From: Tabrizicola sp.
GTDB taxonomy: Bacteria > Pseudomonadota > Alphaproteobacteria > Rhodobacterales > Rhodobacteraceae
DNA length: 38,259 bases
Reading direction: 5' to 3'
Assembly (NCBI RefSeq): GCF_016792905.1
Contig: NZ_JAEULP010000089.1
Span: 1-38,259, forward strand
The position numbers and the translations under genes are program-made. Positions 1 through 38,259 of the stretch are shown in pieces (the stretch's first letter is position 1; each line of letters begins with the position of its first letter). The notes under the pieces were generated by a model. That model searched no databases. It had not been told where the DNA came from and saw only the letters and a program-made list of their open reading frames with translations.

Positions 1-212
1 CCGACCAGATCACCTTCGTCACCGACCGCCCCGGCCACGACGCCCGCTATGCCATCGACCCCTCCCGCATCCGCGACGAACTTGGCTGGCGCCCTTCGGT
101 CACGGTGGAGGAAGGCCTGCGCCGTACCGTCCGCTGGTATCTCGACAACGAAGCCTGGTGGCGACCCCTCCTCGACCGCAAGGGCGTGGGGGAACGGCTC
201 GGCAAGGCCTGA
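1..212 (+). CDS. rfbB: dTDP-glucose 4,6-dehydratase, C-terminal part
   Basis: Only the last 70 codons are inside the window; the start lies upstream. The visible peptide (beginning [19 protein letters not shown], then a region around ELGWRP and ending ERLGKA) matches the C-terminal substrate-binding part of RfbB/RmlB, the extended short-chain dehydrogenase that turns dTDP-glucose into dTDP-4-keto-6-deoxyglucose, second step of dTDP-L-rhamnose synthesis in the cytoplasm. The catalytic YxxxK and the Rossmann fold are outside the window and cannot be checked. The stop TGA shares one base with the ATG of the next gene (TGATG), so the genes are translationally coupled. rfbD and rfbA follow, which supports the call; rfbC is presumably upstream. 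Confidence 0.9.
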
Positions 213-994
213 TGGAAACCCTGTTCTTCCTCGCCTCCAAGACCCTCGGCATGGCAGCCCGGGTCGAAACCTGGGCGCTCCTCCTCATGGCACTCGCCCT
301 TTTCGGTGTCTGGCGCGGGCGACGGCGGTTGGCGGGCTGGTCGCTCGGCCTCCTCTTCACCGGCACCCTTGCGCTGACCATCTTCCCCCTCGGCGATCTT
401 CTCCTTGACCCGCTGGAGGCACAATTCCCCGCCCGACCCGATCTGGCAAAGGTCGACGGCATCATCGTCCTCGGCGGCGCGGAACAGACCGGCGCCTACC
501 GGCTCTGGGGTGGCCCGCAGCTGAACGAGGCCGGAGAGCGGCTGATCGAAGGCGCCATGCTGGCCCACCGCTTCCCCGCCGCGCGGCTGGTCTTCACCGG
601 CGGCTCAGCAACCGTCGGGCGCAGCGAAGACCCGACCGACCCCTCGGAAATGGTCCGCGACACCTGGACCGCCCTCGGCATCGCCCCCGACCGCATCCTC
701 CTGGAGCAAGCCTCGCGCAACACCGCCGAAAACGCCCGCCTGACCCATGACCTGATCCAGCCCAAACCGGGCGAGACCTGGCTCCTCGTCACCTCCGCCT
801 TCCACATGCCCCGCGCCTACGAAACCTTCGCCCGCAACGGCTGGGAAGGGATAACCCCCTGGCCCGTCGACTTCCGCTCCGGCGACCTTGCAGGCCTGCG
901 CGGCATCTGGCGGCTTGACCGCAACCTGCTCGGCGTCAATCTGGCGCTGAAGGAATACCTCGGAACCCTCGTCTACAGGATGACCGGCAAATGA
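212..994 (+). CDS. YdcF/DUF218-family membrane protein in the rhamnose operon
   Basis: A 260-residue protein. I chose the ATG at 212 because it overlaps the rfbB stop; an in-frame ATG at 158 lies inside rfbB. Two hydrophobic segments at about residues 15-36 and 40-60 should anchor it in the inner membrane. The rest has DUF218 hallmarks: GIIVLGGAEQTG, RLVFTGGSA, an ASRNTAENA motif and LVTSAFHMPRA. The family includes E. coli YdcF, SanA and ElyC, linked to envelope and polysaccharide biology, but the reaction is not established for most members. It sits between rfbB and rfbD and overlaps rfbD by 4 bases (ATGA), so a role in the use of dTDP-rhamnose or the export of a rhamnose polymer is plausible, as inference only. 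Confidence 0.85.
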   Translation: METLFFLASKTLGMAARVETWALLLMALALFGVWRGRRRLAGWSLGLLFTGTLALTIFPLGDLLLDPLEAQFPARPDLAKVDGIIVLGGAEQTGAYRLWGGPQLNEAGERLIEGAMLAHRFPAARLVFTGGSATVGRSEDPTDPSEMVRDTWTALGIAPDRILLEQASRNTAENARLTHDLIQPKPGETWLLVTSAFHMPRAYETFARNGWEGITPWPVDFRSGDLAGLRGIWRLDRNLLGVNLALKEYLGTLVYRMTGK

Positions 995-1836
995 AGCTCC
1001 TCGTCTTCGGCAAGACCGGCCAGGTCGCGCGCGAGCTTCAGCGCCTTGTCCCCGACGCCACCTTCCTTGGCCGCGGCCAAGCCGACCTCCTGAACCCCGC
1101 CGCCTGCGCCGAAGCCATCGCCGCCACCGAAGCCGACGCCATCATCAACGCCGCCGCCTGGACCGCCGTCGACAAGGCCGAAACCGAGGAAGCCGCCGCA
1201 ACCGTCGTCAATGGCGAGACCCCCGCCGCCATGGCCCGCGCCGCCGCGGCAAAGGGCCTGCCCTTCCTCCACATCTCGACCGACTACGTCTTCGATGGCC
1301 AGGGCGACCTGCCCTTTCAGCCGGATGATCCGACCGCACCCCTGAACGCCTATGGCCGCTCGAAACTGGCCGGGGAAATCGGCGTGCGGGACGCCGACGG
1401 CCCGCATCTGATCCTGCGCACCTCCTGGGTCGTCTCGGCGCATGGCGCGAATTTCGTCAAGACCATGCTCCGCCTCGGCCGGGAACGCGACAGCCTCACC
1501 GTCGTCGCCGACCAGATCGGCGGCCCCACCCCCGCCGCCGCAATCGCCCGGGCGCTGGTGGAGGCGGCCAGTTCGCTCGTGGACGGTGCCGAGGGCGGCA
1601 CGCATCACCTCTCGGGCCTTCCCGATACCAGCTGGGCCGATCTCGCGCGCGAGATCATGGCTCAGGCGGCTTTGCCCTGCCGCATCGACGACATCCCGAC
1701 TTCGGCCTATCCCACGCCTGCCCGCCGCCCGCTGAATTCCCGGCTCGATTGCAGCCTCTTCGACGCCACCTTCGGCATCCCCCGTCCGGATTGGCGGGCG
1801 GGCCTTTCCGACATCCTCAAGGACCTGACGCAATGA
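991..1836 (+). CDS. rfbD: dTDP-4-dehydrorhamnose reductase
   Basis: 281 residues, a normal family length. RfbD/RmlD reduces dTDP-4-keto-L-rhamnose to dTDP-L-rhamnose with NAD(P)H, the last pathway step. The nucleotide-binding motif GKTGQVA is at residues 7-13, the NAAAWTAVDKAE stretch typical of RmlD at about 53-64, STDYVFDG at 96-103 with catalytic Thr97, and the YxxxK motif as Tyr121/Lys125 (YGRSKLAGE). The start overlaps the YdcF-like stop and the stop overlaps rfbA (both ATGA), so it is within one polycistronic unit. Nothing in it looks damaged or foreign. Confidence 0.97.
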   Translation: MKLLVFGKTGQVARELQRLVPDATFLGRGQADLLNPAACAEAIAATEADAIINAAAWTAVDKAETEEAAATVVNGETPAAMARAAAAKGLPFLHISTDYVFDGQGDLPFQPDDPTAPLNAYGRSKLAGEIGVRDADGPHLILRTSWVVSAHGANFVKTMLRLGRERDSLTVVADQIGGPTPAAAIARALVEAASSLVDGAEGGTHHLSGLPDTSWADLAREIMAQAALPCRIDDIPTSAYPTPARRPLNSRLDCSLFDATFGIPRPDWRAGLSDILKDLTQ

Positions 1837-2705
1837 GCCGCAAAGGCATTCTCCTCGCCGGGGGCACCGGCTCCCGCCTCTGGCCGATCACGCTTGGCAC
1901 CTCGAAGCAGCTCCTGCCGATCTACGACAAGCCGATGGTCTACTACCCGATCAGCGTCCTGATGCTGGCGGGCATCCGCGAGATCGCGATCATCACCACG
2001 CCCGAGGACCAGCCGCAGTTCCAGCGCCTTCTGGGCGACGGCAGCCAGTGGGGCGTCAGCTTCACCTGGATCATCCAGGAAAGGCCGGAAGGCCTCGCAC
2101 AGGCCTATCTCCTGACCCGCGATTTCCTGGATGGCGCCCCCTCGGCCATGGTCCTCGGCGACAACATCTTCTTCGGCCATGGCCTGCCGGAAATCCTGCT
2201 GCGTGCCAATGCGCAGCCTTCGGGCGGCACCGTCTTCGGCTACCACGTCTCCGACCCCGAACGCTATGGCGTCGCGGCCTTCGACGCCTCAGGCAAAGTG
2301 ACCCAGATCATCGAAAAGCCCAAGGTCCCGCCGTCAAACTTCGCCATCACCGGTCTGTATTTCCTGGATGGCCGCGCCCCGGACATCGCCGCCGGGATCG
2401 GGCCTTCACCCCGGGGTGAGCTGGAAATCGTCGACGTTCTTGAACACTATCGCGCCGAGGGCTCGCTCCAGGTCGAGCGCATGGGTCGCGGCTTCGCCTG
2501 GCTGGATACCGGCACGCCCGGCAGCCTGCTCGACGCCGGGAACTTCGTCCGCACCTTGCAAGACCGGCAGGGCATGCAGGTCGGCTCCCCCGACGAGATC
2601 GCCTTCCGCCAGGGCTGGATCACCCGCGACGGATTGGCCGAACGCGCGAAAGTCTTCGGCAAGTCCAGCTACGGCGCCCATCTGGATGGTGTGCTGAAGG
2701 AGTAG
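1833..2705 (+). CDS. rfbA: glucose-1-phosphate thymidylyltransferase
   Basis: 290 residues, the usual size for RfbA/RmlA, which makes dTDP-glucose from glucose 1-phosphate and dTTP, the first pathway step. The nucleotidyltransferase signature GGTGSRLWPIT is near residue 9 (Ser replaces the more common Thr), followed by TSKQLLPIYDKPMVYYP, LGDNIFFG and IEKP, all typical of RmlA. I chose the ATG at 1833 because it overlaps the rfbD stop as ATGA; the longer frame from 1749 would lie inside rfbD. Last gene of the operon; two perfect palindromes directly follow the stop codon and face the converging formate dehydrogenase operon. Confidence 0.97.
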   Translation: MSRKGILLAGGTGSRLWPITLGTSKQLLPIYDKPMVYYPISVLMLAGIREIAIITTPEDQPQFQRLLGDGSQWGVSFTWIIQERPEGLAQAYLLTRDFLDGAPSAMVLGDNIFFGHGLPEILLRANAQPSGGTVFGYHVSDPERYGVAAFDASGKVTQIIEKPKVPPSNFAITGLYFLDGRAPDIAAGIGPSPRGELEIVDVLEHYRAEGSLQVERMGRGFAWLDTGTPGSLLDAGNFVRTLQDRQGMQVGSPDEIAFRQGWITRDGLAERAKVFGKSSYGAHLDGVLKE

Positions 2706-2706
2706 C

Positions 2707-2750
2707 CGATTTCTTCGAAGAAATCGTGCCGGAGTGTTCGAACACTCCGG
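2707..2750. terminator. two adjacent perfect palindromes after rfbA
   Basis: Two perfect inverted repeats stand almost back to back, separated by 2 bases. The first is 2707-2726 (arms CGATTTCTTC / GAAGAAATCG). The second is 2729-2750 (arms CCGGAGTGTTC / GAACACTCCGG). Both have no spacer and share the centre TTCGAA. They begin 1 base after the rfbA stop, so a role as transcription end or mRNA 3' protection is likely. Neither has a clear following T-run. A symmetric protein-binding site is the alternative. Confidence 0.5.
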
Positions 2751-2825
2751 TTCCTTCCCTCAGGCGCGGGTTAAGAAACCCTGAACGCCCACGCTCAACC
2801 CATTGGAATCATTTGGCCCAAAATT

Positions 2826-2842
2826 CTGTCCACCGTGGACAG
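2826..2842 (-). terminator. hairpin at the end of the formate dehydrogenase operon
   Basis: CTGTCCAC and GTGGACAG surround a single C, forming a 17-base hairpin that starts one base past the fdsD stop. Read on the minus strand it is followed by AATTTTGGG, a short T-rich tract. The position fits a terminator for the fds operon; the short stem and T-run make it moderate evidence. Confidence 0.5.
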
Positions 2843-2843
2843 A

Positions 2844-3074
2844 TCAGGCCGCCTCGTCCGCCGGGGGCCGCCGGATGTTCCCCGCAGCCTCCAGCACCAG
2901 CGGCCGGAACCCTGCCTCGCCCGCGTCGATCTTCTGGAACAGCTGCCGCCGCATCCGGGGCTCCCAGAAATCGTTGATATGCGAGGCGAGCAGCGAAACC
3001 CCCTCGGCATGCGGCTTCGATTCCATGAATTTCGCGATGTCATTCGCCATGCGAACGATCTTGTCAGCCGACAT
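2844..3074 (-). CDS. fdsD: formate dehydrogenase delta subunit
   Basis: 76 residues. The small delta subunit FdsD is conserved at the end of fdsGBA operons and is needed for assembly or stability of active enzyme in Rhodobacter and Cupriavidus. The family pattern is visible: KIVRMANDIAKFMESKP, then ASHINDFWEPRMRRQLF and a tail ending PPADEAA. The ATG lies 11 bases inside the 3' end of fdhD, so translation is coupled. A 17-base hairpin follows the stop. Confidence 0.92.
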   Translation of the reverse strand: MSADKIVRMANDIAKFMESKPHAEGVSLLASHINDFWEPRMRRQLFQKIDAGEAGFRPLVLEAAGNIRRPPADEAA

Positions 3075-3864
3075 GGCTGTCCTCCGTTGTCAAACGATCC
3101 GTATGGGTGAAGACCTCGAAGCGGTCCCCCTTCGCCAGCGCGACCAGCGTGATCCCCGCCCGCTCGGCCAGTTCCACCGCCGCGACCGTCGGCGCAGAGA
3201 CGGCGATGATCATCGGTGCCCCCAGCATGGCGACCTTCTGGACCATGTCGGTCGACACGCGGGAGGTCAGCACCACCGCGCCCTCCGCCGGGACACTCTG
3301 CCGCTGCATCCCGCCCACCAGCTTGTCCAGCGCATTGTGTCGCCCCACGTCTTCGCGCGCCAGCAGCACCCGCCCGTTCCAGAACGCCGCGCCATGCACC
3401 GCGCGGGTCGCGTCATGCAGCCGCTGTTCGCCCGGCAGCGCCGCCACCGCCGCCAGCACCTGCGCGGGGGTCATCCGGAAGGCCGATGGTGCCACCACCG
3501 GCACCTCGCGCAGGGCCTGGTCGATCGAGTCGATCCCGCAGAGCCCGCAGCCCACCGGCCCCGCCATCACCCGCCGCCGCGCCGCCAGCCGTGCCTCGGC
3601 CTCCGGGCGCAGCCAGACCTGCACGTCGCAGCCCCGGGCAACCTCCTCGACCTCGACCGACAGGATGTCCTCCGGCCGCGCGATGCCTTCGGTCAGCGCG
3701 AAACCAACCCCGAAATCCTCCAGGTCCGCCGGGGTTGCCATCATCACCGCCTGCGTCGTGCCGTTGAACGACAGGGCGACGGCCACCTCCTCGGGCAGCA
3801 CCCGGTCGCCCGGTATCACCGAGCTTCCGAACACCAGCCGGGGCGTGGCCCGCGCGCCGATCAT
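3064..3864 (-). CDS. fdhD: formate dehydrogenase accessory sulfurtransferase FdhD
   Basis: 266 residues from the ATG at 3864, which overlaps the fdsA stop as ATGA; upstream in-frame starts lie inside fdsA. FdhD carries sulfur from the cysteine desulfurase to the bis-MGD molybdenum cofactor, which formate dehydrogenases require. The CGLCG motif supplies the conserved CxxC pair at Cys106 and Cys109. Other family stretches are LVFG near the start, EDFGVGFALTEGI, LAREDVGRHNALDKLVGG and SRVSTDMVQKVAMLGAP. Called FdsC in R. capsulatus and Cupriavidus operons. Its place between fdsA and fdsD is the standard order. Confidence 0.95.
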   Translation of the reverse strand: MIGARATPRLVFGSSVIPGDRVLPEEVAVALSFNGTTQAVMMATPADLEDFGVGFALTEGIARPEDILSVEVEEVARGCDVQVWLRPEAEARLAARRRVMAGPVGCGLCGIDSIDQALREVPVVAPSAFRMTPAQVLAAVAALPGEQRLHDATRAVHGAAFWNGRVLLAREDVGRHNALDKLVGGMQRQSVPAEGAVVLTSRVSTDMVQKVAMLGAPMIIAVSAPTVAAVELAERAGITLVALAKGDRFEVFTHTDRLTTEDSHVG

Positions 3865-6752
3865 TCCGCCGCCAGGATCCGGCGCGATTGGGCGGCCTGG
3901 GCGTTGTACTCCTCCTGCCACTCCGACGGGCCGTTGGAGGGAGCCACCTGCACCGCCGTCACCTTGTATTCCGGGCAGTTCGTCGCCCAGTCCGAGAAGT
4001 CGGTGGTGATCACGTTGGCCTGCGTGTCCGGGTGGTGGAAGGTTGTATACACGACCCCGGGCGAGACCTTGTCGGTGATCGTCGCCCGCAGCGTGGTGTC
4101 GCCCGACCGAGAGGCGAGGCGCACCCAGTCGCCCTCATGAATGCCGCGATTCTCGGCGTCATGCGGGTTGATCTCAAGCACGTCCTGGTCATGCCAGACC
4201 ACGTTCTCGGTCCGCCGCGTCTGCGCACCCACGTTGTACTGCGACAGGATGCGCCCGGTCGTCAGCAGAAGCGGGAAGCGCGGGCCGGTCTTTTCATCCG
4301 TCGCCACATATTCGGTGCGGATGAACTTGCCCTTGCCGCGCACGAAGCCGTCGATGTGCATCAAGGGCGTGCCTTCCGGCGCCTTGTCGTTGCAGGGCCA
4401 CTGGACCGAACCCATGGTCTCGATCTTCTCATAGGTCACGCCGGCAAAGCTGGGCGTGGTCATCGCGATCTCGTCCATGATCTGCGAGGGATGTGTGTAG
4501 CCCCAGGTCGCGGTCCCCGTATCTTTAAGCATCGCGTTGGCGAACATCTGGGTCACTTCCCAGTCGGCATAGTCCTGCTTCGGCGCCATCACCTTGCGGA
4601 CCATGTTGATCCGGCGTTCGGCGTTGGTGAAGGTCCCGTCCTTTTCCAGGAAGGACGAGCCGGGGAAGAACACATGCGCATAGTTCGCGGTCTCGTTCAG
4701 GAACAGGTCGTGGACGATCACACATTCCATCGCCGCCAGACCCGCCGCGACGTGGTGGGTGTCGGGGTCGGATTGCAGGATATCCTCGCCCTGGCAGTAC
4801 AGGCCCTTGAACGTGCCCTCGACCGCCGCGTCCAGCATGTTCGGGATGCGCAGGCCCGGCTCCGGGTCGATGGTCACGCCCCAGGCCTTTTCGTAGATCG
4901 CGCGCACTTCCGGGTGCTTCACATGGCGGTAGCCCGGCAGCTCGTGCGGGAAGGACCCCATGTCGCAAGAGCCTTGCACGTTGTTCTGGCCCCGCAGCGG
5001 GTTCACCCCCACGCCACGCCGACCGATGTTGCCGGTCAGCATGGCAAGGTTGGCGATGCCGATGACGGTGGTCGACCCCTGCGAGTGCTCGGTAACACCA
5101 AGGCCGTAGTAGATCGCCGCATTGCCGCCGGTCGCGTACAGCCGGGCCGCCTTGCGGATTTCTTCCGGCGGAACGCCAGTCACGATCTGCACCGCTTCCG
5201 GCGAATGGTTGGGCGCGGAAATGAACTCGGCATAGTCCTGGAATTCATCCCAGTCGCAGCGCGTGCGGATGAACTCCTCGTCGTAGAGCTTCTCGGTCAC
5301 GATCACATGCGCCAGAGCGCTGACCACGGCCACGTTGGTCCCCGGCGTCAGCGCCAGGTGATGCGCCGCCTTGTAGTGCGGGCCTTCCACCGTTTCCGTC
5401 CGGCGCGGGTCGACGACGATCAACTTCGCGCCCTTGCGCAGCCGCTTCTTCATCCGGCTGGCAAAGACCGGATGCGCCGCCGAGGGGTTGGCGCCGATCA
5501 CCAGCATCACGTCCGAATCCTCGACGGAATCGAAATCCTGCGTCCCGGCAGAGGTGCCGAAGGTCTGGCCCAGGCCATAGCCGGTCGGCGAATGGCAGAC
5601 GCGGGCGCAGGTGTCGGTGTTGTTGTTCATGAACACCGCGCGGGTCAGCTTCTGGACGAGGTAGGTCTCCTCGTTCGTGCAGCGGCTGGAAGTGATCACC
5701 CCCACCGACTGCCGCCCGTATTTCTGCTGGATGCCCTTCATCCGGTTGGCCGCGAATTCCATCGCCTCGGCCCAGGAGACTTCCTTCCACGGATCGCTGA
5801 TCGCGTCGCGGATCATCGGCTTCAGGATACGGTCCTGGTGCATGGCATAGCCATAGGCGAAACGGCCCTTGACGCAGCTATGGCCGCGGTTGGCCTTGCC
5901 GTGCTTGTAAGGCGTCATCCGCACCAGCTCGTCGCCGCGCATCTCGGCCTTGAAGCTGCATCCCACCCCGCAATAGGCGCAGGTGGTGATGATGCTGCGG
6001 TCCGGCGTGCCGATCTCGATCAGCGACTTTTCCGACAGGGTCGCCGTCGGGCAGGCCTGCACGCAGGCACCGCAGGACACGCAGTCCGAGGCCAGCGCAT
6101 TGTCGGTCTTCGCCCCGAACGACACCCGGCTGTCGAAGCCCCGGCCTTCGATGGTCAGCGCAAACGTCCCCTGCACTTCCTCGCAGGCCCGCACGCAGCG
6201 CGAGCAGACGATGCATTTCGCCGGGTCATAGGTGAAATAGGGGTTGGATTCGTCCTTCGGCAGCCATTGCGGGTTGGCCTCGCCGCTGGTGTTCTTCGCG
6301 CGGAAATGGGTATCGACCGCGTCATATCGCACATCGCGCAGGCCCACGACGCCCGCCATGTCCTGCAACTCGCAGTCGCCGTTCGCGGCACAGGTCAGAC
6401 AGTCCAGCGGGTGGTCCGAGATGTAAAGCTCCATCACCCCCTTGCGCAGCGTCTTCAGCTTGCCGGTCTGGGTGTGGACCTTGATCCCCGGCGCGACCGG
6501 GGTGGTGCAGGAGGCAGGCGTGCCGTTGCGCCCTTCGATCTCGACCAGGCACAGCCGGCAGGATCCGAAGGCATCGACGCTGTCGGTCGCGCAAAGCTTC
6601 GGCACCGCGATCCCGATCTCGTTCGCCGCGCGCATGATCGAGGTGCCTTCCGGCACCGTCACGTCGAAGCCGTCGATGGTCAGCGTCACCATGGTCTTGG
6701 ACTTCGCAGCCGGAGTGCCGAAGTCGCGGTCGGGAATGATGAAGTCTTTCAT
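3861..6752 (-). CDS. fdsA: NAD-dependent formate dehydrogenase, molybdenum catalytic subunit
   Basis: 963 residues. Oxidises formate to CO2 at a bis-MGD Mo centre in the cytoplasm and passes electrons through iron-sulfur clusters to FdsB. Visible in order: N-terminal 2Fe-2S domain (Cys54, 65, 68, 82); His114/Cys118/121/127 cluster; two ferredoxin-type 4Fe-4S sets (Cys180/183/186/190 and Cys224/227/230/234); CxxCxxxC set near the Mo domain (Cys258, 261, 265, with Cys293); then the Mo ligand Cys386-His387 in CARVCHSPT, the same number as the R. capsulatus FdsA ligand as I recall it. Cysteine, not selenocysteine, is used. I chose ATG 6752 (MKDFIIPDRDFG), 1 base after the DUF4287 stop; the frame open to 6803 runs into that gene. 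The ribosome site AGGAAAGG is buried in a small hairpin. Confidence 0.98.
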   Translation of the reverse strand: MKDFIIPDRDFGTPAAKSKTMVTLTIDGFDVTVPEGTSIMRAANEIGIAVPKLCATDSVDAFGSCRLCLVEIEGRNGTPASCTTPVAPGIKVHTQTGKLKTLRKGVMELYISDHPLDCLTCAANGDCELQDMAGVVGLRDVRYDAVDTHFRAKNTSGEANPQWLPKDESNPYFTYDPAKCIVCSRCVRACEEVQGTFALTIEGRGFDSRVSFGAKTDNALASDCVSCGACVQACPTATLSEKSLIEIGTPDRSIITTCAYCGVGCSFKAEMRGDELVRMTPYKHGKANRGHSCVKGRFAYGYAMHQDRILKPMIRDAISDPWKEVSWAEAMEFAANRMKGIQQKYGRQSVGVITSSRCTNEETYLVQKLTRAVFMNNNTDTCARVCHSPTGYGLGQTFGTSAGTQDFDSVEDSDVMLVIGANPSAAHPVFASRMKKRLRKGAKLIVVDPRRTETVEGPHYKAAHHLALTPGTNVAVVSALAHVIVTEKLYDEEFIRTRCDWDEFQDYAEFISAPNHSPEAVQIVTGVPPEEIRKAARLYATGGNAAIYYGLGVTEHSQGSTTVIGIANLAMLTGNIGRRGVGVNPLRGQNNVQGSCDMGSFPHELPGYRHVKHPEVRAIYEKAWGVTIDPEPGLRIPNMLDAAVEGTFKGLYCQGEDILQSDPDTHHVAAGLAAMECVIVHDLFLNETANYAHVFFPGSSFLEKDGTFTNAERRINMVRKVMAPKQDYADWEVTQMFANAMLKDTGTATWGYTHPSQIMDEIAMTTPSFAGVTYEKIETMGSVQWPCNDKAPEGTPLMHIDGFVRGKGKFIRTEYVATDEKTGPRFPLLLTTGRILSQYNVGAQTRRTENVVWHDQDVLEINPHDAENRGIHEGDWVRLASRSGDTTLRATITDKVSPGVVYTTFHHPDTQANVITTDFSDWATNCPEYKVTAVQVAPSNGPSEWQEEYNAQAAQSRRILAAE

Positions 6753-6753
6753 C

Positions 6754-6966
6754 TCAGGAACCTTTCCTGGCGGCAAGCTGATGGGCAACGATGGCGTTGG
6801 CATGGCCGTGACCGATCGCGTGCGTCTCTTTCAGATAGCTCACGATCTTCATATGGGGCTGGTCGAGCATCCCGGCAATCTGGGCGAACCAATGTGTGAT
6901 CGGCTGGCCATAGGCCTTTTCGATCGACGGAAAGTAGGACGCGGGGCCCTTCACCTTGTCGGTCAT
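6754..6966 (-). CDS. small DUF4287 protein inside the formate dehydrogenase operon
   Basis: 70 residues starting MTDKVKGPASYFPSIEKAYG and containing HWFAQI, MKIVSYLKETHAIGHGHANAIVAHQLA. This is the DUF4287 pattern, a short helical domain of unknown function also found in stand-alone alphaproteobacterial proteins. The ATG at 6966 overlaps the fdsB stop as ATGA, and the stop is 1 base before the fdsA start, so it is translated with the enzyme subunits. It has no cysteine, so it is not an iron-sulfur subunit, and no signal peptide. A helper in assembly or regulation is possible; no function is known to me. Confidence 0.85.
   Translation of the reverse strand: MTDKVKGPASYFPSIEKAYGQPITHWFAQIAGMLDQPHMKIVSYLKETHAIGHGHANAIVAHQLAARKGS
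6755..6769 (-). promoter_or_regulatory. hairpin covering the fdsA ribosome-binding site
   Basis: On the minus strand CAGGAA-AGG-TTCCTG gives a 6-bp stem with a 3-base loop. The only good Shine-Dalgarno sequence for fdsA (AGGAAAGG) forms the 5' arm and loop, and the stop codon of the DUF4287 gene touches the 3' arm. Ribosomes finishing that gene would open the stem, so this looks like a translational-coupling element. The sequence is seen; the mechanism is inferred. Confidence 0.4.
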
Positions 6967-8468
6967 TCCGCCGCCTCCTTCGCCCGGGCGAAATCGTCGG
7001 GGAAATGCGTGACCGCAGACATCACCGGATAGGGGGTGAACCCGCCCAGCGCGCAGAGCGAGCCGAGCTTCATCGTGTTGCACAGGTCGGTCAGGATCGG
7101 CATCGCCGAGGCATCGCCGCGCGCCAGCCGGTCAATCGTCTCCACCCCACGGGTCGAGCCAAGACGGCAGGGGGTGCATTTGCCGCAGGATTCGATGGCG
7201 CAGAATTCCATCGCGAAGCGGGCCATTTGCAGCATGTCGGCGCTGTCGTCGAAGAGCGTCAGCCCGGCATGGCCGATCAGCCCGTCCTTCGCCGCGAATT
7301 CCTCATAACCAAAGGGCGTGTCGAACAAGGCGCGCGGGAAATAGGCGCCCAAGGGTCCGCCCACCTGCACCGCCTTGACCGGCCGGTCGGTGAAACAGCC
7401 GCCCGCGATCCTGTCGACAATCTCGCCCAGGGTCAGGCCGAAAGCGGTCTCGTACAGCCCGCCGTATTTCACGTTCCCGGCGATCTGCAACGGGATCGTC
7501 CCGCGCGACCGTCCGAGGCCGAAGTCCTTGTAGAACGCCGCCCCTTTGGACAGGATCACCGGCACCGAAGCCAGCGAAATGACGTTGTTCACCACCGTCG
7601 GCTTGCCCATGAAGCCTTCCAGCGCGGGCAGGGGCGGCTTGGCCCGCACGATCCCGCGCTTGCCTTCCAGGCTGTTCAGCAGGCTCGTCTCCTCGCCGCA
7701 GACATAGGCCCCGGCGCCGACACGGATTTCCATGTCGAAAGCCGCGCCCAGCACGCCCTCGGCCCGCGCGATCTCCACTGCTTCGCGCATCACCCGGATC
7801 GCCACCGGGTATTCGCTGCGGATGTAGACAAAGCCCTTGGTCGCCCCGCAGGCCAACCCGGCAATCGCCATGCCCTCGATCAGGGTGAAGGGGTCGCCCT
7901 CCATCAGCATCCGGTCAGCGAAGGTGGCACTATCGCCCTCGTCGGCGTTGCAGACGATGTATTTCCGGTCCCCGGCAGCTTCCGAGACGGTCTTCCACTT
8001 GATCCCCGTGGGGAACCCGGCACCACCGCGTCCGCGCAGGCCCGACTCCGTCACCTCGGCCACGATCTGCGCCTTGGTCATGCCCTTGGCGCGCTCAAGC
8101 CCGGCCAGGCCGCCCTGCGCCCGGTATTCCGCCAGCGACAGCGGGTCGATCACGCCCACCCGCGCAAAGGTCAGCCGGGTTTGGCCTTTCATCCAGTCCA
8201 GCTCCTCGATCGGGCCCAGCGCCTTCGGATGCTTGGCCAGATCACCGAACAGGCCCGCGACGTCCGCCACCTTCATCGGCCCGAAGCCATGCCGGACACC
8301 GTCCACCTCGACCTCGGCCAGCGGTTCCAGCCAGGCCATGCCGCGGCTGCCGTTGCGGGTCAGGGTAACATCGACGCCCCGCGCCTTCGCCTCGGCCATG
8401 ATCGCCGCCGCGACCTCCTCGCCGCCCATCGCCAGGGCGAAACTGTCAAGCGGAAGCCAGACCCTCAT
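6963..8468 (-). CDS. fdsB: NAD-dependent formate dehydrogenase, NADH/FMN subunit
   Basis: 501 residues; start ATG 8468 overlaps the fdsG stop (ATGA). FdsB is the NuoF-like diaphorase subunit that passes electrons to NAD+. An N-terminal thioredoxin-like segment of about 110 residues without the usual cluster cysteines precedes the NuoF core. The nucleotide site GRGGAGFPTG is at 146-155 and the FMN-site stretch NADEGDSATFADR follows. The 4Fe-4S ligands are Cys428, Cys431, Cys434 (ESCGKCTPC) and Cys472 (GSLCALGG). Together with FdsG and FdsA it makes the soluble FDH related to the NADH-oxidising module of complex I. The stop overlaps the DUF4287 start. Confidence 0.97.
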   Translation of the reverse strand: MRVWLPLDSFALAMGGEEVAAAIMAEAKARGVDVTLTRNGSRGMAWLEPLAEVEVDGVRHGFGPMKVADVAGLFGDLAKHPKALGPIEELDWMKGQTRLTFARVGVIDPLSLAEYRAQGGLAGLERAKGMTKAQIVAEVTESGLRGRGGAGFPTGIKWKTVSEAAGDRKYIVCNADEGDSATFADRMLMEGDPFTLIEGMAIAGLACGATKGFVYIRSEYPVAIRVMREAVEIARAEGVLGAAFDMEIRVGAGAYVCGEETSLLNSLEGKRGIVRAKPPLPALEGFMGKPTVVNNVISLASVPVILSKGAAFYKDFGLGRSRGTIPLQIAGNVKYGGLYETAFGLTLGEIVDRIAGGCFTDRPVKAVQVGGPLGAYFPRALFDTPFGYEEFAAKDGLIGHAGLTLFDDSADMLQMARFAMEFCAIESCGKCTPCRLGSTRGVETIDRLARGDASAMPILTDLCNTMKLGSLCALGGFTPYPVMSAVTHFPDDFARAKEAAE

Positions 8469-8935
8469 TTCTTCACCTCGTCGATCAGCTTCTCGACCGA
8501 CTTCGGCGTCAGCATCCCCACCAGCTTGCCATCCACCATCGCCGCAGGCCCGCAGGCGCAGAGGCCCAGGCAGAACACCGGCTCCAGGGTTACCGCGCCG
8601 TCCGGCGTCGTCTCGTGCCAGTCGATCCCCAACTTCTCTTTCGCCCGATCCGCGACCGAATTGCCGAAGGCTGCCTGACAGGCCTCGGCCCGGCACAGCT
8701 TGAGCACATGGCGCCCTGCGGGCTTCTCCCGGAAATCGTGGTAGAAGCTGATCACCCCATGCACTTCCGCCTTGGAAATCGTCAGCGCCGCCGCGATCTG
8801 CGGAATGGCGCTGTCGGGGACAAAGCCGAACTCGGCCTGAATCGCGTGGAGGATGGGCAACAGCGGCCCCTCAAGCCCGGAATGGGCCTCAAGGATCTCG
8901 GCGATGCGGTCGGACTGGACGTGGGAATCGAGCAT
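8465..8935 (-). CDS. fdsG: NAD-dependent formate dehydrogenase gamma subunit
   Basis: 156 residues, NuoE-like thioredoxin-fold subunit with one 2Fe-2S cluster: Cys81 and Cys86 (CRAEAC), Cys122 and Cys126 (CLGLCACGP). FHGVISFYHDF-type sequence (VHGVISFYHDFREKP) is also characteristic. First structural gene of the operon; the promoter must lie in the 86 bases between it and lysR or further upstream. Overlaps fdsB by ATGA. Confidence 0.97.
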   Translation of the reverse strand: MLDSHVQSDRIAEILEAHSGLEGPLLPILHAIQAEFGFVPDSAIPQIAAALTISKAEVHGVISFYHDFREKPAGRHVLKLCRAEACQAAFGNSVADRAKEKLGIDWHETTPDGAVTLEPVFCLGLCACGPAAMVDGKLVGMLTPKSVEKLIDEVKK

Positions 8936-8976
8936 GCGGGCAACCTCTGGCTGGCATGCACCGGTATACGCCGATT

Positions 8977-9027
8977 GATAGGGTTTTCAATGTTATGATA
9001 CCGTCAAACGATAGATGAAACCTATCG
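8977..9027 (-). promoter_or_regulatory. candidate LysR-type operator upstream of fdsG
   Basis: CGATAG-N7-CTATCG at 9009-9027 is a 19-base perfect-arm inverted repeat with the T-N11-A geometry of LysR-family sites, overlapping the lysR stop codon. About 33 bases nearer fdsG, GATAG at 8977-8981 followed by an imperfect partner can serve as the activation half-site. The spacing resembles the usual recognition site near -65 and activation site near -35, which would place transcription start around 8953, shortly before the fdsG ATG. Inferred from sequence only. Confidence 0.45.
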
Positions 9028-9903
9028 AAACAGCCGCACCGCCTCATCCACCAGCGCCTGCAACACCGGCGTCTGCGGGTCGCGACGCGCGGCGATCAGG
9101 CCGACCGAATGTTCCGCCTCCGGCTCGACGATGGGAATCGAATGCAGCCGCCCGTCCGCCACGAACATGTCGGCCAGCTTCTTCGGCACCACGCTCGCCC
9201 AGCGCCCGGTCAGCACATGCGCCACCAGCGCCATCGTCGAATTTGATTCGATCATCGGCACCGCATCCACCCCGGCCTCGCCCAGATGCTGGTTGACGAT
9301 CCGCCGATTCTGCATGTCCGAGGTCAGAAGACACAGCGGTATCGCCGACAGATCGTGCCAGCTCACCTGCCGCCGCCCGGCAAGCTCGGACCCCGGGGCG
9401 ATCAGCAGGCGGTAGAATTCGGTGTAAAGCGGCACCTGCGAAACGCGACCCAGCGGCTCGTTGTCGAGGTAGGTGATCCCCGCCTCCAGATCCAAGGCCT
9501 CGATCCCGGTCAGGATCTCGACGCTAGTCCGCGACAGGATCGACACCCGCACGTTCGGGTGCTTCTGGGTGAAGGGTCCGGTCAGGTCGGCCACCATCGG
9601 CAGCGCGGTCGGGATCACCCCGATCCGCAGGTTGCCCGACAGCCCGGTCCGCACCACCCGCATTTCGTCGCGCAAGGCCCGCACGTCGCCGACGATGCCC
9701 AGCGCCCGGTCCAGCACGCGCTGGCCCTCGGGCGTCAGGCCCTGAAACCGGCTACCCCGGAACACCAGCTGCACGCCCAGCTGATCCTCCAGCTGCCGGA
9801 TCGCGCTGGAGAGCGAGGGCTGCGTCACCCCGCAGGCCTCCGCCGCCCGGCCGAAATGCCGTTCCTTGGCCAGCGCGATGAACATTTCCAGCTTGTCGAT
9901 CAT
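9022..9903 (-). CDS. LysR-family regulator of the formate dehydrogenase operon
   Basis: 293 residues. The N-terminal winged helix is clear: MIDKLEMFIALAKERHFGRAAE, then GVTQPSLSSAIRQLEDQLGVQLVFR (about residues 24-48), followed by a typical periplasmic-binding-like effector domain. It lies 86 bases upstream of fdsG on the same strand. Cupriavidus necator has a LysR regulator next to its fds operon (FdsR), so control of fds, with formate or a related signal as effector, is likely. An inverted repeat suited to a LysR protein overlaps its stop codon. Its own promoter must be in the 76-base gap shared with the divergent S49 peptidase gene. Confidence 0.92.
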   Translation of the reverse strand: MIDKLEMFIALAKERHFGRAAEACGVTQPSLSSAIRQLEDQLGVQLVFRGSRFQGLTPEGQRVLDRALGIVGDVRALRDEMRVVRTGLSGNLRIGVIPTALPMVADLTGPFTQKHPNVRVSILSRTSVEILTGIEALDLEAGITYLDNEPLGRVSQVPLYTEFYRLLIAPGSELAGRRQVSWHDLSAIPLCLLTSDMQNRRIVNQHLGEAGVDAVPMIESNSTMALVAHVLTGRWASVVPKKLADMFVADGRLHSIPIVEPEAEHSVGLIAARRDPQTPVLQALVDEAVRLFR

Positions 9904-9979
9904 GCATCAGACCCTGCCGCGCCCCGCCCTTGCCCGCAAGCCCTTGCCGGTTCGGGATTGGCGGCTTACCTCTTGCCCC

Positions 9980-10771
9980 ATGCGCCGCCTGATCCCCTTC
10001 CTGCCGAAACCGCCCCTCGTCCCGGTGATCCGCCTTTCCGGCACCATCGGCACCGGCACGCGGTCCCTGAACGACGAAGCCCTCGCGCCCCTGATCGAGA
10101 AGGCCTTCAAGTCGAAACCCGTCGCCGTGGCGCTGGCGATCAACTCGCCCGGTGGCTCCGCCGTGCAGTCCAGCCTGATCGCCGCGCGTATCCGGCGGCT
10201 GGCGGACGAGAAGACCATCCCCGTCCACGCCTTCGTCGAGGACGTGGCGGCCTCCGGCGGCTACTGGCTGGCTTGCGCCGCCGATGACATCTGGGTCGAT
10301 CCCAGCTCCATCGTCGGCTCCATCGGCGTGATCTTCGCCTCGTTCGGCTTCCCGGACCTGATGGCCCGGCAAGGCGTCGAGCGTCGCGTGGTGACGGCCG
10401 GCAAATCGAAAAGCTTCGCCGACCCGTTCCTGCCGCAGAAGGCGGAGGACGTGGAGCGTCTCAAGGCCCTGCAAACCCCGATCCATCAGGCCTTCATCGA
10501 CCATGTGAAGCACGCGCGCGGCAAGCGGCTCGACGCCAGCGCCGATCTCTTCAACGCCGACATCTGGGTCGGCCAGCAGTCGGTCGACCTCGGCCTCACC
10601 GACGGCATCGCCCATATGGTCCCGAAGCTGAAACAGCTCTACGGCGAGAAGGTGAAGCTCCTTCCCCTTGGCCGCAAGCGCAGCCTGTTCCAGCGTTTCG
10701 GCCTCTCCCTCATCGACGAAACCCTCGGCGCGGTCGAGGACAGGGCGCTCTGGGCGCGGTATGGGCTCTAG
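9980..10771 (+). CDS. S49-family (SppA-like) serine peptidase
   Basis: 263 residues from ATG 9980 (MRRLIPFLPKPP); earlier in-frame starts would overlap lysR. The S49 core is present: INSPGGSAVQSS, nucleophile Ser92 in AASGGYW, GSIGVI, and a candidate general-base Lys144 in AGKSKSFADPF, 52 residues after the serine as in the short 36-kDa-type SppA. SppA-like enzymes degrade leftover signal peptides or misfolded membrane proteins. No clear N-terminal membrane helix is seen, unlike classical SppA, so it may be cytoplasmic or peripheral. The stop is immediately followed by the ATG of the next gene. Confidence 0.9.
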   Translation: MRRLIPFLPKPPLVPVIRLSGTIGTGTRSLNDEALAPLIEKAFKSKPVAVALAINSPGGSAVQSSLIAARIRRLADEKTIPVHAFVEDVAASGGYWLACAADDIWVDPSSIVGSIGVIFASFGFPDLMARQGVERRVVTAGKSKSFADPFLPQKAEDVERLKALQTPIHQAFIDHVKHARGKRLDASADLFNADIWVGQQSVDLGLTDGIAHMVPKLKQLYGEKVKLLPLGRKRSLFQRFGLSLIDETLGAVEDRALWARYGL

Positions 10772-10957
10772 ATGCTGGTCAAGGTCATCCTCATCTTCCT
10801 CTGCTTCATGGCGCTGATCGCCTTCATTGGCCGTGCCCTCTTCCCCTCGGCCCTGCCCCCCGTCCTGCGCAAACGCCAGGACCCGCCCCGCTGCAACAAA
10901 TGCGGGCGCTACCTGATCGGGCAGAAGACCTGCCCTTGCGGGGGCAAGGCCCGATGA
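10772..10957 (+). CDS. 61-residue membrane protein with a zinc-ribbon-like tail
   Basis: The ATG follows the peptidase stop directly and the stop overlaps the SDR start (ATGA), which supports a real gene. One hydrophobic helix lies at about residues 2-24 (VKVILIFLCFMALIAFIG). The tail carries CNKCGRYLIGQKTCPCGG, four cysteines in CxxC...CxC spacing like a small zinc ribbon. Conserved hypothetical proteins of this shape occur in Rhodobacteraceae; the function is unknown. The coupling suggests co-expression with the S49 peptidase or the reductase. Confidence 0.75.
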   Translation: MLVKVILIFLCFMALIAFIGRALFPSALPPVLRKRQDPPRCNKCGRYLIGQKTCPCGGKAR

Positions 10958-11727
10958 CCGCTCTCGTGACAGGCGCAGGCCGACGGCTCGGCCGCGCGAT
11001 GGCGCTCTATCTCGCGCAACGAGGACATGACGTCGCCGTCCATTACTCCAGTTCGCAGGACGAGGCCGAAGCCACCGTCGCCGAGATCCGCGCGCTGGGT
11101 CGCCGCGCCCGGGCCTTCCAGGCCGACCTCTTGCAGGAAGCGCAGGTCCAGGCCCTGATCCCCGCCGCCACCGCCGCGCTTGGCCCGCTGACGGTGCTGG
11201 TCAACAGCGCCTCGATCTTCGAATACGACCGGATCGAGACCGCCACTCGCGAAAGTTGGGACCGTCACATCGAATCCAACCTCCGCGCTCCTTACGTCCT
11301 GTCGCAAGCCTTCGCCCGGCAATGCCCTCCTGCGACGACGGACGAAACCGGCGAGCCTCTCGCCCGAGGCCTGATCGTCAACCTGATCGACCAGCGCATC
11401 CTGAAGCTGACGCCAGAATTCTCCACCTACACCATCGCCAAGATGGGCCTCTGGGCGCTGACCCAGACCGCAGCGCAGGGCCTCGCCCCCCATATCCGCG
11501 TCAACGCCATCGGCCCGGGGCCCACGCTGCGCGGCTCCCGGCAGTCCGAGACGCATTTCGCCCGCCAGCGCGCCGCGACGGTGCTGGGGCGCGGCTCGAA
11601 CCCCTCCGACATCACCGCCGCGCTGGGATTCTTCCTCGACAGTCCCGCAGTTACCGGCCAGTTCATCGCCGTCGACGGCGGCCAACATCTCGGCTGGAAA
11701 ACGCCCGACGTTCTGGGCGTGGAATAG
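10954..11727 (+). CDS. SDR-family oxidoreductase, pteridine-reductase (FolM)-like
   Basis: 257 residues. The dinucleotide motif TGAGRRLG is at residues 6-13; the arginine-rich version is typical of pteridine reductases and FolM. NSAS follows at 84-87. The catalytic set is Asp146-Tyr159-Lys163: Asp stands where most SDRs have Ser, with the 13- and 4-residue spacings of Leishmania PTR1. A role as dihydrobiopterin/dihydrofolate reductase (dihydromonapterin reductase) is therefore likely. It begins inside the stop of the 61-residue gene. No folate gene is adjacent. Confidence 0.85.
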   Translation: MTALVTGAGRRLGRAMALYLAQRGHDVAVHYSSSQDEAEATVAEIRALGRRARAFQADLLQEAQVQALIPAATAALGPLTVLVNSASIFEYDRIETATRESWDRHIESNLRAPYVLSQAFARQCPPATTDETGEPLARGLIVNLIDQRILKLTPEFSTYTIAKMGLWALTQTAAQGLAPHIRVNAIGPGPTLRGSRQSETHFARQRAATVLGRGSNPSDITAALGFFLDSPAVTGQFIAVDGGQHLGWKTPDVLGVE

Positions 11728-12028
11728 CCTTTCCAAACCGACGCCGCGTCAACTTGTCCACTTCTCACGCCACCGTCACAAGACCGTCATGATTCACTTG
11801 GGATTTCAGGGATTTGCGGCCATGCAGAAATTCTTTTGTTTGGAATCAACAGGTTCCAAATGTGCCTAAAAATTAGGCAAGCTCACGAACCGGGCCGAAA
11901 ACAAGGGAAAATCCCCCCTCCCGAAATCTTCTCCGCAGAGTTATCCCCAGAAACCGTGGACAGCTTTGCTCTTGCCACCACCCCCCGTTCGGTGGCAGCC
12001 CCGCCTTAGAATCGACAGACCGAAAACC
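11728..12028. other. intergenic region before uvrC with two inverted repeats
   Basis: About 300 bases without a supported gene, noticeably richer in A/T than the flanks. It contains TTTGGAA-N8-TTCCAAA at 11839-11860 and, 2 bases on, TGCCTAA-AAA-TTAGGCA at 11863-11879. Either can form a hairpin; the second might end the upstream operon (no T-run) and the pair may instead be a protein-binding region or part of a small RNA. A single DnaA-box-like TTATCCCCA occurs at 11941. The uvrC promoter should be in this stretch but no strong -35/-10 pair could be fixed. Confidence 0.45.
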
Positions 12029-13885
12029 ATGGATGACAAACCCCGCACCGGACATGAGGTGATCCAGGATTACCTCCGCACGCTGGACGGCTCGCCCGGC
12101 GTCTACCGGATGCTGAACGCGGCCTCCGAAGTGCTCTATGTCGGCAAGGCGCGCAACCTGAAGGCCCGCGTCACCAACTACGCCCGCCCCTCGGGTCATT
12201 CCGGCCGCATCGCCCGGATGATCCATGAAACCGCCTCGATGATGTTCCTGTCCACGCGGACGGAACTTGAGGCGCTGCTTCTCGAACAGAACCTGATCAA
12301 GCAGCTGAAGCCGCGCTACAACGTGCTTCTGCGCGACGACAAGAGCTTCCCGAACATCCTCATTTCCGCCGAACACCCCTATCCGCAGATCAAGAAACAC
12401 CGCGGCAAGAAGTCCGAGAAGGGCGCCTATTTCGGCCCCTTCGCCAGTGCCGGGGCGGTGAACCGCACGCTCAACCAGTTGCAGAAGGTCTTCCTCCTCC
12501 GCAACTGCTCGGACTCGATGTTCGAAACCCGCACCCGTCCCTGCCTGCAATTCCAGATCAAGCGCTGCTCCGCGCCCTGCGTCGGCAAGATCAGCCAGGA
12601 GGGTTACGCCACCCTTGTCGCCGATGCCGAGCGTTTCCTCGAAGGCAAGACCACCTCCGTCCAGGCCGACCTTGCCAAGGCCATGACCGAGGCTTCTGCG
12701 CAGATGGAATTCGAGCGCGCCGCCGCGCTGCGCGACCGCATCAAGGCCCTGACTCAGGTCCAGCAGACGCAAGGCATCAACCCGCAGGGCGTGACCGAGG
12801 CCGATGTCGTCGCGCTCCATCTTGAACACGGGCAGGCCTGCGTCCAGGTCTTCTTCATCCGCGCCAACCAGTCTTGGGGCAACCGCGACTTCTATCCCAA
12901 GACCGGTGCCGGGGCCGAAGCGCCGGAGATTCTGGAAGCCTTCCTCACCCAGTTCTACGACGACAAGGACCCGCCCCGCCTGATCCTGCTCTCCCACCCC
13001 GTCGACAACCCCGACCTGGTGACCGAGGCACTGTCGGCGCGGGCAGGCCGCAAGGTGGAACTCGCCATTCCGCAGCGCGGCGAAAAGGCCGAACTGGTGG
13101 AGAACGCCACAAGGAACGCCCGCGAAAGCCTCGCCCGCCGCATGGCCGAGTCGACCACGCAGAACAAGCTCCTCGCCGGCCTCGCCGAAGCCTTCGACCT
13201 CGACGCCCCGCCGCAGCGGATCGAGGTCTACGACAACTCGCACATCCAGGGTGCCCATGCCGTGGGCGGGATGATCGTCGCCGGGCCGGAAGGCTTCCTG
13301 AAATCGCAATACCGCAAGTTCAACATCAAGTCCGAGGCGGGGGCGAACTCCGACGACTTCGGCATGATGAAGGAAGTGCTGACCCGCCGGTTCGAGCGCC
13401 TGTTGAAGGAAGACCCCGAGCGCAAGACCGACATGTGGCCCGACCTCCTCCTCATCGACGGCGGCGCCGGGCAGGTCTCGGCTGTCGCCGGGATCATGGC
13501 CGAGCTTGGGGTGGACGACATCGCCATGGTCGGCGTGGCCAAAGGCATCGACCGCGACGCCGGGAAAGAGGAATTCCACCGCCCCGGCGAACGCCCCTTC
13601 GCCCTACAACGGAACGACCCCGTCCTCTACTTCATCCAGCGCCTCCGCGACGAAGCCCACCGCTGGGCCATCGGCGCCCACCGCGCCAAACGGGCGAAGG
13701 CCGTCAGCCTGACGCCGCTGGACGACATCCCCGGCATCGGAGCCACAAGGAAACGCGCCCTCCTGCAACACTTCGGCAGCGCCAAAGCCGTCGCGCGGGC
13801 GGGCGTGGCGGATTTGCAGGCGGTGGACGGGATTTCCGAAGCGATGGCCAAGACGATTGCGGACTACTTCTCGGCGAAGGGGTGA
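12029..13885 (+). CDS. uvrC: excinuclease ABC subunit C
   Basis: 618 residues from ATG 12029 ([16 protein letters not shown]); the frame is open further up, but that part is not protein-like. UvrC makes both incisions around DNA lesions marked by UvrAB. Domains in order: GIY-YIG nuclease ([10 protein letters not shown] ... [10 protein letters not shown], residues about 20-95), UVR/UvrB-binding helices ([16 protein letters not shown], about 228-245), RNase-H-like endonuclease ([11 protein letters not shown], then LLIDGGAGQ), and a C-terminal helix-hairpin-helix pair ([18 protein letters not shown]). Length and motifs are normal. A strong hairpin follows the stop. Confidence 0.98.
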
Positions 13886-13892
13886 CCCGTAG

Positions 13893-13910
13893 GTCGGGCT
13901 TCAGCCCGAC
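13893..13910 (+). terminator. uvrC terminator
   Basis: GTCGGGCT-TC-AGCCCGAC forms a GC-rich stem 7 bases after the uvrC stop and is followed by TCCCTTTTG. This is the best intrinsic-terminator candidate in the window. On the other strand no T-run follows, so it mainly serves uvrC. Confidence 0.7.
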
Positions 13911-13941
13911 TCCCTTTTGTCATCGCGGGGATCCATCCGCT

Positions 13942-13961
13942 AAAGTCCGGTTGCCGACTTT
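13942..13961 (-). terminator. possible hairpin downstream of the unknown envelope gene
   Basis: AAAGTC-N8-GACTTT lies 17 bases beyond the stop of the minus-strand gene that ends at 13978. Stem of 6 bp with no strong T-run; weak evidence for a terminator in this convergent gap. Confidence 0.25.
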
Positions 13962-13977
13962 CGCGGGAAGGACGCGA

Positions 13978-14658
13978 TCACTTGCACCCTCCAGTCGAGA
14001 AACTGACGGGACCGAGCCTGTTTGACAACTCATTGTCGAAAATTGCTCCGCTCTTCCCGCTCAATCGCCTGTGCGGATTCGTGTAGCTACACAACCACCT
14101 CAACGCCCCCTCAACCCGCCCCTCCGTCACCGCCTCCCGTGTGATCTCCAGCGTCACCGCCTTCAACCTCACCCCCTCGCCAAACACCGCCGTAAGGCCC
14201 GTCGGCTCCACCAATTGCACCGTCTCCGGCTTGGTGATGTCATCGAACGTCACCAGCATCGGGATCAGATCGTCGGTCAAGGTCACAAGCTCCGTCTGCC
14301 CGGGCATCTCGCGCAGCCATTCGCCCCGCGTCATGCCCTTGAACTGATCCTTTGCCGCCCGGAAGAACAGCTCCTCACTGTCACCCATCAGCGCAAAGAG
14401 GTATCTGCCCGGCAGAACCTCAACCACCGCTGCCTCGCCCGTCAAATCATAATGGACCTCGGTGCCGCTCATGATCTGGCCACCTGAGTAGTAGTCCACC
14501 CGCACTTCAACGACCGACGAACCCGTGACCTCACCTCCCGGCGTCTCGACCACCAGCGTCAGCTTCTGCCGCCAGCTATGCGTTTCGGGCATTATAATCG
14601 CCCAAGCCAAAGCAAACATCACGGCAACAATCGCCGAGACAACCACAACCGTCTTCAT
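13978..14658 (-). CDS. unknown membrane-anchored or exported protein
   Basis: 226 residues. I do not recognise a family. The N-terminus MKTVVVVSAIVAVMFALAWA is a hydrophobic signal-anchor (about residues 2-22); no clear signal-peptidase site or lipobox follows. The rest is polar with beta-rich stretches (KLTLVVETPGGEVTGSSVVEVRVDYY; AAVVEVLPGRYLFALMG), suggesting an extracytoplasmic beta domain, and two late cysteines (in WLCSYT and the C-terminal GGCK). The 12-base palindrome GTGTAGCTACAC at 14081-14092 is in its coding sequence. It stands alone, convergent with uvrC; upstream lies a 361-base gap that must carry its promoter. Confidence 0.7.
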   Translation of the reverse strand: MKTVVVVSAIVAVMFALAWAIIMPETHSWRQKLTLVVETPGGEVTGSSVVEVRVDYYSGGQIMSGTEVHYDLTGEAAVVEVLPGRYLFALMGDSEELFFRAAKDQFKGMTRGEWLREMPGQTELVTLTDDLIPMLVTFDDITKPETVQLVEPTGLTAVFGEGVRLKAVTLEITREAVTEGRVEGALRWLCSYTNPHRRLSGKSGAIFDNELSNRLGPVSFSTGGCK

Positions 14659-14833
14659 CCCAGCCCACCACCCTTAACAGCACCGCCTCACCCTACCACA
14701 CCCCTACTCCCCCGCCCCCTCCGAAACCCCTGACCGTTCATCTGTCCCCAAATATCCCCGCCGGAGGCATCCGCCGCCCAGCCCAGGCACTCCCCCCACC
14801 ACCTCAGCACACCAGAAGCCCCAAGCGCCGCCC

Positions 14834-14878
14834 TTCCCCCCTCCGTGGGGAGGAGATGGGGGTGGGGGGCACCCGGCC
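14834..14878. repeat. GC-rich interspersed repeat, copy 1
   Basis: A 45-base element, CCTCC/GGAGG stem then a GGGGGTGGGG tract and CACCCGG. A clearly related copy of about the same length is at 25473-25517. Such short GC-rich intergenic repeats are frequent in alphaproteobacterial genomes. Confidence 0.6.
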
Positions 14879-14929
14879 AGCCCCGATTCGCGACGGATGG
14901 TTAACGGCCCCCGCGTGCACCGCGCGTAG

Positions 14930-14969
14930 AGACGGAAGGAAGACGCAAGCAAGACGGAAACAAGACGCC
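14930..14969. repeat. degenerate 11-bp tandem repeat
   Basis: Three full units and a partial one, read on the plus strand: AGACGGAAGGA, AGACGCAAGCA, AGACGGAAACA, AGACGCC. AGACG is invariant. The 11-base period equals about one helical turn, so a protein could bind the units on one face. Lies about 270 bases upstream of the envelope gene start at 14658. Confidence 0.7.
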
Positions 14970-15019
14970 GTATCTACAGCCAACCCCTTGATCTAACACA
15001 CCGAACGCCGCACCCGGGT

Positions 15020-16021
15020 TCACTTCACCACGAACCCATGCGCAAACGGGTCGCGGTCGTCGATGAAGATCGTGTTGATCCCCGTCTGCCGCGCCCAGCC
15101 GGCGATGGAGGGGATGATGGCGGGCTTTCCGGCCACCGTCGCCGCCGCCTCGACCCGGCCCTTGAAGATCGACCCGATGATGCTCTCATGGTGGAACTCG
15201 TCCCCCACCTTGAGCTTCCCCTTCGCCGCCAGCTGCGCCATCCGGGCCGAGGTTCCCGTCCCGCAAGGGCTGCGGTCAATCGCTTTTTCCCCATAAAACA
15301 CGGCGTTACGGGCATGGGCGCTAGGCACCGTCGGCTTGCCGGTCCACAGGATATGGCTCAGCCCCCGGATCGCCGGATGCTCGGGATGCACGAAGTCGTA
15401 CTTCGCATTCAGCGCCGCCCGCAGCTTCGGCGACCAGCCCACCAGCTCCCCAGCCGTATGGTCCGCCATGTCGCGAAACACCTTCTGAGGCTCGACGATG
15501 GCATAGAAATTGCCGCCATAGGCCACGTCCACCACCACCTCGCCCAGACCCTCGACTTCCGCCGTAAGCCCTTCTGCATAAAGGAAACCCGGCACATTGG
15601 TCAGCCGCACTTCCTCGACAAACCGGCCTTCCTGTATATACGAAACCTCCACGCGCCCTGCCGGTGCATCCACCGCCAACCGTCCCGGTTCGCGAGGCGT
15701 GATCAGCCCGTTCTCGATCCCCATCGTCACCGTCCCGATCAACCCGTGCCCGCACATTGGCAGACAGCCCGAGGTCTCGATGAACAGCACCCCCACGTCG
15801 CAATCGGGCCGGGTCGGGGGATAGAGGATCGACCCCGACATCATGTCATGCCCCCGCGGCTCGAACATAAGTCCGGTCCGTATCCAGTCGTAATCCTTCA
15901 GGAAATGCGCCCGGCGCTCCAGCATCGTCGCCCCCTCCAGCCGGGGTCCGCCGCCAGACACCAGCCGTACCGGGTTGCCGCAGGTGTGACCGTCGAGGCA
16001 GGAGAATGTATATACGGCCAT
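15020..16021 (-). CDS. 4-hydroxyproline 2-epimerase
   Basis: 333 residues, proline-racemase superfamily. Converts trans-4-hydroxy-L-proline to cis-4-hydroxy-D-proline, the first step of bacterial hydroxyproline use. Both catalytic cysteines are present: Cys90 in MCGHG and Cys253 in DRSPCGTGTSA. Two cysteines mark an epimerase/racemase rather than the trans-3-hydroxyproline dehydratase, which has Thr at the second place. The neighbours, an FAD dehydrogenase and a dihydrodipicolinate-synthase-like deaminase, fix the pathway; the set resembles Sinorhizobium meliloti hypRE/hypO/hypD. It starts 1 base after the dehydrogenase stop. GTATATAC occurs twice in it, one copy only 6 bases into the gene. 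Confidence 0.93.
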   Translation of the reverse strand: MAVYTFSCLDGHTCGNPVRLVSGGGPRLEGATMLERRAHFLKDYDWIRTGLMFEPRGHDMMSGSILYPPTRPDCDVGVLFIETSGCLPMCGHGLIGTVTMGIENGLITPREPGRLAVDAPAGRVEVSYIQEGRFVEEVRLTNVPGFLYAEGLTAEVEGLGEVVVDVAYGGNFYAIVEPQKVFRDMADHTAGELVGWSPKLRAALNAKYDFVHPEHPAIRGLSHILWTGKPTVPSAHARNAVFYGEKAIDRSPCGTGTSARMAQLAAKGKLKVGDEFHHESIIGSIFKGRVEAAATVAGKPAIIPSIAGWARQTGINTIFIDDRDPFAHGFVVK

Positions 16022-16022
16022 G

Positions 16023-17255
16023 TCAGAACCTTTGCGGCGAGAAGGGGGTCAGGTCGACCGGAGGCGTCTGGTCGGTCAGCAGGTCCGCCACCAGCCGGGC
16101 CGTCCCTGCGCTTTGGGTCAGGCCCAGGTGGCCGTGCCCGAAGGCGTGGATCACCCGGGGGCTGGCCTTCGACCGTCCGATGGCGGGCAGGCTGTCGGGA
16201 AGAGAGGGGCGGAAGCCCATCCATTGCGTCCCGCCCCCGGTCTTGAGGTCTGGCAGAAAAGCCTTTGCTTTTCGTAGCATAGCCTCGGATCGCTTGTAGT
16301 TCGGCGGAAGTGACAGGCCCCCCAGTTCAACCGCCCCACCCACGCGGATGCCCGAGGACAAGCGCGAGATTACGAAACCATGTCCGCCAAACGTCATCTG
16401 GCAGCGCAGGTCAAAGGCCCCCGGCGGCAGGGTGGTATTGTATCCCCGCTCGGTTTCCAACGGGATTCGTTCTCCCAGGCTCGCCGCGATCCGGTGCGAG
16501 AAGGCCCCGGCGGCGATCACCACCTTGTCGGCGCTCAGGGACTTGCCATTGGTGCGTATATACACACCCGACTCGTGCGGCTCCAGTCGCGTCACCTCGG
16601 CTGTTAGGATGGTCCCGCCTTGCGCGCGAAATCTGTCGGCGAGGGCAAGCACATAGTCTTTCGGATCGGCGATCGAGAACCAACCGGGCGTGAAGGTGCC
16701 CTTGATGAACCGAGGCGAAAGGCCAGGTTGCAGCGCCGCCATATCCGCCGCCGTCATATGCCGGAACTCGATCCCATGCGCCTCGCGCGCCTGCCAACCG
16801 GGCAGCGAGGCGCGGAACTCCGCCTCGCTTTCGTAGACCTGCAGGTTGCCATCCTTGCGCAGCATCCCAAGCGTGCCGGTGGCGGCCAGAAACGGCTCCA
16901 ACTCCGCCCGGGAGAGGTCCATCAGCCTTGTCTGAGCGGTGGTGGAGGCGGCAACGGCACGGGGCGAACAGGCGCGCCAGAAGCGGACAAGCCAGGGTGC
17001 GATCTGCAAGGCATAGGCAGGCGGGATGCTGAGTGGCCCCAGCGGGTCCAGCAGCCATTTCGGCGCCTTGCGCAGGATGCCGGGCGAGGCGAGCGGTAGG
17101 ATGTCGGTGAAGGCAAAGGCCCCGGCATTGCCTGCCGAGGCGCCCGCGGCTGGGCCTTCCCGGTCTACCACCGTGACCGAAAGCCCCCGCGCCTGAGCCA
17201 TCAGCGCTGTCGAAAGCCCGATGACTCCGGCGCCGATGACGATGACCTCCGCCAT
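16023..17255 (-). CDS. FAD-dependent cis-4-hydroxy-D-proline dehydrogenase (DadA-type)
   Basis: 410 residues from ATG 17255 (MAEVIVIGAGVIGLSTALMA); the start follows the deaminase stop by 4 bases. The FAD-binding GAGVIG motif is at residues 8-13, and the DAO-fold features GNAGAFAF, AAGAFSH and FGHGHLGLTQSAGTA are present. By context it oxidises cis-4-hydroxy-D-proline to delta-1-pyrroline-4-hydroxy-2-carboxylate and passes electrons to the respiratory chain, like HypO of S. meliloti; as a lone protein it would be called D-amino acid dehydrogenase. A GTATATAC copy encodes Tyr-Ile inside it. Confidence 0.88.
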   Translation of the reverse strand: MAEVIVIGAGVIGLSTALMAQARGLSVTVVDREGPAAGASAGNAGAFAFTDILPLASPGILRKAPKWLLDPLGPLSIPPAYALQIAPWLVRFWRACSPRAVAASTTAQTRLMDLSRAELEPFLAATGTLGMLRKDGNLQVYESEAEFRASLPGWQAREAHGIEFRHMTAADMAALQPGLSPRFIKGTFTPGWFSIADPKDYVLALADRFRAQGGTILTAEVTRLEPHESGVYIRTNGKSLSADKVVIAAGAFSHRIAASLGERIPLETERGYNTTLPPGAFDLRCQMTFGGHGFVISRLSSGIRVGGAVELGGLSLPPNYKRSEAMLRKAKAFLPDLKTGGGTQWMGFRPSLPDSLPAIGRSKASPRVIHAFGHGHLGLTQSAGTARLVADLLTDQTPPVDLTPFSPQRF

Positions 17256-17259
17256 GGCC

Positions 17260-18219
17260 TTATGCGGCGTATTTCCGCGCGTCCGGCTGCTTGGCCCAGT
17301 CGGCATACCAGGCGTCGAACAGCTTCAGCTGTGCTTCGATGAAGCCCTTCTGGCTGGCCGACAACTGGTCATCGGCGTTGAAGTGGTGCGTATAGGCAGC
17401 CTCGCCGCGCAGAAGCATCATGTGCTTGAAGAACAACACCAGATCCGGGCCGGCATCGACTTCGGACAGAACCTGCATCGCCGAGTCCAGTTCGAACGCC
17501 AGCCGCCGCGCCTCGGCGTCGCCCTTCTGGGCGGCCTTGCACAGCGACACCAGATGCAGCACCTCGCGCGGGAGGACGTTGCCGATCCCGGTGATCGCGC
17601 CATCGGCGTTGCAGTTGACGTAGCCGTGGTAGACTGCCGTATCGACACCGATCATCAGCTTCAGGTCGGGCGAAGCCCCGGTGATCGCGTTCGCCGCATA
17701 GGACAGGTCGTCATAGCCGCCGAATTCCTTGAAGCCGACGAGGTTCGGATGCTCGGCCTGCAGCTGGAAGAACAGGTCGGCCTTGGTCGAATAGCCGTAA
17801 TACGGGCTGTTGTAGATCACCGCGGGCAGGGTCGGGGCCGCCGAGAGGACCGCCTTGAAATGCGCCCGCTGCGCCGCGACCACGGTGCCGCGCGACAGAA
17901 GCCGGGGAATCACCATCAGCCCATGCGCGCCGACCTTCTGGGCATGGGCGGCAATGGCGGCGGCAGTGGCGGTGTTCACCGCGCCGGTGCCGACGACAAC
18001 CTTGATCCCGGCCTTCACGAGCCGCTCCACCCCTTCCATCCGCTGTTCGGTGGTCAGAAGCGGCCAATCGCCCATCGAGCCGCAGTAGACGACCGCCGAC
18101 ATGCCCAGGCCCACCAGTTCCGTCGCCTTGGCGACCAGCGTGTCAAAGTCCGGCGTGCGATCCGCCTTGCAGGGCGTCATCAGGGCCGGAATCGTGCCCG
18201 AGAAGATATCCGACTTCAT
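17260..18219 (-). CDS. 1-pyrroline-4-hydroxy-2-carboxylate deaminase (DHDPS family)
   Basis: 319 residues. Start ATG 18219 has a near-perfect ribosome site (AGGAGG, 18227-18232, 7 bases away). The dihydrodipicolinate-synthase fold is clear; Tyr136 (VIYNSPYYGY) and the Schiff-base Lys164 (VGFKEFGGYDD) are in place. The enzyme converts the dehydrogenase product to 2-oxoglutarate semialdehyde plus ammonia. First structural gene of the operon after the regulator. The aldehyde dehydrogenase that would finish the route to 2-oxoglutarate, and a transporter, are not in this window. Confidence 0.9.
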   Translation of the reverse strand: MKSDIFSGTIPALMTPCKADRTPDFDTLVAKATELVGLGMSAVVYCGSMGDWPLLTTEQRMEGVERLVKAGIKVVVGTGAVNTATAAAIAAHAQKVGAHGLMVIPRLLSRGTVVAAQRAHFKAVLSAAPTLPAVIYNSPYYGYSTKADLFFQLQAEHPNLVGFKEFGGYDDLSYAANAITGASPDLKLMIGVDTAVYHGYVNCNADGAITGIGNVLPREVLHLVSLCKAAQKGDAEARRLAFELDSAMQVLSEVDAGPDLVLFFKHMMLLRGEAAYTHHFNADDQLSASQKGFIEAQLKLFDAWYADWAKQPDARKYAA

Positions 18220-18282
18220 GTTCCAATCCTCCTGTCGCGGCCGATTCCGCATCCTGAGAACAGCATAGGCATTGTATTTAGT

Positions 18283-18292
18283 TTGTCGACAA
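18283..18292. promoter_or_regulatory. candidate GntR operator upstream of the hydroxyproline genes
   Basis: TTGTCGACAA is a perfect palindrome in the A/T-rich gap between the gntR stop and the deaminase start. It fits the TNGT-N3-ACNA pattern of FadR-subfamily GntR sites. A near copy (TTGTCGACAG) is in front of gntR. Inferred; no binding data. Confidence 0.5.
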
Positions 18293-18333
18293 GATTTTAA
18301 TACGTGTTTTCAGTTGGATAAAAGAAGGGCGTT

Positions 18334-19035
18334 TCAGATTTCGATGTTCTGCCGCAAATCTCGGGCCATCACGTCCTGGATTTGGCGGACGATCTTGTCG
18401 GCATGTTCCTTCGCCAGCCGATCGCATGTATCTACATCCCGCGCAGCGACGGCCGCGATGATCGCCTCGTGCTCCTGTATATACGGATGCGGCAAGGCAG
18501 GCTCGAAGCTGGGGTAGTAATACAGCCGCAGGATACGCCGCCCCTCATCCAGCAGGCGCGAGAAAAGCTGGAGGTAGTAGGGGTTCCGACCCGCCTCGGC
18601 GATGGCGACGTGAAAGTCGCGGTTGAGCTGGATCATCCCCGCCGTGTCACCCGCAATCACAGCCTCCGCAAAGATCGCCTGCCGGGCGCGGATCGCCTGA
18701 AGATCGCCCGCGTCATGGAATTGCGCCGCCAGCCGGGTGGTGACGCGATACATCAGCGTCAGGGCATCGAAGAAATGGTGCAGGTTCGGAAAGTCGATCT
18801 GGCTGACGACGGTGGAACGGTTCGGCAGCAGCGTCACCAGCCCGTCGCCCGCCAGCCGGACCAGCGCCTCGCGGATCGGGGTGCGCGACATCGACAGCCG
18901 CTCGGCCAGGCCGATTTCGTCAATCGGCTCACCCGGTTGCAGGACAAGGTTCAGGATCTCGTCCCGCAGCGTGTCATAGACGAACCGTGCCCCGGTGCCG
19001 CGCTTGCGTTCCTGCTGGTCTTCTGTGTCAGTCAT
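18334..19035 (-). CDS. GntR-family (FadR subfamily) regulator of hydroxyproline use
   Basis: 233 residues from ATG 19035 (MTDTEDQQERK); a longer open frame to 19191 enters the EVE-domain gene. Winged-helix motif at about residues 45-75 (LAERLSMSRTPIREALVRLAGDGLV), then an all-helical FCD ligand domain with RDFHVAIAEAGRN and HEAIIAAVAARD, which carry the metal-binding Asp/His residues of that fold. It precedes the catabolic genes on the same strand and probably represses them in the absence of a hydroxyproline-pathway metabolite, like HypR in S. meliloti. Two TGTCGACA palindromes flank it. Confidence 0.9.
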   Translation of the reverse strand: MTDTEDQQERKRGTGARFVYDTLRDEILNLVLQPGEPIDEIGLAERLSMSRTPIREALVRLAGDGLVTLLPNRSTVVSQIDFPNLHHFFDALTLMYRVTTRLAAQFHDAGDLQAIRARQAIFAEAVIAGDTAGMIQLNRDFHVAIAEAGRNPYYLQLFSRLLDEGRRILRLYYYPSFEPALPHPYIQEHEAIIAAVAARDVDTCDRLAKEHADKIVRQIQDVMARDLRQNIEI

Positions 19036-19046
19036 GGCTCGCCCCG

Positions 19047-19057
19047 CTTGTCGACAG
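19047..19057. promoter_or_regulatory. second candidate GntR operator, before gntR
   Basis: CTTGTCGACAG, core TGTCGACA, lies 12 bases upstream of the gntR ATG and repeats the sequence at 18283-18292. Suggests autoregulation. The 8-base core also occurs by chance inside coding sequence, so moderate to low confidence. Confidence 0.4.
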
Positions 19058-19090
19058 AAGGAATACAGCACGCCGTTCGCGGCGCAAGCT

Positions 19091-19510
19091 TCAGGGCTCC
19101 AGGCCACCCATCCGGCAAATGATCGCCCATTCCTCGGCGCTGACCGGCTGCACTGACAGGCGCGAGTTGTTGACCAGCACCATCTTTTCAAGCCCGGGCG
19201 TGACCTTGCAGTCTTCCAGGCTGATCGCCCGCTTCAGGGGCTTGACCGCCTTGATCCAGACGCAGTCCCAGCGCGGGTCGTCCGTCGTGCTGTCCGGGGC
19301 GCTTTCCCGGCAAACCTCGACGATTCCAACGATCTCTTTCCCGACGTTGGAGTGGTAGAAGAACCCCCGGTCGCCGATCTTCATCGCCCGCATGTTGTTG
19401 CGCGCCTGATAGTTGCGCACCCCGTGCCATTCCTCGCCCTCATCGCCCTTGGCGATCTGGTGGTCCCAGCCCCAGACGTCGGGTTCGGATTTGAACAGCC
19501 AATGGTTCAT
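19091..19510 (-). CDS. EVE-domain protein
   Basis: 139 residues from ATG 19510, overlapping the yciI-like stop (ATGA). The EVE fold, related to PUA and YTH domains that bind modified bases in RNA or DNA, is recognised by WLFKSEPDVWGWDH, EWHGVRNYQARNNMRAMKIGDRGFFYHSN and IVGIVEV. The family is often called thymocyte nuclear protein 1-like. Last gene of the tsaD-gpsA-yciI run; stand-alone EVE genes are common here and the function is unknown. Not part of a restriction cluster. Confidence 0.92.
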   Translation of the reverse strand: MNHWLFKSEPDVWGWDHQIAKGDEGEEWHGVRNYQARNNMRAMKIGDRGFFYHSNVGKEIVGIVEVCRESAPDSTTDDPRWDCVWIKAVKPLKRAISLEDCKVTPGLEKMVLVNNSRLSVQPVSAEEWAIICRMGGLEP

Positions 19511-19779
19511 CCGATCACCCGCTTCCATTCCTGGATCATCACCGACTGGAACAACCCCGCCTTGCCATAGGGGTCCGACGCCGCCCAGGTCTCGGCCTCC
19601 GCCTTGGAGTCGACCCCCAGGACCAGCAGGCTGCCGCACATCTGCCCCGCCGCGTCGATAAAGGGACCGGCCTGCTCGACCACGCCGGTTTCCTGTATAT
19701 ACGCGAGATGCGCCGCGCGGTTGTCGACACGGGTTTGCAGGGCGTTCGGTTTATCGAGGCAGATCAAGGCGTAGCGCAT
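19507..19779 (-). CDS. YciI-like protein
   Basis: 90 residues starting MRYALICLDKPNALQTR. Two ATGs are 6 bases apart (19785 and 19779). AGGA directly touches the first, while its 6-base distance suits the second, so I chose 19779; the other would add Met-Thr. YciI domains have a ferredoxin-like dimeric fold with a conserved His and Asp (here RAAHLAYI and PFIDAAGQM); enzymatic roles are known only for some members. Encoded between gpsA and the EVE gene with overlaps on both sides. Contains GTATATAC at 19695-19702, encoding Tyr-Ile. Confidence 0.9.
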   Translation of the reverse strand: MRYALICLDKPNALQTRVDNRAAHLAYIQETGVVEQAGPFIDAAGQMCGSLLVLGVDSKAEAETWAASDPYGKAGLFQSVMIQEWKRVIG

Positions 19780-19781
19780 GG

Positions 19782-20738
19782 TCATTCCTGTTTCAGGGGC
19801 CGGTTCATCAAAAGCCCGATGGCATCATTCAGTGCGATCTTCCCAAGGGCAAGGGCATTGACCATTGCCGTCACCGGCATGTCGATGCCCATGCCGTTGG
19901 CCAGTTTCACGACGGCACGGGCCGTCGCCACGCCTTCGACCGTGACCTTGGGATCGAACGCCTCGCCCCTTCCCAGCGCACAGCCATAGCGGAAATTCCG
20001 CGACTGCGCCGAGGTGCAGGTCAGCACCAGGTCGCCAAAGCCCGACAGGCCCGCCAGCGTTTCGGGCCTTGCGCCCAGCGACCCGGCCAGGCGCACCATC
20101 TCGGCATAGCCCCGGGTCATCAGCGCCGCGCGCGCGCTGTCGCCAAGGCCCGCGCCGATCACGGTTCCGGCGGCGATGGCGATGACGTTCTTCAGCGCCC
20201 CGCCAAGCTCCGCGCCGATCACATCATCGGTCCGGTAAAGCCGCAGGGTCGGGGTAGAGAGCAGCTCTTGCAGCGCCGCGCCATCACCCCTCGTCGCCAG
20301 CGTCAGCGCCGTCGGCAGGCCCCTGGCAATATCCACAGCGAAGCTCGGACCCGTCAGGATCGCCGCCTGAGCGCCGGGCCGCCGGGCCTCGATCACCGCG
20401 ACCGGGCCACGCAGCGTCGCCAGGTCCACGCCCTTGCAGCAGGCGACCAGCGGCTGCCGGTCGTCGATCTGCGGCAGGGCATCCAGCGCGCCGCCCAGGG
20501 CTTGCATCGGCATCGCCAGAAGCAGGGCTTTGCCTCCACAAATTTCTGCGATTTCGGCATGAACAGAGACGTTTTCAGGCAGGTTCACCCCCGGCAACGC
20601 AGTCCCATTCCGCCGGGTGTCCCGCATGTACCGGACCAGATCCGGGTCCCGTGCCCAGAGCCGGACCTCGCAGCCGCTTCGGGCAAATGCCACCGCAAGC
20701 GCGGTTCCGAATGCACCCGCCCCCGCTATCCCGATCAT
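19782..20738 (-). CDS. gpsA: NAD(P)-dependent glycerol-3-phosphate dehydrogenase
   Basis: 318 residues, slightly shorter than E. coli GpsA. Makes sn-glycerol 3-phosphate from dihydroxyacetone phosphate for phospholipid synthesis. [10 protein letters not shown] binds the cofactor at residues 6-15; ILTGPSFA and [14 protein letters not shown] (catalytic Lys) and [12 protein letters not shown] are classic. The ATG overlaps the tsaD stop (ATGA). Confidence 0.97.
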
Positions 20739-21823
20739 GCCTTGGCCCCCTTCTTCCCAGACCCGAGCAGCGCCGGAGCGCGGTCATCAAGTGGCCAGCG
20801 TGGACGCGCGACGAAATCAGTCGTGTGCGATAGACCCGCACGCAACCTTTCGAGTCCCGCCCAGGCGATCATCGCGGCATTGTCGGTGCACAGCCGCAGG
20901 GGCGGGGCCAGGAAAGGCACGCCCGCGCGGGTCGAAACAGTCTCTAACATGGCCCGGATCGCCTTGTTTGCCGCCACACCACCCGCCACGGCCAGGGCCG
21001 TTGGCGGCTCTCCTGCCATGTCCAGCGCTCGTGCCGTCTTCTTTGCCAGAACTTCGGCTACCGCCGCCTGGAACCCGGCGCAAAGATCGCGCCGGTCTTG
21101 TACGGTGATTCCGCCCTTCTCGGCGACCAGCGCATCCCGCCCCCGCAGTAGCGCGGTCTTCAGGCCCGAGAAGGACATGTCGCAGCCTTCGCGGTCCAAC
21201 AGAGGCCGGGGAAACCGGAACCGGCTGGCATCGCCCAGCGCCGCCTCTGCCTCGACCGAAGGTCCACCCGGTTGAGGCAGCCCCAGAAGCTTGGCCGTCT
21301 TGTCGAAGGCCTCGCCCGGGGCGTCGTCAATGGTTCCGCCCAGTCGAACGAAACGATCGGCTCCCTGAACCAGCAGAAACTGGCAATGCCCGCCCGACAC
21401 CAGCAACATGAGGTACGGAAAGGGAATTCCGTCGGTCAGGCGCGGCGTCAGCGCATGGCCTGCAAGGTGATTGACCGGCACCAGCGGCAAGCCCTTCGCC
21501 GCCGCCAGCCCCCGCGCCAGCATCACGCCGGAAAGGACCCCACCGATCAGCCCCGGCCCCGCCGTCACCGCAATCGCATCGATCTGGTCGAGCGTGACCC
21601 CCGCCGTGGCCAGCGCCTCTTCCACAACTCCGTCCAGCCGTTCGGCATGGGCGCGGGCGGCGATCTCCGGCACAACTCCACCGAAGGCCTCATGCAGCGC
21701 GGTCTGCCCCAGCACCTGCGACGACAGGATTTCGGGCGCTGCGCCGGGCGCCAGCCGAACGACCGCCGCCGCGGTATCGTCACAGCTCGATTCGATGCCC
21801 AATAGGGTCAGGGTCCGGTCCAT
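20735..21823 (-). CDS. tsaD: tRNA N6-threonylcarbamoyladenosine transferase
   Basis: 362 residues. Transfers threonylcarbamoyl to A37 of ANN-decoding tRNAs together with TsaB and Tsa[11 protein letters not shown] near the start, the metal-binding pair His119/His123 (VNHLAGH), SGGHCQFL and [10 protein letters not shown] are the family signatures. First gene of the tsaD-gpsA-yciI-EVE operon, divergent from hemD with only 44 bases between the starts, so the two promoters share or overlap that gap. Confidence 0.98.
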
Positions 21824-21867
21824 GGCCGCCGTTGCATGAAGGGTTCCCGGCAGGTAACACCGCAGAC

Positions 21868-22608
21868 ATGGCGAGACAATCCGAACTGTTATCCGGGACC
21901 CCGGTCCTGCTGACGCGCCCCAGGGCCGAAAGCGAGGGGTTTGCCGCCGCCCTTACTGCCCGTTTCGGGGACAGGCTGCGTCCCGTCGTCTCCCCCCTGA
22001 TCGCGCCTCGTTACCTGACCCCCGAGATTCCGTCCGGAAACCATGTGGCGGTCGCCTTCACCTCGGCACATGGCGTCGAAGGCGCGCGTCGGCTGGGCAT
22101 CGAACTGCCCCGCCTTGCCTGGTGCGTAGGCCGCAAGACGGCGGCGGCGGCAACGGCTGCCGGCTTTCTCGCGAAATCGGCGGACGGGACGGCAGACGAC
22201 CTTGTCAGGATGATCCGGTCAGAGCCGCCGGATGGCAGGATTCTGTATCTACGAGGTGTAGATACGTCTGGTAACATACTGGAAAAACTAAACGAACTTT
22301 GTATATATGGTGATGTTGCGATAGTGTATGAGCAGCAAGCCCAGCCACTTTCGCCGGAAGCCATCGACTTGCTTCGATCGGCCCGTCCCGTGCTGGTTCC
22401 GCTGTTCTCACCACGGACAGCGCAGCTTTTCCAGAAGGCCCTGCCGAAAGATCACCGCGCCGCACTGTACTTCGTGACCATCAGCAGCTCTGTCGCCGAA
22501 GCCCTTCCAGGCGTCGCTCATGCCGGGCTGATCGTTGCACGGCACCCTGATGCCCCCGGCATGCTTGAGGCCGTCGAAACCTTGCTTGCCGACATGTCAC
22601 CGCCTTGA
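21868..22608 (+). CDS. hemD: uroporphyrinogen-III synthase
   Basis: 246 residues from ATG 21868 ([18 protein letters not shown]); an in-frame ATG at 21832 is possible but close to the tsaD start. HemD closes hydroxymethylbilane with ring-D inversion in heme, siroheme and bacteriochlorophyll synthesis. The family is poorly conserved; [31 protein letters not shown] and the C-terminal [14 protein letters not shown] are recognisable. Residues about 126-155 are encoded by an A/T-rich patch with rare codons and an inverted repeat of GTATCTAC. The next two genes are the Mic60-like gene and hemY, the usual alphaproteobacterial order. Confidence 0.88.
22245..22265. repeat. inverted repeat of the GTATCTAC octamer inside hemD
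   Basis: GTATCTAC (22245-22252) and GTAGATAC (22258-22265) face each other with the 5-base spacer GAGGT, an exact 8-bp-arm inverted repeat within coding sequence. GTATATAT follows at 22301-22308. Confidence 0.8.
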
Positions 22609-22660
22609 ACACTCAGGCGGCCAGTGCTTAGGTTACGCCAGGGACGGAAAGGGCCGCAGC

Positions 22661-23797
22661 ATGACCAGACGCAAGGACGCGCCGCCGGAAACCGATTTGT
22701 CCGACGTCCGCACGCAAGAACCTGCAGCCGTCGAACCGTTCACCGTCGAGGTCGAGACATTGGCGCCAGTGGAACCTTCCCCTGAGCCGGACCCGCGCCC
22801 ATCCGCGCCGCCACCCCCTTCCCCGCCCCGGCGCCCGGGTATCCTCGGCCCGCTTCTGGGCGGCGCGCTGGCGGCGCTCGGCGGCTTTGCCCTGTCGCAT
22901 TTCAATGTCTTCGGCCTCGCCGTACCGGACAGTTCCGCCGCCCTGGCAACGCTCACCGCGCAATTGAACGACACCACCCAGCAGCAGGCCGGCACGTTCG
23001 ACAAACTTGGCAATCAGATCGCCGCGTTGGAAAACCGGGTCGCGACGCTGGAAACCGCACCTGCTCCCGCGGCGCCTGACCTGTCCCGCCTTGACACGCT
23101 GGACCAGCGCCTTGCCGCCATCGAGGCGATGCCCGCCGAAGGTGGCGCTTCGACAGCCGCACTGACCGCCAAGCTTGCCGATCTGGAGCAAAGGCTCGCC
23201 AGCCTGCCTAAAGGCGGAAACGACGCGGCCCTGCAGCAGAAGCTGGACGATGCCCTGTCCCGCCTGACCGAGGCCGAGACCGCCGCCACCGCCCGCGCGT
23301 CCGAGGCAGAGGCCGCAGCGGCAAGCGCGGCGCGGGCCAAGGCGCTCGACAGCCTGACTGCCGCTGTGACTTCGGGCAAGCCCTATGCGACCGAGTTGCA
23401 GGCACTGGGCGACCAGTCCCTTACCGACGCGCTCGGAACCTCGGCTGCGACGGGTGTGCCCACGCTTGAGGCGCTGCGCGCCAGCTTCCCCGATGCCGCG
23501 CGCGAAGCCCTGCGCATTTCGCACGAAACCAGCGCCGAGGATGGCTGGGGCACCCGCATCGTCGATTTCCTGGCCGCCCAGACCGGGGCGCGATCCCTGA
23601 CCCCGCAGGAGGGCGATACCCCCGGCGCCATCCTGTCCCGCGCCGAGTTCGCTCTGTCCGAAGGACGGGTCTCCGATGCGCTGTCCGAGGTCGATCCGCT
23701 TGACCCGACGATCAAGGCCCCACTGGAACCCTGGATCGCCGAGGCGAAGGCCCATCTTGCCGCCGCAGCCGCACTGCAAGCCGCACGGGGGGAATGA
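22661..23797 (+). CDS. mitofilin/Mic60-like inner-membrane protein
   Basis: 378 residues from ATG 22661 (MTRRKDAPPETDLS); the frame upstream of it overlaps hemD. Architecture: about 55 residues rich in Pro and acidic residues, one membrane helix at about 61-87, a coiled coil rich in Ala, Leu, Gln and Glu at about 95-245, and a C-terminal domain (residues about 260-375) matching the mitofilin region. Alphaproteobacterial Mic60 proteins shape intracytoplasmic or inner membranes. Coupling to hemD and hemY (ATGA overlap with hemY) is conserved in the class. Confidence 0.85.
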   Translation: MTRRKDAPPETDLSDVRTQEPAAVEPFTVEVETLAPVEPSPEPDPRPSAPPPPSPPRRPGILGPLLGGALAALGGFALSHFNVFGLAVPDSSAALATLTAQLNDTTQQQAGTFDKLGNQIAALENRVATLETAPAPAAPDLSRLDTLDQRLAAIEAMPAEGGASTAALTAKLADLEQRLASLPKGGNDAALQQKLDDALSRLTEAETAATARASEAEAAAASAARAKALDSLTAAVTSGKPYATELQALGDQSLTDALGTSAATGVPTLEALRASFPDAAREALRISHETSAEDGWGTRIVDFLAAQTGARSLTPQEGDTPGAILSRAEFALSEGRVSDALSEVDPLDPTIKAPLEPWIAEAKAHLAAAAALQAARGE

Positions 23798-25245
23798 TGC
23801 TCTGGTCGCTGACAAAGGTCATCCTCTTCGTCGTCCTGATCGGCGCACTGGCGCTCGGGGCGGGGCTCTTGTCGGAAACCGGCGAAGCCGCGCGCATTAC
23901 CGTTGCCGGTTGGGAGTTCACCATCGGCCCGGTTCAGGCGGTGATCCTCGGGCTGTTGCTCTTCATCGCGGTCTGGCTCGCGCTGCGCATTCTCGGCCTT
24001 CTCGCCGCCACGTTCAGGTTTCTGAATGGCGATGAGACCGCCATTTCACGTTATTTCGACCGCAACCGCGAGCGGAAGGGCTACCGGGCGCTGTCGGAAG
24101 GCATGATGGCGCTGGCCTCGGGCGAGCCGCGCCTGGCCCTGACCCGCGCCCAGAATGCGGAACGGCTGCTCGGCAAGCCGGAACTGACCACACTCCTTGT
24201 CGCGCAGGCCGCCGAAGCCGCCGGGGACCACAAGCGCGCGACCGAGGCCTACAAGGCCCTGCTGAAAGAAGACGCGACACGGTTCGTCGGCGTGCGCGGT
24301 CTCTTGCAGCAGAAACTCTCGGAGGGCGATCGCGAGGTGGCGCTGAAGCTGGCCGAGAAGGCCTTCGAGCTGCGTCCCAAACATGCGGAAACGCAGGACA
24401 TCCTGTTGAAGCTGCAATCCGATGCGGGTGACTGGTCAGGCGCACGCTCGACCCTGGGTGCGAAGCTGAAGGCCGGGACCTTGCCCAAGGACGTCTATCG
24501 CCGGCGCGATGCCGTCCTTGCCCTGCAACAGGCCCGGACCGTGATGGATGAAGATGCCAGCATCGAGGCGCGCGAAGCGGCGATCGAGGCGAACAGGCTG
24601 TCGCCCGACCTGATCCCCGCCGCCGCGATGGCTGCGCGTGGCTATGTGGCGAAGGGCGACAGGAAGAACGCGACCCGCGTGCTGAAAAAGGCCTGGGAGG
24701 TCCTGCCCCACCCCGACCTCGCCGCCGCCTTCGCCGAAATCGAGCCCGACGAGACCCCGCAGGAGCGCCTGAAGCGCTTCCGCACACTGACCAACGCCCG
24801 GCCGGACGCGGATGAATCGAAGATGCTTCTGGCCGAGCTTCTGGTGGCGACTGAGGACTTCCCCGGTGCCCGTCGCGCATTGGATGACGTTGCCACTCGC
24901 GCGCCGACCCAGCGGTCGCTGGCGATCATGGCGGCGATTGCGCGGGGCGAGGGGGCGGAAGATTCCATCGTCCGCGATCTTGTCGCCCGCGCGATTGCCG
25001 CGCCGCGCGGGCCGCAATGGGTCTGCGACAAGTGCCATGCGATCCATGATGGCTGGCAGCCGGTCTGCGACAATTGCGGCAGTTTCGACACGCTGTCGTG
25101 GAAGACGCCCCCGACAACCAGCGCCTCGCCCGCCCTCGCCGAACTTTTGCCGCTGATGGACGCCCGCCCTGCACCGGAACCCGAACCGCCGCCACCCGAG
25201 GAAGAACCGCTGCCGCCTGACGAGATCGCCCGGCGCGCAAATTAG
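23794..25245 (+). CDS. hemY: HemY-like TPR protein with C-terminal zinc ribbon
   Basis: 483 residues. Two N-terminal membrane helices (about 5-25 and 45-70) are followed by the HemY_N region and tetratricopeptide-like helices (about 95-390). Cys411, 414, 425 and 428 (CDKCH and CDNCG) form a rubredoxin-like zinc ribbon close to that at the end of LapB/YciM. The last 45 residues are Pro/Glu rich. HemY is associated with late heme synthesis by gene position; its molecular role is unclear, and it should not be confused with Gram-positive protoporphyrinogen oxidase HemY. Its ATG-ATG start shares 4 bases with the mitofilin-like stop. Confidence 0.9.
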   Translation: MMLWSLTKVILFVVLIGALALGAGLLSETGEAARITVAGWEFTIGPVQAVILGLLLFIAVWLALRILGLLAATFRFLNGDETAISRYFDRNRERKGYRALSEGMMALASGEPRLALTRAQNAERLLGKPELTTLLVAQAAEAAGDHKRATEAYKALLKEDATRFVGVRGLLQQKLSEGDREVALKLAEKAFELRPKHAETQDILLKLQSDAGDWSGARSTLGAKLKAGTLPKDVYRRRDAVLALQQARTVMDEDASIEAREAAIEANRLSPDLIPAAAMAARGYVAKGDRKNATRVLKKAWEVLPHPDLAAAFAEIEPDETPQERLKRFRTLTNARPDADESKMLLAELLVATEDFPGARRALDDVATRAPTQRSLAIMAAIARGEGAEDSIVRDLVARAIAAPRGPQWVCDKCHAIHDGWQPVCDNCGSFDTLSWKTPPTTSASPALAELLPLMDARPAPEPEPPPPEEEPLPPDEIARRAN

Positions 25246-25294
25246 GGCTACACAGTCCGGATGGGCAGTGCTAAGAGCCCGCCCAGGGAAGAAT

Positions 25295-25370
25295 GCCGGT
25301 GTAGCTCAGCTGGTAGAGCACGTCATTCGTAATGATGGGGTCGGGGGTTCGAGTCCCTTCACCGGCACCA
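25295..25370 (+). tRNA. tRNA-Thr (anticodon CGT)
   Basis: 76 bases fold as a full cloverleaf: acceptor GCCGGTG/CACCGGC, D arm GCTC...GAGC, anticodon stem CGTCA/TGATG with loop TTCGTAA (anticodon CGT at 25328-25330), T arm GGGGG-TTCGAGT-CCCTT, discriminator A and encoded CCA. Reads ACG codons, frequent in this GC-rich genome. TsaD, encoded 3.5 kb away, modifies A37 of such tRNAs. Confidence 0.97.
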
Positions 25371-25398
25371 TTCTTCTCTGAAATCCCCGGATATGCAG

Positions 25399-25429
25399 AA
25401 GCCGCCGGTCCCGATGGAGACGGCGGCTT
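25399..25429 (+). terminator. hairpin downstream of tRNA-Thr
   Basis: AAGCCGCCG and CGGCGGCTT surround 13 bases, a perfect 9-bp stem about 28 bases after the tRNA. No strong T-run follows. Position suggests the end of the tRNA transcript. Confidence 0.5.
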
Positions 25430-25472
25430 GCTTGTAGGACCTATCGCCGCTTGGGACACTTCCATCCCGCGC

Positions 25473-25517
25473 TTTCCTCCCCCTCGTGGGGAGGGAAAGG
25501 GTGGGGGCAACCCGGGG
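25473..25517. repeat. GC-rich interspersed repeat, copy 2
   Basis: 45-base element with CCTCCCC-CTCGT-GGGGAGG stem, then AAAGGGTGGGGG and CAACCCGG. Related to 14834-14878. It ends a few bases past the helicase stop, so it may also act as the 3' hairpin for that gene. Confidence 0.65.
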
Positions 25518-25521
25518 CCGA

Positions 25522-27990
25522 TCAGCGTTTCGGCCCCTTCGGCGGCACGAACCGCTTCGATGTATCCCGCGCATCCGCTTTGGGCTTCTCGACCCTCGGT
25601 TTGTCGAAGGGCTTCTTGCCCCCCGCCGCATGGCTCTTGAACCCACCCGGTTTTCCGGCACCCTCGCGCTTCACGAAGGGCCGCGCCTCGTCGCCCTTGG
25701 GGGCATAGGTCTTCTTCGGACGGTCACCATCCTCGCGCGGCCGGAAGCCTTCGCCCTTCGGAGCATAGGCTTTGCGGGGACGCTCACCGTCCTCACGCGG
25801 CTTGAATCCCTCGCTGCGCGGCTTGTAACCCTCGGATTTACCTGCGTAAGGCTTCCGCGCCGGACGCTCCCCGTCCTCACGCGGGGCATGGCCCTCTCCC
25901 CGAGGCTTGTAACCTTCGGTCTTGCCCGCATAAGGCTTCCGCGCCGGGCGGTCACCGTCCTCGCGCGGTTTCCAGCCTTCCGACTTGCCCTTGGTGCCGC
26001 CCTCTGCCCCATGGCTCTTGTAGCCCGCCGCCCGGCCTGGCCTGTCCGCCGGCCCGCCGTGGCTCTTGAACCCCGCCGAGCGCGGAGCGGCCTTCTGGTC
26101 CGGCGACCAGCGCGGCTTGCGCGCGCGATCCTCGTCACCCTCGGGACGCGGCGCGCGTTCCTCGTAGGACTTCCGCGCCGGACGATCATCCTTCCGCTCG
26201 GGCCGCGCCTCCGAAGGGGCCACGCGAGGGCGATCGTCATACTTGGCCTTCGGCTTCGGGGCAGCCTCGGCGACCTCGCCATCCTCCTCGACCACCCGCG
26301 GCGGCTTCGGCACATAGGCCGGTTTCTCCCGCCGCTCGGGCCGCTCTGCCCGTTCCGGGCGCACCGGGCGCTCGAACCGGGGCTTGTCGAAGCGCGGGCG
26401 ATCGAAGTCAGGTTCGCCCTCGATCCGCTCCATCATCAGGCCCTTGTCGAGGTCGATCTGCTGCCGGAACTTGTCCGCCACGCCTTCCGCGATCTGCACG
26501 AAAGTCTCGTCCTCGCGCACCCGGATCGCGCCGATGCTGTCCTTGCCGATGCTGCCCGCATCGCAGATCTTCGGCAGAAGCCAGCGCGCCTCGGCCCGGC
26601 CCGAACGACCCACGCCGATGCGGAACCAGACCGAAGGCCCGAACTCCCCCCGTTCGCGCGGAGCTGATGGCGCAGGCATCGCCGCATCGGTCGACAGCAC
26701 CTCGGGCGCCGATCGCCCCTCGCGCCACAGCCGCACGAAGGCTGCCGCCAGCGCCTCGGCTCCGAACTGCTCCAGCAGGTCGCCCGCGATCCCCGCCTCA
26801 TCGCCCACCGGGGCAGTCAGCGCGGGATGCTCCAGAATGCGCAGGTCGTCCTTCGCCTGCACGTCATCCGCGCCCGGCGCCGGGCCCCATTCCGCCACGA
26901 CCTTCGCGCCCGACAACAGCCGCTGCGCCTTCTTGAACTCGGACGGAGTCACGATCAGCGCCGAAACGCCCTTCTTCCCGGCGCGCCCGGTGCGGCCCGA
27001 GCGGTGCAGCAGCGTCTCGGAATTCGACGGCAGGTCGGCGTGGATCACCAGTTCCAGCCCCGGCAGGTCGATGCCCCGCGCCGCAACGTCGGTCGCGATG
27101 CAGACCCGCGCCCGCCCGTCGCGCAGCGCCTGCAATGCATGGGTCCGCTCCTGCTGGCTCAACTCGCCGGACAGCGCGACGACCTGGAACCCCCGGTTGC
27201 CCATCCGGGCAAGCAGATGGTTCACGTTCACCCGTGTCTTGCAGAAAACGATGGCCGTCCGCGCCTCATAGAAGCGCAGCACGTTGAAAATCGCATGTTC
27301 CCGGTCGCGCACCGCGACAGAGATCGCCCGATATTCGATGTCGACATGCTGCTTCGCCTCGCCCTGCGCGACAATCCGCAGCGCATCCTTCTGGAACTCG
27401 CCCGCCAGCTTCTCGATTTCCTTCGGCACGGTGGCCGAGAACATCAGCGTCCGGCGTTCCGGCGGAGCCGCCGCCAGGATGAACTCCAGATCCTCGGCGA
27501 AGCCCAGGTCCAGCATCTCGTCCGCCTCGTCCAGCACCACGGCCCGGACGCCCGACAGGTCCAGCGACCCGCGTTCGATATGGTCGCGCAAGCGGCCGGG
27601 GGTGCCGACGACGATATGCGCCCCCCGCTCCAGTGCCCGCCGCTCGGTCCGATAGTCCATCCCGCCGACGCAGGTCGCCAGCTTGGCCTGCGCCCCCGCG
27701 TAAAGCCATTCCAGCTCGCGCGCGACCTGCAGGGCCAGCTCCCGCGTGGGCGCAATCGCCAGCGCGATGGGCTTGTCGGCATACAGCAGCACGTCCTGCC
27801 CGCCCAGAATCTCCGGCGCAACGGCAAGGCCGAAGGCCACCGTCTTGCCCGATCCGGTCTGCGCCGAGACCAGCGCGTCGCGCCCGGCCACACCTTCCGC
27901 CAGCACCGCCTCCTGCACCGAGGTCAGCGTCTCATAGCCCTTGTCGGCCAAAGCCTGCGCCAGCGGCGCGGCCACGTTTTCAATCGTCAT
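25522..27990 (-). CDS. DEAD-box RNA helicase with DbpA-type domain and long repetitive basic tail
   Basis: 822 residues from ATG 27990 (MTIENVAAPLAQALADKG). The helicase core has AQTGSGKT (43-50), PTREL (81-85), DEAD (154-157), SAT (185-187), and HRSGRTGRAG (329-338). A DbpA/CsdA-type RNA-binding domain is at about 450-527 (WFRIGVGRSGRAEARWLLPKI). From about 530 to the end the protein is disordered and basic, built from imperfect units such as PREDGERPARKPYAGK and SEGYKPR, repeated several times at 25700-26060. It unwinds RNA, probably in ribosome assembly or cold-stress mRNA handling (CsdA/DeaD-like). The tail is about twice as long as in E. coli CsdA. It likely has its own promoter in the 144-base gap after the upstream phosphatase gene. 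Confidence 0.93.
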   Translation of the reverse strand: MTIENVAAPLAQALADKGYETLTSVQEAVLAEGVAGRDALVSAQTGSGKTVAFGLAVAPEILGGQDVLLYADKPIALAIAPTRELALQVARELEWLYAGAQAKLATCVGGMDYRTERRALERGAHIVVGTPGRLRDHIERGSLDLSGVRAVVLDEADEMLDLGFAEDLEFILAAAPPERRTLMFSATVPKEIEKLAGEFQKDALRIVAQGEAKQHVDIEYRAISVAVRDREHAIFNVLRFYEARTAIVFCKTRVNVNHLLARMGNRGFQVVALSGELSQQERTHALQALRDGRARVCIATDVAARGIDLPGLELVIHADLPSNSETLLHRSGRTGRAGKKGVSALIVTPSEFKKAQRLLSGAKVVAEWGPAPGADDVQAKDDLRILEHPALTAPVGDEAGIAGDLLEQFGAEALAAAFVRLWREGRSAPEVLSTDAAMPAPSAPRERGEFGPSVWFRIGVGRSGRAEARWLLPKICDAGSIGKDSIGAIRVREDETFVQIAEGVADKFRQQIDLDKGLMMERIEGEPDFDRPRFDKPRFERPVRPERAERPERREKPAYVPKPPRVVEEDGEVAEAAPKPKAKYDDRPRVAPSEARPERKDDRPARKSYEERAPRPEGDEDRARKPRWSPDQKAAPRSAGFKSHGGPADRPGRAAGYKSHGAEGGTKGKSEGWKPREDGDRPARKPYAGKTEGYKPRGEGHAPREDGERPARKPYAGKSEGYKPRSEGFKPREDGERPRKAYAPKGEGFRPREDGDRPKKTYAPKGDEARPFVKREGAGKPGGFKSHAAGGKKPFDKPRVEKPKADARDTSKRFVPPKGPKR

Positions 27991-28134
27991 GGATGTCTTT
28001 TCCAAAGGGGGGCGGCTTCTGCGCCCGTACAAGCCAAACGGCCCCTGTCCCTTTGGTGCGGGCCTCCTCGCCCACAATTCCGGAATCTCGACCGTGGGCG
28101 GCCAGTATCCCAATTGCCGGGGGCTGTATAGGCC

Positions 28135-28914
28135 CTATGCCCCGGTCAACCGCGCGACGGCATCGGCATGCAGCTTCGGCGGCAGGGCCAGCACGCCCGC
28201 TGCCATCGCCCCCGGCGTGTTGAACCGGAGCGCATTCCCCAGCCGATCCGTCACCGCTGCCCCCGCCCGCTCCGCGATCAGCGACCCTGCCGCGATGTCC
28301 CACTCCCAGGTGTCGCGCAGGGTAAGCATTCCGTCGAACCGCCCCTCTGCCGCCAGGCACATCCGGTAGGCCAGCGAGGCCCGGAAGCTCCGCGTTATCT
28401 CCGGCACCCCGCCCGGCCATTTCTCCGGCACCAGATTTGCCTTCGTCGTCAGAATGTTGGCCCCCTCCAGCCGCTCGCGCCCGCTGGCCATGATCGGCTG
28501 TCCGTCCTTCATCGGCGAGGCGGTCTCCGAAGCGGTGTATATACGATCCAGCGCCGGTAGATACACGACCGCCGCCGTCACCCGGCCCTGATGCGCCACC
28601 GCCAGGGAATGCGCGAACGACTCTTCCCCCGCCACAAAGGCGCGGGTTCCATCGATGGGATCTACGATGAAGACTGTATCTACAGCCAGCCTCTCGGCGG
28701 AATCCGGCGTCTCCTCCGACAACCAACCGTAACCCGGCCGCGCCGCCAGCAGCCGTGCCTTCAGCATGTCGTTGACGGCGAGGTCGGCCTCCGTCACCGG
28801 CCCGTGCTCGCCCCCCTTGTCCCAGACCTTGTGTTCCCGCCGCCAGAAGCGCAAGGCGATGCGGCCTGCCTCCCGCGCAGCCTCGGTCAAGAGGGCCAGG
28901 TCACGCGCCGGCAA
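28135..28914 (-). CDS. inositol-monophosphatase-family phosphatase (CysQ-like)
   Basis: 259 residues. The IMPase/FIG fold is shown by GPVTEADLAVN, SEE (66-68), DPIDGTRAFVAG (Asp85, Asp88) and WEWDIAAGSLI, which supply the three metal-binding acidic sites. Best guess is 3'(2'),5'-bisphosphate nucleotidase (CysQ, removing PAP from sulfate assimilation), with histidinol or inositol phosphatase as alternatives. The likely start is TTG at 28914, since an in-frame TGA lies 6 bases upstream and no ATG or GTG is available before it; it overlaps the pmbA end by 14 bases. Three copies of the GTA(T/G)(A/C)TAC octamer lie in the gene. Confidence 0.85.
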   Translation of the reverse strand: MPARDLALLTEAAREAGRIALRFWRREHKVWDKGGEHGPVTEADLAVNDMLKARLLAARPGYGWLSEETPDSAERLAVDTVFIVDPIDGTRAFVAGEESFAHSLAVAHQGRVTAAVVYLPALDRIYTASETASPMKDGQPIMASGRERLEGANILTTKANLVPEKWPGGVPEITRSFRASLAYRMCLAAEGRFDGMLTLRDTWEWDIAAGSLIAERAGAAVTDRLGNALRFNTPGAMAAGVLALPPKLHADAVARLTGA

Positions 28915-30244
28915 GGGTCATCCCGTCGATCAGGATGGACGGCACCCGCGTCGACAGATGCGCCCGCGCGTCATTCGCCGGGACGATCCGCAGCAGCATG
29001 TCGCGCAGGTTCCCCGCAATGGTGCATTCATGCACCGGATAGGCGAGCTGCCCATTCTCCACCCAGAACCCCGAGGCCCCGCGCGAATAGTCCCCCGTCG
29101 TCGGGTTGATGGTCGAGCCGATCATCGACGTGACCAGCAGCCCCGTTCCCATCTGCTTCAGCAGCTCCGCACGTCCCACAACCCCTTGGGTCAGATCAAT
29201 GTTCGTCGTCGACGGCGACGGTGGTGCCGAAGTCCCCCGCGACGCATTCGCCGTAGAGGCCATCCCCAGCTTCCGCCCCGTCGCCAGGTCCAGCACCCAG
29301 CCGGTCAACACCCCATCCGCCACGATCTCGCGCCGCCGGGTCGCCAGCCCCTCGCCGTCGAAGGGCCGCGACGACCCGATCCGCGCCCGATGCGGGTCTT
29401 CCACCAGCGACAGCCCCGCAGGCAGCACCTGTTTCCCCAACAGATCGCGCGCCCAGCTTGACCCCCGAGCAATCGAGGTCCCGTTGATCGCCGACAAGAG
29501 ATGCCCCACCAGCGAGGCCGCGACCCTCTCGTCATAGACCACCGGATAGGTGCCGGTCTTCGGCTTCACCGACCCCACGCGCTGCAAGGTCCGTTCCGCC
29601 GCCAGCCGTCCGATCTCCTCCGCCGAGGGCATGTCGGCCGCGTATATACGCCCCTCGCCCGCATAGTCCCGCTGCATCTCGGTGCCTTGCCCGGTGAAGG
29701 CAACCGCCGACAGCGAGGTCGAGGTCCGCCCGTAGCCTCCGGAAAACCCGTTCGTCGCCGCCAGATGCAGCGCCCGCTGGCTGTAGGCCGCCGAGGCCTC
29801 GACCTGGGTGATCCCCGCAGAGTCCAGCGCTGCCGCCTCGACCGACCGGGCCGAAGCCTCCAGCACCGCCGCTCCCGGCTCTCCCGCCGGATCGGCGAGG
29901 TCCAGCGCTCCAACATCCCAACCCGAAGCCAGCTGCGACGCCTCCGCCAGCCCCACGGTCGCATCCTCCGGTGCCTCGCGCGCCATCGCGACCGCTCGTT
30001 CGGCCAGTGCGGTTATGGTGGCGCTTGAGGTATCCGAGGCCGACACGCAGGCCTGCCGCCGCCCGATCAGGACGCGAAGCCCGATCTCCACGCCCTCCGA
30101 CCGCTCCGCCTGCTCCAGCGCGCCCTTGCGGATTTCGATCGATAGCGCCGTGCCGGCCACCGCCAGCGCGTCGGCACTTTCCGCCCCCGCCTTGCGGGCG
30201 GCGTCCAGAAGGGCATGGCTCAGGTCGGAAAGGCTGGGGGTCAT
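28901..30244 (-). CDS. pmbA: TldD/PmbA-family protein PmbA (TldE)
   Basis: 447 residues, the family length. PmbA/TldE is the non-catalytic partner of the zinc protease TldD; the pair processes peptides such as microcin B17 and other substrates. The TldD HExxxH zinc motif is absent, which fits PmbA. KGALEQAERSEGVEIGLRVLIGRRQA, STTNIDLTQG, and SRGASGFWVENGQLAYPVHECTIAGNL are typical. Contains GCGTATATACGC at 29640-29651, a 12-base palindrome, within coding sequence. TldD is not in the window. The 3' end overlaps the phosphatase start. Confidence 0.93.
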   Translation of the reverse strand: MTPSLSDLSHALLDAARKAGAESADALAVAGTALSIEIRKGALEQAERSEGVEIGLRVLIGRRQACVSASDTSSATITALAERAVAMAREAPEDATVGLAEASQLASGWDVGALDLADPAGEPGAAVLEASARSVEAAALDSAGITQVEASAAYSQRALHLAATNGFSGGYGRTSTSLSAVAFTGQGTEMQRDYAGEGRIYAADMPSAEEIGRLAAERTLQRVGSVKPKTGTYPVVYDERVAASLVGHLLSAINGTSIARGSSWARDLLGKQVLPAGLSLVEDPHRARIGSSRPFDGEGLATRRREIVADGVLTGWVLDLATGRKLGMASTANASRGTSAPPSPSTTNIDLTQGVVGRAELLKQMGTGLLVTSMIGSTINPTTGDYSRGASGFWVENGQLAYPVHECTIAGNLRDMLLRIVPANDARAHLSTRVPSILIDGMTLAGA

Positions 30245-30331
30245 CGCGCGGTTCCTGTATTCACCGGGATGAGGTAGCCCCCCCCGCCATCAGGTGCAAG
30301 GCCGGGCAGGCAGGCCACCCGGCTCAGCCGC

Positions 30332-31840
30332 CTACTGCATCCGCATCCCGTTGGCGAAGAACCCGCCCTCCTTGAACTCGATCTCCGAGACCAGCTCATC
30401 CGGCCCCGCGCCCGGCTTGGCGAACATCGCCAGCCCCATGCGGAAGCCCATCGCATCGTCTTCCGACACGATGCCCAGCGCGATCAGGTTATCGACCAGC
30501 TTGGTCACGCCCTTGATGTTGACCGTCACCTTGCCATCCGGCCGCGGCACCCCGCCAAAGGTCTGCATGTCCGTGTTGTCGAACGTCAGCGCCCCCGTCG
30601 CGGCAACCTCCGCCCCCGCGGCCTTGGCCAGCACCTGCGTCAGGTCCAGGCTGTGCAACTCGCCCGGCAGGTCGCCAGCGTCGGTCTGCACCTCCGGGTC
30701 CATGATATCCTTGGTCCAGAACCCCGTGCCCTTCAGGTCGACAATGAAGGTCGCCGGTTCCCGGGACAAGGATCCCGCCGGGTCGAACAGGCCCCAGACA
30801 TCCTCCGACACCGTAAAGTCCACCACCTTGGTCAGGAAGGCAAAATCCTGCGGGCTGTCGGACTTCGTCACCGGCATCAGCACGTTGAACCCGCTCTCCG
30901 CAAAGGCCACCTCGACCTGCGGGAACGGGATTTCGGCCCCCGACATGGTAAACTTGGCCCCGGTCAGCGAGGTACCGTAGTTCATCCGGTCCTTGTTCAT
31001 CGCCAGCACCAGGCCTCCGCCGGTGGCATTGGCGACCAGCTTCGTCGGTCCAGAGGCCTCGGTAATGTCGACATCCATCGCCATCGTCCCGAAACTCAGG
31101 GATGTATCCATCGTGAACCCGCTGTTCAGCGCCAGAGCCATGTTCGCCATCAACTCGGGGTTCAGGAAATTGCCCTTCGTCGCGCCGTTCAGATCGGCGA
31201 AACTGATCTTAACCTTGCCGTCGCCCGATCCGTCCGCCTCTTTCCCGGCAATGGTAAGGACTGCCGACTTGGCCGCGAAGGCCGAATCCAGCCCCATCGT
31301 CTCACCGGTCTTGGTGACCAGGTAGCTTCCCTCCAGCCCGGACAGCGCAAGATCGCCGGTCGTTTCCAGCACCTTCCCGTCCTGACCCGTCACCTCATCC
31401 AGCGTGATCTTCGTCTCGGGCGCGGTGATCTTGTAGCTCGTCTCGGTGGCGCTTCCCCCGGCAATGATCGCCGCACCCGGCTGGCTGACGGTCAGCTTTA
31501 TCGACCCCGGCCCGTCATCCTGTTTCGGGAAGGCCATCTGGATCGGATAGCTGTCCGGCATCGTCACCGTGACCGTGCCATCCCCGTTGTCCTTGAACAC
31601 CAGCTTGTCGAAGGTCAGCAAGGCGCTGCCGCCCAGCTGGTCCTTGTAGGTCACGGCCAAATCCGACACCTCGACCGCCTGGCCGCTGTCCGCCGTATTC
31701 CCGACCGTCAGTTCCTGCCCGGCCGAGGTCATCATCGCCTGCCAGCTGGCCCAGACTTCCTGCGGGGTGACATCGGCGCAGGCACCAGTGGCCAGGAACA
31801 CAAGGCCAATCGCTGAGGAACAGGTAAGCGCACGGCTCAT
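30332..31840 (-). CDS. DUF2125 exported protein
   Basis: 502 residues from ATG 31840 (MSRALTCSS), with a signal peptide whose likely cleavage is after ACA-22. AAAGG stands upstream as ribosome site. The long open frame further upstream crosses the divergent crotonase gene and is not protein-like. The mature part is rich in beta strands with repeated patterns (TFDKLVFKDNGDGTVTVTMP; SYKITAPETKITLDEV), typical of DUF2125, a family of large secreted or periplasmic alphaproteobacterial proteins of unknown function. It is near, but probably not in one unit with, pmbA (87-base gap). Confidence 0.85.
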   Translation of the reverse strand: MSRALTCSSAIGLVFLATGACADVTPQEVWASWQAMMTSAGQELTVGNTADSGQAVEVSDLAVTYKDQLGGSALLTFDKLVFKDNGDGTVTVTMPDSYPIQMAFPKQDDGPGSIKLTVSQPGAAIIAGGSATETSYKITAPETKITLDEVTGQDGKVLETTGDLALSGLEGSYLVTKTGETMGLDSAFAAKSAVLTIAGKEADGSGDGKVKISFADLNGATKGNFLNPELMANMALALNSGFTMDTSLSFGTMAMDVDITEASGPTKLVANATGGGLVLAMNKDRMNYGTSLTGAKFTMSGAEIPFPQVEVAFAESGFNVLMPVTKSDSPQDFAFLTKVVDFTVSEDVWGLFDPAGSLSREPATFIVDLKGTGFWTKDIMDPEVQTDAGDLPGELHSLDLTQVLAKAAGAEVAATGALTFDNTDMQTFGGVPRPDGKVTVNIKGVTKLVDNLIALGIVSEDDAMGFRMGLAMFAKPGAGPDELVSEIEFKEGGFFANGMRMQ

Positions 31841-31940
31841 GACATATGCCTTTCGGGTTGAATTCGCTGCCGCAACCTTTCTATCTCGTGTCCGGGGCGT
31901 CAAGGGATTCCCCGGTCGGGAAAGCCGGAGGGGTGCGGTC

Positions 31941-32567
31941 ATGATCAAGGTCCGGAATGCAGGCGACGGCTGCATCATCACGCTCGCCCGCCCGGACAAG
32001 GCCAATGCGCTGACCGAGGCCATGCTGGAAGGCCTCGCCTCCGCCGCAACTGATGCGGCCACCAATGGCGCCAAGGTCCTGATGCTGACCGGCGAAGGCA
32101 AGGTCTTCTCTGCCGGAGCCGATCTTGAGGGCATGAAGGCCGGCCTTGGCCTCTCCCCCGCCTGGGAGGACGCCTCCGCCGCGATCGCCGCCTTCCCCGG
32201 CCTTTCCATCGCCGCGTTGAACGGCACACTCGCGGGCGGGGCAATGGGCGTGGCGCTGGCCTGCGACCTGCGCATCGCCGTCCCCTCGGCCAACTTCTTC
32301 TACCCCGTCATGCGTCTCGGCTACCGCCCGCAGCCCTCGGACCCCGCCCGCCTTGCCGCCCTCATCGGTCCCTCTCGCGCCAGGATGATCCTCCTCGCCG
32401 CCCAGCGGATCGACGCGGAAACCGCCCTCGCCTGGGGCCTGATCGACCGCATCTGCGCCCCCGGGGCCCTGACCGACACCGCCATGTCGCTGGCAGAGGC
32501 GGCACTTGCGGCCGATCCGGGGCATGTCATGGCCCTGAAACTCATGACAAACGGGGGAACGCCATGA
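31941..32567 (+). CDS. short crotonase-fold protein without the usual catalytic glutamates
   Basis: 208 residues, about 50 shorter than standard enoyl-CoA hydratase. ATG 31941 has GGAGG 9 bases upstream. The oxyanion-hole stretches are there: FSAGADLEGM (56-65) and NGTLAGGAMGVALACDLRIA (94-113). But the hydratase Glu pair is missing: Gly103 stands at the Glu144 position and Val123 near the Glu164 position (bovine numbering), and the segment LGYRPQPSD differs from the usual GGTQRL loop. So hydration of enoyl-CoA is doubtful; isomerase, thioesterase or other crotonase chemistry is possible. Overlaps the ureohydrolase start (ATGA). Confidence 0.85.
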   Translation: MIKVRNAGDGCIITLARPDKANALTEAMLEGLASAATDAATNGAKVLMLTGEGKVFSAGADLEGMKAGLGLSPAWEDASAAIAAFPGLSIAALNGTLAGGAMGVALACDLRIAVPSANFFYPVMRLGYRPQPSDPARLAALIGPSRARMILLAAQRIDAETALAWGLIDRICAPGALTDTAMSLAEAALAADPGHVMALKLMTNGGTP

Positions 32568-33511
32568 CGAACAGCTACGACAAAGGCCGCCTGAACCTGC
32601 CCTTCGTCGGCATCTCGACCTTCGGCAAAAACCCCTACCAACCCGACTGGTCGAAGATCGACGCCGACTTCGCAATCCTCGGCGCCCCCTTCGACTTCGG
32701 CACCCAGTTCCGCGCCGGGGCCCGCTTCGGCCCACGTTCGATCCGCGAAGCCTCCACCCTCTTCTCCTTCGGCCACGGCGGCGCCTATGACCACGAAGAC
32801 GACGTGACCTACCTGGAAGGCACCCGCATCCTCGACATCGGCGACGCCGACATCGTCCACACCGATACCGAAACCTCCCACGCCAATATCGAGACCGGCG
32901 TCCGCGCCATCCTCGCCGCGGGCGCGATCCCCGTGGTCCTCGGCGGCGACCACTCCATCAACATCCCCTGCATCCGCGCCTTCGCGGGCCGCCCCCTGCA
33001 CATCATCCAGATCGACGCCCACCTCGATTTCGTCGACGTGCGCCACGGCGTCCGCCACGGTCACGGCAACCCGATGCGCCGCGCCGCCGAACAGGACCAC
33101 GTCAAGGGCATCACCGCCCTTGGCATCCGCAACGTCTCCTCCACCGCCAAGGACGGGTATGACGCCGCGCGCAAGATGGGCGACGACATCCTCTCCGTCC
33201 GCCAAGTCCGTAAGCTGGGCATCGAAGCCACCCTCGCCCGCATCCCGAAAGGCGTCGACTACTACCTGACCCTCGACATTGACGGCTTCGACCCCTCCAT
33301 CGCCCCCGGCACCGGCACCCCCTCGCATGGCGGCTTCCTGTACTACGAAGTGCTGGAGCTGATCGACGGCCTGACGAAGCAGGGCAACATCATCGGCATC
33401 GACCTGGTCGAAGTGGCCCCCGACTATGACCATTCCGGCATGACCGCGATCCTCGCCGCGCAGATCCTGCTCAACACCATCGGGCGCATCGCCCACAATT
33501 CGAAGCGTTAA
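32564..33511 (+). CDS. speB: agmatinase-family ureohydrolase
   Basis: 315 residues. All Mn ligands of the arginase/agmatinase fold are in place: His130 (GGDHS), Asp151, His153, Asp155 (DAHLD), Asp238 and Asp240 (DIDGFDPS). Splits urea from agmatine or a related guanidino compound. The region after DAHLDF (VDVRHGVRHGHGNPMRR) differs from E. coli SpeB, so guanidinobutyrate or guanidinopropionate are possible substrates; the symbol is by family only. Coupled to the crotonase gene upstream and 3 bases from the mscS-like gene downstream. Confidence 0.85.
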   Translation: MTNSYDKGRLNLPFVGISTFGKNPYQPDWSKIDADFAILGAPFDFGTQFRAGARFGPRSIREASTLFSFGHGGAYDHEDDVTYLEGTRILDIGDADIVHTDTETSHANIETGVRAILAAGAIPVVLGGDHSINIPCIRAFAGRPLHIIQIDAHLDFVDVRHGVRHGHGNPMRRAAEQDHVKGITALGIRNVSSTAKDGYDAARKMGDDILSVRQVRKLGIEATLARIPKGVDYYLTLDIDGFDPSIAPGTGTPSHGGFLYYEVLELIDGLTKQGNIIGIDLVEVAPDYDHSGMTAILAAQILLNTIGRIAHNSKR

Positions 33512-33514
33512 CGC

Positions 33515-34807
33515 ATGGAAAAGCTTCAGGTCTGGCTGCAACAGGCCACCGATACCGCCCTCGGCTGGCTCGCCTCGCCCGCGGCGCTCTCGCAATTCGC
33601 TCTCCTGATCCTCGCCTATTTCATCGCCCGCCTGCTGGCCCGCCGCCTGACGCCCATTCTTGAAGGCACCCTGACGCCGAAGCCCGAAGCCACCCACCTG
33701 ATCGCCCGCCTCCGCCGCTTCGCCCTCCTCTTCCTGCCGCTCCTCCTTCCCCTCCTCGCCTACGCTCTGACCGCCGTGGGCGAAGGCCTGACCCGCGCCA
33801 CTTTCGGCACAGGCGAGGTCATCGCCTTCGGCAAGCGCGTATTCCTCTTCCTCGCCGCGCTGGAGTTCGTCCGCAGGGTCCTGCCCTCCGGCTTCCTCAA
33901 ACTGCTGGGCCGCTACGTCCTGCTGCCCGTGGCAGCGCTCTATGCGCTCGGCCTGCTCGACGACGTCACCGACCGCCTGAACGCCGCCCAGGTCAACCTC
34001 GGCAACATCGAGTTCACCGCACTCGCCCTGATCCGCGGTCTGATCGCCGGGTCGCTGCTGTTCTGGCTCGGCTCCTGGTCGAACCACCAGTCGGCCGGCT
34101 ACATCAAGGCGCAACCCGACCTCCGCCCCGCCACCCGCGAGCTGGCGATCAAGGCCAGCGAGGTCGCCATTTTCGGCGCGGCCTTCCTGCTCCTGATGTC
34201 GATCATGGGCATCGACCTGACCGCCGTTGCCGTCCTCGGCGGCGCGCTCGGCGTCGGCATCGGCCTTGGCCTGCAACAGATCGCCGCCAACTTCGTCTCG
34301 GGCATCATCCTGCTCCTCGAAGGCCAGACCACCGTCGGCGACTATGTGGAACTCGACGGCGGCGAGAGGGGAACCATCGTCAAGATGACCGCCCGCGCCT
34401 GCATTCTGGAAACCTTCGACGGCAAGTGGATCGTCATCCCGAACGAGCATTTCATCACCACCCGCGTGGTGAACTACTCCGACCAGGGCAGCGCCAATCG
34501 CTATGAAGCTCTGTTTTCAGTGGCTTACGAGACCGACATAAACATCGTGCCCGATCTGATCGAGCGCGCGGTCTCGAAACTCCCCTTCATCCTGCAACAG
34601 CCAGATGGCCCGGATTGCGAATTGCGCGGCTTTGGCGAAAGCAGCGTCGACTTCGCGGTGGAATACTGGGTGTCCGGCATCGACGACGGCAAGAACAAAT
34701 ACGGGTCCCCCGTCCTTTTCGCGATCTGGAACGCGCTGAAAGAGGCCGGGATCGGGATGCCCTATCCCCACCGCGTCGTCGAACTGCGGAACGCCCCCGG
34801 TGCCTGA
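33515..34807 (+). CDS. MscS-family mechanosensitive channel
   Basis: 430 residues. Several membrane helices at about 25-42, 70-90, 105-122, 135-150, 170-187 and 213-232 precede the pore-lining Gly/Ala-rich helix (about 234-268, ALGVGIGLGLQQIAANFVSG) and the cytoplasmic beta domain (GDYVELDGGERGTIVKMTARACILETFDGKWIVIPNE). Five or six helices, not three, place it with the larger MscS homologues. Opens to release ions and small solutes on hypo-osmotic shock. It begins 3 bases after the ureohydrolase stop; the flavoprotein start overlaps its end. Confidence 0.92.
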   Translation: MEKLQVWLQQATDTALGWLASPAALSQFALLILAYFIARLLARRLTPILEGTLTPKPEATHLIARLRRFALLFLPLLLPLLAYALTAVGEGLTRATFGTGEVIAFGKRVFLFLAALEFVRRVLPSGFLKLLGRYVLLPVAALYALGLLDDVTDRLNAAQVNLGNIEFTALALIRGLIAGSLLFWLGSWSNHQSAGYIKAQPDLRPATRELAIKASEVAIFGAAFLLLMSIMGIDLTAVAVLGGALGVGIGLGLQQIAANFVSGIILLLEGQTTVGDYVELDGGERGTIVKMTARACILETFDGKWIVIPNEHFITTRVVNYSDQGSANRYEALFSVAYETDINIVPDLIERAVSKLPFILQQPDGPDCELRGFGESSVDFAVEYWVSGIDDGKNKYGSPVLFAIWNALKEAGIGMPYPHRVVELRNAPGA

Positions 34808-35966
34808 CGCCCTGGTCATCGGAGCAGGCCCAGCCGGGCTTATGGCCGCCGAAGAATTGTCGAAGACCGGCGCGCAAGTCATTGTTGTCGAGGCCAAACC
34901 CACCGTCGCCCGCAAATTCCTGATGGCCGGGAAATCCGGCCTGAACGTCACCAAGGATGAACCTTGGGAAACCTTCGTCACCCGCTACGATGCCCCGCAA
35001 CTCCTTCCGATCCTTCAGAAATTCGGCCCTGCGGAAGTCCAGGCCTGGTGCCGTGCCCTGGGTCAGGAGGTATATACAGGCTCGTCCAGCCGCGTCTTTC
35101 CCGTCGCGATGAAAGCCTCCCCGCTGTTGCGGGCATGGCTGCAACGCCTGACCTCGCAAGGCGTCGAGATCCGCACCCGCTGGCGCTGGACCGGCTTCGA
35201 CGGCAAGGCCCTCACCTTCGATACCCCGACCGGCGCGCAGAGGCTTACCCCCAAAGTCACCATCCTTGCCCTTGGCGGAGCGAGTTGGCAGCGTCTCGGC
35301 TCTGACGCAGCCTGGGTGCCATGGCTGCGCGAAAAGGGTGTGCAGATCACCGACTGGAAACCCGCCAACATGGGCTTCCGTGTCGACTGGTCGCCGCACA
35401 TGAGCCCATATTTCGGCAAGCCGATCAAGGGTATAGCCCTGAACGCCGGACCCCGCCGCGAGCGTGGCGAATTCGTCCTTTCGGTGAAGGGGATCGAGGG
35501 TGGCGGTATATACAGTATATACAAGTACCTACGCGACGGCGCTCCGCTCGCGCTCGACCTGCTCCCCGACCTCAGCCAGGACCAGATCACCCGTCGCCTC
35601 GCAAACATGAAACCCGGCGAAAGCACCACCAACCGCCTGCGCAAGCTTGGCCTCGACAAGGCGCAGATTGCACTGGTGATGGAATTCGCCCGGCACCAGC
35701 CCTTCGTGCATCTGAAACACCTGCAAATCCCGCTGCAAGGCCCCCGTCCGCTGGACGAAGCCATCTCGGTTGCGGGAGGCGTGTCATGGGACGCCCTGAC
35801 CTCGGATCTGGAACTGAAAGCCCTTCCGGGCACCTTCGTCTGTGGAGAAATGATCGACTGGGAGGCCCCGACCGGCGGCTACCTGCTCACCGCTTCATGG
35901 GCCACAGGCCGCTGGGCGGGGATGGCGGCGCACCGGCACTTGCAACATACCCCGCCCCGGACTTGA
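34800..35966 (+). CDS. BaiN-type NAD(P)/FAD-dependent flavoprotein
   Basis: 388 residues from GTG 34800, overlapping the MscS gene by 8 bases; the codon before any ATG already encodes the FAD motif GAGPAGL (8-14), so the GTG must be near the true start. ARKFLMAGKSGLN (about 38-49) is the HI0933/BaiN/RdsA signature, and the C-terminal GTFVCGEMIDWEAPTGGYLLTASWATGR closes the FAD site. This subgroup (about 390 residues) was described as TIGR03862-like flavoproteins of unknown substrate. It holds three copies of GTATATAC, two in direct tandem. Its stop codon lies in a large inverted repeat, which gives the C-terminus PPRT. Confidence 0.9.
   Translation: MPDALVIGAGPAGLMAAEELSKTGAQVIVVEAKPTVARKFLMAGKSGLNVTKDEPWETFVTRYDAPQLLPILQKFGPAEVQAWCRALGQEVYTGSSSRVFPVAMKASPLLRAWLQRLTSQGVEIRTRWRWTGFDGKALTFDTPTGAQRLTPKVTILALGGASWQRLGSDAAWVPWLREKGVQITDWKPANMGFRVDWSPHMSPYFGKPIKGIALNAGPRRERGEFVLSVKGIEGGGIYSIYKYLRDGAPLALDLLPDLSQDQITRRLANMKPGESTTNRLRKLGLDKAQIALVMEFARHQPFVHLKHLQIPLQGPRPLDEAISVAGGVSWDALTSDLELKALPGTFVCGEMIDWEAPTGGYLLTASWATGRWAGMAAHRHLQHTPPRT
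35506..35523. repeat. tandem duplication of GTATATACA in the flavoprotein gene
   Basis: Two identical 9-base units abut (35506-35514 and 35515-35523) and encode Ile-Tyr-Ser-Ile-Tyr with rare ATA codons. Part of the dispersed octamer family. Confidence 0.85.
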
Positions 35967-36015
35967 TCCGGGGCCTCATGGGTTGCGGGAGGCCCCGGAT
36001 CAAGTCCGGGGCGGG
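35951..36015. repeat. interspersed palindrome with 26-bp arms between convergent genes
   Basis: Arms 35951-35976 and 35990-36015 are exact inverse complements over 26 bases with a 13-base loop; the core is CCCCGGACTTGATCCGGGG. It will form a very stable hairpin on both strands and can end both transcripts. The flavoprotein TGA (35964-35966) and the TGA of the minus-strand gene (36000-36002) are both inside the arms. Elements with this CCCCGGATCAAGTCCGGGG core are common intergenic palindromes in alphaproteobacteria. Confidence 0.85.
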
Positions 36016-36455
36016 TGGTCCTGATGCAGCGCTTCGAACCACGGCAGCACCTGCTCGCGCACCACCTCCACCGCCAGATCAAGGCGCTCCGGCTGCTCCA
36101 GCACATCCACGAACGCCAGCGTACCCGGATCACCCGCCGACTGTTGGAAGAACGCGGCCAGCGCCACATCCTCGCCGCCCGGCCAGTCCGGATTATCCGG
36201 CACCTCGCCTTCGGGAGTGACGAACCGCAGCACGATCCGCACATCCCAGCCATAGCGATCCCGCTGCAAATGCACCGCCGACTTCCCCGCCGCCGAAACC
36301 CGGCTCCAGGTCGTCTTGGTCAGCACATAGCCCGCAGGCCGCAGCACCGCGTCCACTGCCGCAACGATCCGCCCCCAGGCCTCCTCCCGCCGCGCCGGAA
36401 AACCCGGGTCATTCGCGGCCAGGTGCTTGCGGGCGGAAAGGTCCGGGTCCTCCAT
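36000..36455 (-). CDS. small unknown protein, DUF4304-like
   Basis: 151 residues, ATG directly after the pheS stop (no gap). The pattern GWDVRIVLRFVTPEGE, VLRPAGYVLTKTTWSRVSA and a C-terminal VREQVLPWFEALHQ resembles DUF4304, small proteins of unknown role; the match is tentative. No signal peptide or membrane helix. The C-terminal PPRT is donated by the large palindrome, identical to the end of the convergent flavoprotein. In many relatives pheT comes after pheS; here this gene intervenes and pheT is not within the window. Confidence 0.65.
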   Translation of the reverse strand: MEDPDLSARKHLAANDPGFPARREEAWGRIVAAVDAVLRPAGYVLTKTTWSRVSAAGKSAVHLQRDRYGWDVRIVLRFVTPEGEVPDNPDWPGGEDVALAAFFQQSAGDPGTLAFVDVLEQPERLDLAVEVVREQVLPWFEALHQDHPPRT

Positions 36456-37538
36456 TCAGGCCGAAAGCCCCCCCGCCAGGTCCGGCACGTCCAGCGCCGA
36501 GAACCCGTAGTGCCGCAGCCAGCGCAGATCGGCCTCGAAGAACGCCCGCAGGTCGGGGATGCCGTATTTCAGCATCGCGATCCGGTCGATCCCCATGCCG
36601 AAGGCAAAGCCCTGCCACTGGGTCGGGTCCACCCCCGCCGCCGACAGCACCTTCGGATGCACCATGCCGGACCCGAGGATCTCCATCCACTTGTCGCCCT
36701 CGCCGATCTTCAACTGGCCGCCCACGTTGGAATATCTGATGTCGACCTCTGCCGAAGGCTCGGTGAACGGGAAATGCGAGGCGCGGAAGCGCAGTTCCAC
36801 CTTGTCCACCTCGAAGAACGCCCGGCAGAATTCCTCCAGCGTCCATTTCAGGTTGGCCATGCTGATCGACCGATCGATCGCCAGCCCCTCCACCTGATGG
36901 AACATCGGCGTATGCGTCTGGTCCATGTCCATCCGGTAGACCCGCCCCGGCGCGATCACCCGGATCGGCGCGCCCTGATCCATCATCGCCCGGATCTGCA
37001 CCGGGCTGGTATGGGTCCGCAACACATGCGGCGGGCGGTTGTCGCCCTCGGCCCGCGCCATGAAGAACGTGTCATGCTCCTGCCGCGCGGGGTGTTCCGG
37101 CGGGATGTTCAGCGCGTCGAAGTTGTACCAGTCGGATTCCACCTGCGGCCCTTCGGCCACCGAGAACCCCATGTCGGCAAAGATCGCCGTCAGCTCTTCC
37201 ATCACCTGCGACACCGGATGGATCGTCCCCCGCGGGCGAGGCCGCCCGGGCAGCGTCACATCCAGCCATTCCGATTTCAGCCGCTCGTCCAGCGCCGCAT
37301 CGCCCAGCGCCACCTTACGCGCCCGCAAGGCCGCGTCGATCTCGTCCTTCAGCGCGTTCAGGCTCGCCCCCGCCGCCTTCCGCTGATCCGGGTCCATCTT
37401 CCCCAGACCGGCCATCAGCGCGGAAATCTCGCCCTTCTTGCCCAGCGCACCGACGCGGACCTCTTCCAGCCCGGCCTCGTCCGCCGCGCCGGCCACCGCC
37501 GCCAGATACCTGGCCTTGAGCGTGTCGATCCCGTCCAT
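36456..37538 (-). CDS. pheS: phenylalanine--tRNA ligase alpha subunit
   Basis: 360 residues from ATG 37538 ([17 protein letters not shown]). Class II synthetase; forms an alpha2-beta2 enzyme with PheT and charges tRNA-Phe. N-terminal coiled coil (about 1-100), then motif 1 region ([38 protein letters not shown]), motif 2 (RVYRMD ... [11 protein letters not shown]), [12 protein letters not shown] and motif 3 ([16 protein letters not shown]). Full length and normal. Confidence 0.98.
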
Positions 37539-37595
37539 GTCAGTCTCCCGCAAATCGGCTTCCCTGCTAAAGGCGAAGCCCCCGCGATGCAAGGT

Positions 37596-38259
37596 TCAGA
37601 AGATCGACCTCCGCCCCCGCACCTCCAGCATCCTCCGCGACCGCGCGACCTGCCCGTTCTGCGCCGTCAAGGCCACCGGAGCCTCCTTCAGCCGCTTCTC
37701 GATCACCACCAGCGAATCGAAGAACCGGATGCTGCCGATCTCCCGCGCCAGCGGATGCAGCGGGAACCCGGCATCGTCCTCGGTATACCAGGAATGCATC
37801 CGGTCGATCAGGTCCTTGGCGAATTCGATGAAACTCGCAGGCTCCCTGAAACCCCCGCCGAACCCCGGCCAATAGCTCGTATGCACGTCCTCGACGATAT
37901 AGAGCCCCCGGTCGGCCAGCCTCGGCCAGAGGTGGCGGAAACTGGTGACCTGCTGCTGCATCTGGTGCCCGCCATCATCGACGATCAGGTCGAACGGCCC
38001 GTGACTGGCTCCCACCCGCTCCAGGAACACCGGGTCCGCCTGATCGCCGATCTCCACCTTGGTCCCCGGCAGGGCCAGGGCGGCACAGGCCGGGTCGATG
38101 TCGAGGAACACCAGTCGAGAACCCGGCCCGAGGAAGTCCTGCCACATCGGGATCGAGCCGCCCTTGTAGACGCCGATCTCCAGGAACGACACATCGCGCC
38201 CCTGCCAATCGGCCAGAAGCGCGTCATAGACCTCCAGGTAGTGCTCCATCTTGAACAGC
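37596..38259 (-). CDS. SAM-dependent methyltransferase, probably continuing past the window
   Basis: The reading frame is open to the window edge. An ATG at 38249 gives 217 residues, but the bases before it encode Leu-Phe-Lys, and KMEHYLEVYDALL looks like the internal KxxHYxxxYE segment near the start of this family, so the true start is likely outside. The class I SAM fold is seen in FLEIGVYKGGSIPMWQ, LVFLDIDP and FDLIVDDGGH. Close to CmcI/rhamnosyl O-methyltransferase-type enzymes acting on sugars or secondary products; the real substrate is unknown. Not coupled to pheS (57-base gap). Confidence 0.8.
   Translation of the reverse strand, partial: LFKMEHYLEVYDALLADWQGRDVSFLEIGVYKGGSIPMWQDFLGPGSRLVFLDIDPACAALALPGTKVEIGDQADPVFLERVGASHGPFDLIVDDGGHQMQQQVTSFRHLWPRLADRGLYIVEDVHTSYWPGFGGGFREPASFIEFAKDLIDRMHSWYTEDDAGFPLHPLAREIGSIRFFDSLVVIEKRLKEAPVALTAQNGQVARSRRMLEVRGRRSIF

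Follow-up and report, generated by a model that had tools for sequence, protein, structure and literature searches.

Why should a single palindromic octamer, GTATATAC, occur ten times within 38,259 nucleotides of Tabrizicola sp. DNA (the whole stretch analysed, hereafter the window), and what reads it? The initial annotation had listed these ten copies together with seven relatives of the form GTAKMTAC (four GTATCTAC, two GTAGATAC and one GTAGCTAC), and all seventeen are present where it had placed them (Table 1). Its estimate of about 66% GC agrees with the computed value of 66.1%, and its expectation of about 0.1 copies against ten lies between those of second-order (0.04) and third-order (0.20) Markov models. 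When synonymous codons were shuffled among the genes of the window (35,865 coding bases, 300 shuffles), a check that it had recommended, GTATATAC appeared 0.10 times on average and at most twice, against nine copies in coding sequence, and the three related forms 0.35 times on average and at most three times, against six. As had been remarked, the first 14 kb hold no copy, the first one starting at 15634. Regional AT-richness was considered as a cause and rejected: GC is 64-69% throughout the window, and few copies of the reversed word occur in the genus. Rfam and tRNA scans returned a tRNA-Thr as their sole result.

The proposal that selection acts at the level of DNA is supported by the different reading frames in which the word falls, by the codon shuffles and by the rare codons ATA, GTA and CGT, which are retained more often within sites than outside them; many sites are kept between species through such codons. 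One of the frame assignments was mistaken, in that the copy at 19695, read as Tyr-Ile, is intergenic by the gene calls. A preference in the flanks does exist, but the suggested CTG before and CG or CA after the word is better described as a pyrimidine before and a purine after, which gives YGTATATACR. Around the weaker cores T..A flanks are commoner (p 7e-5, calculated from rounded frequencies). Turnover of sites also occurs: the one at 47567 on contig C43 is kept in 0/6 relatives.

Table 1 Octamer sites of the window and associated genes. Fractions over six count motif-rich relatives in which the octamer was compared; other denominators are explained in the cell.
Feature	Position	Strand	Context and conservation
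GTAGCTAC, weaker form	14083..14090		Kept in 0/2 relatives aligned
GTATCTAC, weaker form	14970..14977		Intergenic
4-hydroxyproline epimerase gene	15020-16021	-	Holds the 15634 and 16008 sites
GTATATAC	15634..15641		Epimerase gene; exact in 5/6
GTATATAC	16008..16015		4-hydroxyproline epimerase gene; kept 6/6
GTATATAC	16556..16563		FAD-dependent oxidoreductase gene (16023-17306, -); kept 3/6
GTATCTAC, weaker form	18428..18435		Kept 1/6
GTATATAC	18477..18484		GntR/FCD regulator gene (18334-19191, -); kept 5/6
GTATATAC	19695..19702		Intergenic, 56 bp upstream of the start called for an EVE-domain gene (19091-19639, -)
GTATCTAC	22245..22252		hemD-family gene (21832-22608, +), 13 bp before site 22258; exact 1/6
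GTAGATAC	22258..22265		hemD-family gene (21832-22608, +); kept 6/6
GTATATAC	28537..28544		Inositol-monophosphatase-family gene (28135-28914, -); Arg-Ile-Tyr with ATA; exact in 6/11 motif-rich (own genome included) vs 0/10 motif-poor genomes with sequence there
GTAGATAC, weaker form	28557..28564		Kept 1/6
GTATCTAC, weaker form	28676..28683		GTAGATAC on the gene strand, Val-Asp-Thr; kept 3/6
GTATATAC	29642..29649		pmbA/tldD-family gene (28901-30244, -); exact in 9/12 motif-rich (own genome included) vs 0/11 motif-poor genomes
GTATATAC	35070..35077		HI0933-family flavoprotein gene (34800-35966, +); kept 5/6
GTATATAC	35506..35513		HI0933-family gene, first site of a pair spaced by 9 bp; exact 2/6
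GTATATAC	35515..35522		HI0933-family gene, second of the pair; exact 4/6, GTATCTAC in the remaining 2
Orphan brnA-type gene, 95 aa	51580-51867 of contig C43, own genome (G000)		Outside the window; between hslV and hslU

Counted over the whole 3.79-Mb genome, the word is rare (22 copies, against 2 for the reversed control word) and regional: thirteen copies lie on two origin-side contigs, one of which carries parS while the other, that of the window, was placed by gene order, and seven lie on the contig with a dif-like site. Origin and terminus were assigned from parS, the change in GC skew and the dif-like site. In G022, the best-assembled relative examined, 16 of the 28 sites fall in a 117-kb block and 10 in a 167-kb block (clustering p 2e-18 and 5e-8, respectively, the blocks having been picked after the sites were seen). 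Many short sites are confined to chromosomal regions, two of them instead of one. The weaker forms are distributed differently, GTAGATAC occurring 55 times against 83 GTATATAC in origin stretches and 5 times against 31 in terminus stretches, while GTAGCTAC was found 6 times in 1.13 Mb of motif-rich origin and terminus stretches and 0 times in 0.42 Mb of controls. Close chromosomal pairs show mixed spacing (13 bp in 5/28, 9-10 bp in 7/28).

The excess of the word accompanies one gene, a brnA-type orphan about 12 kb from parS, which is found in 12/13 motif-rich and 0/12 motif-poor genomes of the genus (p 3e-6, uncorrected for kinship), the sole motif-rich genome that lacks it being 59% complete. 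On a pmbA tree the motif-rich genomes fall into one group, hence the co-occurrence of gene and motif within the genus may go back to a single event, and the same pattern could be shared by other genes. An exact GTATATAC lies 109-120 bp upstream of the start of the orphan gene in 12/12 genomes, each of which has at least one additional variant copy. The protein, invariant at residues 51-61 and 66-82 in all twelve, matches PF14384 (BrnA) over residues 41-86 with 63.3 bits (cut-off 26.1); NCBIfam gave no match. On the strength of the Pfam match it is predicted to be a ribbon-helix-helix (RHH) protein. Single-chain structure models (mean pLDDT 66 and 75) contain helices at about 61-69 and 74-93 and no strand, and PDB structure searches with these weak models yielded no useful match. 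A BrnT-like reading frame is absent within 1.5 kb of the gene at all 12 loci, and we therefore refer to a BrnA-family protein and not to a BrnTA system. Judging by the position of the conserved word, the protein probably represses its own promoter via GTATATAC. A DUF2267 gene near dif was also considered as the source of the binder and was rejected, a clear orthologue being present in 7/25 genomes of the genus (4/13 motif-rich and 3/12 motif-poor; a weak match in G003 was excluded, the G024 copy contains a stop, and G009 and G041 are one genome).

Evidence from outside the genus points to BrnA itself as the binder. Protein similarity alone was used to collect 28 brn loci from other genera, whose upstream sequence (14 kb) holds 16 copies of GTATATAC, against 3 in 75.7 kb elsewhere (p 7e-11); of the latter three, two are the same DNA recounted where two loci overlap, and the third is situated 506 bp upstream. 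A BrnT-like neighbour accompanies 21/28 of these loci, against 0/12 within the genus, and 13 of the 21 have the word upstream. Paired copies at brn loci are spaced by 12-13 bp, as is the pair at 22245 and 22258 in the window. The upstream enrichment suggests that GTATATAC serves many Rhodobacteraceae BrnTA modules as their operator. Six of the 28 loci have none of the counted word forms within 500 bp, and a further test of the operator idea, on named plasmid brnTA loci, failed, the word being found at 0/3 (of 903 plasmid records matched). One further genus has the orphan at the same place and three exact sites within 9 kb, that of the promoter included. In four more genera, where the orphan also adjoins hslU, its own promoter site was found alone (two exact, one weaker) or not at all, and no cluster of sites was seen near the gene; the orphan gene alone does not, therefore, imply a chromosomal site set.

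We propose that YGTATATACR and the weaker GTAKMTAC forms are the putative binding site of this small RHH protein of the BrnA family, which has no adjacent toxin partner and would use this word to repress its own promoter as well. Most likely GTATATAC is a BrnA-type operator whose site set has expanded at origin and terminus: from one operator, as in some related genera, the targets would have grown to 12-28 genomic sites in this lineage, the majority lying either in a block beside the origin or in a second one around dif. Bound dimers might then mark, bridge or anchor both regions for chromosome folding or segregation, by analogy with MatP and matS, and the BrnA-like protein may thus have been recruited for chromosome organisation. 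As a whole, the reading that a BrnA-family protein binds YGTATATACR and marks the origin and dif regions appears to us likely, with room for serious doubt. On the evolutionary course, in which a toxin-less antitoxin turned into a chromosome marker and its operator, once confined to one promoter, came to occupy about 20 origin and terminus sites, with intermediates in related genera, our judgement is evenly divided.

The orphan could instead be an ordinary transcription regulator, its genic sites acting as roadblocks or regulating neighbours and the bias towards origin and terminus reflecting where its target genes happen to be. The word does precede the orphan gene, the DUF2267 gene near the dif-like site (three copies) and the EVE-domain gene (one), and the four genera in which the promoter site stands alone or is missing fit such a role. 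Nevertheless, 9/10 sites in the window and, as called, 8/10 on contigs C43 and C60 lie within genes, even if three of those eight are better read as promoter sites, so that ordinary promoter control is probably not the main use; with 26 of the 28 G022 sites confined to two blocks, we regard this explanation as unlikely. It is improbable that the word is bound, and the orphan controlled, by a different clade-specific protein such as a MerR protein resembling ZapT or the GntR/FCD regulator of the hydroxyproline cluster. The GntR/FCD gene carries two sites, the hydroxyproline cluster lies at this location in 7/7 motif-rich genomes compared, and Caulobacter ZapT is described as binding near the terminus with no consensus motif found (PMC7188993, in the portion considered). 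Against this, many brnTA loci in other genera are preceded by the same word, and a hydroxyproline regulator would leave the terminus sites unexplained.

That the sites merely form a sponge titrating the antitoxin-like protein, with no structural role, seems very improbable. The weaker sites do concentrate near the origin, where sites are present at high copy number in growing cells; those at the terminus are low-copy, yet two of them are conserved in 5/5 relatives. HIP1 of cyanobacteria is a palindromic octamer over-represented in coding sequence genome-wide, and the initial annotation had likened GTATATAC to it, naming methylation, a nucleoid protein, repair or uptake as possible roles. Both words are palindromic, over-represented in coding sequence and, in the present case, independent of frame, but GTATATAC is regional, with 20 of its 22 copies on three contigs, and its excess tracks one gene. 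For methylation, repair and uptake a genome-wide spread would be expected, which makes a signal of this type practically negligible as an explanation; of the roles named, a DNA-binding protein of nucleoid type fits best.

Literature searches for GTATATAC as text gave nothing relevant by title or abstract start among the matches listed. Among those listed for BrnA, for orphan or domesticated antitoxins, for MatP and RHH macrodomains and for chromosome organisation in Rhodobacterales, nothing was recognised as the system described here. If the marking by a BrnA-family protein is true, it shows how a toxin-antitoxin gene can give rise to a site-specific chromosome organiser; the protein and its site are named, as are natural genomes that have or lack them, and the origin of a macrodomain-type system can thereby be put to the test.

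No literature system in the comparison employs a single word for origin and terminus alike, as far as the portions of the sources considered describe them. MaoP/maoS of E. coli is likewise a site-specific system of the origin region (Ori macrodomain), but has a single maoS site (PMC5023128). ZapT is alphaproteobacterial, and its ten ChIP peaks lie mostly within reading frames and are biased to the terminus; it differs in belonging to another protein family (MerR) and in that no consensus motif was found for it (PMC7188993). CdbA of Myxococcus xanthus is a nucleoid-associated protein of the RHH superfamily whose depletion disrupts chromosome organisation, and the part of its report considered here does not describe it as antitoxin-derived or as confined to origin and terminus (PMC10313047). 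With the BrnT/BrnA type II toxin-antitoxin systems the orphan shares its Pfam family and the word upstream of many brnTA loci, and the site at its promoter suggests that it regulates itself, which has been reported for brnTA of Brucella (PMC11980606). It differs from them by the missing BrnT-like neighbour, by the absence of TDWERLR, a segment that is common among BrnAs paired with a toxin, and by the approximately 20 chromosomal sites of its lineage. MatP has an RHH fold. In the Ter macrodomain of E. coli, 23 matS sites lie in 800 kb (PMC3330122), and the likeness consists in one protein with about 20 short sites restricted to a chromosomal region. The word described here has 8-10 bp instead of 13 bp and is found in the origin region as well as at the terminus, and PF14384 is the sole family matched by the candidate binder, there being neither a MatP homologue nor a matS word. 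The likeness that we claim to MatP/matS, as a regional organiser, is in the manner of working alone, bridging by the BrnA-family protein being putative.

Every octamer site listed in the initial annotation is present at its place, and the over-abundance of GTATATAC proposed there was confirmed, since Markov models predict only 0.04 to 0.20 copies in the window, far below the number observed. In the window genes, 9 coding copies were found against 0.10 expected from synonymous-codon shuffles, with a maximum of 2 in any of 300 shuffles. The excess is real, and neither the proteins nor codon use account for it. As called, 9/10 copies in the window and 8/10 on contigs C43 and C60 of the same genome are genic; those at C60 12705, C60 12726 and C43 51460 are better taken as promoter sites despite their called-gene positions. 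A different word, TGTCGACA, occurs six times in the whole window (expected: 0.7 by a second-order and 0.9 by a third-order model).

Selection acts on the word itself. At coding sites compared with up to six motif-rich relatives (same-amino-acid cases only), ATA was retained in 47/66 cases inside sites vs 43/118 outside, GTA in 28/35 vs 72/196 and CGT in 12/17 vs 149/610, with Fisher p values of 7e-6, 4e-6 and 1e-4, respectively, which are optimistic because the compared species are related. Sites also turn over: C43 47567 is retained in none of six relatives and window site 16556 in three of six. T..A flanks are commoner at weaker cores (71/114 vs 82/210 half-sites, from rounded frequencies), the pattern that selection on total affinity would predict.

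The distribution of the word is regional. The draft genome containing the window (91 contigs, 3.79 Mb; closest tsaD relatives in Rhodobacteraceae/Rhodobacterales) holds 22 copies vs 2 of the reversed word: ten on the window contig, C28, seven on C60, three on C43 and one each on C38 and C44; six other sampled stretches (120 kb) contain neither GTATATAC nor GTAKMTAC. Both parS-like sites found, one with a mismatch, lie on C43, which also has genes taken by eye for parA and parB, and a dif-like site (3 mismatches to the consensus) lies on C60, where the GC skew changes near 25 kb. Judged by gene order in the relative G022, the window and the C43 sites lie on the same side of parS, the window at a distance of ~35-76 kb. 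From these sequence marks, the window contig and C43 are assigned to a putative origin region and C60 to a putative terminus region. The DUF2267 gene on C60, ~3 kb from the dif-like site, is patchy across the genus, and its copy in G024 has a stop.

Coordinates of the features discussed
Feature	Location	Size	Description
Candidate binder gene	C43 51580-51867	95 aa	BrnA antitoxin family, 63 bits
Short orphan BrnA-like proteins (L265, L267, L269, L270; four other genera)	beside hslU near parS	82-86 aa	
dif-like site	C60 9831		
Three GTATATAY copies (L109)	C60 12693-12733	12 and 21 bp apart	directly ahead of DUF2267 gene
Hydroxyproline-type cluster	window 15020-19639		behind EVE-domain gene; 4-hydroxyproline epimerase, FAD oxidoreductase, DHDPS family, GntR/FCD regulator
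Second, distant hydroxyproline-type set	C43, around 7-11 kb		
Imperfect tandem repeat	window 25778-25968	84 bp, 2.3 copies	in 3' part of DEAD-box helicase gene

G022, whose contigs include ones of 1.81, 1.02 and 0.99 Mb, carries 28 copies: 16 at 262-380 kb of its C1, 10 at 381-549 kb of its C3, a lone copy elsewhere on C1 and another on C2. On C1, parS sites at 309 and 311 kb closely follow a minus-to-plus change of GC skew near 290-300 kb; on C3, a dif-like site at 532 kb coincides with a noisy plus-to-minus change. With weaker forms counted, 23/26 sites of the origin block lie on a single side of parS, at distances of 4-69 kb, and 10/13 of the terminus block on a single side of dif, at 19-151 kb. 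Both blocks are mostly plus-skew DNA, which suggests that they lie at the origin end and the terminus end of one replication arm. The parS contig also holds 13/21 sites in G020 (another 7 being on the contig that carries a dif-like site), 13/27 in G008 (4 on the dif contig, 10 across four others), 14/23 in G001 and 11/17 in G024; no dif-like site was found in the latter two. Origin stretches (0.72 Mb) contain 83 copies of GTATATAC and 55 of GTAGATAC, terminus stretches (0.41 Mb) mainly the perfect form (31 vs 5), and control stretches (0.42 Mb) 2 and 1; these densities are biased: several stretches were chosen for containing sites, and two of the control stretches were picked around isolated G022 sites, which make up the 2 control copies.

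Among 25 genomes of the genus the count is bimodal, 12-28 in 13 motif-rich and 0-8 in 12 motif-poor genomes, the reversed control word occurring 0-4 and 0-8 times, respectively (8 of each word in the motif-poor G018). One genus member, G009 (record JAIXZY01), is a metagenome-assembled genome labelled pond, and the coordinates of G041 are identical to its own. The pmbA site at 29642 is exact in 9/12 motif-rich and 0/11 motif-poor genomes.

The word co-occurs with a gene ~12 kb from parS on C43, flanked by genes with a proteasome-subunit and an AAA_2 domain match, read as hslV and hslU. Orthologues of this candidate binder (72-92% identity) are present in 12/13 motif-rich genomes, the remaining one being 59% complete, and in none of the 12 motif-poor genomes, whose best matches have E 4e-9 or weaker, three having no match; in the hslV region of the motif-poor G004, G007 and G015, hslV and the next frame slightly overlap, with no candidate gene between. 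In the pmbA tree a branch with support 92/98 sets the 12 motif-rich genomes with a pmbA sequence apart, and the gene-motif co-occurrence within the genus may be one event. An exact GTATATAC, invariant in the alignment, stands 109-120 bp ahead of the start in 12/12 orthologues, each with at least one further variant copy. Residues 51-61 and 66-82 are invariant (12/12). AlphaFold models were of low to moderate confidence, and a PDB search gave no useful match.

A search with the protein alignment in 394 genomes of the family gave matches of E 1e-12 or better in 27, including two from the genus itself. Loci were examined for 28 of the 30 matches outside the genus: 16 copies of the word lie within 500 bp ahead of the match and 3 elsewhere, of which two are neighbouring-module operators counted again through the overlap of loci L262 and L281, and the third is 506 bp upstream in L275. 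Upstream, 22/28 loci carry the word in exact form or as one of the listed variants, and adjacent copies there are spaced by 13 bp in four cases and by 12 bp in one. A BrnT-like frame adjoins in 21/28 loci (BrnT Pfam match in 9/10 frames tested); in 13 of these 21 the exact word lies no more than 500 bp upstream. As the 28 loci were picked by protein alone, GTATATAC is most likely the operator of the BrnA group containing the candidate. Against the operator reading counts its absence from the three named plasmid brnTA loci examined, whose BrnA is ~40% identical.

G354, of another genus, carries the orphan in the corresponding position, at 13 kb from parS. The 240 kb around it contain four GTATATAC vs 1 reversed word, three of the four, its promoter site included, being within 9 kb of the orphan; 147 kb sampled elsewhere in G354 contain none. 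The orphan also adjoins hslU near parS in four further genera, flanked by hslV and hslU in G435, G202 and G187, with hslV located elsewhere in G311. The word precedes it in G435 and G202, a weaker form in G311 and no form in G187; none of the four has a site cluster in the 80-100 kb around it. This suggests an old link between a BrnA-like regulator and hslVU. In a tree rooted on G354, the motif-poor G007, G004 and G015 do not cluster together, though several branches are weakly supported. The simplest reading would be an old orphan at hslVU, lost in some lineages, with a site set expanded in the lineage of the window.

We propose that the candidate BrnA-family protein, very probably the binder of GTATATAC, represses its own gene. 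Given that identity, an organising role is quite probable, and the two together make a fairly likely reading: dimers bound at both blocks would organise or anchor the DNA, on the model of MatP at matS in E. coli.
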